From Mariannaea sp. PMI_226 (lineage: Eukaryota > Ascomycota > Sordariomycetes > Hypocreales > Nectriaceae), in NCBI GenBank assembly GCA_024336345.1, contig JANFOG010000011.1, forward strand, positions 1,364,001 through 1,428,000: a stretch of 64,000 nucleotides of DNA, given 5' to 3'. Shown one piece after another: positions 1-64,000 of the stretch (positions are counted from its first letter, which is position 1; each line of letters starts with the position of its first letter). The notes beneath the pieces were generated by a model. It saw only the letters and a program-made list of their open reading frames with translations. It made no database searches and had not been told where the DNA came from. Made by a program: the position numbers and the translations under genes.

Positions 1-1306
1 AACTTGGGGGATAGCCATAGCCAGTCGTCGTTGTGCCTGCTTGATGTGGCGTCAAAGAGATGGGGGTTGGTTGGACGCCCGGTGGTCCCGGAGGCGGGGG
101 GAAATAGGGCAATTGTTGCTTATCATCCATGATGTATGATGTGAATCGAGTGCTCTCACGGTTACTTTTTGACTGGCTCAATGCAAGTCGCACGCCATGC
201 AATTGCCAACTGGTCTGAGATGGCAGGTCGAGGGCTGGAGAGACGAGTCTTTTTGAAGGAATCACTGAAGAAGTGGACACGATCACTAGGCTCACAAGAC
301 TGCCTTACGGTACACAGCCTCCAACTGTGGGCTAGACCAAATGAGTTGGTGAGCCCATATTCACTGCTGACAGGGGTCTGTTCAGCTACTCAAGCCACGA
401 GTCTTGGCTTTGGTTGTGTGAGAGAGGATTGCACCGAGAGGCATGTGATGATACGAAAGAGGGGTAACATGTAAGAAACCCCGCTATAGCAAAAGTGTTA
501 CAAGTATCAGTATTTTCAATCAGTATTGTAGACACAACAAACGCACTGATAAGCGTGCATTTGTTGTTTGGTGAGCTTAGAATTAAGAGTTCGGGAGGGG
601 CCGGGGCGACGCCCCTTCCCACTTTGAATTATTGTTATGATTAAGGTTATTCGGACCCGCTAACACTTTCTTCATAAAACTTAAAAATAATCATGACCCA
701 AATTGGGGAGGACTGTTCAAGGGAGCCGCTTCCTCCTCTTTTTTTATCTTTCTTTCCCCTACCAGAGCATGGATATGAAAACAACTGAGGTTTTTACTAT
801 GCTTTATTATGGCTAGGCTAGGTAGCTGATATGATTCCATAGTGAAGCCTTGTTTTTATCAATGAACAAACAGCATCTGGTCAAGCTATTCGATCCACAA
901 GAATATAATTTATTTGTCTGCTATTCATTCTCTTTATTCATACACTTAGCGCATAATCTTAAGGCAGAAGATATCGTGTGGTGCCTGGCCCAATAGGCGA
1001 ATGATATAGTATTGATAGGCAGAGAATATGGAGTGCCTATAACAAAGGTAATCGAGCAGCTATTTCCCCCATGTGTGTCCCTTAAGTTGCTCATCTACTG
1101 ATAAGCCAACAACCTCTTATCGTGGGCGGGTTTCATACGTAACCCTCCACGCTCAACAGGTGAAAGCTCAGCCCTTGAATTTCTGAACATTCACGCGAGT
1201 TTCTCAACAGTCCTGATCGATCAGTTGCCTAGATACCGGCTACTCTACTCTAGAGGGAGATGCGAAGTCAGTTTGAATAACCTGTCTTTTAAGCGCAGCG
1301 ATTAGA
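1..1306. other. gene-free stretch
   Basis: I see no supportable gene here. The short open frames overlap each other on both strands, have no recognisable domain and no consistent splice signals. The stretch downstream of about 650 is AT-rich. Confidence 0.5.
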
Positions 1307-1681
1307 CTACTCACGAAATTTAAAATGGCCATCAATGTTGCCAATGCGCTCAGCAAGGTTGATGTCGCGAGGGATGGCGTTGCCATGGCCATCTTTGAGG
1401 TTGGCGCGAAGAATCGGAACAGAGTCTTGACCTTCAAGGCTGAGTGAAATGCTCTCGGCCGAATTGGCAAAGCCTGAGCGTGTTAATATATGATGCAATC
1501 GTTAGGTATAGAAATGGAACAAACCTGCACCGCCCCATTCGAAGGAACCGTAGTTATTACCGATATAGTTGTTCAGGTCAATCTCAGCATCAACCCAGTT
1601 GCCGCCGAAATCTTCCAATCTAGCCCTTAAAATGTGGCCATCCTGTAGGTAGATATTCTGTGCCGTATGCTGGAAAGACAT
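1307..1681 (-). CDS. CVNH (cyanovirin-N homology) lectin-like protein, 107 aa
   Basis: Two exons: 1681-1525 and 1473-1307, with a 51-base intron (GTTTGT...CTCAG, branch-like CCTAAC). The spliced protein begins MSFQHTAQNIYLQDGHILRA and consists of two tandem CVNH half-repeats, about residues 1-50 and 53-107. Each carries the hallmark pattern of a beta-strand with LRA(R/N)L, then I(D/N)L and IGN-x-(Y/D)G-x-F: 'IDLNNYIGNNYGSFEW' in the first and 'INLAERIGNIDGHFKF' in the second. The family is a small sugar-binding beta fold first known from a cyanobacterial lectin and common in filamentous ascomycetes, where the physiological role is mostly unknown. Length is the normal 100-110 aa. No signal peptide is visible, so a cytosolic location is likely. 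A GTGAGT lies at the stop codon, so a further 3' exon cannot be excluded. Confidence 0.85.
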
Positions 1682-2714
1682 TGTTGCGTGCTTTTATAGA
1701 GTTCTTGAGCAATTTTCAGGGTCTAAATAGGCTCGGTGTTGCTATGGTCTGTGGGCTCATTTCCAAGTGCAGAGAGGCGAGGAGAATCGAGGAACTTATA
1801 GGAATTCGGAAAAGCCATCTCGCCAGTCAGCATGGACGGCCTTGTATTCTCTCTGGGCATTTTTCTCGTGGCCATGCTACATGCATGCAACTCGACGTAA
1901 GACGAGGCCGCCTTTGAGACCTACTAGCATCGCCAAAAACAGGCCCTTGCTACTACCATTGAAGCATCAAGGCTTATCAAAATCATGACTTTTATTCTTG
2001 GCGACCTAGGTGATATATTAAGTCGCCGACTACATTGCATATTGCAGATGGCTTTTTCTAAGCGGCGACCTCATACTGCACGCCGGAGGCCAGAACTGGG
2101 TCCAACACTTACAATGGTACTCTGCGGCTTCTCTGTGGCTTGCTGACTGAGGGGCCAGAGCATGATGCAACAGAAGTAGATTGGCTGCTTGTTGGCGTCA
2201 CAGCCCGAGAAACAACAGCGTTGCGGAAGGCCGAGGAAGTCTGCGGAAAGGTGTCTGACTTTCTGCATATTATAGAACATGATTTGTCCTTTCCGTGGTG
2301 ATGATCTGAACGCTGCCTGGCAGTGTTTAATCCATGGCGAGTCAGACATCTGGTTTCCCTTGATCCCTGATGACACATCCAATCTCGACAAATGGGCAAA
2401 AATGACCAAGATTCTTTCATCATCCCAATGTGCCATAACGCTGATTTTTCTGGGCTTATTACATTGTTTTTCTCAAACTCTTCCAATATTCTCCGCCTAC
2501 TATAACTAGGACCGACAAATGAGAGATTAATACGAGGTCATCTGACGAGCTTTTCATACCAACTTTGCTTAGAGTAGCCCTGATGGAGTTTACTGTATGG
2601 GCCAGTTTTCTCCCAGCTGCTGTAAGTGCATATCATATAATAGGTAGATCTAGAATATGCGACCAGTTTCCTAGGGAGAAAGCTTCATCAAAGCCAAAGT
2701 TTCCAAGCTTCTCC

Positions 2715-3146
2715 TCATCGCCCGATATGAGGATCACCGGCAAAGTCACCGCTAGGCGTTCTTTCGTATGGCTCCATCACAAATAAAATGACACGAATGA
2801 TATCTAACCAATAGATTCTGGGCTCTTCTTGAAAATCTCCAGGTCGAACAAAGCCTAATATTCCAAGGGGGAGAGGTCCAACAATGGTCATGAAGACAGA
2901 ATTGGGCTTCTCGTTGAATTCTGCAGTCACATTATTGAGTTCGGTCTCAGATAAGTGGAGTCTTGCGTGGGATGGAGAGCTCCATCCTGAACTTCCTACG
3001 AATATCAGTTCACCTAGTTCGGTGCCCCCAAGATGTGCCATTTGACTACCAAAATACCTCACCACCATAATATCATCATTTCTTTTGAAAGGACTCTCTG
3101 TTCTACGTCCATAGAGCCATAGGCGTACCCCCCGCAAGTAAGCCAA
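2715..3146 (-). CDS. unrecognised open frame, possible exon
   Basis: A 143-codon frame (opened at a TTG, so probably an internal or truncated exon) with a reasonably protein-like composition, including segments such as 'MAHLGGTELGELIFVG' and 'FMTIVGPLPLGILGFV'. I do not recognise the family. There is no clear start codon context and no upstream exon that I could join. It could be part of a hypothetical gene, a decayed gene, or chance. Confidence 0.2.
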   Translation of the reverse strand: MAYLRGVRLWLYGRRTESPFKRNDDIMVVRYFGSQMAHLGGTELGELIFVGSSGWSSPSHARLHLSETELNNVTAEFNEKPNSVFMTIVGPLPLGILGFVRPGDFQEEPRIYWLDIIRVILFVMEPYERTPSGDFAGDPHIGR

Positions 3147-5865
3147 TGCATCACGGGTTCAGAACCTTCTGAGTCCGTAAAAGCCTTGTCTTCATAATAT
3201 GCAATGCATGAGGTCTTGCTTTGGCCCAATCAGTGATGAATCAAATACTTGGCGTGTTTCTATCAGAGGCATTCAGCCCATCGAGTCTACACAATGAGCC
3301 ATTTCAAGTTCTCTAGAATTGGTTATGTTAGGAACGTTTCGATAAATCCGTCTCGCGTTTTAAGGTCTGCATTGGCCAAGGTGAAACAAACAGCCTCCCG
3401 ACCAACATCTTTTGATATAGCTCCTAAGCATTTACGAGTTTGACCAGATGATACGCACCGGCATAGCAAAGGATGCGGGAGCAGTAAAGTGATGCATGTT
3501 GAGATCTTGTCATGACACCTCTGGGTATGAACATTGGAACAATAACGTTATATGCAAGACCCGTAACGTTTGATAAGATCTTATTGTAAAGGCTATTATA
3601 CAAGTCTTAGAGGATTGAAAAACCTCGTTCAACTTGATTTTCAGAAAAGCTATCAAATATGATTCGGCCAAAGGTCTGGTTTCTCTTCCCCTAGTGTTTC
3701 ATTTCTTTGCCATTAATATATTCACATTTTCGATATCATCGTCTAGGATTTGAATCTCCAATAATAGACGACGAACAAATATTACCATGTTTAGAATGAA
3801 AATCTTTTCTTTGATGTAATTGATTTAGTTCCGTATAGAAACGTTACTTCTTATATCTGTTCCATTCCGATCTTATGCTACTCCATTGAAAAAGATCCTC
3901 CAGAAAAAGATCCCATATTCCCCATCTTCACTGAGAGCATGAATACACGTTTGTTACATATCTAAACCGTCTACGCCCAGATGGTGATGAATACATAAGG
4001 TCGGGTATCCTCCCGTGACCTTCTCACCGACCCCGCCCGGATTCTCTCAATACTGTTAATTTTCTTCATTTGGAAGAAGTCATACAGGATGGCCTGTCAA
4101 GCCCACACGGCGAAGTGATGCTGATGATCCCTGATATTATAGCGGTCTTGGCGCACATGGATGAGAACAAATCGGGATCCCACGAGGGGATGATCGCCAT
4201 GTCAGTGAGTAGACCCAGCCAACAATGGAGCCATGTCATCGTCGGACTCAGACTGGCAGATCCATGGCTTCGGTGTGCACCAGCTCTAGGAATGTCGATC
4301 GTGCTGGTGGGTTGCGTCAAGGTCGATCCTGTTGATGTACGCGGGTCACATTGTGGAACACCTCCATACCAGGGGTCAAGCAACACATTTGCTTACTCTT
4401 CTGAGTATCTCTTTTATCACCGACTCTATTGGGACTTGGGACATTCGCCAAAAGATGGGCGAACTACTACGTAATTGAAGACAACTATAATCATGAGCAA
4501 AAGATCTTGGCGACACTACCATGTAGCATACGGAGTAGAGAGTACATGTTGAAATTTGCAGACTCTTTTTCCTGCCCCAGGTAATACACGTTTATGACTC
4601 CAATCAAAGGAAATTAAGTCCATATCCAGACTAGAATGAGAGAGACCCAAAGGCCAAATGTGGAACCTCGGTATTAAGGCTATACTACGAATACACTCTT
4701 GTTTGGTTCACATTAGCGCATCTTAGTGGGAAGAATGCGTTAGTACAGGTTCGTACAAGTGATTATTCGCGAATTTATCAACTAGCACACCGAATGCCGT
4801 TGTGGGAAAGTCGTCTCCTTCTAGACACGCCCTATAGTGCCTCCCTGCTGCTTAGCCCACACATCTACAGTACCTGCTCAGCATTCCGCCCTGGCACTAC
4901 GCTTTCCAAGCGAGCGTCGAGCCCTCCTCTCCTATAGTGGTTAAATCAGTTCTTTCCTTATTATCCGGCGATTTCGAGTTACGTATGCCATCCAGGGAAG
5001 CCCTAGTTAGCGGGCCTGCGTTCTAACGCTGTAACCGGGAATATGATATTTCCCAACACACCAATCTCTGGACTGCCCTAATACCGAAATGTGCTAGGCA
5101 ACTCGGGAGGTCCTGAAGTTCAAGCATGAAAAGTAACAATTTCTCGAAGCCGCATTTTCTTGCTACCTTAGTATTAATGATTTAATTAAAATGTTCAGTT
5201 ACATCGGACCCTTCATTTGGCCTGCTTACCAACTTTTACTCTAGCTAATATCAGTAACACAGCGTACAAGCTTCACAAAGAACCTTGCTAACTCAATTAG
5301 GACGGAAGACGCTTTACGTTGGACATGAATTTCGCCTCGGGGCTTGATCGTAGTACCGTCGCAGGGGCAACAACAACATCACAGCAATGTCTGTATCCAG
5401 CGTGATATAAGACAGCGGTACGGAAGTTACCCTAAAGCATGCCCTGATCAACGTGGGAGAAACTCTCGTAGCCATATTTCGTCTGCTAGGTAGATTTATC
5501 AAAATATCGAATCATCTCTATTCTTGTCTGAAGTGAGAAGGATAGAATATAAAGGAATTCTTACGTCAAGAAAGTAGGTAATTTGTATTTCGCGAAGTAG
5601 CACTCTACACATTCAGAAAAGCAATCATGACTCTAATCAAGAAGCATAAGCATTTGTCAAGGAATTGCAGACTAACTCCGGCCGGTGGGCCTGATTAAGT
5701 CTGCAGCATAGCTCTCAACCACGAGAAGCATGATAATAGCAATTATCTTCAAAACCAGGTGCTTCGGTATCATGGCATCATCATGAACCTATTCATACTT
5801 ATTTTATTGTTCTATCCCCGTAAGTAATTCGCGCATGCACAATTCCTGGGGCCTGCCTGCAATGT

Positions 5866-5885
5866 AAAAAAAAAAAAAAAAAAAA
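5866..5885 (+). repeat. A20 homopolymer run
   Basis: Twenty consecutive A residues preceded by AATGT. It may be a simple replication-slippage tract or the poly-A scar of an old retro-insertion; no target-site duplication or coding remnant next to it is visible. Confidence 0.7.
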
Positions 5886-6384
5886 CGGCATTGGAATACT
5901 CCATAGGCTTTAGGAGTCGGTCATTTGGTTCTCAAGTGGAGGATGGATTAAGCTGAGCAGGCTAGAATCTTCATCTTCTTTCCCAGAGTTCGTACTACGT
6001 GATACACAACTTCTTAATTTACTGACATTTGGCACGTGTCAAGATGAGTAGGTCTGACAGTATTCAGGACTGGATGTTATGAACCCCATTACGTGTTCTA
6101 CCTGCATTAGGTCACAACCGGCCGGTCAGTACTGGCGAATTTACCTTAGTTTAGTTTCCTCCAGTTGTGGTGGATGACTCGTAAACCGGGCGCACTTCAA
6201 CAAAATAGGATAGTGAGGTGGTTTCGACTGTGGAAATCCCCTCTCCCCTGCATCAAATAACGAGACTATGGTACAGTACGAGACCAGGACTGCCCTTGGG
6301 ACAAGGGTCTCAATTCCCTTGAGCTGCTGCGCGATTTGGTGCAGCGTTACAAAGGTACCTGCGGCGGTCGGCCCGTTATAGATC

Positions 6385-6411
6385 CAGGGAATTCAGGGAA
6401 TTCAGGGTACC
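6385..6411 (+). repeat. 9-bp tandem repeat, about 2.6 copies
   Basis: CAGGGAATT is repeated twice and followed by CAGGGTACC. It is a short perfect tandem duplication in non-coding DNA with no known function. Confidence 0.6.
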
Positions 6412-6933
6412 TCTGAGCATTCACCCTCTATTTCCGATCTGAGACGCGCTAGCAGCGGGCGGCGCCCCCAGTTAGCGGGCCGGAGCGTTCATCTGCCATA
6501 GCCGTGGCGAGTTTCCCGGAGATCAGCACAGTTCGTGACACAGTGCATTGATGGCTATCGTTTGGAAGAATGAAGCGGAACTGCTCTTGGGGCTAAGGCC
6601 GCTCGGTCGGAAAATGACCCCCCCCCCTTCTAGGGCGTAATAATCCCAGTTGCACACACGTTTTGCAACCACGATTTCCAAGGCACCGTGGAGCGCTGTC
6701 ATGAATCAATTTTAGCTGCATATTATCATCGGACTTGTCTATTGTTTTTGTGGGTAAGGCATCCAGTGCTGGGTCATCATTGATTCGGTAGAAACCTTCG
6801 GTCGGTCGTCATAACTTTTCATGTGCCAGCAACATCCATGGAATCCGTCTCTCTCCCCTGAGGTATCTGCTTGAAGGCACCGTAGAGCTCTGCACATTGG
6901 AAGAAGGACCATGGCAACCTAGACAAACATCTC

Positions 6934-8241
6934 CTAAGAATCCTTATTATGAGAGACCTGTACTGAGCGCGTGATCATGATGTTGCCATTCCGTTCCAAA
7001 GACACCAATTCCTCTTGGCTGTCGGTCCCCTGGGTCACATGGACGGTGTTGCCTGCGAATGATGAAAGTTCCACATCCCCGCGCCTGCTATTGTTGTTGG
7101 TGTTGCCGGTGAATCCATTGCTTCGAGCGGCTCGCGAGCCCTGGCTGCCATAGTAGCGTTTTTGTGATGAGGTCATAGTTTGAGCCTTGCGGTAGAAACC
7201 AGGGCCACACCCGATAATCACGGCTGAGTGCAAATATTGGAGTTAGTAGCCGCCTTCACGATAGACAGGCAATCACCACAGAGGGTGGCCAGAGGAATCG
7301 ACGTACCGATTGCCGACTCGATAATACCCCAGAGTGCCAGCCACGCCGCGTTCGGCTGTTCGTCATGTTGGGCCTGGCCAAGCTGAGTAACTCGAACGAC
7401 GGAGACGGCGATACAGACTAAACCTAGGCAGAAGAGACTGCCAATGGAAATCTTCTTCGACAACGGCATTTGCAAGTCTTTGATCAACTTAAGCGGGAGC
7501 ATCATCACTGAAGCAAGCATAATGTCAGCACCACCAATTCGTAATTTGCCGTAGATACCAGGGTTTCCATACCGATGACGTCGGTGATGATGTCCACCGC
7601 AAATGAATACCACAGGCTGATTTTCGATGCCTTAACATCGCGTTCCGTAGAACAGGCGCCTGCAGTGAACCATGCGTGCAAGCTCGAGCAGGACAGCATC
7701 GATGACGTTATCGCTCCGGCCAGGACCTACGAGATGGATTTTTGTTAGTTTTGCACATAAACGCTCATTCACAACAACCTCCTCTTCAGGAGGCTCTTTG
7801 GACCAAAAGGGGGCCTACCACAACGCAGAAGGCGATGACGCCCCACCAAATCTTTTGGTAGAATGGCAAGTTATTGAGGAGCTTCTTGTAAAGTGCAAGC
7901 AGCGAGAACTTGACGCACCAAAGGCAGATCCATAGCCCGGACGTCGTGACGAAGAAGGTCTTTTGAAGGTACAAAGAATCGTCTGCGATGGTGGGATACG
8001 GTTGCAGCTTACCAGCAGCAAGATCTTGGAATTTAAAAATAACAGGTCCTACCGCCATATACATAGAAGAGACGACAAGAAAGAAAATGTAGGCGGCTAT
8101 AAGCCAACCATCATCCCACTGGAATCTCCTGTGTTGCAATATAGAGAGAACCAATCTGGTACCGGCCACTAGGGAGGTAATGATGATAGCCGTGACGCCA
8201 GTCGCCAAAAGAGTGGTGTTAGTGAGCGAGTTGGACGCCAT
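6934..8241 (-). CDS. integral membrane protein with fungal rhodopsin domain (7TM), 355 aa
   Basis: Four exons: 8241-7819, 7726-7573, 7507-7307, 7223-6934; introns of 92, 65 and 83 bases, all GT-AG. The joins restore continuous membrane segments, for example 'VDIITDVIVMMLPLKLIKDL' across the second and 'ESAIAVIIGCGP' across the third. The N-terminal 300 residues show seven hydrophobic segments with family marks: 'QWDDGWLIAAY', 'DIITD', 'LPLKLIKDLQMPLSKKISIG', 'WLALWGIIESAI'. The last 60 residues are a hydrophilic, presumably cytosolic Ser/Asn/Gly-rich tail. This is the large Pezizomycotina family often called integral membrane or PTH11-like/rhodopsin-domain protein. The family lacks the retinal-binding logic of true rhodopsins, and most members are uncharacterised. 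The first ATG is used because it directly precedes the first membrane segment. No partner gene nearby. Confidence 0.9.
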
Positions 8242-11200
8242 ATCTGTGCCGCGCTGCGGTCAGCGCTTTTCAATAGCCGGAGAGGAGAGTTGTGCCAGTC
8301 CCGGCAGCCGGTAGGGTACAGCGCAGTCGGCAGCTCTTTAAGGGAGAGCCTTGTGGGAGAACCAAGCCAAATGACGGCGGTTGAAGAGCATACTGTCGCA
8401 AACTGGGGGATTATCTTCAATTTTCCGAGGGAGGGTCGGCAGTCAGTTGATATACATAGTACGCAGTAAGTTACTCAAAATCTCTGTCTAGGATTGACTG
8501 GGATGCAACCAGCATAGTCCATAACGAGCGAGGAACTTGTCGAATTTGGGCGAGGGGTCGGCGTAGCGTAGTATCAAGTTCAACACTGGCCTCAACAACC
8601 CCACTGAATATAGGTAATTACTCGACACGGCATATTCCGTGTCTCCCGTTAGAATGGGTGCGGCATGTGGGAATGCTCCTTCCCCGCGAGTTCAATGCTG
8701 CTTCAAATAGCCGATTTGCGTTTGGTTTGGTGCAATCAAACACAAGTTCTGCATTGTGAACCAGGTGGTCGGGGGAATCTGGCAGCAAGAGGAGAGACCC
8801 AAAACTACAACTGCGCCGTACTGTCCCCTGCAGAAGGCAGTCATCACTTTCTCCTATGCAGTTAGGCGAATGCAGGTCCACCAGATAAGAAAGCCGAAAA
8901 GTTTGCGGCAGGTCTGCTACAGGTCTGCAGCAAATGCAGACTTGACCACTATGCCTACAGAACCAGCACTGTGACGGTTACACTAGAACCCAGGCTGGGA
9001 GAGTTCACGAAGAAGACTACGCCCATGAACAACCTTTTTGCTTCCTTTCCCCTCAGATTTAGGACAACGACTGCATTTCACCAACCTAGCAATATATTCG
9101 TTTCGAAATGTCAATAGCCAGAGATTCCGACCGTGGATGTCACTCATGGGAGGAAGGGGAACCAAAACCAACTCAAAGAGCCACAAGTATTCACCGAGGC
9201 CTTCTCCATAGGAATTAGATCCCACAAAACCCAACGCCTGAGCACGGGCGCCGTCGACTGTTTTCGGATTGCGACAAGCATACCCCAATCAACAGGCCCA
9301 GCCATCAACCTACAGTACTACTGTGTATGCACAGGCGTTGCAGTTATGTAACAACGAAATGCGACAGTGCCTTTTGCCATGTGGAGTCACTTTAGGCGAC
9401 CATTCCGGAGGAGAGCTGGGGCGCCAAGAGGGGGTCCCAGGGGTCAATGTGTTGAGAGAACGGGGAAACAAGCGTGCAGCACTGTACTATGTACGTAGTA
9501 CACAGTACTGTTCGAGTGGGGGGCTCTGCAACACTAAAGTAGACGAGCCAGAAAATAGCCCGGAAAACAGGCATGAATGGGGAACAGTGCTAAATGGATG
9601 CTAATGCGTACACAGTCGTTTCTATAACTACGTTCTCGATCCTTTGATAAAAAAATCCCGGCACCACTCGCCTAGCGTCTGAGTTAGGGCATACCAGGGA
9701 GATTATGTTCCTCCAAATCGAGGAAAGCGAGAGGGAGAGAGGTTACATAGTATGTGCTACGCCGACGGGATACATAGTAAGTATTCGCGGCCCTCGGTAC
9801 CGTCGTCACGGGCTTGTGTGCCGTGGGGGCGAGATATGCTCCGAAACGCATCTCACCAGGGTGCTATAAGCCAATGGGGGATGTCTGGTTCCTGTCGTGC
9901 TCATCAGCTTTGCTGATATGCCCCGTACTTCCGGTTCATTCATAGCCAATGTACATACTGTACTAACACAAGTGCTCCCTGTCCAACCCCCAGGGATCCC
10001 AGCTAGCGGGTCGCCAAAAAAAAAAACCCCCAAAAAAAACCGCAAACCCCCGTCCTCCCCACACGCAGCAATCCCATGGGTGCCATGCAACATGACACGC
10101 TTGAAAAGGCAGCTTTGAGAAACGCATTTACAGATCTCGATTAATACGACGGCTTTTCTTATAGAAAGAGATCTTTTCCAGTTCCCTGAAATGTCCAAGT
10201 GATCAGGTCATGAGGGCCTTGTCAACGAATCTTTTGATCGACCATGTCATAATAACCCGTTATTTCCTGAGACCCGCAGCCTGGAAAGCCTTGTGGCTTA
10301 GACCTGGATATAGAACATGTGGGAGGTCTTTGAGGGCAATTAAGCTCTCTTGTATCGTCGTACCCGTACGTAGTAGTATCAATGCTTGATATTGGGATGT
10401 TTTGAGGATTTAGCCAGCCAACCAGCCAACTCACAAGATCTTCCCTGAATTAAGAGACCTGCTGGAGAGGTTCGAGTTAAAAGACAAGCAGGAGTGCACT
10501 CACCAACTAGCCTACGGAAAGAAAGGTCGAGAGCAGCGCACAGAGTCTTAGCTAAGACTGGCTGGATATCGTTTTTCTAACCAGTCTCATTACGGTTATG
10601 GAGATGAGCGGAACGCCGCCATAGCCGGCAAGTCGGACACCAGTTATGACCACCCCAACAACCTATAAGCAGGAGTCGAGCTCGACGAAGAAAAGGAGGA
10701 GCGAAATTGGGACAGCTATAAGCCGTGAACTTAAGAGTCAGTTGACGCGTATGAGACCCCAATTACTAGTAGTAGCAAAATGGCACAAGAGGCCCCATCT
10801 TAAGAAGATCTTTGGAATCTATGCGAAGAGCTGACATGATGAGGGGAGGAGCTTTCATTGTGGAGGAGGATAATGACAATAGTCTTTGTTTTAGCCGCTT
10901 TAGCTCCCTGCCTCTTGGAAGGAAAAACATACCGTACATAGTTAATCCAGATAGTTTCTTCACGTGTTCCAAGAGGCCCGTCCTAATACCAGTCCCATCA
11001 AGAATGCAGAATTGGTTGTCTAGGTCGCCATGTGGCATAATCTAGATATTCCCACATTTCGACACGAGCCAGGTGGGGGGTCTAAGCTAGACCAAGAGAC
11101 AATCAGTCGGTAAATTGAATCATTACCAAGAGCCTAGAGCACACAATTCAATTGGAGGGAAAACAACTGACTAGAACCTTATTTTATAGCAAATTACCAT

Positions 11201-11808
11201 AGTAGACGATAATTAAATTAACGTAGAATATTGCGAAGCGTTAATATGTGAGATGGGCCCCAAAGAGCGAAAGTCATACTGCACAGGTGATTACTGTGAC
11301 CCGCTTGCCCAGCCCCCAATTCCGAGAGTCATTGTCAATAGTAGATTCTAGTTGTGGGGTTCATACACGCGATCAGGTAGTAAATGTCACTGCCCCAGAG
11401 CAGGGGGTTCTGACAAAGCATATACGTACGTAGTATGTTGTCTCGATGAAATCCTGAGTAATCCCTGGATGAATGTGGTCGCCAGGCTCGCGAGCCTCGC
11501 GCCCTTGTGTGTTGTTGGTTGGAGTGCTTGTCGGCGGCCGCTCAGAGCTACCGTCACTACCCTTGCAAGTACGCAATAGTTCGGAGACGCTACCTGGCTC
11601 GTCAGGGCTCCGTTCACAGCCTGACCATGGTTCCCCGGCGGCGAAACTTGATCCGGATCATGCGGCGCCTTGCCGATTGTGGGTGCGCCGATCAGTACAA
11701 GACAGCTACTTATCTCGATACACTTCCTCAAAATTTTGTTGCCTGTAGGTGAATACTGTCACTCTCACACTCCGCTTGGTAGTCTACGAATCCTTCGACA
11801 GAACCACT
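8242..11808. other. gene-free stretch
   Basis: About 3.6 kb with only overlapping chance frames on both strands and no recognisable family. It contains A-rich and C-rich runs around 10,014-10,055. The last few hundred bases are presumably the promoter of the oxidase gene at 11809. Confidence 0.45.
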
Positions 11809-13606
11809 ATGCTTCTCTGGAGTTACCTGTTTGGCTCGGCTGTGTTCCTCACAGCTGCGGCGCAGACGCCGTTCGAGCCCACAGACTTCAATGTGACTGA
11901 GGCCTTGTTGAACCAGGGAGTCAATGCGTCGGTAATTGCCGAGCTCGACACTCTGGAGAAGAGAGCTTCGAGCCAAGCCTGCTCCGCCGCCGTGAGTCTG
12001 TCCGTCTCCCGTAGTGGCATGGCCGCACGCTAATCACAACTTTCCCACAACTGTAGTGCACCACATTGGGTCTCCTCTTCGGGAAGGATGCAGTTGACAC
12101 GCAGAATGAGGCGAGCTACAGTGCCTTCAACAGCGGTTTCTGGTCCCTAAACCAGGCCTCCGTCCGCCCTTACTGCATCTTCAAGCCATCCTCGGCTACA
12201 GATGTCTCCGTTGTCATTCTGCTCTCTCGACTGACGCAGTGCCCGTTCGCAGCAAAGAGCGGAGGTCATGCTGCTTTCGCCGGAGCCTCTAACATCGATG
12301 GTGGCATCACCATCTCCTTTGAGAACCTCAACAGCATTACGTTGTCTTCCGATAAGAAGACAGCATCCATCCAGCCTGGCAACACCTGGCAGACCATCTA
12401 CACCCAACTGGCCAAGTCCAACTTGGCGGTTATCGGCGGTCGTGTCTCCAAGATCGGTATTGGCGGCCTGACCACTGGCGGTGAGCATGCCACTCCGTTA
12501 TGATCATAGAATTCTGATACTAACGCGTCGATAAGGTGGTATCTCCTTCTTCTCCAGCATTTACGGTTTTGCTTGCGATAATGTGGCCAGCTATGAGGTA
12601 AGATTCTGATGCTTAGCTAGTCACTCTTATGAGCCGTCTGGACTAACACGCTCGATAGGTGGTTACAGCAAGTGGACTCATTGTCACTGCCAGCCCAACC
12701 CAGTACTCCGACCTCTACTGGGCCCTGCGAGGTGGCGGCCCTAACTTCGGTCTTGTTACTAAGTTCAACGTTGATACCATCCCTATGCCTGGCGGCCTTA
12801 TGTGGGGTGGAAGTAAGATCTACCTGGAGAGTTCATTCCCCGATGTCGCTAAGGCCTTCTCCAACCTTGTCGCCAACTCTCCAAAGGACCCGCGCGCCGG
12901 CCAGTGGGTGGCTTGGTTGAAGAACCAAGGTGCCAAGCTCGCTGCCACCGAGCTGTGGTACACGGAACCCAACGGAGACCAGGCCGATATCTTTTCCGAT
13001 TATAACGCCATCACCCCTATCCAGGACACCACTTCTAACCGTACCATGGCTGACTATACCGTTGAGTTGCAAACCTCAAACCCTTACGGTTTGCGTGAAA
13101 CCTACTATGGCCTCACTGTCCACGCCAATCCCGATCTCGCCGTCCTCGCCAAGGACATCTTTTTCAACGAGAGCAGCGCTTTGGACAATGTCGCTGGCGC
13201 TAACCCGGTCATCATCTACCAGGGCATTACCGACGGCATGATCCAGAACATGTCTAAGCGCGGTGGTAACCCTCTGGGTATCACAAGCGGGCCATTGTAC
13301 CTGATTCACGTGGCGTGCTGGTGGCAGAACGCCAGTGATGACGCTCTCGTTTATAAGACTATCTCGACTGTTCTCCAGCGTATCAGCGATGCGGCCAAGG
13401 CGGCTGGCAGTGATAGCAGCTATCTTTATATGAACTACGCCAGCCAGTACGAGGATGTTATCCGAAGCTACGGTGCCACCAACAAGGCCAAGCTTAAGAA
13501 GATTGCTGGCTTTTACGATCCTGCCCAGGTCTTCCAGCAGCTGCAGCCTGGATACTTCAAGCTGGATCGTGCTCCTATTCCCAACGCTGGCTACTTCTCT
13601 GGTTAG
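11809..13606 (+). CDS. secreted FAD-linked (berberine bridge enzyme-like) oxidoreductase, 538 aa
   Basis: Four exons: 11809-11991, 12057-12480, 12536-12597, 12659-13606; introns of 65, 55 and 61 bases. The start at 11809 gives a signal peptide (hydrophobic stretch LFGSAVFLTAAAQ) and is chosen over the in-frame ATG at 11749 for that reason. The PCMH-type FAD domain spans about residues 98-275. The His for 8-alpha-histidyl FAD is His132 in 'KSGGHA', followed by 'GNTW' and 'IGIGGLTTGGGISFFS'. The position where bicovalent enzymes have a second, cysteinyl link reads 'GGRVSKIGIGG' without Cys, so mono-covalent flavin is predicted. The C-terminal BBE motif is present ('YMNYASQYEDVIRSYG' and 'FYDPAQVF'). 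Several NxS/T sites fit secretion. Members oxidise sugars, alcohols or secondary metabolites; the substrate cannot be read from the sequence. It has no neighbouring pathway genes. Confidence 0.93.
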
Positions 13607-13825
13607 ACTGAGTGAGTAATACTAGGGACGTCAAATGGCTGAAATACAAGCCAAACTTTTTTTTAGATAGCTATCTGGCTATATATAACATTGAGATATC
13701 TTACTATAATTTTACTTAATATCTTTAATACAAAACGTAAGATATATATAATCCAGAGGTATGTCCCATTTCTGCCGTATGTAGACTTCGATTGTTCTCA
13801 ATCTAGATACTCGAATGTCCTAAAT
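13607..13825. other. AT-rich 3' flank
   Basis: Very AT-rich sequence following the oxidase stop codon. It probably contains that gene's 3' end; nothing else is seen. Confidence 0.4.
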
Positions 13826-14992
13826 TAGTAAATTATGTTTACGGTATATACGTTGTCCAAGTCGAGTTCCAGCAGAGCAACAACTCTATGGTATACTTCC
13901 TGACAAAAGTATTTGTCACTCAGGTCGTAATTTTGACCCTGAAACTCGACGTTGATGCAACGACGCACCGCGCTTCCATAATTGGAGCTAGTTTGACACA
14001 TCTCCTTCAAGAGTCGTTGGGCAGTTATGTAATCCAATAGTTAGTCAAACTAGTCGCATAGTTATCTTGTAGTTCTCAGAGAGATTCGACAGTTTGCCCT
14101 CGCAGCAACTCAATGAGAAGAATTCCAAGTGCTTGAAGTATTGGATTTCTAATTAGAAAGGAGTGTGGGTTGACTACTTGATATTTGTGATTCAGGATGA
14201 GACAAGCTTTGTCAAAGTCAACCAGTCTATTACTTTGAATGAAGATGATGTTCTGCTTGCTTGGTAGGCTTGGTAGCCACGACGTGTCATACAATTACAG
14301 AACGCTTCTTGCAATATGTACTGCCAGACGGAGTTGCTGCTCGTACGTCAACAGATTCTAACCGTTTGGGTGATCTAGTACGGCCTACAGAGAGATGATT
14401 CTCAAATTGCTTGCATCTAATGAGTTGGTACTCAGAGGGGAATACAATAACATCGTTTTATCCCTTTCAATTCATCAAAAACAACCCCGAAGCAGTCTGC
14501 TCTATTAGTCAGAGCCGACCTTTGTACTTCGTTGCAAAGATTGATGAGCCTTTCTAAAATCTCCTTGATGGCACCCTTAATATCTTTAAGGTGCACTCGA
14601 ACATGTTCTAAGACCTCTATAGCCTTGTCTTGATTTTAGTTTAAATTCTTTCTTCTGCCCATAGACCACCAAGTGGATTATCGACCATAGCATCAATTTG
14701 GGATGGGGGAACTAAGCCGTCAAGTATTTTGAAGCTTCACTCGTTCTGTTTCTAGATATCTGATAATGCTCTGCAATTCCCTATCGTATCTTCTGAATCG
14801 GTGTAAAGTCCGCAATCCATTCTTGTACTGCTCAATAGTTGAGATTAGTATAGGGATGCTCCCAAGCACGACCCCGGCGATCTCAACCAGACATAGTTTG
14901 GCGTCCTTTCTCGAGTTTGGATGAGCTGGGAAAATCGCATACGGGATCAATCGAACAAAGAAATGCGGGGTAATCTCGTATGAAAATGTCAA
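13826..14992 (-). pseudogene. decayed DUF7580-type (HeLo/prion-inhibition-like) gene
   Basis: Fragments of one protein appear in order on the minus strand but in different frames and separated by stops. The N-terminal piece (about 14992-14720) has 'VEIAGVVLGSIPILIST' and 'RFRRYDRELQSIIRYLETE'. The next piece reads 'LDGLVPPSQIDAMVDNPLGG' then 'VLEHVRVHLKDIKGAIKEIL' around 14.7-14.55 kb. The C-terminal pieces are 'NPILQALGILLIELLRG' (near 14.13 kb) and 'YGSAVRRCINVEFQGQNYDL' (near 13.93 kb). This order matches the common fungal protein with a HeLo-like N-terminus and a kinase-like C-terminal DUF7580 region. Frameshifts, internal stops and AT enrichment show that it is broken. Whether repeat-induced point mutation caused it was not tested. 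Confidence 0.65.
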
Positions 14993-15539
14993 ATAGCGGT
15001 CACATCAAGCCTACTGGAGCGGTGAGGGCATCGCCAGCTATGACCTCATAAGTGAAACGCGGCCTATAACAACAGCATCAATGAGACCTTATAGGGCTCA
15101 AGCCCCTATAGACAGCCCCATCGATAGAAGATAAATAGCCTGCTGTAGGACCATTCTATACCTAGAAATCAAGACCTACTGTGCTTTGAAGTTGCCCCTA
15201 TCCTATGTGGCAGAAAATATGGATTGATGGAGGATCCGGGATAGATATACCGCAAAGTACAGAAACAAGCCAGTTGAAGGTCTTCACGGTCCAACCGCGG
15301 CGTACCCATGACGTGACTTTGAGAACGTGTCAGCGTCTGGGTCGTGAACGAAGAAATCTGTTAGATCTTAATACTGCAAAATCAATGGCTAGGCCCCCGT
15401 TTCTCTTCCAATCCTGTTTCACCTCCGATGTTGGGGCTTCACAGAGGTCACGAGTCGTTCGCGCCCCAAGTTCGTCTCCGCGATGCGTCCCACTTGCAGA
15501 AACATGTTCTGGTCCTTGCAGAAGAACTGTTAAGACTTC
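14993..15539. other. gene-free stretch between two decayed genes
   Basis: No intact gene. An imperfect inverted repeat (ATAGGGCT...CCCCTAT) lies near 15,091-15,109. The frame at 15205-15549 may be further remains of the zinc-finger gene that follows, but this is not certain. Confidence 0.3.
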
Positions 15540-15808
15540 TAGACGATGATAGGTAAGTGCTGGGTTGTGTTGCGCAAGTCTTGAACGTAACACAATGGAC
15601 CGGGCGGCATGTGTTTGAAGACCTTCAACCATATATTTGCCTTTCTGCCGACTGTACGGTAATGGAAAAAGCATTCAGTAGGAGAAACGAGTGGATTCTT
15701 CGTGACATTGGTAATCACATCAAAATATATCAATGTCCGTGCTCATGTAATCAAGCTTTTGATTCTCGATCGTTGTGCAAAGACTATATCCATAAGACCC
15801 ATCGGTAA
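15540..15808 (+). pseudogene. remnant of a fungal C2H2 zinc-finger domain gene
   Basis: An open frame that ends with a recognisable block found in many large fungal proteins: 'GRHVFEDLQPYICL', 'FSRRNEWILRDIGNHIK' and 'YQCPCSCNQAFDSRSLC', ending in 'HKTHR'. These correspond to two atypical C2H2 fingers (C-x4/5-C...H and C-x3-C...H). In intact proteins the block sits in the middle of a several-hundred-residue protein, often with other domains; here the flanks are lost to stops, so it is a fragment. It lies next to another decayed accessory gene of the same genomic style. Confidence 0.5.
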
Positions 15809-16958
15809 GGAGCATGATCAAAGATGGTCAATTTGATTATTCGCTCCTTCGTTCGAGGCAGTTGCATGACAAACTAGCTAGTTTATCCTGTCCGTATGCC
15901 AATTCAATGTGTCTTGCAGTTCATTGCAAACACATCGCTGGGCACCTCGAAGGGGGCAGTTTTTCCTAGGTAATTGGTCATTATGCTCGCCAATATGAGA
16001 GTTCGCCAACATACTAGATTGCAGAAGAGTTGAAATGTCACTAATATGAGTGGCCATCGTTTATCAAGCTAAAGCTGGTATCGCTTTTCAACAATATTCC
16101 ATTATTTCGTCAAGACGCTCCAGCAATTTTTCTGCCCAACCTATAGAGTACACTTATCCAGACAAGAATGAAAACGCTTCATGTTGTTGCCCCTAATAGT
16201 AGGTGAAGTTATCAGGAGTCATCAAAGGGGATGGCGAACGAGGACTCAAACGTCGGCCACAGCCGTGCAAGTTGCTTCAAGCCAGCCAGTTAACGGCTAA
16301 GCTGAGTCCCAAGGTGCTAGGTTCATAACAAATTGATGCTCTGCTCCGCTCCGCCCTTTTCCGCTTGAGGCATGCTAGCCATTTCTCAATCTCCTTTTGC
16401 CTTTACGATTGCGAGATCAAGTACAGTCTGATTTTCTATGATTCCTGGAACAGCCCAAAATCAGTACGAGTAAATCTGAAAATTTTGGACGGTCTCCTGT
16501 AACCTTTAATGATAGGAAGATGATGGCACGGCAACAACCTTCTTACATGAGAGGTGTGTTGTATCGGCTGTGCAGCTTCGTTAGTTACTAATTGAGGGAG
16601 GTACATGAGCTACTTGTATTTGATGATGGACCACAACTATAAGAGGCTCACTCAGCTCATCAGGACTATTAATAGACAAATTCTCAGAGGAATGTATAGA
16701 GAAGATGGAGATTAAAATTTACTAAAGAAACATAGCGAATATTACTGATAATGTAACTTTACCTAGTACCGGCAATAGGGCGGAAAGGTGGACTTTCAAC
16801 GTCGGTCGCCACAAGCTCTTCCATATTACATCGAACTTCGTCAAGGAAGGCCTACAGGCTTGGGCCACGTTCCTCCAGCAGCGTGGTACTGGGGTTTGCC
16901 TGGTCGCATCTCGATTCGGCGCAGATCTGACAGTCGCCACAGGTCCAGCAGCCCTAAT
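15809..16958. other. gene-free stretch
   Basis: About 1.1 kb of AT-rich sequence in which I see no gene, RNA or repeat. Confidence 0.4.
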
Positions 16959-18777
16959 CTATTTGCATCTCCAACTCGAGGGCTGTTTGTAGTCACCACC
17001 AATATATGTCTGAGTGCTGGGGTATCTATCACTCACGTTAGTGACGCTAATGGCCAGCCCAAGATTATGTACTTACAAGCAATGGCTCCGCTGGAACTCA
17101 ATGCCCTGCCAAGGGTCATCGTTGACAAATTTGGTACCCATCAAGCTGTTAGGTGCCTTACCGTACTCTACCCAATCGACGATGGCGGCAAAGATATTCT
17201 GCTTTGGTTCGAATGGGATGCCGTTGGCCGGTGCTCCGCCGCCTTGGCCCACGACCCACGCACCAGGCCCGGTGCTACAATGGAACATGCCTGAGATGCG
17301 GAAGAAGCGGTAATAGTCCCTTATGTGGGGATCAGCTCTGAACATACGGTCCCAGAAGCGCTCTGTGTTGAAGCTTGTGATCTGGTGATCCTGACCGCCG
17401 TGGTAAGAAAGGATCTTTCCACCACGCTTCTTGAAGCGTGGCAGGACCTTCGGATAGGTTCTGATGTTGAAAGGATTGAGCAGATCGGCATTCTTGACAT
17501 CCTCCTCGTTATAGGTGCTGGCGTCCCAGTTTGGGTCGTTATAGACGACATATCGGAACCAGTCCTGCCTTGATTAGTTATGCTACAAGACTGAGAATTG
17601 GATGGGAATACCTGAGAGTAACTGAAAGGTGAACCTGCCAACAGCTTCTGGACAGCTTGAAGCTCATTTCCGGGGTTCATACGGGGAAAGATTAGGGTTC
17701 CGTTTGAGTAAGTATAAGGAGCATAGATCTTCTGAAGTTGCTCGACCTGATCGGAGTTGAGGCAGTCCGTGGTTTGATAGGGCTTGCAAAGCAGAGTCTG
17801 GGGATCAAAGAAACATTTGCCAGGAACCTCAATGATACCGTCCTTTACATGGTCAATGGTGTCGCACTGCTTGAGAATTTCTTCATGAATCAGACCTGTC
17901 CAGGTCTCCTTGCTGATGTAGTTGGCAGAGCCGACTGCGCCAGTGATGGGGTAAAACATGGCTCTCTCGCCTTGGAGGTTGTTGAAGTCGACAGCAGGAC
18001 ATCCAGCTACAATGCCATCGTAATCCTCGGGAAAGTCCTCCGCTGCCTTAATGCCCATACGACCACCAAGGGAGCAGCCGATAAAGTATGAGTGTGCTGG
18101 AGACATCCCATAGAACCTCTTGATGAGCTTCTTGGCGGCTACAGTGCCAGTGTGAAGGCTGATCCAAAAAGTCAAAAATATCAGCTCAAGGCGTCTTTCT
18201 ATCGGAGTATAACGGTATATCTCACGCTCTGTAAGAGAAATCCTCAATGATGTCCGGGTTATTGTACATCTCCACTCCCGTAGTACCATTGTGGCCGTTG
18301 TTGGTGCCCATAGCGACGAAGCCATTGGCTGTTCCATATGCAAGATCCTCATACTTGATACCTGTATCGCCGGTTGAGTATTGCGTTCCCTCTTTCTCTA
18401 TGTTCTGAAGCTAACCGGGACAAAAGAAACCTACATCCATCTATGCCACCATTACCGGTCGCGACGTAGCGCTTTTTGGACCAACTTTGAGGGAACCATA
18501 CCTCAAAGCTGATGCTGGATCTTTTTGACGTCGGGATCTGAAGAGCGATGCGGCAAAGGTCGGCAGACACAGCCTGCGAAGGGCGATTGCACGAGGCGAC
18601 ATTGTCCGAAAGGTTAAGGGTTGTACCGCTGGGGATGAACTCGAGGCGCGTCCGTATCGAATCCGTGATGCAATTCTCCGGGGTGAAAGAGAGACAATGT
18701 TTGCGAAAGGCCTCAGAGTAGGCGGTAGCCCCTTGAAGTAGCACTGGCAGGCACCAGTAGAAGTTGGACAGCAGCAT
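16959..18777 (-). CDS. secreted tannase/feruloyl esterase family hydrolase, 523 aa
   Basis: Five exons: 18777-18435, 18361-18226, 18158-17612, 17564-17077, 17016-16959; introns of 73, 67, 47 and 60 bases. The start at 18777 gives a signal peptide (MLLSNFYWCLPVLLQGATAY); an in-frame ATG at 18822 is less likely. The family's CS-D-HC catalytic arrangement is complete. Cys188-Ser189 lies in 'GCSLGGRMG', Asp401 in 'HGGQDHQITS' and His437-Cys438 in 'GMFHCSTGPG', where the neighbouring cysteines form the characteristic disulfide. The protein ends 'QPSSWRCK', a normal family terminus. Such enzymes hydrolyse phenolic esters (gallate, ferulate, p-coumarate) in plant cell wall or tannin. It lies 2.7 kb outside the aromatic catabolic cluster and lacks its promoter motif. 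It might supply phenolic acids to that pathway, but this is only inference. Confidence 0.93.
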
Positions 18778-20267
18778 GGCGACTTTGACGCGGGGACGAC
18801 AGGCCACAACCTGTTCGCGCAAGATGATCGAGTGTCAAGAACTGAGGCGAGAGAGAGAAGAAAAGAAAGAAGCAAATACACGGTCAATCGATGCCCATCA
18901 CTCGGGCTAGCGTAGGATTGCCAATCACTTTGTTGGAGCAACTTGTTGCATGGACGCAAAAGCAGTGTCGGTGTTGGCGGCCGAGCTCCACAGCCCCGCG
19001 TCCTTGCTTGCAACGATGGGGACACAGGGTCGCGCTTGTAGCGGGTGGTGGTTTTTAACTTATGAGGGGTGTTTCGCGCTCTCCGGTTCTCCATAGAGGA
19101 TACGTCTACGCATAATTAGTTCAAGAACTCAGTGTGGCCTATTTGAACGTCCAGACACACTCTAGGTAACTTGCTTTTCAGTACCCGATTTGACTGGATG
19201 GATTTGCTGACTCGGATTGGCTCGACGTGGATGAGCATTCACACGCGAAGTCGCAATGTGGTCATATCAAGATGCTTTATTTACGTCTTGCTGCGCAGTG
19301 CCAATTTACTAAGAGTTTTTTTTGTCAGCGCTGGCCTTGTAATAGAAGTTGTAGGACGAGGTCTGGGCGGTTGGTCCTTCTGTCTCACTCATCAACTGGC
19401 GGAGTAAGACGAATATGATCTCAACTTGCGAGTCAGCCGATCTTCCCCTGTCGCTTCTGGCCTCTCCCAAACTACCAGGGGTGCAAAATAAGAACAGGAG
19501 CTGACAAATTTGTGATGTCCAGCATAAAATTATTGCATGACAGAGAGCCTCCGTGCCGGAACGTCAGTGGTCAAGTAGGCACCGACCAAGTCCGAGCTCT
19601 AGAAACTCAGTCAGCACGAAAGCGGTCAATCCAGCGTTTGATTTTCAGATGGTGCAAGATTGGCATGTTTAATAACAATAAGAAGAGGACCAGAAGCCTT
19701 TGGGCTGAGACTGAGGAAAACAATAGGGAAGAAGAAATAGTGGACGATAACGCCAACCAGTCTCAGCCACACTGCAAGCCTTCGCCTGGCAGCGATGAGG
19801 ACAGTACAGTGATATATGTGTGCTTCAACGGCCAAAATTAGTAAGCTACTTGATATCACATTAGCTTAGTTTGATCAAATAGATATCGTTTCAAACACTA
19901 TTGCTATTTTAGGGCCTGTCATGACTCTTCGTGATAGGGTAGCCGATAGTCGGTGGCCTAGGTTGTGGTATGGTGTTTGACCAAAATTTCTGATTGATCT
20001 TAGATGTAGGATTTTGGTCAGGAAATTTGAATAGGAGTGGAATGATTTGAAATGACTCCTCATATACCTCTAGAATCCATACTCGAAATACAAAGAAAAA
20101 CAATTCAAATCCCATGAACTGAAGAATGTGCTGGATTTATATTTCCTAACAAACCTTATAGGGTAACGGTGGTATAAACGCTCTAAAATCATGGAGAAGC
20201 TCACCTAGTATCGCCATATGCTGTTTTGAACATGCCCTATCCCTGAGATAATATTACAATAAATCCT

Positions 20268-20468
20268 TCAAGCGGTTGTATATACATAGTTCAGTTCTGG
20301 AGGGCTGTCGGAGCCATATAACCGTTGCCAACCAATGTCCACCTCCCAACAGTTCATCTCGGCCTGCCAGCCATATGCATTTTGAGGATCATCTTTGCCT
20401 TGGGATAGTTGATTCCTATATCTCCACTGGAACTTAACTTGAGAAATGGGCCACGCACCCGGTATCAC
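20268..20468 (-). CDS. short unassigned open frame
   Basis: A 66-codon frame opening at GTG, rich in aromatic residues ('MNCWEVDIGWQRLYGSDS'), a composition that looks protein-like rather than random. No family recognised and no upstream exon joined. It may be the last exon of a small gene or a chance frame. Confidence 0.15.
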   Translation of the reverse strand: MIPGAWPISQVKFQWRYRNQLSQGKDDPQNAYGWQAEMNCWEVDIGWQRLYGSDSPPELNYVYTTA

Positions 20469-21084
20469 TAAGATAAACTATTAATGGCCCTCCACATGTA
20501 ATTTTTGTTGAGTCGCTTTGATTTGTCTGTTCAGGAGATTACTGGGTAGGTAGACGAGAAAACGACATAATTTAGAGTTAAAATATGTAAAAGGCGGATG
20601 GAACTTCCGTTTGACACCTTTGCACCTCATCCAAAGCTATGACAGCCCTTCAAGTGAGTGATGCCCGGAAAGGTGGAGGAGGGGTTGATTTTATGGTCTT
20701 TGCAGATGTTGGCGGCTTTTGAGCTCAATTTGAACACTGTTTTCAATTCATGCTAATCATAATAGTGTATCGTCCACTGCTATTGTGCTGGCGGCGTTAA
20801 AGCTTTCAGAGTCGGTGTGGTCTTATCTGTCCATCCTCATCGACGAATGGCATGATGATGTCGCACGGTTTCCTAGAAGCAGTAACCGTGAGGCTCTGTT
20901 AATTCTTATAATGTTCATCCGCTGTCGGGTAATTTGAACCATTGGCATCTGGACGATGTAAGACAGAGGTTACCAATTTTATGGGTGGTGACCGAGCACC
21001 TCCACGTCTAGGTTCTTTAATGCAATTAATGAATCATGGAGCTACATTGGGTTAGGTAATAAGTACCAAGATAGTTTACTAACT

Positions 21085-21376
21085 AGCATAGTTCCCTTCT
21101 TACGCAACAAGCTGAATGGGCATTCTTCCGGAACGTCTGCGGCGCCTGGGAGGACCAATCTCCGCTGGAAAAGTCTTGTCTCCGAGCTGTCTTTACTGGC
21201 TCCGAAATTGGTGTATGGACATTGGCACTCTATCTCGTAACAGCAACTGGCAGTCGTCGGGTCTCTTCGACGAGAGTCCGCAGGCTCCGAACAACGCACC
21301 AAAATGCGCATGGCTTGACCTGGGCAAGCAAGCTTCAATGCACTTTTTTTTTTTACCTATCACCTTAGCCAGGCAA
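21085..21376 (+). other. possible exon fragment
   Basis: An open frame without ATG directly follows a textbook branch site and acceptor (TACTAAC...GCATAG, ending near 21090). It encodes a protein-like stretch containing 'EWAFFRNVCGAWEDQ' and 'AVFTGSEIGVWTLALYL'. No upstream exon or downstream continuation was found, and I do not recognise the family. It could be the relic of a degraded gene at the left edge of the cluster. Confidence 0.2.
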
Positions 21377-21524
21377 GTTTTCATTGGACTGCGGTAAGTA
21401 AGAGTATGACATCGTACTACATGCTTCCCTCAAATAAGGATACATTGATTTTATTTGGAAAGAGAGTACCGTATGGTTTCTATATGTACCGAACCAGCCG
21501 CAGCCAATCTATGACCTAACTAAT

Positions 21525-23141
21525 CTATGACCAATCCCCTGCATCGACGGTCTCTCGGCCCTCTTCCGAAGCCTGTAACAGCTCATCGATTGTCCAGGGG
21601 CTGTAGGCGTAACCAGGGGGGATGTTCTTGTCCTCAAATTCTGCACCAGTAATGAGATGGTTCACACAGGCAGTCCAGTTATCATACACATATTGCTCTG
21701 GTTCGTGAAGGTTGATCCACTTGCCCACTTGCATAACAAGGCTTTCGGGGTTTTTCTTGGCCGCATCAAAATCAGTGTGATGCCACTTTTCGCGGTTCTT
21801 GAATCCTGATCGTTGGGCGCAGGAAACTCGACGGAACCTAGACTGTCATTAATGCACAATTTTCGACGCCAATGGACTTAGTTTCTTTCAAGGTGCGTAC
21901 CTTAATCTTGTGTGTACTCTTGTAGCCAAAGCAACATTTGCCTTGCCTGCAAGCCGGAGACACGCGGCGATGGAGATGCCATCCTCCATAGCTTGGGTCG
22001 CCCCATTGGCGGAAGTTGGGAGGAAGGAATGAGCCGCATCACCTAGCTGAAGAACCAAACCATTGGGAGCTGACCACGTGGAGTTCGGGTTCCTCCACAT
22101 AATCTTATAGTCCACTATGGTCTTGGGGGGAGTCTTCGCAATGATTGATAGAAATCTCTCGTCCCAGATGAGGTCTTTATCCATGCTTTCGAAAACGTTG
22201 GGAGAATCAAGGTTGCGATTCCACTGCTCGGCAGCTTGGCCTTTGTCCTGCGCCCGTGAGAAGAAGAGAACAGATGTTAGCACATCAGGGCGATAAAAGG
22301 CATCAAACTTGGAAAGATTATCTTCCCTACCTTGTGTGTCAAGAACCAGGTGGTAATCTTGGGTGAAACAAGGACGATGCCATGTGTATTCTTGCCGAGG
22401 AATAACTGGCAGATATCATCATCTCCATCTTTAATGTCGTATTGTTCCTTCAAAAAAGGATCCTGATAAATCAGATCGGTTGGGTAAGCGACTCTGAAGA
22501 CTGAGAAGCCACTGCTTTTGGGTGGGTTTTCCTCGCTAGAAACAACCTGCCATGATTTGGAAGCCACACCGTCGGCGGCAATGACGAGGTCTGCTTCAAA
22601 GTGCTCACCTTTGTCCGTGAGAACGCCGGCCCTGTTACACTGAGGAATTTCGTAGTAGCTGACCGCGGATTTTCCAAATGCGACTGAAATCCCAAGCAAC
22701 TGAACGTAGTCGTAGAGCATCTGGATGAGTTTGGGACGACTGACTGGAGTTGGAAGGTGGTCGATACCTTCCTTGATGGAAAACGGCCCACCGATCAACT
22801 CACCATCATGCTTGAACATTGCTAAAGCTGGTCGGTAGATGATGCTCTTGTAAATATCCCAGACGCCCGGCCATTTCTTAAATTGTCTCGTGGCCGACGG
22901 CGCGATGCCTACAAAGTCGCCTAGTGATTGTGAGCTCTGTAGATCGGCAGGTGAATTCAACACCAGAATATCGAGTCATACCTAGCTGCTCCATCTTAGA
23001 TTTAGATTCGATAATGCGAACATCATGGCCGTGACGGTACAATTCAACTGCAGCGACTAAGCCACCGAGGCCAGCACCAACGACGAGAACCTCGATGCCG
23101 GTTGGCGGGTACCGTTCGGGGGGTGAGGAGGCTGAGATCAT
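21525..23141 (-). CDS. FAD-dependent aromatic monooxygenase (salicylate/3-hydroxybenzoate hydroxylase type), 469 aa
   Basis: Four exons: 23141-22982, 22920-22331, 22247-21901, 21837-21525; introns of 61, 83 and 63 bases. The first join restores 'MEQLGDFVGIAPSAT'. Group A flavoprotein hydroxylase marks are clear: the N-terminal dinucleotide fold 'VVGAGLGGLVAAVEL' (GxGxxG at residues 22-27), and the second FAD/NADPH motif 'LVIAADGVAS'. The third, 'LQLGDAAHSFLPTSANGATQ', has Gly-Asp at about 319-320. The length is normal for the family. Such enzymes hydroxylate aromatic acids with NAD(P)H and O2. In this cluster, with a gentisate-dioxygenase-type cupin, the likely role is making gentisate or a related dihydroxybenzoate, for example from 3-hydroxybenzoate or salicylate. 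The promoter carries the cluster motif at 23266-23279, 125 bases upstream of the start. Confidence 0.92.
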
Positions 23142-24169
23142 TCTGACTTAGTTCGCTGCAGCATTCAATGGTCAACTTTGATAACGTAGAAGATGAGTCC
23201 TGCTTGGCAAGTTTGCTGGCCTTATGTACATGCTACGTAACGACAGTTTGGTTACAGAGGTCGGTCGGAATATACCCCATCTGCCATGGGGTAGCCCCGA
23301 ACAATCACCAATGCACGCCGTCTGATCGGGGAAAAAAATCATGGCGACAAAGTTTGACGGGCTGAGCATCGCGGCAAAATCGAAATTAAAGACCGTTTTT
23401 CCACCAATAAAAGATTCCAGTTGGAAGGGGAATGAGGCGCTTCCGAGTGATCGGTCTAAGATGAGCCCTGTGTTGCATGACTTATCAAGGGTGAGATAAT
23501 CGCGATAGATCGAATAACCTGAATTCCCCAACACTATCGAATTCGTTAGCTGGGACAGATTACTCCGCAGGAAACCTCCGTTTTCGTCTCGCTCATCACT
23601 ACCTTATCTTGCATATTCTGACACACCAATTGAGAAACTAGGCAACCTCTTGCTTGGCTTGGAGGTGGGTTATGCACCAAGTAAAGCACACTGGCAAGAG
23701 CTTTATGGGCGCGTAAAACTGAAGCTTTGTGAGAAACTGCTGATATTATTACAAGTAAGTGAAGAAATAAAGTCACAGCATTATTGTACAACAGGACTTT
23801 GAGTGGTGGATAAGCCTCTGCTCCCCGCGAGTAAGCCGGGGAGGGTCCTTTGCATTTTACCTCTCCACTATGTGCAAAATCACCTTAGGCGCAACGAGAA
23901 AGTTGCCTGAGCAAGCGTGATCAGGGCATCAACTCCTTTCAATCTAAAATTTAGAGAGGTGTTTTGTAATCCGCACTATCGACCTACCGGATGCCGAGTT
24001 CTGTGGCAGCTAAAGATGGCAACAGCTAATGCCTAGTTCACAGATTGTTCAATGCACATAATTCTATGGATTACATGTTTTATTTGGTTTCCAGCTGAAG
24101 TATCATAGCGAAGAATAGACTCCGGATACAGACTAAATTGAACAAAGACGGGGATAACAATTGTCAAGC
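23142..24169. other. promoter region of the monooxygenase and 3' flank of the aldehyde dehydrogenase
   Basis: Contains the cluster motif at 23266-23279. No gene is seen; frames at 23172-23534 and 23546-23791 have no family features. Confidence 0.5.
23266..23279 (+). promoter_or_regulatory. cluster motif CGG-N6-CCCCA (site 1)
   Basis: CGGAATATACCCCA, 125 bases upstream of the FAD monooxygenase start. It is an exact match to the pattern shared by the other cluster promoters. Confidence 0.8.
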
Positions 24170-25713
24170 CTATTCGTCAAATGTAATCACCTTGCTTCTT
24201 AGATACTCTTCGAGACCAGCGATGCCTGTGAACCTCCCCCACCCGCTAGCCTTGGCACCTCCATGGGGCAAGTTGGACTCGTCATGAATGGTCATGGCGT
24301 TGATGTGCACGGCTCCTGTCTCGTAGCCTCGAGCAATTCGCAGACCGGCAGTTAGATCCTTGGTGAACACGGAGCCAGACAAACCGAAGTCAGTATCGTT
24401 TGCAATCTCAAGAGCTTCATCCTCTTTTTCAAACGTGTACACTGCGACACTGGGGCCAAAACTCTCATTCTCATATAGGGCACTGCCCTTTTTCACGTTT
24501 GTGAGAATGATTGGCTTCATGCCAGTCGAAGACTCGTTTGGGTTGAGAGACTCTGTAGGGTCACCCAGAATCACCTCTGCACCACTGTTGATTGCTGCTT
24601 TCACAAGCCTCTTAGTCTTGTTGGCACCGGTGGCGGTCACGAGCAATGGGCTTCGACCCTGTTGTCCATACATTTGCTCGGTGGATTCCTTCAGCGCCAC
24701 AATGAAGTCGTCGACGATTGCGTTGTGAACAATAATGCGTTCTGTGGACATGCAGACTTGGCCAGCGTGCTGGAATGACCCCATTGCACATGCTGCCGCT
24801 GCCTTCTTAATATCTGCGTCCGCGAGGATGATCGCACTAGCCTTGCCACCAAGCTCGGTGATGATGGGCTTCAAGTACTTGCCTGCCATAGCCGCAACAA
24901 TTGATCCCACAGCTGTGCTGCCAGTAAAGTTGATTTTCTTGACTGCTGGATGAGAGATAAGAGCTGTAGTAACGGCCGATGCGTCTTCTGGGCGGTGAAA
25001 CACCAAGTTCAGGGCGCCATCTGGAAGACCAGCTTCTCTGAAGATGCTAACGATGGCATGGTAGCATCGAGGGGAGAGTTCAGGGCCCTTGAGAATGCAG
25101 GTATTTCCTGCAGCAAGAGCATGAGTAATAGCTCGACATCCTAGAGGCCAGGGGGCGTTCCTATGGAAGAGGAGGGAGAACTAGTTAGCATGGAATCAGA
25201 GAAGGGGCTACACGACTTGTTTCATAGTTTAGACACTCACCACGGGGCAATGCCAAGAATGACACCATATGGCTCCTTGGTCACAATGGCACCGCGGCCG
25301 TGATCCTCAGAAGGCGGGAAACCGCCGGCGACTAGGGAGGTCTTACCGGCAACCTCCTTGAGGTTGTCGATAGTCAGACCCAGGATCCATTTGATAAATG
25401 TCGGATCCGCAGCTGTTTCCTCCTTCTGATACGTTACAAGCTCGTCGATGTGCTGTTGAAAGAGCTCAGCTGCTCGGAGGAAGATATCCCGACGAAAGGA
25501 TGGCTTTGTCTTGGACCATGCTGGGAACGCCGCCTCCGCTGCCTCAGCAGCCTTGACGGCTTCTTCTACTGTAGCTCCGCCAGCCTTCCACACCTCTTTG
25601 CCGCTTTCTGGGTTGATGACAGAGAAGATTTGTGAACCGGGGGTATCTTTGCCTCCGATAATTAGTGGCACTATGTTGCCACTAATAATGGACACGGCAC
25701 TAGAAGCAGTCAT
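24170..25713 (-). CDS. NAD(P)-dependent aldehyde dehydrogenase (salicylaldehyde/vanillin dehydrogenase type), 487 aa
   Basis: Two exons: 25713-25241 and 25160-24170; an 80-base intron whose join rebuilds 'LGIAPWNAPWPLGCRA', the conserved aldehyde-dehydrogenase nucleotide-site region. Other marks are 'INFTGSTAVGSIVA' (cofactor loop), 'ITELGGKASAII' (general-base Glu) and 'HAGQVCMSTERI' (catalytic Cys). Near the end are 'ESFGPSVAVYTF', 'YETGAVHINAMT' and 'GGAKASGWGRF'. The length is usual for the family, and the protein is probably cytosolic. The enzyme oxidises an aldehyde to an acid. It is divergent from the alcohol dehydrogenase gene across a 571-base shared promoter, so the two probably convert an aromatic alcohol to the acid together. 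One strongly palindromic cluster motif sits in this shared promoter. Confidence 0.94.
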
Positions 25714-26284
25714 GGTGGTGACAGAATCCTCGTGGAGAAATAATCTTATGGTAGATTTTGATGATATAAAACCTTGTTTTCAGCTGAATTGAATAGACGC
25801 GATAACGAAGTTAAATAATTTGTAAATCTTCTCTTGAGGATATGACCTTATATGTGGGAAATGGGGCTGCCGATCTTGTGCTTAGTTATTATGCCTTCGG
25901 CGCATTGCGGGACGCACACCCACCTGAAGTCGGGCAACGCAACGTAATAATTTGCGGAGAGACTCCCACAACACGGCAATAGGTTCTTTCCCCGCGGTGC
26001 TGTGGTTTGTCTCGTAGTCTATACGCTCGGAATTAACCAGGCAAGCGAATTTTAACTCCATGAGGAGAATCCGACAGAACAAGGCCGTTGCTGGGGGATT
26101 CCCCGGATCACACCGAGCGTTGGTGGTAAAACCCTAGGCTAGCGCTTCAGAGCTTGGGGCTTCTAATATCATGTTGGTGTGCTACCGATGGGTTCTTATA
26201 CACGTTGATATACTAAGACGCGATGCTGGCCAAAACAAAAACTAAATTTGCATCGTAACTTTGGAAAAGCTCATAGACTTAGTC
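25714..26284. promoter_or_regulatory. bidirectional promoter (aldehyde / alcohol dehydrogenase)
   Basis: The 571-base divergent intergenic region has a single cluster motif at 26092-26105, which could serve both genes. No other feature is seen. Confidence 0.6.
26092..26105 (-). promoter_or_regulatory. cluster motif CGG-N6-CCCCA (site 2)
   Basis: Minus-strand CGGGGAATCCCCCA. The core GGGGATTCCCC on the plus strand is a perfect odd-centred palindrome. It lies 180 bases from the alcohol dehydrogenase start and 379 from the aldehyde dehydrogenase start. Confidence 0.8.
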
Positions 26285-27546
26285 ATGCCGCAAACAGCAA
26301 GGGCTCTCGTGGCATCCGCCAAAGATGGCCCCCTACAATTCAAAGATGTTGTCTTGGAATCACCCAGGCCCGATGAGGTTCTTATCGAAGTTCATGCAAG
26401 TGGCATCTGCCATGGTGATATTGCTTGCATTACGGGGAAGATCCCCGTGCCTTTCCCAATCGTCCTAGGCCACGAAGGTACGTCTCACTCTTCATTTGGT
26501 GTTCACAAATGGGGAAGACCCAGACCAGCTTACAGTGCTTCTTTCACAGGTAGTGGCGTAGTGAAGGAAGTGGGTAGTGAGGTACGAGGGATAGAGGCCG
26601 GTGATTCAGTCATTGCAAGCTTTAACGCTTGCAAAAGCTGTGATCTCTGCTTGAGGGGTGTTCCAGCGTATTGCCAGAATTTCTTACCCCTAAACTTTGG
26701 CGGGTCGCGGTTGGACGGCAGCGTCACTATGAGCGCCGCTGGCGATAAAAGGCAGCCGATACAAAGTAACTTCTTTGGACAGAGCACGTTTGCTAGCTTT
26801 GCCATTGTTAATGCTTGCTGTCTCGTCAAGCTGCCAGAGAAGGCCCCTCTCGCGCTGTACGCGCCTTTGGGTTGCGCTATGCTGACTGGAGCTGGAGCTC
26901 TGTTGAACACCCTCAACATGCCTCGAGGAGCATCGGTAGCCGTGTTTGGTACTGGGAGTGTAGGTATGGCTGCCATAATGGCAGCTAAGATACAGGGAAG
27001 CCGAATCATTATAGGTGTTGACATCGACGAGGGACGTCTTGAGATCGCCAAAAGTCTTGGCGCGACGCACATCCTGAAGACATCTGGTCCAGAAGTCGTT
27101 GATCAAATCAAAGCTATTTGCGACGGCGACGGCGTTCAGTACGCCGTGGACTGCACAGGTGTTCCTGTGGTAGTTGAGCGCATGATCAAAGCTCTGGGGA
27201 ATGCTGGCAAAGCTGCCTCCTGTGGAGCTGCTCCGCCGGGAACGAAGGTCTCCGTTGACATCTTTGAGCACATTACCAGAGGCAAGCAATATTTCGGCTG
27301 CAATCTGGGTGACTCCATACCACAACAGGTTCGTTCGGGGCCAGGTGAGGTAGACTGGTGGTTAGGAGGTCTATACTGACAATTTTGTAAAAATAGATCA
27401 TTCCGTTCCTAATCAAACAACATTCCGAGGGAAATTTCCCTTTGGAAAGGATTGTCAAGACCTACAATATCGACGACTGGGAGTTGGCATTGGAAGACAT
27501 GCATTCGGGGACGGTCATAAAACCTGTGCTAGTATGGCGGGAGTAA
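26285..27546 (+). CDS. zinc-dependent aryl-alcohol dehydrogenase (MDR family), 373 aa
   Basis: Three exons: 26285-26477, 26550-27328, 27397-27546; introns of 72 and 68 bases. The ATG at 26285 gives MPQTARALV. Medium-chain zinc dehydrogenase marks are present. The catalytic-zinc Cys is in 'GICHGD', then 'VLGHEGSGVV', and four structural-zinc cysteines in 'CKSCDLCLRGVPAYC'. The Rossmann loop is 'VFGTGSVGMAA' with an acidic NAD-selecting 'GVDID'. The last exon gives 'KTYNIDDWELALEDMHSG', normal for benzyl/aryl-alcohol dehydrogenases. It reversibly oxidises an alcohol to an aldehyde, and paired with the divergent aldehyde dehydrogenase it would carry a hydroxybenzyl alcohol to the acid. It probably shares promoter site 2. 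Confidence 0.93.
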
Positions 27547-28200
27547 TTTAGATGAGAGGGGACTTGATCATGGTGTATGCGAAAGACTTGATGGTCTTTT
27601 CTTCTGTATTAAATTGAATTTGTTCAACATTTGTGCTATGTAGGCTTTGGAAATGGCTTGGACTTTGATATGTTTCACGAAGCACCAGCCGAATGTCCCG
27701 CTCCTGTATGCGCCGACGGAGTCCATGAATTAGTTAGAGTCCGTCCATTCAATGAGCTCACATGAATGGATTTACAATGAGAGACTTCTCATGATCACCA
27801 CCGGCAACAGCGAATTCAACTCTCTGCACCACATATTATCTGGCTCATAGTTTGTCCACTCGTGCCCCCACTAAATCCGATGCCGATATTTCCGTACGCA
27901 GCAACGTACGACACGGGTTTCCTCGTTCAAGCAACGAGCCTCCAAAACCTCAATCTCCAAGTCGGAATTCTCTCCACTTACCCCGCAGTTGCCACAATAC
28001 CACGAAACTTGGAAACAAAAACATTAAAACAGGTCAATGTCCTGAATTGAGCATGACAGAACAGTTGAGTTCAAATAAATTGGTTCTGCATATTACGTAT
28101 TTGAGTTCGAAGTTTCCGACCTATCTCACTGTACCTATATTTCTTGCAATCTCACTGGGCCTTAAACTTTCCGAGTTTCTCAAGCTTCATTTCAACGAAT
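27547..28200. other. promoter region of the aldo-keto reductase
   Basis: Contains a one-mismatch cluster motif at 27963-27976. The frame at 27852-28223 overlaps the start of the reductase in another frame and is not considered a gene. Confidence 0.5.
27963..27976 (+). promoter_or_regulatory. cluster motif, one mismatch (near AKR)
   Basis: CGGAATTCTCTCCA differs from CGG-N6-CCCCA at one base of the C run. It is 225 bases upstream of the aldo-keto reductase start, the spacing seen for the exact sites. Confidence 0.5.
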
Positions 28201-29339
28201 ATGCCCACTGTTGTTGGTCGTGAAGTAGGCTCCCAGGGCTTCGGCCTAATGAGTATGTTATCTGCATGCCACTAAAGGCTTCCGTCATCGTATTGCGAAT
28301 GTTCAAACTAAAAAATGGATTTTTTTCTAGGCCTCACCAAAGCCAATGCTCCTACACCACAGGCTCAGGCGTTCGAGGCCATGAACGCTGCCCTTGATAC
28401 TGGCGCAAACTTATGGAATGGCGGCCAGTTTTATGGTACTCCGGAGTACAACTCTCTTCACCTCCTCCGAGGCTACTTTACCAAATACCCTGACAAGGCT
28501 CGCTCCATCGTCTTGGGCATCAAGGGCGGTTTGGATAATAATAAGATTCCCAACGGCACCGCAGCATTCGTTCGCCAAAGTGTCGAGGAAGCGTTGGCAA
28601 TTTTGCCTCCCAGCCTCAAAAAAATGGACTATTTCCAATGTGCTAGGGTGGATCCCAATGTTCCCATTGAAGATACCATGAGAACACTCAAGACGCTTGT
28701 GGAGGAGGGGAAAATTGGCGCTGTTGGTCTCAGTGAAGTGAGAGCGGAAACGATCCGCAGAGCGTGAGTCTATGCTGCCGGTACTCTCCCATTCCTTGGT
28801 CAGGCAAGACGAGTCTAACATCACAACCTCACAGCCACGCAATTGTTCCTATCTGCGCCGTAGAGGTAGAGTTCTCCATGTTTGAATTAGCAATCTTAGA
28901 GAACGACGTCGCCCGTACTTGCGCAGAACTCGGCATCCCCATCGTGGCATACTCTCCCCTCGGCCGTGGACTCTTGACTGGAAGCATTACGAGTGCGGCG
29001 GACGTGCCACAACAGCTTCGCGCCCTCGACAAGTACCAAGGCGACAACTTGGAGCACAATCTTGGGCTAGTTAAGGCGGTGAAGGATTTGTCAGAAGAAC
29101 ACCCAGGATATGCCATGGCAACTTTTGCCTTGTCATGGATACGGCAGCTTAGTGGCAGAAACGGACTCCCAACTTTAATCCCCATCAGTGGCTCCTCAAG
29201 AGCAGAGAATGTCCGTGCCAATGCACAGAACATTGTGCTCTCGGAGGAGGACTTTGCCAAGATCCAGAAGGCGCTGGATGAGAATAGGACTAAGGGTGCC
29301 AGGGGTTACGGGCTTCAGAAGAAATACCTAGAGGGCTAG
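28201..29339 (+). CDS. aldo-keto reductase (pyridoxal reductase-like, AKR8 type), 329 aa
   Basis: Three exons: 28201-28252, 28331-28763, 28835-29339; introns of 78 and 71 bases. The tiny first exon encodes MPTVVGREVGSQGFGLM and joins to 'SLTKANAP'. The (alpha/beta)8 reductase marks follow: 'DTGANLWNGGQFYG' with the active-site Tyr, 'GIKGG' with the Lys, 'KIGAVGLSEV', 'VEVEFSMFE', 'IVAYSPLGRGLLTG' and 'IPISGSSRAENV' for NADPH binding. The length is usual for fungal pyridoxal-reductase-like enzymes, many of which act on other aldehydes. It reduces an aldehyde or ketone with NADPH; in this cluster it may handle an aromatic aldehyde or a ring-cleavage product. The substrate is not determinable here. 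Confidence 0.92.
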
Positions 29340-30027
29340 CTGAGAGATGTATGAAGACATCTCAAAAACTCTTGCATTCCATAGACTTACGTTGTTCGTA
29401 ATTTAGACAAAGAGATGTGAGCATAGTAATAAAACCTGCACTACGCCCATGTATCACAACAAACCCTGCCAAGTGTCTGATGTAACCAATCACCCAAGTA
29501 ACCATCCGTGGCCACAGCGAACGGTGTAAATCCCTTGGATCTACAACGCAAAGCAGGATCGTCCTTCCAGTGAGTTACTAAAGAGAGCTCAGATCGGATA
29601 CCCTGTATGTACGTAATGCATAGGTTAAACTTACCCCTGGGAGTAATACTATACGATGTTGTGGGGAGTACTCCGATCCCTGTTCACAAACCAAACAAAT
29701 GTCTGAAATACCGACCCGTTTTTCTCGGCGCTGGTAGTATGAGGGCTGGAGTGGACAGGAGACATTCAACCCCATTCACCTCAATTAGATGTTATCGACT
29801 TGTGGATGGATGCGGGGATGCGGGGATACCAACTTGGTCCCTCAAGGTGGAGGGTAACCCGAAGACCACGGGCTAGTCCAGGTTCCGCCATCTCCGAGCT
29901 CGATGATTGTTTTATAGTTGAAGCATTCTCCGTGCCAGTTCACGATGCTCGTTCTTTTCCATTAACCTGACCATTCATTCCTCGTCTCCAGAACTCTCTT
30001 GCAACGCCCCGAGTCACTACTCTTAAA
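29340..30027. other. promoter region of the decarboxylase
   Basis: 688 bases with cluster motif site 3 at 29662-29675. No gene is seen. Confidence 0.5.
29662..29675 (-). promoter_or_regulatory. cluster motif CGG-N6-CCCCA (site 3)
   Basis: Minus-strand CGGAGTACTCCCCA, 353 bases upstream of the 2,3-dihydroxybenzoate-decarboxylase-type gene. Confidence 0.75.
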
Positions 30028-31095
30028 ATGTCTGGAAACATATTTCCATCCGCCACCGACAGGCCGACCTTTTCGTCTAACAGATGGAGGCAACCTCAGA
30101 AGATTGCGCTGGAAGAAGCCATCACCACGTCCATCTTTAACAGCACCAACACCTTGCCGGAAACCAAGGGCGGTGCGGAGCTGCCATATGTCAACGAGGA
30201 GTACGTTGCTGACGTCAAGAATCGCCTTTCGAACCTTGAGCTTCGGGTTCAGGCAATGGACCAGGCTGGCATCGACCTAACCATTGTGTCGTTGACTATG
30301 CCGGGTATTGAAGGCATCTTCGACCCCAAAACAGCTGTCGAAACAGCCAGGAGAGTAAACGATGAGACACATAAGATATACTGTGCTGGAAAATACAAGG
30401 ACAGGTTCCGAGCTCTGGGTTGTGTTCCAATGCAAGACCCAGAAGCGGCCGCAGCTGAAGCAGAGCGCTGTGTTAAGGAACTGGGCTTTGTCGGTATCCT
30501 CATCAACGGTTTCTCTCAGATTGGCGATGCGGAAACCGTGCAATACCTGGACGAACCGCAATGCGAGCCATTCTGGGCCAAGCTGGAAGATCTCAACGTC
30601 CCTCTATATTTGCATCCCCGAATTCCTACACCGTCACAGGCCCGCATTTACAGAGGCTACGAGTTTCTCGCCGGCAGCCCATGGGGCTTTGGCGTGGAGA
30701 CGGCGACACACGCTATCAGAATGATGATCTCTGGCCTTTTTGATCGGCACCCAAGGGTCAAAGTCATCCTGGGCCACTGTGGAGAGGGCCTCCCGTTCTC
30801 TTTGGCCCGTATTGACCACCGTATGAGGCACTTCAAGCCGCAACATTTCAAGTGCAAGCTGAGGATGCAGGAATACTGGGACCGCAATTTTTGGATCACC
30901 ACAGCCGGTGTCACCAGTGACGCTGCTTTTGCTGACACACTAAAGAGCTGTGGCGAGGACCGGCTGATGTGGAGTGTCGATTATCCATATGAAGACTATG
31001 ACGAGGTCGCAACGTGGTTTGAGGGTATGGAGATGAGTCAGAATACTCGAGCCAAGATTGGGTGGGAGAATGCTCGACGCCTCTTTAATCTGTAG
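30028..31095 (+). CDS. amidohydrolase-2 decarboxylase (2,3-dihydroxybenzoate/salicylate decarboxylase type), 355 aa
   Basis: Single exon. The amidohydrolase-related barrel shows the nonoxidative aromatic decarboxylase pattern. 'KIALEEA' (Glu29) is in the fungal form, which lacks the second His of the bacterial LEEH. 'LYLHPR' has His196, 'ILGHCGEGLPF' has His250 and 'WSVDYPYE' has Asp318, completing the metal and proton-relay set. The protein ends 'GWENARRLFNL', as the family does. An N-terminal extension of about 20 residues precedes the usual start. Known members reversibly decarboxylate 2,3-dihydroxybenzoate, salicylate or gamma-resorcylate with a bound divalent metal and no cofactor. In the cluster it could remove the carboxyl group of an incoming aromatic acid. 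A second, more distant decarboxylase-type amidohydrolase lies 8 kb downstream. Confidence 0.93.
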   Translation: MSGNIFPSATDRPTFSSNRWRQPQKIALEEAITTSIFNSTNTLPETKGGAELPYVNEEYVADVKNRLSNLELRVQAMDQAGIDLTIVSLTMPGIEGIFDPKTAVETARRVNDETHKIYCAGKYKDRFRALGCVPMQDPEAAAAEAERCVKELGFVGILINGFSQIGDAETVQYLDEPQCEPFWAKLEDLNVPLYLHPRIPTPSQARIYRGYEFLAGSPWGFGVETATHAIRMMISGLFDRHPRVKVILGHCGEGLPFSLARIDHRMRHFKPQHFKCKLRMQEYWDRNFWITTAGVTSDAAFADTLKSCGEDRLMWSVDYPYEDYDEVATWFEGMEMSQNTRAKIGWENARRLFNL

Positions 31096-31775
31096 GTTTA
31101 TATGTAAATAGACATGAAACACCTTTCAAGGTTTTCCAGACAAGCCATATTCTTACGTGAGTTGCCTACCTGTCGTAAGCCTATTACCTGGTCATTAGTC
31201 ACCTCCGGTACACTTCCTTCTCCTCTCAAGGGCATTGTGATGCAGTTAAGAAGTAACGTCAAGTAGAGCGCATTGTGCTCAGTCCTGCGGGCGATCCATG
31301 GGCGATGACTATCCGCGACCGGAATTAAGGATCCAGAGCCTGAAAGTACAGTGAGCGTTAATACTGTAGCTTTTGGCGGACATACGGGCAACCCTCATCG
31401 GCAACTCACTATGGGCTCCTCCCCTAAGCATCCGCGGGTCAGTTGATGCAAACGGTGGAGAAGTCCCAGCCACAGAAGGGCCAGCTTTCATCTGCCCAGC
31501 AAGTCAGTAGGCCATTGTGGGCACGCTTCAACATTGAAAGAGAATCAAGTGATGCACGCCAATGTCTTTGAAGGCCAATTATACCTAGTAAAGAAGTTTC
31601 GCGCCAATTGTCTGGCGACACCTGTTACGATCAAATCACATCTTTTATCCCTAACCCCGGTTCGTAGTCACACGGAAGTTAATGGTGGCATTACAGTTAA
31701 GTATCATAGCGATAGCGTTGGCTATAGCACGGGAACAGAGTAAACACATTCTAAGAAGCGCACTGCAGCTTCCCC
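31096..31775. other. intergenic stretch between convergent genes
   Basis: 680 bases between two converging stop codons. No gene, repeat or cluster motif is seen. Confidence 0.5.
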
Positions 31776-32905
31776 CTAGTCTTGAACCAGCGATTCAATG
31801 TCCATTCCCTCGGCGCGGTAGAAACCAAGATTGTCCAACATTGGGAAGTCATCACATCGGTACAAATAAACTGTACCCTCTTCATCCGAAGCAAAATGCT
31901 GGTACTGGCTCCAGCTAGGGACAGCAAAGGTATCTCCTTGTTTCCAATCATACTGCTTCCCGCCAATAACAGAATGTCCTGACCCTTCAATCACGTGATA
32001 GATGGCTGAAGAAGTTTCCTTGATAGCAGGTGATGAGGCTCCTCGATCCAGACGCTCTGCGGCGCCTCCAAGGACTTTGCTAACTGCGAACATAATATTA
32101 GAGAACGAAATGATTTACTGTAACATGAGGGGAGATCGCAAACTTACCATCGTCTCCGTTCGATTTCAGATATCGCAAACGAGCCCAGTCTCCAGGTTCT
32201 GCGAGAAGCCGCGCTTCCATTTTGTGCCAGGGGAAGACGATGGTTGAATCGCTCGTATCTATGTCTTCAGCAGGGTAGCGTTCATGTTGGTAATGCTCGA
32301 CAAAGTGCACTGGAAAGGCCTGGAAAGCAGGGAGATTCAGGTTGTCCAGCCAGATCATGGGGCCAGAGCCGTCCTTTCCGTGGTCGTGCCAATTCCACGA
32401 AGGAGTGAGAAGCATATCTCCCCGCTGCATCTTGATGCGGCGTCCGTGAACGGCCGTAAATCCTCCCTGACCCTCTATAATAAATCTCATGGCAAAGGCA
32501 GTGTGGCGGTGGGCTGGGGCGACTTCGCCTGGCATGACAAGCTGCAGCCCAGCTGTGATGGTGTCTGTGGAGCATGGGACGTCTGGTGTTGCCGTTATTA
32601 TGAATGCCTGAAGCTATTTTGAGAAACGCAACATTGGCTATCATACCTGCTGTAGGATTCTTCAAGAGTAAGACTCTTCTCTCGGCTTCTTTGTCTTTGA
32701 TGAGACCCCCGGCGCGTAAGAGGTGTGGACGAAGCTCAGCATACCGCCAGACGTGAGGAATCGTGTGTGGATTGGGCAGCGGAGGATTCAAACGAGCCAT
32801 CTGGCTCCATAATGGGACGGTGCCAGTATGAGAAATCTCCTCGAGGAGCTGAGTCTTGTCTTTGGCCGTCTCCTCTACTACCAGAGCTTGGGTCTGTGTC
32901 GCCAT
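31776..32905 (-). CDS. gentisate 1,2-dioxygenase-type bicupin, 333 aa
   Basis: Three exons: 32905-32647, 32582-32148, 32083-31776; two introns of 64 bases. The first join gives 'KNPTADVPCSTDTI', chosen because it is the only acceptor that keeps phase and gives a normal intron length. Two cupin domains are present. The N-terminal one has the iron-binding 'PAHRHTAFAMRFIIEG' (His111, His113) and 'PSWNWHDHG' (His152, His154). The C-terminal one has 'YHVIEGSGHSVIGG' and 'VPSWSQYQHFAS'. Length and layout match gentisate/1-hydroxy-2-naphthoate/salicylate dioxygenases, which open a dihydroxylated ring with Fe(II) and O2. Gentisate would give maleylpyruvate, and a hydrolase of the right family lies 2.5 kb away (35447). 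Salicylate 1,2-dioxygenase is an alternative activity. Cluster site 4 lies 178 bases upstream. Confidence 0.92.
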
Positions 32906-33082
32906 GTTTGTTACAAATCGTCTTTGCTCGCCTAGTTTTGTGCAGAGAAATAAGCATCTGGTCCGAGCCCAAGGGCTCACAGCTCACCTATATTCTCTGA
33001 AACTCTCCAACATGTGTCCTAGCTGACCGCCTCCACTTTAAAACGTCTTCCGTTTCTCTGGAGATCGCTTGGAGCCGGAAGT

Positions 33083-33096
33083 CGGGATATTCCCCA
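33083..33096 (+). promoter_or_regulatory. cluster motif CGG-N6-CCCCA (site 4)
   Basis: CGGGATATTCCCCA, 178 bases upstream of the gentisate-dioxygenase-type gene. This exact 14-mer recurs at 37535 and 54564. Confidence 0.85.
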
Positions 33097-34024
33097 ATGT
33101 CATTGACAAGATCCCAGGCGTGCGGAATCACGGGATCACAAGAGCAGCTTTGCCTCACACAATTCACCCTCCTTATTCATTCTGAATTCTTATTTCCGTG
33201 CCGGTAAAGCTGCAAGTAGTTGTTGGTACAATATAATGTTTTGGTGTCTAGGAAATGGCTCCCCATCACGGTAAATTGTCGCCATATGCTGGTACGGAAA
33301 AATTGACCAATATATGCAAGATATGTAGCTAGTGGACGTATGCTTTGGTCCAGACTACTTACTTTCTAATAAATGACGCATTTGGTCAATGCAATTGAGC
33401 AGCACTCCTCTTCCAGGCACTCACATCAGCCCAAAAACAACCCATCGTCGCTTGTACTATTATGTGAAGTCTGGCTGTAAAGCATGTTCTCGGTACCTGC
33501 TCGCGACGTCAATTTCAGCTGTCAGGGTAGCGGCTCATTCTACCATGACGGCCAGCTTCTTCTAGGATAAACGCGCGAGCCTACTCTCATCCAAATTAGT
33601 CAAGTGATCAGCTTATTCCACTAAGACGCTCAAATGGCAATGTCTGTACACATAGTACGATGCTGCACGGAATGGTCAAGAGTTAACGGACTCTGAAGCC
33701 CTGGCCAGTTTCCATATTATTATATCAACTCAAGCAACCTCTGGCATTAGTTCAGAAGCAATTTGAATCTCGTTCCTGACACTACTATTTGCGTCCAAGT
33801 AAGCAGTCCACCAAAATCCGGAGCCAATGGCCCTTGCCTCCCACCAGCGAAACTTGCTCTATCGGTATGTTAGCGATGTCCGCGTATTTAATTTCCCTAC
33901 AGTCGGTATCTGACGGCCAGAGACAATGAAATTCATCTCCTGACAGATAGACAACCTGACGTAGGGGCGACCTCGGGCATCTGGGGCTTGACCGGTGGGG
34001 AAGAGCGGGACTGTAGTAGTTTCT

Positions 34025-34038
34025 CGGGGTATTTTCCG
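34025..34038 (-). promoter_or_regulatory. cluster motif, last base differs (site 5)
   Basis: Minus-strand CGGAAAATACCCCG, 237 bases upstream of the SnoaL-like gene. It matches the pattern except for the final A. Confidence 0.6.
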
Positions 34039-34274
34039 GGGCTAGGTATTTCTGTCCGTGTCCGCCCATAGTTTACCACTTCGCATATCTTCGGGCCTCG
34101 CAAATAACTCACGTGCCAAATACAGGCGCGTAAACGCACAGCAATATCTCTAGTTCCTCCTGTCCGTCCATGCCAGCTTTGGCGGATTCAACCACTCCTT
34201 TCTCAAATTCGTAGAGACAACACGGCACGGTTTCAGACAACTTCGATATTCGCTGTCGAGTTCTACGAATAGCC

Positions 34275-34787
34275 ATGGGTTACCCTACAGACGAAACGAA
34301 TTGGCCACTGGCAACTCCATCTTCAGTTATCGAACTCCTCGACCTCCTTTTCTCTTTGGTTGACACTAAGTCTGAAACAATCGGGAAGCGTCTTGCTGAA
34401 GAAGTATTCACTCAAGGTGGTATTTTTATGGCCACGAGTGGCAGTTTTCAGGGCCACCTTGGTATGTATTCTCGTTACGAAATCTCAGCAAAGAGTGAAT
34501 TCTAAAAAAGGGAACTAGCTATCGAAACGTGCCGAAAAGGGGTTTGGAATACCGTTCTGTCACGGCGTCATCAAGTCAAAAAAGCTTTCATAAACGATAA
34601 AGATGGAGATGTTCTTGATTTGATCCTGGTTGGTGCTGTAGATGTTGAGAGTGCAGAGACTGGCAAGCACCGACATGAGTTTGTTGTTCGATCTGTGGTT
34701 GTGGGGACCGACTCAGCGACACCCAGAGTCCAACATTACCAAGTCCTGATACCAACACCAAAAACTCCTCAGACAATCTTGGCATAA
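34275..34787 (+). CDS. SnoaL/NTF2-like fold protein, 151 aa
   Basis: Two exons: 34275-34461 and 34519-34787; a 57-base intron whose join gives 'GHLAIETCRKGVWN'. The protein resembles small fungal SnoaL-like proteins: an N-terminal helix region 'VIELLDLLFSLVD', then 'RLAEEVFTQGGIFMATSG', 'RKGVWNTVLSRRHQVKKAF' and alternating beta-strands 'DLILVGAVDV' and 'HEFVVRSVVV'. The fold is a cone-shaped alpha+beta barrel used by isomerases, cyclases and hydratases, or only for binding; the sequence gives no reaction. In aromatic pathways such proteins can assist isomerisation of unstable intermediates. A second SnoaL-like gene in the same cluster (49652) is longer and not a close copy. Confidence 0.8.
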
Positions 34788-35446
34788 GCCACTATCATTA
34801 AGCACTATAAGCCAAAATATACATCATCGTTCATCGATTTCTGTCAAAATCAATGGGCTGCATTGAACAGAGCGCCGTGCGACAAAAATACAAAACACAC
34901 CCAACAATTAGACTCACGGGTAGATTTAATAACAAGTCAAACTGAAACTGAAGATCTATTCTACTTTAATGATCTCGTGAGCCACGGGAAGATGACAACA
35001 TAAACCTTATGGGAATTCCCATACTGTCGTACAGTGAACAGCAAACCAAAATGGCTAGATACACACAAAAATTATGGATTGAGTTATCGCCAATCATCGT
35101 CAACCACGTTGTGTGGAGTTTGTTGCAGAGCGATTCATGGCACTCACACTAAGCGAGTAATTCGCAATCCCACTTGCTCATGTATGGTTGTCATCGTTCC
35201 CGAGCATAAAGGTTCGCCATTCCGGGGCGGTCATGGCTATATTCGGGGAAATCTAATGGTCCGGATGGGGTAGACGCCGGAATAACCCCCACGACAATCC
35301 ATTAGTGGATACCGTCCCATTGATGTGGTAAGTATATCAAGGGAAGAGCAACAGCAGCGATGTGTATGTAGTAGGGCACTTTGCCGCGAGCAAATATTCT
35401 CAGTTCCTTTTTCTTTTTAGGGAAATCAAATTATTCAAAATCGAGA
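34788..35446. other. promoter region of the FAH-family gene
   Basis: 659 bases with cluster motif site 6 at 35278-35291. No gene is seen. Confidence 0.5.
35278..35291 (+). promoter_or_regulatory. cluster motif CGG-N6-CCCCA (site 6)
   Basis: CGGAATAACCCCCA, 156 bases upstream of the FAH-family gene. Confidence 0.8.
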
Positions 35447-36570
35447 ATGAAGGTTGCGTGGGACCGATTGATTCGATTTGTCGCCACAGATGGGCGTGTT
35501 CTCCGCGGTCAGCCCCGTCTCCCTGACCCTGACTACGACCTAGGAACTTTCAAAGAGGATGATAACCTTGAAGCCAACGTCATAGTGGGAAAAGATATCT
35601 TCAGCTTAAACGGTGACACCAAGGTTACCGACGAGATTGTCAAGGTCAAGAAGATAATCGGCCCCTTGACCTCTGACGATGTTCCAGTCCTGAGATGTAT
35701 TGGGTTGAACTATGCAAAGCACAGTGAGTGTGTTGCTTTCTGAGTTCTAAATTATTCCATAGTGGCCGGAATGTCTAACCTCCATTATCTCACAATAGTT
35801 CGGGAGACTGGACGTGAACCTCCACCGTTTCCGTCTTTTTACTTTATGAAACCAAACACGTGCGTGTGGGATCATGGCGTCAATGTGCGGATTCCCAAAA
35901 TCGCTCAGGACGATCAAGCTGACTACGAGGGTGAATTAGTAAGTTTATTAGATTGCTGAAATCCGTTCAATTGTTCTATTGCTACATGTGCTGATGCGAC
36001 TATGAAATGGTAGTGTTTGATTCTCGGCCGGGACGCAAAAGATGTCTCCATCGATGACGCGCTCGACTATGTCGGCGCCTGGACTGTTGGTAATGATATC
36101 TCGTCGCGTAAACTACAGTCACAACCGCACCTGGCCGGCAAGATGCCACAATTCGGCTTCTCCAAGAGCTTCGACACGTATGCACCAATGGGGCCTGTGC
36201 TCATCGCGGGCAATCTTATCGACGATCCCAAAACTCTACACATCACCACCAAGATCGACGGACAGATCCGACAAGACGAGAGTGTGGGAGATTTGTTGTT
36301 TGAATGCCGGTACCTTATTTCATATCTTTCTCAGGGAACTACACTGCAGAAAGGGAGCGTTATCATGACCGGTACACCAGGAGGTACGTTACCAAGTTCC
36401 CATAGTTTACTCACACCTCTACTCATGAGAGCTTGAGATCTCGATACTAATGTTCTGGGACAGGTGTTGGGCACGGGATGAAGCCACCACAGTATCTAAA
36501 GCCAGGCACCGTCATGGAAGTGACCGTGTCTAAGATTGGTACACTAAGAAATGGAGTGGAATTTGAATAA
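35447..36570 (+). CDS. fumarylacetoacetate hydrolase family protein (probable fumaryl-/maleylpyruvate hydrolase), 297 aa
   Basis: Four exons: 35447-35723, 35799-35938, 36014-36383, 36464-36570; introns of 75, 75 and 80 bases. The first join rebuilds 'LNYAKHIRETGREPPPFPSF', a family signature, so an apparent in-frame ATG at 35762 is intronic. Further marks are 'DYEGELCLILGRDAKDV' (metal-binding acids), 'GNDISSRKLQ', 'KSFDTYAPMGPVL', 'QDESVGDLLF' and 'GTPGGVGHGMKPP' near the end. The family hydrolyses C-C bonds of diketo acids with a divalent metal. After a gentisate dioxygenase the expected step is fumarylpyruvate to fumarate plus pyruvate, or maleylpyruvate to maleate plus pyruvate. No maleylpyruvate isomerase is seen in the window. 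Other FAH members are oxaloacetate decarboxylases or acylpyruvases, so the assignment rests partly on context. Confidence 0.92.
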
Positions 36571-37788
36571 TTTATCGGAGCAGGGCATTGGAGCATTGAA
36601 GTTCTTACGCTTGCTTAGAAAATATTTGGAGAACGGATTTTACGATGCAGGGTGTGAGATAAAGGCCGTCGGTTTTGATGGTCTCGTGGTTTGTGCCTTC
36701 TTTCTTAGACTTATAGTTATACACCTCGATTCAACACCCAGCCACGACCCAATCGCAACTGGTTTGGGTCTTTATTTACAGCTAGACTTCCAGACATGTG
36801 AGGCCACAGTGGCCAAGCTGTTCGGCTTCGTAGGCGAAGAGCAAGTCGTTCTAACATCCTCGAAGGTAACTCCCCAAGGCCAACACAGGTGATTCTAGCC
36901 AATCTTTGCCCAATATTTTGAGTCGTGCCTGAGATACTGCCCATACTTGCTCTGAACATAATACGTGCCTACCGAATGGACGTTTCCAGGTTTCCAGACA
37001 TATGCTGTGTCAAACTAAGCTTGTCCATAGGGACTTTTAACAGATACCACGCTGGTAGCTAGCTGCCACCCTTCAATCTAAGTACATAATTAATAACTTG
37101 CCGGTAATCTATAAGTTATGTTCGTTACCCGCGACATTGGGGGGTACTGTCAAGTGCCTTGCAATGGCCTGAGGCTACGCGACGAGCTCGGCGCGAATGA
37201 TGTATACGTTTCACAAGATCAAGAGCTTTGCGTATCAAATAGTCTGCTGTACAATATTACCCTTGAGCTGCAGGGTAAAAGAAGGAACTGTCCGCGCTGG
37301 CAATCAATCTGTTGTTGGCGGCTGCAAGTCGCCTCTACTGGCCGACACCAACTGCTCTGGCTCCAATGCTGAATCTTACTGAAGTGGAAATAAGTGGCTC
37401 AGATGCCGAATCATCTCCGTACTTGTCCAGTTTTACGAGATCTATCTCAATAAGCCACCTAGCCTATCAAATACTATCTTGTGAATTAATTGCAAATCAA
37501 GCTCACGGCGCTCATGAAAAACGGGATGTTTGGGCGGGATATTCCCCAGAAAACGTTAAAGCCGCGCCGTGTCTTTAATCACGGAATTACAATGGAGTTA
37601 ATTCGGATTTTAACTTTAGGTAATGTTCTTGAAGGCATGTAATCATTGTTGTCTATATATGGTAATAATCGTTCGCGATCCTACAAAGAACAAGTACTTT
37701 CCAGCAACACAACGCTCTTCATTGTTGCCAGCACCTCCCTGAGCTTTTTAGGCTACCTTAATTTATCGCATCTCCAAAATCCGTCGAA
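36571..37788. other. promoter region of the SDR gene
   Basis: 1.2 kb with cluster motif site 7 at 37535-37548. Several short frames (36551-36892, 37118-37578) have no family features and are ignored. Confidence 0.45.
37535..37548 (+). promoter_or_regulatory. cluster motif CGG-N6-CCCCA (site 7)
   Basis: CGGGATATTCCCCA, identical to sites 4 and 12, 241 bases upstream of the SDR start. Confidence 0.85.
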
Positions 37789-38902
37789 ATGGGCGACTTT
37801 ATGTCTACACAGAAGCGGGAGCTTCCTCTTCTTGTCAACCCCAAGACCTCTGCAGGTAGAGTTTACATTGTGACGGGCGCTAACGCTGGGCTTGGTTTCG
37901 AAGCCGCTCAGCATCTTGTAGCTGCTCAAGCTGCCAAGGTTATCCTCGCAGTTCGGAACCCCACTCTTGGACAAGAGGCAGCGGCTAAGATTGAAGCCCA
38001 GACGGGTCGGACTGGCGTTGCAGAAGTCTGGCAGCTAGACATGGCGAGCTATGACTCCATCCGTGCCTTTGCGAAGCGAGCTCAGTCTCTCGATCGCATT
38101 GATGGCCTTATTGAAAACGCTGGTGTCATCCTCTTCCAACGTTCGGAGTCCGAGGGCCACCTCACCACCGTGACTGTCAATCTAATTGGTACACTGTTGC
38201 TTGCTATCTTAATGCTCCCAAAGATCAGCACCGAGGCCAAGCGAACTGGAACTACTGCTCATCTCAGTCTTGTCACCAGTGTCGCCGCTTTCCAGAGCGA
38301 TGAAGACTGGAACTTGATCAAAGATGACCCGATTAGGAAAATGGATACCGAGGTTGAACCAATCGTAAAGAAGTACGCTGCTATACTGTATATTCCTCAT
38401 GGCTAACTACTATTGCTAACATATATCTCTTAACTACAGCTATCGCAACACGAAGCTTATCCTGGCGATTGCGGGTCGAATGCTTGCTAAACTTGTGCCC
38501 TTGGACCAATCGAACGTGGTAATCAACCTTGTGTGTCCCGGGTTCTGCTCTACGGACCTCAATAAAAATGCACCACTCGCTATTCGGGAGCGATCCGCCA
38601 AGAGCAAAGCCGAGTATGGTCGGTCACCCGACCATGGCAGTCGCACATTGCTCTATGCTGCTGTTGCCGGCCCAGAAAGTCACGGAAAGCTGACGGCTTC
38701 CTGCGAAATTGCAGAGTGAGAAGACATTCCACTTCCTTGTAGTGCCTGTTCTAACGTGTGTATTCATGATGACAGTGACCAGATACCCAGTTGGATGACT
38801 GACGCCCACGGTCAGGAAACTGCTCAACAGGTTTGGGATATACTTGTCAAAGAATTGGATTCAATCGAACCTGGGGCTGTGAAGGCTGCCTTATCAGTTT
38901 AG
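37789..38902 (+). CDS. short-chain dehydrogenase/reductase, 328 aa
   Basis: Three exons: 37789-38372, 38440-38715, 38776-38902; introns of 67 and 60 bases. SDR marks: cofactor loop 'VTGANAGLGFEAA' (TGxxxGxG), 'LDMASYDSI', 'GLIENAGVI' (NAG motif), 'LSLVTSVAAF' (catalytic Ser region) and 'YRNTKLILA' (YxxxK), which is created by the first splice join. Then 'VVINLVCPGFCSTDL' closes the cofactor site. It belongs to the WW-domain-oxidoreductase/retinol-dehydrogenase-like branch common in fungal metabolic clusters. It moves hydride between NADP(H) and a hydroxyl or carbonyl; the substrate is unknown. Extension beyond 300 residues is normal for this branch. Confidence 0.92.
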
Positions 38903-39539
38903 TTATCACTTTAGATAGACTTTACACAATCAATGTTTGCAAGAATATGATGGAGACATAGTGATTCATCTCATTGACTCTGGTAGATACTCAGGTAGCC
39001 CTTCATTCTAAGTACATCTTGAAAGATGTTCGTCTGAGTTAAATACTGTTAAACCTCAGCCGCCCAAACTTTGTACTGAAGGGCTCCAATTCTACGAGTT
39101 ATTGACTTCCCTGACAGCTTTTCATCATCGTGACCCCATGTATACTCACAAAGGATTTGGCCTTTCCCTCAAGTATCTTGACTCAAGAGTTCGCCATCCA
39201 CCATCGCATGCTGGGTCCTGTTGAACTTTGAGAATCTTCGATGCCACAAGTGATCATTGCCTCACGCCGGTCTTCGGGCAACAGATGCACACCGAGTTTA
39301 AGAGTCTTTAACTCCGCATTGCGACAAAATTGAGGAGAAGTTGCACGGGCTTGCTTAACGCCGGGATCCCCAGCGCTAGAGAGTAAAGCTTCCCCCGCAT
39401 CTTGGGGGGATTTCCGGACTGACCTTGAAAAGTCTATAACCACAGTCAATAAATCTCAAAATCTATTTGAAAAGAAGTTCTCGAACACACAGTGCACTCC
39501 AAAGACTATCCAGTGAATATAATATTTTAACATTTGAAG
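38903..39539. other. promoter region of the second decarboxylase-type gene
   Basis: 637 bases holding cluster motif site 8 at 39403-39416. No gene is seen. Confidence 0.5.
39403..39416 (-). promoter_or_regulatory. cluster motif CGG-N6-CCCCA (site 8)
   Basis: Minus-strand CGGAAATCCCCCCA, 124 bases upstream of the amidohydrolase start at 39540. Confidence 0.75.
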
Positions 39540-40581
39540 ATGGCCAAATTTCAGAAGATTGACACTCACACTCATTGTGTGCCACCCTTTTGGGTAGAGG
39601 AAGTGAAGAAAGCGGGAAAAGGACCCATCATCGTAAGCTCCACCAACCCTAACGTAAGCGCTCATTTACTAACACAGTTATGATGTCGACCAGGCCTATG
39701 ATGAGGAAGAACACCTGAAAGTGATGGAGAGGTGCAACATCACTAAATCAATTCTAAGCATCTCTTCCCCAGGAACACATCTCTATCCCGGCGCTGAGAA
39801 CGACAAGGCGGCTCAGAGGCTTGCTCGCCGGTGTAACGAGTATTTGGCTGAAATCAAGCAAAGGCGACCCGATAAGTTCGGCTTCTTTGCAACGCTGCCT
39901 CTTCCATATGTGCAAGGCAGTATTGAAGAAATTGCATACGCGCTCGATGAGCTCAATGCAGACGGATTCTGCATCCTCTCAAACCATCACGGAACGTACA
40001 TAGGCCATGAAATCTACGAACCTGTCTGGGCCGAGCTCAGCCGACGAAAGGCCAAAGTCTTCGTGCATCCAACAATACCTTGCATGCAGGTGGATGGTAA
40101 ACTCGTCAACGCAATGCCAGCACCAGGGTTTCCCCCGTCAATTTTCGAATTCTTCATCGAGGAAGTTCGCGTTGTACTCGGTCTGTTTTCTACCCGAGCA
40201 GTCACGAAGTATCCAGACATGACTTGGATCATAGCCCACTGTGGAGGCGCCCTGCCCCCCATAGTGGAGCGGTTCTGCAACTTTGGGACCATGATCTTCG
40301 GTGGCAAGGAGGAGTTTGCTAGTGATAAGATGAAGGAGATTCTCCAAAAGCAATTCTACTTTGACTTGGCTGGATTTCCTTTGCCAGATCAGATTCATGG
40401 ACTGCTAAGGCTTGTTGACTCAAGTCGACTCCTCTTTGGAAGTGATTTTCCCTACACTCGAGCTGATTCGACTGTGCAGCTCTCGGAAATACTGGACGCA
40501 GGGCTCGCATCGGCTCTGGGGAATCAAAGCTTGGCGGAAGCTGCCTGTCTTCATAATGCTGAGAGACTGTTCTCAGAGTGA
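39540..40581 (+). CDS. amidohydrolase-2 decarboxylase (6-methylsalicylate decarboxylase type), 326 aa
   Basis: Two exons, most likely 39540-39632 and 39694-40581 (61-base intron). A second donor at 39654 would give a 40-base intron and seven more residues; it is less likely because 40 bases is very short. Marks: 'KIDTHTHCVPPFW' (HxH metal site at His10 and His12), 'KVFVHPTIPC', 'TWIIAHCGGALP' and 'LLFGSDFPYT' (metal Asp), ending 'NAERLFSE'. The pattern around 'SILSISSPGTHL' and 'LNADGFCILSNHHGTYIG' is typical of the branch containing fungal 6-methylsalicylate decarboxylases and ACMS-decarboxylase relatives. The expected reaction is cofactor-free loss of CO2 from a hydroxybenzoate, which for 6-methylsalicylate would give m-cresol. 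It is a different branch from the decarboxylase at 30028, so the two probably act on different acids. Confidence 0.9.
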
Positions 40582-41049
40582 GTTTATCATGTCCAAGAAG
40601 AAAAATCTAGTAGCGGTCCGATAGCCAACAGCTGGATAGTTGAATAATACTCATGTGCAGGCTTATGTATGCCCAACTGCCGTAAAGTAACAAATAGGGT
40701 TAGAGCGCCATTCAACGTAGAACTTTTGGGCTTATTTCGACGTTGATAACTCAAGATATCCTCCTAAGTTCATGCTAATCACATACGATACCGCCTTCAT
40801 ATTCCTTGTAGGCACAATCAGAAGTTGTCCGGACCTAAATGTGAACCCGACGGAATTCCCCCCACTCCCTTCCAATGCTCAAGAACCCGATATTATGTGG
40901 GGAGTATGTCCCAAGCTTACCAGGGCCAAGTATTAAGAAGCCATATTTAAGCTCGATGATTGGCCTTGAAAGTCTTGCGGAAAGCAATTATTATCTCGAT
41001 TAAAACCACCACCAGCAACGTTTATCTCACGCAGCCATTCATCGATATT
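40582..41049. other. promoter region of the nitroreductase
   Basis: 468 bases with cluster motif site 9. A second partial match (TGGGGAGTATGTCC) lies near 40,898. No gene is seen. Confidence 0.5.
40851..40864 (+). promoter_or_regulatory. cluster motif CGG-N6-CCCCA (site 9)
   Basis: CGGAATTCCCCCCA, 186 bases upstream of the nitroreductase start. Confidence 0.8.
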
Positions 41050-41727
41050 ATGACTGCAAAGACATTCCTCGATATTATCGCAACCCGGCGAAGCTTTTAT
41101 CAGCTGGGCAATAAGTCTCCGATATCTGATATGCGTACGGAGGAAGTTATCCGCGAGGTGATTCTGAATGTACCTTCGGCTTTCAACTCACAGACGACTC
41201 GGGTGGTCCTGCTAGTCAAACATGAACATATCAAGTTGTGGGATATTGTGAAGGAAGCTGTCAAGGGGGTTGCGCCAGTCAAGCAGTGGCCTACCACAGA
41301 AGCAAAGCTAAACGGTTTTCAAAAGGCTTATGGGACGGTGAGCTGCCACCCGCCTCGCAAAAAAACAAGCGTGGAAGTTCTTACTGATTGCGACCAGGTT
41401 TTGTTCTTTGATGATCGTAGAACTATACACGAGTACCAAGCCAACTTTCCCTTGTATGCACCCAAGATCCCCACTTGGGCTGCACAGTCCAATGGCATGC
41501 ATCAACTCGCAATATGGACTGCCTTAGAACAAGAGGGTCTTGGAGCGAATTTGCAGCACTACAATCCCTTGATCGACGGGAAGATTGCAGCTGAATGGAA
41601 TATTCCAGGCGAATGGGAGCTGAGTGCGCAGCTTGTCTTTGGCAATCCGTTGTCTGAACCCAATCCTAAGACGTTCAAGCCTGTAGAGGATAGGTTTAAG
41701 ACTTATGGTAACGAGTTGCCTAATTAG
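41050..41727 (+). CDS. nitroreductase family protein (fungal Frm2/Hbn1-like), 205 aa
   Basis: Two exons: 41050-41337 and 41398-41727; a 60-base intron, whose removal rebuilds 'KAYGTVLFFDDRRTI', a family signature. The start at 41050 gives MTAKTFLDIIATRRSFYQL with the FMN-phosphate binding RRS motif. Also visible are 'VPSAFNSQTTRVVLL', 'WAAQSNGMHQLAIWTALEQE' and 'GLGANLQHYNP'. Length and motifs match the small fungal NADH/FMN enzymes related to yeast Frm2 and Hbn1, which reduce nitroaromatics and quinones. In this cluster it may reduce a quinoid or nitro intermediate or give oxidative protection during ring hydroxylation; that role is inferred. Confidence 0.92.
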   Translation: MTAKTFLDIIATRRSFYQLGNKSPISDMRTEEVIREVILNVPSAFNSQTTRVVLLVKHEHIKLWDIVKEAVKGVAPVKQWPTTEAKLNGFQKAYGTVSCHPPRKKTSVEVLTDCDQVLFFDDRRTIHEYQANFPLYAPKIPTWAAQSNGMHQLAIWTALEQEGLGANLQHYNPLIDGKIAAEWNIPGEWELSAQLVFGNPLSEPNPKTFKPVEDRFKTYGNELPN

Positions 41728-42397
41728 ATAGCCACACGAATTCTCATAGATAAATTTGCCTGTTGGTAAATGTTACCAAACTAGGACCTTCAGTTCCCTA
41801 CAAGCTGTCTGTGCGATACGTGGGGTTGAGGCGTGTTTGGCCATTGGATCTATCATAACTAGTCTACTCAAAGGTGAGTTGAGAACATGACCTGGCCGGA
41901 TTTCCAGCCTTCCTTCGTCTCCCAGATGAGCCGGTGATTGACGTGAGTGGCCGAGTTTCACGCTAATTTGATCGTGGTGGAAAGCCAAAGTGACAAAATG
42001 CCATTGTTATTTCTCGACAAGGAGCGGTCCGCCGAACTAATCAGTTCGGCGATACCGTTGTGCGAAAGGCCGAACTCCGGGTTGTGGGGCATGCGACAAG
42101 TGACGGCAATATATTAGCACCCTGCGGGGGACAATATCAGGTCCCGCAAGCATCGGATTCTCCCCCACTCCATAACTGATGGGTCATTACCAAACCCTTC
42201 CTATGTGGTTAGTTGGCTCATGTGTCGGGAATGTCCCCAGAGCAGGAATGCATGTCGTACTCCATGCTTCGGTGGCTGGCTAGTGACGCGATGTACATAT
42301 CCTGCTACAAAGACAGTGCTATTATACGTGTCCAGCTTAGAGTTTCACCCTGCCATTGCCACCGCGAGAATAGCAGCACTCAATCTACTGACACACA
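41728..42397. other. promoter region of the alpha/beta hydrolase
   Basis: 670 bases with cluster motif site 10 at 42154-42167. Short frames at 41773-41988 and 42205-42417 are not supported. Confidence 0.5.
42154..42167 (+). promoter_or_regulatory. cluster motif CGG-N6-CCCCA (site 10)
   Basis: CGGATTCTCCCCCA, 231 bases upstream of the alpha/beta hydrolase start. Confidence 0.75.
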
Positions 42398-43240
42398 ATG
42401 TCATCATCTATGATTGAAAACGTTCAGCATACACATCTTTTGGTAGAAAACGAGGGCGCGATTATTAGGACTTGGTCACGGGGGAATGGACCGCTCCTTA
42501 TCCTCATTCCGGGAGGTGGAGGCACTGGCGAATGCTTCAACAAGGCTATGCCTGGTTTGAGCAGGTATTACACCGTGGTCGCTTACGATAGACGAGGGAA
42601 TGGCCAAAGTACCGTCGAAAAACCCCGAGTCCTGAATCCACTGGAATCTGCACGCGATATAGTGGCAATCGTGAAAGCTATGGGGCGTACAAAAGCTTTC
42701 TTGTTTGGCACCAGCAGTGGCGGAATTTTCGCCCTACAAGTAGCACAAAGTTACCCACAATATGTTGATGGTGTTGTACTCCACGAGGTACCCATCGTCA
42801 GCATCTTACCCGAGGAGCACATCAAAAGAGTAGACTCTGGGTACGACGTCTTCCAGACCTATCTTGAAAAGGGAGCAGAAGCTGCCCTACGAGCTTTCAG
42901 AGCTTCAGTGTCGGGGACTCCGGTCGAACCCGCTCCCGCAGACAGACCTACGGATCCCAACGCTCCGCCTCACCGACTGGAGTACTTCTTCAAATACGAA
43001 TTCATCATATTCATGACATACACTCCCAACATGAGTGCCGTTAAAGCCAATGGTGTCCCAGTTGTAACAGTGGAAGGTATAGGAAGTAAGGGAGTGTTTC
43101 ACGCTGTTTCAGCAAAAATACAGTCGGATATACTAGGTTGTCGCCACGTGGTATGGTCGGGTGCACATGCGCCATTCATTGAGGATGCAGAGATATTTGG
43201 TGACGATTTACACAAAACCATTCTGATGTTGCAAACTTAG
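42398..43240 (+). CDS. alpha/beta hydrolase, 280 aa
   Basis: Single exon. The alpha/beta-hydrolase core is clear: oxyanion region 'LILIPGGGGTGECF', then 'VVAYDRRGNGQS', nucleophile elbow 'LFGTSSGGIFALQ' (Ser in GTSSGG), a lid region rich in Pro ('GTPVEPAPADRPTDP'), and a late 'WSGAHAPFIED' supplying the catalytic His. The length is usual for small esterases, lactonases and C-C bond (MhpC-like) hydrolases. The sequence does not separate these. In an aromatic pathway it could hydrolyse an ester or lactone substrate before ring attack, or a ring-cleavage product. Confidence 0.92.
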   Translation: MSSSMIENVQHTHLLVENEGAIIRTWSRGNGPLLILIPGGGGTGECFNKAMPGLSRYYTVVAYDRRGNGQSTVEKPRVLNPLESARDIVAIVKAMGRTKAFLFGTSSGGIFALQVAQSYPQYVDGVVLHEVPIVSILPEEHIKRVDSGYDVFQTYLEKGAEAALRAFRASVSGTPVEPAPADRPTDPNAPPHRLEYFFKYEFIIFMTYTPNMSAVKANGVPVVTVEGIGSKGVFHAVSAKIQSDILGCRHVVWSGAHAPFIEDAEIFGDDLHKTILMLQT

Positions 43241-43722
43241 GCTGCGCAGATACGCGCAGAAAAAAAAAAGGAAAACCTAGGACAGAACGGCAGGTAGAAG
43301 CGGTACGCAGGCTAGCTTCGATGGGAACAAGAAAAATTTGAGCCCTGTCTCGTAATGATTTGGATCTCTGATGAATTCTGGATCTTATTACAAACAATGT
43401 TTTCAAATAATGCAGCCAAAAATAAACCTCTTCCAGCTCGTGATAAGGTCATGATAGCTCTTTATCTACATTTGATTGGGCAGTGTGGTATTGACACTGA
43501 TCCCTCCACTGAGTATTCTAGAGATTCCAAATTGATATACAAACGCTACACTACAGATAGGCTGGTTGGAATAATCCACTAGGTGCATTGAGAGTTGTCT
43601 ATAATTGCATGTTTTATGCTTGTCAATGTACATACAGGCTCTCTATCTTGCCTCAAGAGACATTCGACATCTGTTACAACAATTTATAGACTCTGGGCTG
43701 CTCTGCCCGGGGAACTAATCGT
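43241..43722. other. intergenic stretch between convergent genes
   Basis: 482 bases between converging genes. A short frame at 43355-43582 has no family features. No cluster motif is seen. Confidence 0.5.
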
Positions 43723-45351
43723 TTAGTCATCCTTCGGCCCAATCTCTCCAGACGCAATCTTCTTATTCCGCTTGAGCGATGTCTTCCAAGGCTTCCTTCC
43801 AGACGCAAAATAGTCATCAATTTGCTCTAATGTGAGACAAGCGGTCTCGGGGAAAATAAACCACAGGATGATCAATGTGACCGCTTCGACACCGAAGTAG
43901 AAGTAGCCGACATTCGTGCCCATGTTGCCGTATTGAGGATTGATCATGTAAGGGGTCCAGAAATTTGTAGCAAAGATGAAGATATTCGTGACGACCATGA
44001 CGAACGCTTGCCCGACCGCACGATCACGAACAGAGTGCATTTCGGCTGAAGCTACCCAATGCGCAGAAGCGGTGAAGGCACCATAGATATATGCAAAAAG
44101 CACAAGAAATGCGACTTCCGTGTTGCGCACGTTGTTACCATGACTTCGACCGGAACTCACAGCAGAAAAGATGAGCATGCAAGTCATCATGCCCAGATAT
44201 CCGATTATCATGGACATACGTCGCCCGATTAGTTCCACCAAAAAAGGACCACAAATAAGACCGACGAATAGGCCCCCGTTGATGGTGATGCTTATTTCAA
44301 TGCTGTTGCTGAAACCTCCGAGTTGTTGAAAAAAGATGGCAGCATAGGTGAAAATGAAGAAAGTGCCACAGAGACCGGCGCCGACATTAATAGCCAAGGC
44401 AGTGAGAGTGCGACGGATAAACTTTCGATGGAAAATCGTAGCCCAATGACGTCCAGCACTCATCTTCTGCGTTTCTTCAATGGCTAGCTGCACATCGAGA
44501 ATTTGGGACGTGACTTCGCTCGAGTCTGGATCGACCCTGTAAAGAGCTGCAAAAGCCTTTCGAGCCCGGGGGATTTTATTCTTGTTCACAAGCCATCGAG
44601 GAGACTCGGGGAAAAAGAACATGGCGAGGCCAAATCCTAGGCCCGTAGGAACCTGCAATAGAATAGGGATCTTCCATGACCACGAGGTTGTAAGTTTTTC
44701 AGTGCCGTAGCAGACCGCTCCGACCACGAGACTGCCAACACCGGATCCTGTAGCGAACAAGGTGATCAGGAGGCCTCGAGTTCTTGGGGGAGAACACTCG
44801 ACAGCAAACGTGATGCTAGAACTCTGAAGATGACCAAGACCGATGGCGCCGATACATTTGCAAGCGATGTATGCGACGAGGTTTCCAGTGGTGCCAATCA
44901 TGCCCGCTGCTCCTACAATGACCCAAAGGCAACCGAACTGCACGGAAGATCGTGTACCAAGATAATTGGCTGTGAAACCGGACATCAAGGCGCCGACAGC
45001 CATGAAAAGAAGGTAGATGGAGCTGCTAAGAGACTGCTCGGTGGCCGTGAGCTTGCAGGTTTCTACGCCGTGTTCGGTAACGCAGTGCCCAAAGTCGCGA
45101 TTAAAAGCTTGCATGACGAGAACGTAGCCGGTATATTGAAGGTCGAAATTGACGAGAAATCCGGCGAGGCCGGTATAAAAGCCAAGCACCACGATGATCC
45201 AGGTGGTCTTGTGAAGAGGGGACCCTGCAGCCACATGGTGGTTTTCGACCAGCTCGACATGATCAATGTCATGTTTTTCGCCCTGGGGTATGTCACCAAT
45301 CTCGAAACCCTCGTGATGGGTGTTACCTGTCTGCTGGTTTGGGTCTTCCAT
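43723..45351 (-). CDS. MFS sugar-transporter-family permease, 542 aa
   Basis: Single exon. Twelve hydrophobic segments in a 542-residue protein with a soluble N-terminus of about 45 residues. Sugar-porter family marks: 'GLGHLQSSSITFAVECSPPR', 'TRGLLITLFATGSGVGSLV', 'PESPRWLVNKNK' (about residues 248-259), 'ELIGRRMSMIIGYLGM' and 'FPETACLTLEQIDDYF' at the C-terminal end. It most resembles fungal maltose/general alpha-glucoside or quinate-type proton symporters. Plasma-membrane location is expected. In the cluster it is the likely importer of the aromatic substrate or its glycoside; the quinate permease branch shows that sugar-porter members can carry cyclic acids. Its promoter has a one-mismatch cluster motif 288 bases upstream. 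Confidence 0.93.
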   Translation of the reverse strand: MEDPNQQTGNTHHEGFEIGDIPQGEKHDIDHVELVENHHVAAGSPLHKTTWIIVVLGFYTGLAGFLVNFDLQYTGYVLVMQAFNRDFGHCVTEHGVETCKLTATEQSLSSSIYLLFMAVGALMSGFTANYLGTRSSVQFGCLWVIVGAAGMIGTTGNLVAYIACKCIGAIGLGHLQSSSITFAVECSPPRTRGLLITLFATGSGVGSLVVGAVCYGTEKLTTSWSWKIPILLQVPTGLGFGLAMFFFPESPRWLVNKNKIPRARKAFAALYRVDPDSSEVTSQILDVQLAIEETQKMSAGRHWATIFHRKFIRRTLTALAINVGAGLCGTFFIFTYAAIFFQQLGGFSNSIEISITINGGLFVGLICGPFLVELIGRRMSMIIGYLGMMTCMLIFSAVSSGRSHGNNVRNTEVAFLVLFAYIYGAFTASAHWVASAEMHSVRDRAVGQAFVMVVTNIFIFATNFWTPYMINPQYGNMGTNVGYFYFGVEAVTLIILWFIFPETACLTLEQIDDYFASGRKPWKTSLKRNKKIASGEIGPKDD

Positions 45352-45638
45352 GATGCTGGCCGTGGCGTCGATGAAGTAGTATGAACTTGCTCAAGACGGC
45401 GAATGGGTCATGCGGTGAGGTTCGTGTGATTTAATAGAGCCGAGTTGGACTGGGAGGAGAGGAGAGAGAGGAGCATTATTTGTAGAAGTTTGGTTGAAAG
45501 GTGCTTTTGTGCCATCTCAGTCTCATAGTTGAGGTGTTATACAATCTTGGCTTGACATGAATAGGGTAAATGAGAGTTTGGCATGGCAATGTTGCTTTGC
45601 AGTCGGGAGAATGTTGCGGGGAAGTTCTGGGGAAATCA

Positions 45639-45652
45639 TGGAGATCCCCCCA
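45639..45652 (+). promoter_or_regulatory. cluster motif, one mismatch (MFS carrier)
   Basis: TGGAGATCCCCCCA, off only in the first base, 288 bases upstream of the sugar-type carrier. Confidence 0.5.
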
Positions 45653-46526
45653 CCTCCACACCTCCATCGCTCCCCTTTGTAGCCTAGCACAACCTTCTTC
45701 TTGTTCCCCTTGCAAGTAACACCTCAACTCACAGCTTGATCGTCTAGACGAGATTAACACCAATAGGAACAGGGACTAGCCGATTAACTCATCTCTTTGT
45801 GAAGGCGGCTGTGTAGTGTGATCGTCAACATACACCAAGTATCTGCCGGCCTTTCGCCTATGCTACAGCTGTACCGAGCAGCTTAAGTACGGCTCCCTAA
45901 GCTCTGTCTGAAATCATACATGCTAGGGATCAGCTGTTTTGCTCTTCGTAGCTTCTGCACAGACTTCCCAATCCACATCACATCCTTTAGTTTAATGGCA
46001 AGCTTGCTTGATGGGTGGTGATATGATGATATGCGCAGTCGTTCTTAATTTTTTTTATTTTATTTTTTCCTGTGTTCTTGGCTTGAGCTGCCTTGGTGAG
46101 GGTAAGATATATAAACACGGTAAGGCTGAAACTGGACTACTCTGAGTATCTGATTCCACTGTCCAACCGCCAATGAACCCGTCGGTACTCTCCAGAGGCT
46201 TAAGGCCAACAGAAGCTGACCTTTGTTTGAGCGTACGTGAAGGAGCATCTGAGAATACTAGCAAGTAGCCTTTCTAGCGTAGCTCTGAGATGGGACCGTC
46301 AGGGCATATTTATGGGATTGGGATGGACGTCGTCAAGGGTCTGATTGCCGGAGCCAATTTAACTAGGTAGTTATGCCTACCTATCTCTAGTCGATCCGAT
46401 ATCAACTCGTAATTCAGCTTCGACAAGCTGGAGAGCATGCGGGAGACCAGGAGGGACGTTCTGGACCCTCATCCGGCGCGATCCTCACGGCGCTCGCTGC
46501 GTATTCCTTTCCTATTTGGGACATCT

Positions 46527-46540
46527 CGGATTACTCCCCA
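46527..46540 (+). promoter_or_regulatory. cluster motif CGG-N6-CCCCA (site 11)
   Basis: CGGATTACTCCCCA, 257 bases upstream of the transcription factor gene, suggesting autoregulation. Confidence 0.8.
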
Positions 46541-46796
46541 CACTGAATGTCCCGGCCGTTCGAACTGGGCGGAGCGCATTAGTTCGGGGTTACTAGTCCG
46601 TAATCGCACATCGCGGCCGCGCAATACGCGGGGCAGCAGTTCATCCTCCAACAGTTCCCCGGCACTGTCTAGCTCTTCCCCGCGACCCATATTTTGCTCT
46701 CTTCTCGGGCCTTGACTGGCACCAACCTACCTGACGACATCTTCGAAGGAATGTGTCAAAAGCTCATGATGCTGCGTTTCCCCCTCACTTTTCACC

Positions 46797-49537
46797 ATGA
46801 AGCCCCAAACCACCGACATGGAGCCTCAGGTCCAAGTTCAAACTCCGCAAGACTCGGTCGCAGCCACTACTCCTCCTCCTCCGGCCAAGGACCACCGACA
46901 TGTTTGTTCCTACTGTCAAGCGAGCTTCCGACGTGATGAACACCTGCAGCGTCACATCAGAATACGTGAGTCCTGTGCTCTCTTTTTCAAAGCACCAATT
47001 CAAAAGAATCGGAGGCGACAGGCGGATATAGTGACTGACAACCCACAGATACGGGGGAGAAGAAGTATCGGTGTCCCTGCAAGATGACATTTGCGAGAAA
47101 GTTTGTCTCTATCCTGCCCTATTATTCAGGATATGACTGACTCGTTTCATCTAGCGATGTGTTTATTCGGCACATGCGCATCTGCCGTCCCGATCTCAGC
47201 GAGAAAATTCAAAATTCCGTGCGCAAGACGCGCTCACTCAACAAAACCAAGCGAGCCTGCGACGCGTGCGCCAAGGCCAAGGCCAAGTGCAATTATCGAA
47301 TTCCATGTGACCGGTGCAGTGCCAAGTCGATCAAGTGCGACAAGACCAGACAAGGCTACGAGGATCCTTATGCCATCTACAGCATCGCGACTCCACCTAC
47401 AATGCCTCCCACAGCCGCCGAAATAGAACCTCAAAAGATATCTGAACATGATTTCGAAGCCGATCACATCGCTATTGACAATGGTGTCGAGTTTTGTCAC
47501 CCCATCGTCACGATTCCGCCGGTGGACCCCAGTCTCCAACCAATATCAGAAGCAATCTGCATTTCAGAGAGCGGAACAAGCATGTCTCAGGAAGTTTCCG
47601 ATAATAGCCAAAACGCCATGGTGGCTCTCGTGCTACCTCCGTCCCCCCAGATGACACAAGAGCAAGACAACTCTCCAATTTTCATGGATCATACAAGCAT
47701 ACTGACAGAGTATGATCCTGCCGGGAACCACTGTGGCCTTGGGTTAGACTCAGACCATGTGTCTCTACACCTTGCCTGCATTGAGAATCTTGATCTGTTG
47801 TTGAATCCGCAAATCCAATACGAAGCCATGCAAGGTACTCCATGCGTAAGATAGCATGTAGCAACGATATCCAAGGCTAACAAACATCCTAGGATATGAC
47901 TTCTTCTCTTTTCAGCAGATGCCAACGCAACTTATCAGTAATGGTGGCTTCTCATTGGAACGATTAGACCCTCTACGCCAAAAATGCGAGGACATCATCG
48001 AGCTCCTAAAGCGAGCCAATTCGCATGGCAATGATGAAATAATATACACATACATCACCCGGGAAAACTTGGTTCATCTAACTCACCTCTACGGGAAAAA
48101 TTTCCAGCAAAATATGTCAATTATACATGCGCCAACCTTTGATATGGCCAAATCAGAGCCCACTTTGTTGTTGGCCGTGATGCTAGTGGGCGCTTGTTAT
48201 TCTCCAGAGACCATCCCAGCATCAGATGTAGTCAAACTAGCCAGACGGCTTCTTACCGCCATAGCCCTAGAACCAGTTGGTATACCCATGATATTCTGTG
48301 GAAGAGAAAACTAACATGTGACGTAAGGATGAAACTGAAATGGGTTGCCCTTCGATTGCCCTCATCCAGGCGGGGGTATTAGTTTGTTGTGTCCTGAGCT
48401 GCTCCAATGACCGCGCAGCCTTGCGATCTGTTCGGTTGAGCGTAGCCAGAAACATCTCGGTACGAGCTTCCTCTTTTTCTCGACATAGCTTGGAAAGCTA
48501 ACTGGCATGGCATCCAGATGTGCGAACGAGCCGGGCTCTTAGATCCAGTGGAACCGGTCGATTACAGCGCATTGACCGAGGAAACGTTCGATTGGAACCT
48601 ATGGATTCAACAGGAGTCTGGCAAGAGGTGAGTCAAGAATTATGTTGGGTCACTCCTTATTTTCAATGCTAACAAAGCCAAAGGCTTGCCTGTGAGACCT
48701 TCTGTCAAAATATGGCCCACTGTATCTTCTTAGGCAGAGCTCCCGATTTTGACCCTTGCTACTTTCATGTCGAACTGCCGACGTACGAACGTTGCTGGGA
48801 GGCCGGAACCGCTGTTGAGTGTTTAAAAAACTTACAAAGCCTTCCACGGCCCATGAGAGTCTCTACGGCGATGACGATGCTTCTTTCATGGCCTGATGCA
48901 GACGCTCCGCTGTTCGAAGCATCCGGCTTCGGCATGTTTGTCTTGATAAATGGTAGCTATCCCCGGCAGTAATCCAGTATAATAATGGATTTTGAGACTC
49001 ATTTATTTGGCAGCTCTTCATTTCTGCCTCCATCAGGCGACTCAGGTTGACAAGGATACGTCACGATACTTGTCTGTTATACCAGATATTGACAGCGCAT
49101 ATGCCATCAAGCGTTTGAAGGAAGACTTCACGGGTCCTAATATCACGGCGATAGCTGACAAAGCACTCAAATTGCACGCATCTCTCGTCATTAGGAGAGT
49201 AGACAACGCTTTGAATGTTTGGCGTTCCACATGGGACATGCGCAGCAACCGCGACAGCAAGCATGAGAACTGCACGTTCAAAGGCGACCCGCTACCCTTT
49301 TGGTGGTTGGCAAAGCTCTACTTGCTATTGCACTACCACGGCCACGTGTTACAACCGGACAGCGAGTATGCAAGTCCCAGAGCAGAAGCCCCAGACAACA
49401 AAGGGAAAAGTATGATTCAGAAGAAGGTCGTCGAATGGTTGTCTAGTTTCCGCGGTAGGAAGCTCAAGTTAGATGCTGAGACAGAGAACTGGCTTCCCGA
49501 GCTGATGCAACTGACGCACGAGGATGTCATCCAGTGA
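46797..49537 (+). CDS. hybrid C2H2 + Zn2Cys6 transcription factor, 772 aa
   Basis: Eight exons by my model: 46797-46965, 47049-47100, 47155-47834, 47893-48275, 48328-48459, 48518-48627, 48684-48952, 49014-49537. The fourth intron uses a weak donor (GTTGGT) and is the least certain. The N-terminus has a classical C2H2 finger (Cys37, Cys40, His53, His57), the linker 'HTGEKKYRC', and a second finger of C2HC form (Cys65, Cys67, His80, Cys84). Directly after is a full Zn2Cys6 binuclear cluster (Cys109, 112, 119, 125, 128, 135; spacing 2-6-5-2-6). The rest is the fungal middle-homology region, with 'MCERAGLLDPVEP' and 'RMALHFCLHQ'-like helices. It is the only regulator in the cluster and its own promoter carries the shared motif, so it is the prime candidate activator. 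It is presumably nuclear, with the effector probably an aromatic intermediate. Confidence 0.88.
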
Positions 49538-49651
49538 AGATCTCTTCGGATCGTCAATAGGGAGCAATTACATATTAATTCACAAAAGCTTCTACCAGGG
49601 CCAGACGGCGACTTCTTTCCTTGTATGCCCACGCAGCGGTGCCGCGATGCC

Positions 49652-50355
49652 CTATGTATTGACCCAGGCCTGATTTCTATCCTCAATCTCCTTCACAGTC
49701 TCAGGCTCGTCGATCCCCGGGAGATCATCTCTGACCGATCCTCCTAGAGTCCCAATATGCCACACTACCGCCTTGTAACTCCTCCGAGCAGCCTCAAGTC
49801 CGGAGAAGTCTAGACTGAGGGGTTTGTTTAGTGGCTGAGGAAGAGAAGGTGTGAGAGTCTCAAACATGTAGAGACATTCTAAACTCAACATCTTCCACAA
49901 GTGTCCTTCTGGGGTGTTGATCTTTTCCAGCTGCGTAAAGAGCCGTACGAAATTTGTCATAACCATGTCCACACCTTGGTATGGATATCGCGCAAAGATT
50001 CGGCCAGTCGATTCAGCTAGAGCCTTTGTCCCGCTCGATCCGAATTGGATGGTGACAGGTGTAATATCATGCATTATTGCAACAGCATCACTAGATAACT
50101 TGCGAGACCCAGCGATGAAGCCGTCAATGCCACCTTTGTGCCTGTTATGATGCGATGATTAGCAGATGAAACAATCTAAATGGTTTTGCGGAAAGTGTGG
50201 ACAGTAACTCGCCATGAAATATTCACAAATGTTTTGCTATCGTCGGGATGATAACATGCGCGCATGTCATCCCATTTTTTACTGTCGCGAAAATGTCTCT
50301 CAGATCGCAGCAGATAGGTGATGTCTGCTCGTTCCAGAGAAGTATTAAAGGACAT
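49652..50355 (-). CDS. SnoaL/NTF2-like fold protein with GC-AG intron, 210 aa
   Basis: Two exons: 50355-50213 and 50141-49652. The 71-base intron begins GCGAGT and ends AACAG, so it is a GC-AG intron; no GT donor keeps the frame. The join gives 'VNISWHKGGIDGFIAGSRKL', which matches the usual SnoaL-like pattern of a conserved Trp followed by a helix. Earlier marks are 'ERADITYLLRSERHFRDSKKW' (shown split: ERADITYLLRSERH then FRDSKKW) and 'MRACYHPDDSKTFVNISW'; later 'VTIQFGSSGTKALAES' and 'WKMLSLECLYMFETLTP'. This is the 'W-D-x-(L/M)-x-x-x-(Y/F)-H-P' form of fungal SnoaL-like proteins, thought to be small enzymes or binding proteins. It may be divergently co-regulated with the P450 through the near-match at 50875. 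The reaction is unknown. Confidence 0.82.
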
Positions 50356-50621
50356 GATGCTAATTCGATGTGTGGTCAGTATCGACTGAAATTGGGGCGG
50401 GGTTTATCGGCAGTTTAGCTTTCAGAGAGAGGTGCTGGATACCTGTTTGAAATCACTTTGAGCTCGGCTATATGCTTTTCAGAAACGTCATTTTATCCCC
50501 ATGGTAAGTCGCAGCTGCGCGGCTTTAACCCCACACTACCCCTCACGCCATTGCACACCTACATACCATGTGAGACTCAAGAAAGAGTCCTACATTGCAA
50601 TAGTTTGCGTAAGAGGCCTTG

Positions 50622-50695
<74 letters not shown>
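50622..50695 (+). repeat. (CAA)n microsatellite, about 24 units
   Basis: An uninterrupted CAA/AAC trinucleotide tract of about 74 bases between the divergent SnoaL-like and P450 genes, 334 bases upstream of the P450 start. Such tracts are length-variable and could tune promoter spacing, but that is speculation. Confidence 0.95.
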
Positions 50696-50874
50696 CCCCC
50701 CACTGCTGCCGTACGTACCCAGTCCAGTCACGTCTCTCATCATTTGTAGATGCTCCATCTAATCCTATCTTTCACATCATACTCACTCCTACTACCCAGA
50801 GCTCGACTTGCCGATTTATCACCGAAACTTCTCTACGTCTTCTCGGTGACAACATTGTTATGTCCGGGACCAGT

Positions 50875-50888
50875 CGCGTTTATCCCCA
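50875..50888 (+). promoter_or_regulatory. cluster motif, one mismatch (P450)
   Basis: CGCGTTTATCCCCA differs only in the third base, 141 bases upstream of the P450 start. Confidence 0.5.
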
Positions 50889-51028
50889 CCATAGGAACTG
50901 CTGCAAAATAAAATCAAGATGCATTCACGTTGAAGAGTAGAGCAAAAGGCTAAGGACTATCTCTATTACCTAAACCGCTGTTTAAATCACTGATCCAAGC
51001 TTGCAAACAACCTTGAACGAACGTAACC

Positions 51029-52870
51029 ATGCTCGCAACTATTGTCCCAGAAGACTTAGAAATTGTTGACCTCCTCGGAGGGCTGATCGGAGGGGTAAAT
51101 ATGTTTCCCATTTCGATATGACGTGCTCCATTTTCTGACGAAATGAGTATCTAGATGTTGGTACTTCTCTCACTTTACGTGGTCTATGTCCTTTACCTCC
51201 ATCCACTTGCCAAGTTTCCCGGGCCTTTGAGATCTGCTGTTTCACCGGTAAGGCTACAAGCGCCAAGCAACATATTGCACCATCGGCTGATCAATGAAAG
51301 GACTGGATGATGAAACGCTGGTCTAATGGCCATTTCGTCTTTACGATTAAAGAGCTGCATGATAAGTACGGTCCAGTGGTAAGGATTGCTGCCAACCAAC
51401 TGTCCTTTTCAAGCGCAACCAGTTGGAAAGACATTTATGGCCACACCCCTGGTCGCAAAGCGTTTCTTAAGGGAACCTTTTACGAACCAATGCCAGGCGA
51501 GGTACGAAATCTCCTAAGCGAATCAGACCCTGCCATTCATTCATCGATGCGACGCAATCTAAGCCATGGATTCTCGGCCACTGCTTTGAAATCGCAAGAA
51601 GACCTCATTCAGAAGTTCATTGACCTTTTTATTTCTCGAATTAATGGGAAGCAATCTCTTGATGAAAAACTGAAAACTGTAGATGCAGTCAAGTGGTTTA
51701 ACTTTCTTACCTTTGACATAATTGGAGAGCTAGCTTTTGGCGATACCTTTGGCAGTCTCAGAGAAGGTACTAAGTCCGCATAATCCATACACTCCAAGAT
51801 CTAGTTATTGACGCTACTAAGGAACCCCTCATTTTTGGATTGAGACTGTTTTCAGTGGGGTGAAAGCCATAACCTTCATTCGTTCCTTTGAATACTTCCC
51901 TCTCCTCCGTTCCCTCTTCCGAAATTTTTACAAATACCAGATTCTGCCGTCTCGTTTGAGCGAGCCTAGACGAAAGATGGTTCAATATGCAACCAATAAG
52001 ATTCAGAAGTATAATTCCACGTCTATCTAAGAGGGCATAGAGTTACTAAATGCTCGAATAGGCGTTTAAATACGGAGCCCGAGCGAATCGACTTCTTAAC
52101 TAAGATGATTGCGAATCGAGAGAAGGACGGCACATCCTTTCGGCAACTCCAGTCGCAAGCAGACATGATGGTTGTTGCTGGAAGTGAAACAACAGCGACG
52201 GCACTTTCAGGAATCACATATTACCTTTGCCACAATAAAAATGTTTATGATAAGGTCGCTGAGGAAGTTCGCTCAAGTTTCAGCCGATATGAAGATATAA
52301 CTGCACAGGCAACTGAATCGCTGCCTTATCTCAAAGCTGTGATTGAGGAGGGTTTGCGCCTGTACCCTCCCGTTCCAATCGGGTTACCACGTGTCAGCCC
52401 GGGTGAGATTGTGGACGGTTATTTCATCCCAAAAGGCACAATTGTTAGTGTTAGCAGTTGGGCATCAACACATAGCGAGCAGAATTTCCATCATCCTTTT
52501 GAATTTATACCAGAAAGATGGCTTGGCAAGGATAAGGAATCTGGAAATCTCCTGTCCGCAAGCCAGCCGTTTTCTATAGGCAGCCGAGGCTGCCTTGGAC
52601 GAAAGTAGGTTTCTGAGATATCTCCCACCTGAACGTCTTGTTTGAAGACACTAACCCGTGACTTTCTTCAGCCTCGCCTATATGGAAATGCGCATCATTC
52701 TATCCAAGATGTTCTGGACTTATGACTTTGAGGCTGTGGATAAATCACTTGATTGGGTTGCATCGAATCGATCCTTTGTCTTCTGGGAAAAACCTGAATT
52801 ACATGTCATTTTTCATCCTCGCTCACAGGATATAGAAAATGCAACTAATTCTAGTCAAAGTTTTCACTAA
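51029..52870 (+). CDS. cytochrome P450 monooxygenase, 517 aa
   Basis: Six exons: 51029-51094, 51155-51247, 51301-51766, 51822-52008, 52062-52604, 52672-52870; introns of 60, 53, 55, 53 and 67 bases. An N-terminal membrane anchor ('LVLLSLYVVYVLYLHPLAKF') and the 'FPGPLRS' hinge are followed by 'HDKYGPVVRI'. Helix I has 'VVAGSETTATAL', the K-helix ExxR is in 'VIEEGLRLYPPVP', 'FIPERWLG' is the PERF-like motif, and the heme loop 'FSIGSRGCLGRN' has the ligand Cys448. The last join (AA|C) is needed to complete the heme loop. The protein is endoplasmic-reticulum bound and needs a P450 reductase. It resembles microsomal fungal P450s of metabolic clusters. After 6-methylsalicylate decarboxylation such an enzyme would be expected to hydroxylate the methyl group of m-cresol, but that substrate is inferred. 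Confidence 0.93.
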
Positions 52871-53277
52871 GTTAGCCAGATAGAATATCTGATGGAAATT
52901 CTAGAATCGATCAGGGTATTTCTTTGTGGCTGTCCACACTTGGCGGAGCTGATTAATCTCTGAAACCAAGTATATGCGCAAATGTTGAGTAGATCTTCAG
53001 TGTTAATCAGGAAAATATCATGAGTGGGAAACGTCTTCGCGTGTCCCACAAACTAGCGGTTAACATCTACTTCCTTTATCGAGGTGATAAAATCGCAGTA
53101 ATTGCAACATTGCTAGGCTCGACGGTGCGCCCACGAACCGTTAACTTTGTAATGTTGCCGCATTCTTTGGAAACTACCAGACGTAATGTTCATATTGCGA
53201 GCGTTTTCCGACATATTGTATAGAAGTTATTCTCTAGACTTCCCCTATACTGCCAATAACTATATCATCAAGCTGCG
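52871..53277. other. intergenic stretch between convergent genes
   Basis: 407 bases between converging stop codons; no gene, repeat or motif seen. Confidence 0.5.
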
Positions 53278-54357
53278 TTAGCGTCGTAGCTCAACGCCAC
53301 GACACCAAACACGTCTAATCGAGCGAGTGGCACAGATATCTTGAATGGGATCTTTCGCGAGAAGTACCAGGTCAGCCCTGCGCCCAGGTTCGATCGCACC
53401 GCGATCCGTCATTTTAAAATACTTAGCAGGTTCGACAGTAGCCGCACGAAGTGCTTCCACATTAGACAGGCCTGCATCGACAAGGAGCTCTAGCTCGCTG
53501 TGAATTCCCTCACCGTGGGGGACTGGCGATTCAGGACCGCTATTCGCGTCTGTGCCCGCGAAGATGGCTACACCGGCAGAATGCAGTGCTGAAACCGAAT
53601 CACGCGCATTAGCATAGGAATAGTCCCGGCCATGGTTCTGGCCAGCTCTGGCTAGGCCCTGCATCATGCGTAGGGTTGGTATCATGACACGGGCGTCAAC
53701 TGCAAACTTGGCGACAGCAGCGTGAGCAAGGGGGGCATCTAATGGTGCATGAGTCAGAAGGTCGATGCCTGCCTCTTGTGCCATGGCATAAGTGGCCGAT
53801 GTCGTGGCATGGGCGACAATGTACCTCCCATGTTTGTGAGCAGCTTTGGTGAGAGCACTGAGAAGCTCGTGGCTCGGCCCGGGTATATCCGCAATCACTT
53901 TGATATAACTTGAGTCGTCTGCTATGCGATCAGCGACAAAACCAACAGCGGCTTGCTCGGTATTCGCCAGAAGTGCTTCCTCAGGCAGTCCAGGAATTCG
54001 ACTATGTCCAGATCCAGGTGTAGTGGCCGGTATCCCAGCAGTCCAAACCTCGGTGAGATGATGATCGAGCGCGTGCTGGCGTATCTCTTGGCGCAAATCT
54101 TGGGGCCAGGAGCCCATGTCAAGAGCCGTTGTAACCCCCCAATGGGCGAACTGTTTGAGGTTCTCTGGACGTCGGCAGTGAACATGGCAATCAATCAAGC
54201 CCGGAAGTAAAATCCCGCCTTGACAATCAATAACAGTAGCGCCCATAGGGTCCGTTCCGATTATGTCTCCGTCGATAATGACCCTATCAGTGCTGGAGAT
54301 GCGGTTTCCGTCGAATACACGCACGTTTATAAGCTCAAATTTTGATTTGTCCACCAT
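53278..54357 (-). CDS. metal-dependent amidohydrolase (imidazolonepropionase/prolidase-like), 359 aa
   Basis: Single exon. The start at 54357 gives MVDKSKFELINVRVFDG; the frame is open slightly upstream but without another ATG. It has the two-part amidohydrolase-1 layout: N- and C-terminal beta-sandwich strands ('LINVRVFDG', 'GAIEPGRRADLVLLAKDP') around a TIM barrel. Metal ligands look complete: 'GLIDCHVHC' (HxH), a Lys in 'SSYIKVIAD', 'RYIVAHATT', 'DLLTHAPLD' and 'IFAGTDANSG' (Asp). At 359 residues it is shorter than many fungal relatives. The class hydrolyses amides, lactones and cyclic imides, and includes mycotoxin-hydrolysing and dipeptidase members. It may release an aromatic acid from an amide or ester conjugate. 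Exact cluster motif site 12 lies 207 bases upstream. Confidence 0.92.
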   Translation of the reverse strand: MVDKSKFELINVRVFDGNRISSTDRVIIDGDIIGTDPMGATVIDCQGGILLPGLIDCHVHCRRPENLKQFAHWGVTTALDMGSWPQDLRQEIRQHALDHHLTEVWTAGIPATTPGSGHSRIPGLPEEALLANTEQAAVGFVADRIADDSSYIKVIADIPGPSHELLSALTKAAHKHGRYIVAHATTSATYAMAQEAGIDLLTHAPLDAPLAHAAVAKFAVDARVMIPTLRMMQGLARAGQNHGRDYSYANARDSVSALHSAGVAIFAGTDANSGPESPVPHGEGIHSELELLVDAGLSNVEALRAATVEPAKYFKMTDRGAIEPGRRADLVLLAKDPIQDICATRSIRRVWCRGVELRR

Positions 54358-55885
54358 AATTGCTGGTATCAAACAACTATTTTTTTCTACAGATTAAGGT
54401 GGAGATGAGGTGGTGACTGGACGGTGGACTGTAACCCATTTCTACAAGAGCTGAATCGGAGTGAGTGGGATAAACAACAGTGTTATAGTTTGGTGGGTAA
54501 ATTGGCACGTCCACAGACGTCTCGAGACTGAATGCGCATGTCAGCCAGATCCACGGGTGACGTCGGGATATTCCCCATTCCATATGCATGTGGAGAAGTA
54601 CAAGTGCTCATTGAAGATTACTGTGCCATGAGATCAATGCCGACCAAGGCGATTTGCTTTTGTATGAGACTTCCGATTCCGGCTTGAATTGGCCTCACAA
54701 ACGCTTGGCCCTGGTAGGTTGCTGGTTATCATTTCGATGCTCACGCACGACGGATAACCGTAAAGGCCAGCCCGACCGTTATGGCTGTGGACTACGGGCA
54801 CGATTTCACCGGCTGGTATGGCAGAATTGGTATTCAGAAGGTGAGGTAGATCCCACGAGATGCTAGTTTGCATGTGTTGTGTGTGCACTCATCATCGTCT
54901 TGAGCGCGCCCACATATAATCCCAACAGGTGCAAGATTGGTGTTAGGCTATGAAAGCGAGTCTTTAGGGTAGCCAGAAACTTGTGTAAGCAGACCAGCAA
55001 GCCGGCTCTATAGTCGGCCCGAGGAAATAGGGGTTATTTCCGTAGGAACATTCCAAGCTAGCGAGCAAGAAAAGACACCTTTACATTGGGAAAAATTCGC
55101 GGTCTACAACTTGTGTATGCAGTGGTATCACGGGCGCCTGACGTATAGAGATACAGTGATAGTATTGATAGAGAATATTGGAGTATCCATATAGCTTATT
55201 TACTAATTGTTATTCCCAAGCGTTCCCTTATTAGTCTCCTTTCTGTTGAACGGGCAACGGGCTTTTCCTCTAGGGTGGGCTCCACCCGACACTTGTGCGT
55301 TCAACAACTTGAACCTCGTCATCTTTTCAAGCCGAAATCTTTTTTGTATCTAACCACCTTCCATCGGTGGAAAAAATGAGTGTGGCCTCCATGAAATTCA
55401 ACCCGGTCTTTCAAACAACTAAGGAAAACCTGTTTTCGCGGTAACTTGACTGTGCATGATAGATCTGAGTTATATGAATCCGTCGTCGGAGAGCGCATCA
55501 AATAGGGGCTACAACCCACTCCTTAATATACGGTTAGAGGGAGGGAGTAGACCATAATGAATCTATGGCATTCCCTAGCGCACTCCTATCATCAGAATCC
55601 TATTTATCATATTACGTATCGCACATTAATTAATGCCATGGTTTGTTACATTAGTGACTATTAAATCAATGCAACATCGTGATTTTACTTGGATAGCTCT
55701 AAAACTTGTATGCATGTACCAATCCGAACAAGAGAATCATCGCTTGACAGACAGTTCATCATGACATACTCACGGTAATAGCTAGAACATGAGCTAATAG
55801 TATTTCCATAGCATTTAGACTTCTCTTTTGCGTAAAATTCCTATACTCTTTTTTACGCAACTATCTCAACAAGGGTCATCAAATT
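54358..55885. other. promoter region and gene-free stretch
   Basis: 1.5 kb with cluster motif site 12 at 54564-54577 near the amidohydrolase; the remainder, towards the 3' end of the MFS gene, is AT-rich and empty. Short overlapping frames are ignored. Confidence 0.45.
54564..54577 (+). promoter_or_regulatory. cluster motif CGG-N6-CCCCA (site 12)
   Basis: CGGGATATTCCCCA, third identical copy, 207 bases upstream of the amidohydrolase start. Confidence 0.85.
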
Positions 55886-57913
55886 TCAGTCTAATTTGAT
55901 TAGCCCAGACTTTAACCTCAATCTTGGACCGTAGTAATGCAGCACCACCATTATCGCGGTTGAGAAAACTACTAAACCAGCCTGCGTACCAAAGGATGCT
56001 GCATATCCGACCTTGGCACCCCATTTCTATAGTGAAAAGTTAGATTAGATTGGTTACTGAATATTCCCGTCCGTCTGGAAGGGGAATCTCTCCGTGTATG
56101 TGCGCGATTGTAACACTTAGATTGTATCTTACCATTTGGTTATAACTTGAAGCAAATCCTCCAATTAACCTTAAAAGATTGAGGATAGAAGCGATCTCAG
56201 CAGCTGCGTACGGGTAGGTGTCAATAAGGTAGGTGTTAGTGCCGACGGCTTCGAGAATTGCGCCGACATTATATATGGCCCAGCCAGATGCCACAGCTAT
56301 ACAACTCAGTTTAGTTCATTTGTACGGTAAGCAGCGTGTAGTAAGGGCTTTGTAACGAAAAGGGCACTGGAAGAGGGGGTTGTTGCCAAGCTGACACGAA
56401 AAGTTCGACCAGGAGACAAGAGCATCGCTGAAGACCATCTGACTTGAATTGAAAGGGCCGTACCAATTTCTGAGAGGTGTTCCTCCAATGCTTGACCAAC
56501 AAGTATTAGACCTCCAGTTGTGAAAAATGTTGACAGATAGATAGGGAATATTCGAGCTTCAGGCTTGAATATTCCCTGATTTTTTCTTATAAAACCCTTG
56601 GTTGAGAAATCGATGAACCAATGCCCAAAGACCTCCCCAACAATAAGGCCGACGAGGGGTGCAAAGTAGAAGTAAGACAGGGGATTACCACTAAGCCCAT
56701 ATCCGCCAGATTGCTCTGGAGTTGAAAGGAGAATTATGATGCATTGTGCGATACCAAAAATCCACGACAATGCTAGCAACCTGCGTTTCTGTTAGCAAAC
56801 AGTCAGAGGTGCTTAGGAGACTTGGATCATACGATGAAAATCCGACTGGAAGAACAAGGGGCAGTGATGTAACTGCTAATAATCTCCGATAACTGTGGCG
56901 CACAGATCTGAAGTACGATCTATGGTGTCGGATTTGCCATATTCCAAGAAGGCGTTGAAGTCGAGTCCCTCTTTCTGGCTGATCTTGTAGGGCAATGTCC
57001 CGGCGATACCACGTCTCGTCGTAGAAAAGCCCAATTAGGACGACATTTAGCATGTTCATAGCGAAGCATAACCATAACGTATAATGCCAATCGTGAAGTC
57101 GGTTGTTAATGAAATTCCCAAACATTGGTCCAAGATATGGAGAAGCCATCCACATGGAAGTCCAGATACCGATCTTTCTCGCTTTTTCGTGGTGGAAGAA
57201 CATGTCTTGAATCAAAGCAAGACTAGACATAAGTCCAGTAGCCAGAAAGAATGCTGTCAGTAATTTCAGAGCGTAATAGGCTCTGAAGGATGGGGCGAGA
57301 ACACAACCAAGGGAGAGAAATGCAGACACCACAGTGGCCCAAAAACAAGTTGGTGCTCTTCCCCAGGAATACAAGAAGGGCATCAATACGAGACCACCAA
57401 TTCCACTTTTAATGTTAGATGGAAAACTGCATGGCAAAGATAGAGACTTACAGCATTGGACTAGAAATATTGTTGATAACGTTTATTTCCTCAGGCGATT
57501 TGTCCCAATCGGCCCCCTGGAGGAAAACAAGGGTGAGAGCAGCAGTAAGCTGAAAGTCCATGGTAAACGAGCATATTGATGCCGTAAGAAGAATGCTATT
57601 CTTTTTCCACGACGGCCAGTTGAGCGGATCACCAGGATCGTCTGAAGGTTGGGGGACTAGAACAGTCTACATTATTACGATTGTTAGCGGATTGCCACGT
57701 CCTGGAAAGGAAAGGAAAGAAAAGTTTCCTACTCACATGCCCATCACTAGCCAGCTTTAGATCTCCTGCCAATGCCTTTCCACCGCCCTCGGGATCGATA
57801 TCTAGGATAATCGCTTCAGGGTCAAGCGTACCCACATGTGAAGTATTGGCTTTGAGCGACCTAATATCCTCCAGGTGATGGGCGGTCACTTTGCCGGCAT
57901 CGTCAACTGTCAT
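55886..57913 (-). CDS. MFS transporter, DHA1-like, 528 aa
   Basis: Six exons: 57913-57737, 57666-57452, 57405-56833, 56780-56464, 56296-56133, 56026-55886; introns of 70, 46, 52, 167 and 106 bases. The fourth intron is long for this region and might hide an alternative exon. The N-terminus is a soluble 'HHLEDIRSLKANTSHVG' segment, then 'DDPGDPLNWPSWKKN', the classic opening of the fungal polyamine/multidrug carrier branch. Next is 'LYSWGRAPTCFW' (loop 2-3 motif), 'ARKIGIWTSMWMASPYLGPM', 'FGHWFIDFSTKGFIRKN' in the central loop and 'YLIDTYPYAAAEIASILN' near the end. Twelve membrane segments are expected at the plasma membrane. It may export toxic intermediates or import a substrate. It is divergent from the dienelactone hydrolase, and two exact cluster motifs lie between them. 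Confidence 0.9.
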
Positions 57914-58110
57914 TTTGGCGTTGTTTATGGTTTTGAGTCAAGTTAGGCACTTGGTAGTTGTGATTTAGAAAATTCCATTTCATGTACACTATTTTTATAT
58001 TTGGCTTCTGGACGTGAACAAAAACCCTAGCAAGTCGTGGAGTCGTTGGGGAACGTTTGTGGGGAAGATGTGGGGGATGGGGTCAAGGCCGGGGAAAGCG
58101 AGATTCCCCG

Positions 58111-58124
58111 TGGGGTCTATCCCG
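58111..58124 (-). promoter_or_regulatory. cluster motif CGG-N6-CCCCA (site 13)
   Basis: Minus-strand CGGGATAGACCCCA, 198 bases upstream of the MFS start. Confidence 0.8.
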
Positions 58125-58188
58125 GAAGCTATTCCCAATGCTTTGAGTTGTTCCGAAAATGATGTGAGGTGAGTTGAACCCATTTGAG

Positions 58189-58202
58189 TGGGGATGTATC
58201 CG
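58189..58202 (-). promoter_or_regulatory. cluster motif CGG-N6-CCCCA (site 14)
   Basis: Minus-strand CGGATACATCCCCA, 276 bases from the MFS start and 417 from the dienelactone hydrolase start. Confidence 0.8.
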
Positions 58203-58618
58203 GAGCCAGCACTCAGCGGGGTTCGGGGTTTGTCAAGTGGCCGAAACCTGACAGTGAAGTACTTAAACACTGGCGAAAAGTCAATTGCTCCTCTAATTCA
58301 ATAGTTTGGTAGTCTTTATTACTACCGTATTGCAATACTACACTACAAATAAACGAAGGTGAGTATAGTAGGCCTCCTGCCTCACTCCACTCAAGACGTG
58401 TATAGCTCACTGTGAGTTAGCGGTTCACACGCGGAGCTTTCGTTGGATTACCTGGACTTGTACCTCAAGGGTTAATTCTACTACCCTTTCTAATAGTACG
58501 GCACCCACCAAGTACCAGCCGTGGCCCCCCTACAAGAATTGAAACGAGTCTGGCGTCTAACAATCTCATAGTTCCGTATCTAGACTAATTTTGTCTACAA
58601 CCATTGTAAACCTCCAAT

Positions 58619-59472
58619 ATGTCAGAGTGTTGCTTCAAAGGGTTCTTGTGGAAACGAGAACCAATCGGCGAGGAACGAACGATTGGTAACCTTCATACCT
58701 ACATAACTGGTAGCAACAGCGATGTCGCTATCCTGTTGATTCACGACATGTTCGGGTGGACATTCCCAAACACGAGGATATTGGCAGATATGTATGCCAA
58801 GGAGGTCGATGCTACTGTTTATGTGCCCGACTTGTGAGTCCCATCCCCTCACTTTACCCGATCCCTCATATCTCGCCTGTTCGCCATCCTCCAAATCTCC
58901 TATCCATATATGCTTCCTTTGCTTATCAAGAATCCGCCTTCGTGAGATACAGCTTTGGTAATGAGGTCCTCTCGTCAGAGATTATACGAGACAGGTCACG
59001 CTGGAAAGAATTAGATCTCCCAGCCTTTGAAAAACGAAATTCAAAGGAAGTTCGGGAGCCTGAAATCTTTGAGTGTGCAAAGGCATTGCGTCTCCAGTAC
59101 AAACGCGTGGGCGCAGCCGGATTTTGCTTTGGTGGTTGGGCTGTTTTCCGCCTGGGTGCGCATGAGAACTTGGTGGATTGCATATTGACAGCGCATCCAA
59201 CTTGGCTTACAAAGGACGAAATAGAACATGTCAATGTTCCAACTCAGATCTTAGCACCGGAATCTGATCCGGTGTTTACACCCGAGTTGAAGGAATTTGC
59301 CAATCAAGTTATCCCACGCATAGGAGTACCTTATGACTACCAATATTTTCCGAAGGTTCATCATGGCTTTGCGATAAGGGGTAACCCGGACAGTAAGGAC
59401 GAGCTCAAAGCTATGCATCGGGCGAAAGATGCTGCAGTCTACTGGTTTCGTTTGTGGCTACACACAATTTGA
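58619..59472 (+). CDS. dienelactone hydrolase family protein, 244 aa
   Basis: Two exons: 58619-58833 and 58953-59472; a 119-base intron joined as 'VYVPDFFGNEVLSS'. The alpha/beta-hydrolase fold has the dienelactone-hydrolase triad: Cys130 in 'GAAGFCFGGWAV', Asp177 in 'PESDPVFTPE' and His209 in 'KVHHGFAIRG'. The oxyanion region 'ILLIHDMFGW' is also typical. The length is normal. Classic members open dienelactones of catechol pathways, while fungal paralogs are often of unknown specificity and occur in xenobiotic or phytoalexin degradation clusters. Here it may open a lactone side product of ring cleavage. This is the rightmost gene that shares the cluster motif. Confidence 0.93.
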
Positions 59473-61585
59473 ACATATGTGTTGAGTAGGACCTAGGGTT
59501 AAGAAAAATAAGATACACTTTCAATTGGAGAAATGTTTGACTCTATCACATTGCGATAAAGGAGCAGGCGCTGATATGTTGCCTGTGCAACAGTTAGGAG
59601 GCGGAGAATTATGTCAACGGTGATCTAACTAGTGCCTCGCAGGATCTAGGGTGGGCCTTATTAGCGGCACGAGGAGCGGGGAGGGCCTAAAGTAAGGAAG
59701 GATGGTTGCGGACAATGAACGACTTTGAGTTATCAATTTATCTCTCTCGGGAAGTACAGGTAGTCCAAACACCATTTTGTGCTTGCTTCGACTCAAGCTG
59801 TCAGGTGATTATGAAATGGGTGCTCTCTTACTAGAAAGCAAAGTCCTACAATATCCGACGAAGCTTGTTTTAAATTAGGGTGCGTATTCTATGCCAGTCT
59901 AGCACTTAAACAGCGCAATGCAATTCTACGTAGATATCGAAATCGACAGTTTCAGGTGCTCATATTTTCCGAAAATACGATGGTTACCTATATGAAGTAA
60001 TTACGGCACGCCACTAATAGTTGTACCCTTGTGTATAACCAGAAAACCAGACGCCTTTAGTCCCTTCAATACCAAAGCCCCAAGACGACTAGTTTTAATA
60101 AAAGATACAGATTTTGTGAATCTATTCTTTCTCTTTGCTGGGGTAACCCTTGCTTCAGATTCTTTAGGGGCATGGTTCTCAAATGTTGGTCGAGTTGGTA
60201 TTTATATTTGAAGTATCGGTTTCAAGACGATCAAAGTTATGAAATTCTGTTTTCTATTTAAGACACTACCCGATTTAAATAACCATCTTACCATATATAT
60301 ATCTACTAACATCGGGATACCAAGCCTTCCCCACCAGTAAAGTTGAAAGGTTGGCGGCACATTATTCCACAAACACTGCACTATAGATCAGGACTTCTAG
60401 ACTGGGCTCATCTCCACCCAAGCGCTCAAATGCAATCACGCCCTTGAACTTGCTGCAATGTGCAGCTCCCTCCAAGCCAACATGAAAGGAAGCGGCATGA
60501 CCCATCACCCCACCGAATCATTCGGCCGCATCTACATAAGGTCATCTGATTCGGATTTGCTAACCTAGGTTTGAATTTGGCTAATTAGTAGATCGTAATA
60601 CGTTTACGGAACAAGGACCGAGGCAATTCCTGCTAAGCTGCTATACAATAGGATTCAAGCTCGTGTCATAGCTTACGGCAACACGATAGCTCATAGCTAC
60701 TCGCCCATGCAGAGTGGCTCTAAGATCAATTTACCCTTTTCCCATTCGGTTTCTACACCTCCCATCTCCATCGATATATGGGAGGCCATCATCCTGAAGT
60801 TAATTTGTAGTGGTATTTTTGCCTCAACCATATCGACGGAGCATAGGAGCGTCACACCGTCTATCCTCCTCAGCGATGCAGAACTCAGTGACCGCGACCA
60901 TTAGTCTCCCTAGCTCCAATTCCGACACAAAGGTTCACCCTCACATCTAACCGCTAAGTTTTGGACCAGTCGTATCCATGTTGCTCGCAAAGAGCGTCTG
61001 TTCTTGTTTGAGACCCCTCATCGCACATTTCTGGAATAGGTAGAGAAACTTAATCGAGTAAGACATGCCCTATAGAGACCCTATCAAGAGAGAGCCTAAT
61101 ATACAATTTTTACTTATAGAGGACATATATCGGGGAACTATCTTTTTAGCTAGTAAAGAAGCTTTTCTGTACTTCTATCGTTAATCGATTCTGTTCAACA
61201 ACAAACAATCTGCAAGAGATTCACTAAAAGTAATTACTGGTTCAGTTTTGATTGGGCAATAGAATCCGGAATGAGCTCCGTGCCAAGATACCAGTAAGCC
61301 GACGAGGCTCCTCGTCTCTAGACAATCATCACCCAGATGCCAGATGACTCTGATTGAATGACTTTGGTGAGAACTGATTCTCTAATTACGCTAGGTCCAT
61401 AGGTATCATGCATTTACCTCGTACAGACTAGAATAAGTGTTGCCCACAGCCTTGTTAGATTGCAGCACGACATTTTTACAGAGGTAGTTGTTCTCGGAGG
61501 TATAATTCGCTTCTTATAGATATTTACCTAACTTGTATAACAGATCGATGATAAAAAAAACTAAAAAGGCATTTGATTCGAGAAT
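59473..61585. other. gene-free stretch at the right edge of the cluster
   Basis: 2.1 kb of AT-rich DNA without a recognisable gene, tRNA or mobile element. Short frames at 60029-60211 and 60707-60904 lack family features. No cluster motif was noticed. Confidence 0.45.
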
Positions 61586-62770
61586 CTATGCACAAGAAAA
61601 TTCTGCAATGGCCTTTATTTTCGTCCTCATATACCTCTCGAGCTTATTGGCTGACTTAACATATAATGTACTAACGTCATTATAATCGCGGCAATTGTTG
61701 AAGATAAGTTCGGCGTCTCTGATAAAGTCTTCGAGAGTGTCGTATTGGTCAGCCTCTAACTTCATTTCCATCTTTCTTAAGTCCATGGGCTCCTTGATCA
61801 CATCGTAGTAATCAGATACCACATCTTTATTGACTGGTTCCAAAAAAGGCCAGGCACTTTGGTGATTCTGCATGCTGTTTAGTAGACGCAAGAGTTGGCT
61901 ATAATTTGGCCCGTGCCGGGGCTGTCGTGCGAAGTCGTCCTTACCGGCACTCCACCCTGTTACTCGAATAGCATCAATAGAAAGCGGGTCAATTGCATAG
62001 ACACCACCCTTCCACTGCACTGGCGGTTGATGAATAACACGCGAGTTTCTCCATGCTCCTATTTTGGCTTGCACGCACTCCTTCTGTTTGAGAAGCATCC
62101 GACCCATCTCCAAGTATCGGATTCGCGGAAGTAGCGTGCACTGCATTATTGTTGCACCTTCATAATCCTTAATATATCCCCTCCATACCGAGCTTGGGAG
62201 CGTAATTTCCTTAGTAAAGCCCTGCTTTTTGAAGTAGCCGATGGCATTGTCATCTGCATACGCCAACAAGTGTTTCATGTCCGAGGTTGCCTTGATGTAG
62301 TCTTTCAAGTGAGACATCAAATGCGCGCCATAACCTTTGACTTGATGGTCCGACAAAACGGCGCAGAAGACAATCTCGGCGAATTGTCGCCCTTTGAATG
62401 GGCGATAGCTGATTCCGCCGACAACTTCCAGGGGCTTCCTCACGATCGCCATAGAAATATGTGTTCGGTCGTAGACAAGGCGAGCAATGTAAGCCTTAGG
62501 CATATCGGGAAGTTGTTGTTGGAAGAGGCGTTTTAGCCCTGTAAGGATCAGGATGCTCTCTCGACCTCCGTCGTTGTTCACGACTTTCACCTCGATATCG
62601 CCATTTCGCTCCTCAATAACACCGACCTTTTCAGGAAATGGAATGGTTGAGGGTTTAGTGTGCCCCTTGTTGAACTCGACGGGTTTGCCATGCTTTACGT
62701 GTTTCTGAGCTCTCGGGATGGGAGGCTCCTGCGTCGCCTTGCGCTTGCTATTTGAAGTGGCTGCGTACAT
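61586..62770 (-). CDS. GCN5-type histone acetyltransferase with bromodomain, 394 aa
   Basis: Single exon. The N-terminal tail is basic and low-complexity (residues 1-60). The GNAT acetyltransferase domain (about 75-235) has '[19 protein letters not shown]', containing the catalytic Glu and the acetyl-CoA loop (Q/R-x-x-G-x-G/A form), then '[18 protein letters not shown]' and '[11 protein letters not shown]'. The linker '[14 protein letters not shown]' leads to a C-terminal bromodomain (about 285-390) with '[11 protein letters not shown]' and the acetyl-lysine-binding Asn in 'NCRDYND'. This is the domain order of Gcn5, the catalytic subunit of SAGA/ADA. The gene has no introns, and several positions I recall as nearly invariant in fungal Gcn5 differ, so it looks like an extra, diverged copy rather than the housekeeping gene. 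Catalytic residues appear intact. Confidence 0.88.
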
Positions 62771-64000
62771 TAGTCCTTCAAAGCAGATCGGAGGTATTCA
62801 CTGTGTGAGTGAGTTATGTCGCTTACGTGCTTCCATGTAAATGATCTGTCACCCAAGTGCAGCAAGGATGTAACGTAAGGGGTTTATGTTAGTTCGAGAC
62901 GTAAATAAAGAAAATAAGCGGAGAACGGGTCGGGTTGAGGAGAGTGAAACTTCGTCTGATTTCTGGGTGTGTAATAAAATTGGTGTCCAAGTTCCGTCCA
63001 GGGTTAATATTTCTTTTGCCTCTTCTTATTTGCCGTTTTTTATCACATGACTTGTACCGTTTCAGCATAAGCGCCAAGGCAGAAAGGTGACAAATATATC
63101 GATAACGAAGATATGCAACTTTGACGAAATAGGCCATTTTTTCAAGGCTGACCGCGTTTGGGTCCTTTCGTTCAAATGCATGATAACATATGAAATATTA
63201 ATGTTATTATAAGCCTCTCTGCCTCTCTGAAGAGATACGTCACCGTTTTGATTTTGGAAGTGGAATTCCCTGTATGTAATATAACTGAATTTTGTTGCCA
63301 AACTTGATACTTCAATCCCATTCCACGCGATAATTCTTGGGGAAATCCCAACATCACCTCCTCGTCTTTGTTTTATTGCGTTATAATAGCTATCATTATT
63401 TTAAGTCTAAAGTTTGTAAAAATACAAAGCATTCGCGCCCGACTCTGCGTACTAGCAATGCCCTTGAAGGTGACAATAGGATCTTTAAAATCCTCCGTGA
63501 GTTCTTTTAGCCGTTGCCTGCAAAAGATATGTTTCAGTGATGCAAAATAAAGTCACACATCTTGGATTGAGTGGTCATGTGATTAACTTTCTTTTCTCAT
63601 ATTTTGGGCTCTGGATCCCTGTTTGTGGTCTATTATTTATGTTCACTTTATCAGTCTATGAACGGCTATCGCGTTCCAACTAAGCTTCCGCTTTGGCCAG
63701 TTCCTCAGCCCCAATGAAGTTGCCGACTACAGAGGCATTCGGAGCGTCTTAAGGCAGGCAATCATAAAGATATCATCAACGGCGATATTGAGCTCAAAAA
63801 TTTGGCATGCGGTGAAGAACTCATCTGAGTGACGCCATGGGGGGCCGCCTGTTAAGCCTCTTCCTAACGACCACACGGGTAGGGAAGTCATAGGCGATAG
63901 CTCTTATAGGTTAGAGACAAGTATCGCTCGGACACCATCCAGAATACGATCACAAGACGTAAAACAGCCTGCCGTAGAAACTTCATAGCTAAAAAATGGG
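62771..64000. other. gene-free stretch to the window end
   Basis: 1.2 kb with only chance frames; presumably the promoter of the GCN5-type gene near 62.8 kb. A gene crossing the right edge cannot be excluded. Confidence 0.4.

Follow-up and report, generated by a model that had tools for sequence, protein, structure and literature searches.

The window examined here, a stretch of 64,000 nucleotides, carries 19 predicted genes between about 21.5 and 59.5 kb, a number and extent on which the gene models made in this work (ab initio, partly hand-set) agree with an earlier sequence-only reading. The genes, with the matches that name them, are as follows:

21525..23141, minus strand: FAD-dependent monooxygenase; no Pfam match on the ORF tested, weak PDB matches (CtdE, MAK1-like, decarboxylative vanillate hydroxylases)
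24170..25713, minus strand: aldehyde dehydrogenase (ALDH); PF00171
26285..27379, plus strand: zinc alcohol dehydrogenase (ADH); PF00107/PF08240
28201..29339, plus strand: aldo/keto reductase; PF00248
30028..31095, plus strand: gamma-resorcylate/2,3-dihydroxybenzoate-decarboxylase-like amidohydrolase; PF04909, PDB 2dvt 5e-89, relatives up to 85% identity
31776..32905, minus strand: gentisate 1,2-dioxygenase; TIGR02272 7e-40 on one ORF (136.9 bits; full-length cut-off 442.1)
34275..34787, plus strand: small gene, no family assigned; forced model, no Pfam match
35447..36570, plus strand: fumarylacetoacetate-hydrolase family (FAH); PF01557 3.6e-33
37789..38902, plus strand: short-chain dehydrogenase (SDR); PF00106
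39540..40581, plus strand: second amidohydrolase_2, decarboxylase-like; PF04909; fused with the next gene ab initio, split by hand from the ORF
41050..41727, plus strand: nitroreductase family; PF00881; start hand-set to the only upstream ATG in the frame region
42398..43240, plus strand: alpha/beta hydrolase (ABH); PF00561
43723..45351, minus strand: sugar-transporter-family permease; PF00083
46797..49537, plus strand: candidate regulator with two C2H2 fingers, Zn2Cys6 and Fungal_trans; gene model and Pfam, final model joined by hand
49652..50355, minus strand: SnoaL-like protein; PF13577 4.9e-7; forced model, missed by the first ab initio prediction
51029..52870, plus strand: cytochrome P450; PF00067; forced model
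53278..54357, minus strand: amidohydrolase_1; PF01979
56306..57913, minus strand: MFS transporter (MFS2); PF07690
58619..59472, plus strand: dienelactone-hydrolase family (DLH); PF01738; start shifted by hand from 58790 to 58619

This gene content is consistent with an aromatic catabolic cluster of the gentisate type, with a predicted gentisate 1,2-dioxygenase, an FAH-family hydrolase and a gamma-resorcylate-decarboxylase-like enzyme, and the cluster probably breaks down aromatic acids. The gentisate-cluster set of dioxygenase, FAH-family hydrolase and monooxygenase is present, the last by weak PDB matches only, and no maleylpyruvate isomerase domain was found in the 23 ORFs and models scanned with Pfam, which covered part of the exons. 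Clusters without a gene for this isomerase are termed gentisate-like in the available portion of one report (PMC7842363).

Exact matches to the 14-bp pattern CGG-N6-CCCCA number 19 in the whole window and 18 within 23266-58202, and 17 of these 18 are intergenic. They include all 13 exact copies listed by the sequence-only reading, each at its given position, together with five further ones (32358, 35266, 42226, 50520 and 58078); the one-mismatch copies it reported at 27963, 34025, 45639 and 50875 are likewise present, as are its three identical 14-mers (CGGGATATTCCCCA, at 33083, 37535 and 54564):

23266..23279, plus: operator copy CGGAATATACCCCA, exact; FAD monooxygenase promoter, 132 bp from ATG
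26092..26105, minus: operator copy CGGGGAATCCCCCA, exact; divergent ALDH/ADH promoter
27963..27976, plus: weak operator candidate, 1 mismatch; aldo/keto reductase promoter
29662..29675, minus: operator copy CGGAGTACTCCCCA, exact; gamma-resorcylate-decarboxylase-like amidohydrolase promoter
32358: exact CGG-N6-CCCCA in coding sequence, inside the gentisate dioxygenase gene
33083..33096, plus: operator copy CGGGATATTCCCCA, exact; gentisate dioxygenase promoter
34025..34038, minus: weak operator candidate CGGAAAATACCCCG, 1 mismatch; promoter of the small gene at 34275
35266..35279, minus: operator copy CGGCGTCTACCCCA, exact; FAH promoter, back-to-back overlap with the 35278 copy
35278..35291, plus: operator copy CGGAATAACCCCCA, exact; FAH promoter
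37535..37548, plus: operator copy CGGGATATTCCCCA, exact; SDR promoter
39403..39416, minus: operator copy CGGAAATCCCCCCA, exact; second amidohydrolase_2 promoter
40851..40864, plus: operator copy CGGAATTCCCCCCA, exact; nitroreductase promoter
42154..42167, plus: operator copy CGGATTCTCCCCCA, exact; ABH promoter
42226..42239, plus: second operator copy CGGGAATGTCCCCA, exact; ABH promoter
45639..45652, plus: weak operator candidate TGGAGATCCCCCCA, 1 mismatch; sugar-transporter promoter
46527..46540, plus: operator copy CGGATTACTCCCCA, exact; regulator's own promoter, 263 bp from ATG
50520..50533, plus: operator copy CGGCTTTAACCCCA, exact; divergent SnoaL/P450 promoter
50875..50888, plus: weak operator candidate CGCGTTTATCCCCA, 1 mismatch; P450 side of the divergent promoter
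54564..54577, plus: operator copy CGGGATATTCCCCA, exact; amidohydrolase_1 promoter
58078..58091, minus: operator copy CGGCCTTGACCCCA, exact; MFS2/DLH promoter
58111..58124, minus: operator copy CGGGATAGACCCCA, exact; MFS2/DLH promoter
58189..58202, minus: operator copy CGGATACATCCCCA, exact; MFS2/DLH promoter

At the genome rate, 0.85 exact matches would be expected in the 38-kb cluster against the 18 present (Poisson 3e-18), and 100 shufflings of the window gave a mean of 1.48 (sd 1.13, largest 4). Genome-wide the pattern is not enriched, with 956 matches in 42.2 Mb compared with 1018 for a reversed control, and exact copies occur in 13 of the 16 promoter regions serving the 19 predicted genes and in none of 33 control promoters. 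The sharp local excess that the sequence-only reading named as support is present, and its first refuting condition, equal frequency in unrelated promoters, does not apply. In a search among 3+5 dyads, CGG-N6-CCCCA ranked first with the smallest P (286,402 distinct words seen, of which those in at least six promoters were scored). When one mismatch is allowed, the window holds 51 matches where 35.6 are expected; since such matches are common by chance, each one-mismatch copy is weak alone, and three of the 16 promoters carry only candidates of this kind. As an observation, the shared element is stronger than first stated.

Measured to the closest predicted start, the centres of the 17 intergenic exact copies lie at distances of 130-359 bp; in shared regions the distance to the far-side gene is 386 bp (ALDH), 502 bp (P450) and 423-534 bp (DLH). 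The two orientations noted at the outset are both represented. The idea that the element occurs once per promoter was mistaken: exact copies number two in each of the FAH and ABH promoters and three in the MFS2/DLH region, while 50520 is the sole exact copy in the SnoaL/P450 promoter. Comparison of match lists with gene models showed no exact or one-mismatch copy in the cluster's four convergent gaps (31096-31775, 43241-43722, 49538-49651 and 52871-53277), as the first reading had it.

The excess belongs to the complete element at a single spacing. Only N6 is enriched, with 18 occurrences in the cluster and 2 in 165 kb of flank, and the half-sites alone are at background in the cluster (CGG 1.12x, CCCCA 1.13x). 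The element does not form an inverted repeat of two CGG triplets, its second half being CCCCA, the longer and more fixed of the two; no enrichment is seen for the symmetric CGG-N6-CCG (10 in the cluster, 46 in the flank, 0.95x), and CGG-N6-CCCC[CGT] occurs only 3 times in the cluster. The spacer is partly dyad-like, with A/G at position 4 in 14/17 copies, T at position 6 in 13/17 and A at position 7 in 9/17; a C at position 4 sets apart the three copies at 35266, 50520 and 58078.

The predicted factor at 46797 is not a plain Zn2Cys6 protein: two putative C2H2 fingers precede its zinc cluster, the architecture of Cmr1/Pig1. Zn_clus (23.3 bits, cut-off 21) and Fungal_trans (65.3, cut-off 23) pass their Pfam thresholds, and the fingers score below theirs (zf-C2H2 20.3 against 25.2; zf-H2C2_2 24.2 against 40); finger 1 has an E of 7e-4, below the Pfam cut-off, and finger 2 is a non-canonical C-x-C...H-x3-C read by eye. 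The same fused layout is encoded by four other genes of the genome, with canonical fingers by eye, and all five factors identified have identical finger-contact residues, which are also kept in a distant Mycena protein of the same layout (P0001). No match to the refined motif lies within 30 kb of these four other genes.

Taken together, the 18 exact copies in 38 kb and their absence from 33 control promoters support a pathway-specific operator of the 19-gene cluster, as first suggested, and this is the best reading of the sequence. Two scans of viral contigs in search of a conserved counterpart gave no match. We further propose, with a probability of roughly 60%, that the 14-mer is a composite operator of the cluster's own regulator, marking a coordinately switched aromatic-catabolic regulon that would include the regulator itself. 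On the other strand the operator is TGGGG-N6-CCG, the two halves of which we infer to be contacted by two zinc domains on a single polypeptide, and the asymmetry of the element would arise because the factor is a predicted fused C2H2-Zn2Cys6 protein. Zn2Cys6 clusters read CGG, and the Gal4-type cluster of this factor would do likewise. Applied to the finger helices of the factor, RDEHLQR and RNDVFIR, the zinc-finger code gives GTGGGG as the predicted site, and the invariant TGGGG lies within it; the outermost base of this prediction is not specified in the operator, because C follows CCCCA in only 8/17 sites. In this assignment, made after the motif was seen, the Adr1-like fingers would read TGGGG, with finger 1 on the GGG next to the spacer and finger 2 on the outermost NTG, and the 6-bp spacing would be set by the linker that joins the fingers to the zinc cluster. 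Binding, presumably after induction by a pathway aromatic, would activate divergent and tandem promoters alike, and the copy at 46527 suggests autoregulation.

It is unlikely that the element is instead a plain Zn2Cys6 homodimer operator, with two zinc clusters on the CGG and a diverged CCC half and the C2H2 fingers unused. A CGG half with N6 spacing is typical of the CGG-N6-CCG family, and one altered half would suit the partly symmetric spacer; however, the symmetric dyad is unenriched, the right half is longer and more fixed, and a zinc cluster alone leaves CCCCA unexplained. Still less probable are two proteins side by side, a pathway factor next to a C2H2 protein of general function, for example CreA/Mig1 or this fungus's Adr1 relative at C4:237553. 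Such an arrangement could draw on the separate Adr1-like finger pair encoded there, on the fit of TGGGG to Mig1 (SYGGGG) and Adr1 (TTGGRG) sites as given in the source texts available, and on the precedent of GipA and GliZ at gliA in the accessible part of PMC4006717. CCCCA, however, is unenriched except when paired with CGG at exactly N6, a pairing so tight that two independent proteins fit less well, and the cluster's own factor already has both domain types. We consider it very improbable that the element is bound by a factor encoded elsewhere, with another target for the factor at 46797: the refined motif has 85 matches outside the cluster, including a further CGGGATATTCCCCA at C10:403279, against 67 for the reversed control (P 0.02 uncorrected), but densely spaced sites occur only in the cluster that encodes the regulator, whose promoter is among those carrying one. 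A chance accumulation of the word, or its carriage into promoters by a repeat or a mobile element, might be suggested by the three identical 14-mers but is refuted by the local count. The flanks of the copies resemble each other no more than random pieces do (mean 0.253 over 131 pairs against 0.251 over 2000), so the copies are not a dispersed repeat.

Searches for the operators of fungal cluster regulators usually look for CGG dyads. The new point in the composite operator is a regulator with two unrelated zinc domains, which seem to correspond to its two halves. In this self-contained cluster of 19 genes, an asymmetric operator occurs naturally in 17 versions alongside such a regulator, and how the domains share the work is directly testable; if the proposal is true, the sites of a whole class of fungal regulators could be predicted by rule and their regulons read from sequence. 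More tentatively, fused C2H2-Zn2Cys6 regulators in general, Cmr1/Pig1 included, may be bipartite readers, in which Adr1-like fingers take NTGGGG, the zinc cluster takes CGG and a linker-set spacing gives each paralogue its own operator, in which case the window would provide the first complete collection of sites of this kind.

Among known systems, yeast Adr1 resembles the regulator at 46797 in its contact residues, with R, H and R at -1, 3 and 6 of finger 1 and R, D, L/V and R at -1, 2, 3 and 6 of finger 2 (the Adr1 sequence used matches PDB 2adr over its full length, 133.7 bits). In the source texts available, its DNA-binding domain comprises two C2H2 fingers and an accessory region (PMC2527678) and its site is TTGGRG (PMC3897899), which the operator's TGGGG fits; as listed in PMC2536678, the partner of TTGGRG in the Adr1 site is an inverted copy of itself at N6-38, not CGG. 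The melanin regulators Cmr1/Pig1, described in the available part of PMC10789848 as having two C2H2 fingers, one Zn2Cys6 and Fungal_trans, share the predicted N-terminal domain order and the C-terminal domain of the regulator at 46797, but control DHN-melanin genes, whereas the latter lies in an aromatic-catabolic cluster. The literature searched, in the parts available, gave no binding site for fused regulators of this type. Another comparison is Gtf1 of Candida parapsilosis, where, in the text at hand (PMC8929692), a gentisate pathway cluster likewise combines a cluster-encoded regulator with a common promoter motif; Gtf1, however, is a Gal4-like Zn2Cys6 factor with the site GGAN7TCC, unlike the fused factor here. 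Finally, in Aspergillus fumigatus a C2H2 site (GipA) and a CGG-type site (GliZ) stand together in one promoter, overlapping at gliA and acting interdependently (PMC4006717, in its available portion). Those are two separate proteins with overlap at gliA (and gliZ), whereas in the present cluster both predicted domains lie on one polypeptide, and 13 of 16 promoters show the same arrangement.

The candidate operator CGG-N6-CCCCA (TGGGG-N6-CCG on the other strand) is concentrated in a cluster of predicted aromatic catabolism genes, where an exact-match scan located 18 of the 19 copies in the window (positions 23266-58202). Dinucleotide-shuffled windows (n=100) contained a mean of 1.48 and a maximum of 4 copies. 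An earlier, sequence-only reading had listed 13 exact copies, all of which were found in place; the list was nevertheless incomplete, lacking five further cluster copies at 32358, 35266, 42226, 50520 and 58078. The copy at 32358 lies inside the dioxygenase gene, and the other 17 are intergenic by our gene models. The same reading's observations that copies occur in both orientations, are missing from convergent gaps and, at 34025, include one deviating in the last base alone were borne out; copies lie in single as well as divergent promoters, and the cluster's four convergent gaps are free of them. One-mismatch copies are common by chance and individually carry little weight. The densest group comprises three exact copies within 125 bases (58078-58202), and at 35266-35291 two opposite exact copies share two bases, with their CGG ends joining as CCGG. 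In the divergent promoter of the SnoaL-like and P450 genes, a (CAA)n stretch of ~70 bases (50620-50700) lies between the 50520 copy and the P450 start.

Gene models, with predicted starts throughout, came from ab initio prediction after training on the window plus 139 kb of flanking sequence, with weak genes forced or hand-set; unaided, the finder merged the second amidohydrolase and the nitroreductase into one gene, truncated both the regulator and the P450, and overlooked the SnoaL-like gene. The models yield 19 genes, matching the earlier count, and 16 promoter regions in the cluster (10,988 bases, with boundaries drawn after the sites were seen), which were compared with 33 control promoters (22,954 bases); before counting, control promoters no longer than 150 bases and genes scoring below 15 in the finder were excluded. 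Exact copies are present in 13 of the 16 cluster regions and in none of the 33 controls. The sequence-only reading had also proposed a de novo motif search and a genome scan. In the former, a dyad search (3-mer plus 5-mer, gaps 0-15; 286,402 distinct words seen, scored if present in at least 6 promoters), CGG-N6-CCCCA ranked first among 3+5 dyads, with the smallest Fisher P (2e-9). The top 3+4 dyad, CGG-N6-CCCC, occurs in 14 of 16 cluster promoters versus 1 of 33 controls, the fourteenth being that with the copy at 34025. The aldo/keto reductase gene, the small gene at 34275 and the sugar-transporter-family permease gene MFS1 have no exact copies, only one-mismatch candidates. Two genes are referred to by position:

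34275-34787, small two-exon gene, no Pfam match
46797, plus strand, regulator gene

Gene families were assigned by Pfam on exon-sized open frames and three joined models. They comprise oxidoreductases (aldehyde and alcohol dehydrogenases, aldo/keto reductase, SDR, nitroreductase and P450), hydrolase-type proteins (two amidohydrolase_2, one amidohydrolase_1, a fumarylacetoacetate-hydrolase (FAH) family hydrolase, an alpha/beta hydrolase and a dienelactone hydrolase), two transporters and a SnoaL-like protein. The cupin gene matches gentisate 1,2-dioxygenase (TIGR02272, 7e-40 for one of its open frames), and the nearest solved structure to the first amidohydrolase is gamma-resorcylate decarboxylase (2dvt, 5e-89). 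Among the best 120 of 6197 relatives of this amidohydrolase identity reaches 85%, with named Aspergillus and Penicillium relatives at 68-74% among the matches listed. Its relatives include proteins of Aspergillus germanicus, A. nanangensis and Penicillium manginii. PDB matches to the monooxygenase are all weak and include MAK1-like and decarboxylating aromatic hydroxylases. The predicted role of the cluster is read as the funnelling of an aromatic acid to gentisate, followed by ring opening. No maleylpyruvate isomerase was seen among the open frames and joined models given to Pfam, which are a part of all exons; clusters without this enzyme are termed 'gentisate-like' in a passage of PMC7842363.

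The genome scan (42.2 Mb) found 956 copies of CGG-N6-CCCCA versus 1018 of the reversed pattern, so that the motif is not enriched genome-wide; the cluster holds 18 copies in 38 kb versus 0.85 expected from the rate outside it (Poisson 3e-18). By eye, among the matches listed (the first 100 of 956), any 36 kb of contig C1 holds five copies at most. A narrower pattern, CGGRNWWNHCCCCA, picked with the cluster sites already seen, has 97 genome matches, of which 12 fall in the cluster and the other 85 are dispersed. The latter number, versus 67 for the reversed control (P 0.02, uncorrected and with 67 treated as exact), is at best a marginal excess, and an unlinked regulon is not convincing on this count. 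A fourth identical CGGGATATTCCCCA lies far from the cluster at C10:403279, flanked by a cyclase-like frame and a second open frame, with no clear gene start adjoining it among open frames of at least 90 residues in 3.7 kb. No orthologous DNA was found in the viral contigs scanned. The window spans C3:1364001-1428000, and the cluster (C3:1385525-1423472) ends 44 kb short of the contig end; GC over this terminal stretch is 0.43 versus 0.48, and the last 9.4 kb of the contig contain no run of three telomere repeats.

The regulator gene encodes a predicted protein of about 772 residues with Pfam matches to Zn_clus and Fungal_trans above cut-offs and to C2H2 slightly under; N-terminal of the zinc cluster, CSYCQASFRRDEHLQRHIRIH and CPCKMTFARNDVFIRHMRIC read as two fingers, the second non-canonical. 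The DNA-binding domain is placed at residues 30-150 or thereabouts. Its own genome returned 28 matches, three of them the regulator gene itself, and four of the seven examined among the other 25 (L023, L024, L026 and L028) have the same fused layout; the remaining matches may include further fused genes. In all five fused factors, helix positions -1, 3 and 6 of finger 1 are R, H and R, and positions -1, 2, 3 and 6 of finger 2 are R, D, L or V, and R. Identical contact residues occur in a Mycena protein of the same layout (P0001), retrieved by a whole-protein search otherwise dominated by C2H2 proteins. Relatives at 41-43% identity include Exophiala aquamarina A1O9_12254, Phialocephala subalpina PAC_03501 and one unnamed protein, with a further unnamed relative at 22%. 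Finger exons are missing or cut in the three relatives inspected, so that the finger comparison among them is partial; PAC_03501 retains ADVFLRH upstream of its zinc cluster. No narrower-pattern match lies within 30 kb of the four fused genes (the nearest is about 31 kb away), which fits each having its own spacing or zinc-cluster specificity. Elsewhere, L025 (C4:237553-237750) encodes an Adr1-like pair of fingers on its own (RLEHLKR/RRDLLLR); the 501 bases examined there contain no zinc cluster.

The six-base spacing is the one enriched in the cluster, giving 18 copies in 38 kb versus two in the 165 kb flank overall, and no other gap of 0-20 between CGG and CCCCA gives more than four in the cluster. 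Taken alone, the half-sites stand at 1.12x (CGG) and 1.13x (CCCCA) relative to the flank. The symmetric CGG-N6-CCG is not enriched (0.95x), nor are other arrangements of the two halves; CCG-N7-CCCCA, with 7 copies in the cluster versus 2 in the flank, is in our opinion a shadow of 7 operator sites starting CCGG. Since the two halves seem to match the two zinc domain types of the regulator, the best account is that a single polypeptide would read the whole operator: the C2H2 fingers would read the TGGGG half and the Zn2Cys6 cluster the CGG half, and the ~24-residue linker between them would set the six-base gap. A plain zinc-cluster dimer would explain less, leaving unaccounted for a second half that differs from CGG and exceeds the first in both length and constancy, and a gap that is invariant although each half alone is at background. 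For the composite reading, binding, activation and the inducer are parts that we infer. The regulator's own promoter holds an operator copy, which makes autoregulation likely.

Of the 17 copies between genes, 14 have A or G at position 4 and three have C, these three being possibly weak or chance sites; T occupies position 6 in 13 copies and A in the other four, and G does not occur at position 9. Over eight flanking bases on each side every column carries at most 0.5 bit, and the flanks of different copies resemble each other no more than random pieces, a lack of flank identity that rules out a repeat or mobile-element origin. An NF-kB-like (velvet) look of the operator was considered, with nothing in its favour.

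By the zinc-finger code, finger 1 would specify GGG and finger 2 G-T-G, combining to GTGGGG, versus an invariant operator half of TGGGG on that strand; the predicted outermost G precedes TGGGG in only 8 of 17 copies, and fingers were assigned to this half once the motif was known. The contact pattern of the fused factors is also that of yeast Adr1, the sequence of which aligned end to end with PDB 2adr (60 positions, 133.7 bits; alignment letters not displayed). The Adr1 site is given as TTGGRG in a passage of PMC3897899, and Zn2Cys6 clusters usually target CGG, according to a passage of PMC8929692. In the titles, abstracts and some passages of the literature searched, we found no binding site for any fused C2H2-Zn2Cys6 factor. 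Cluster-specific operators and fused factors of this kind are each already known, the latter having been described for Cmr1/Pig1 in a passage of PMC10789848.
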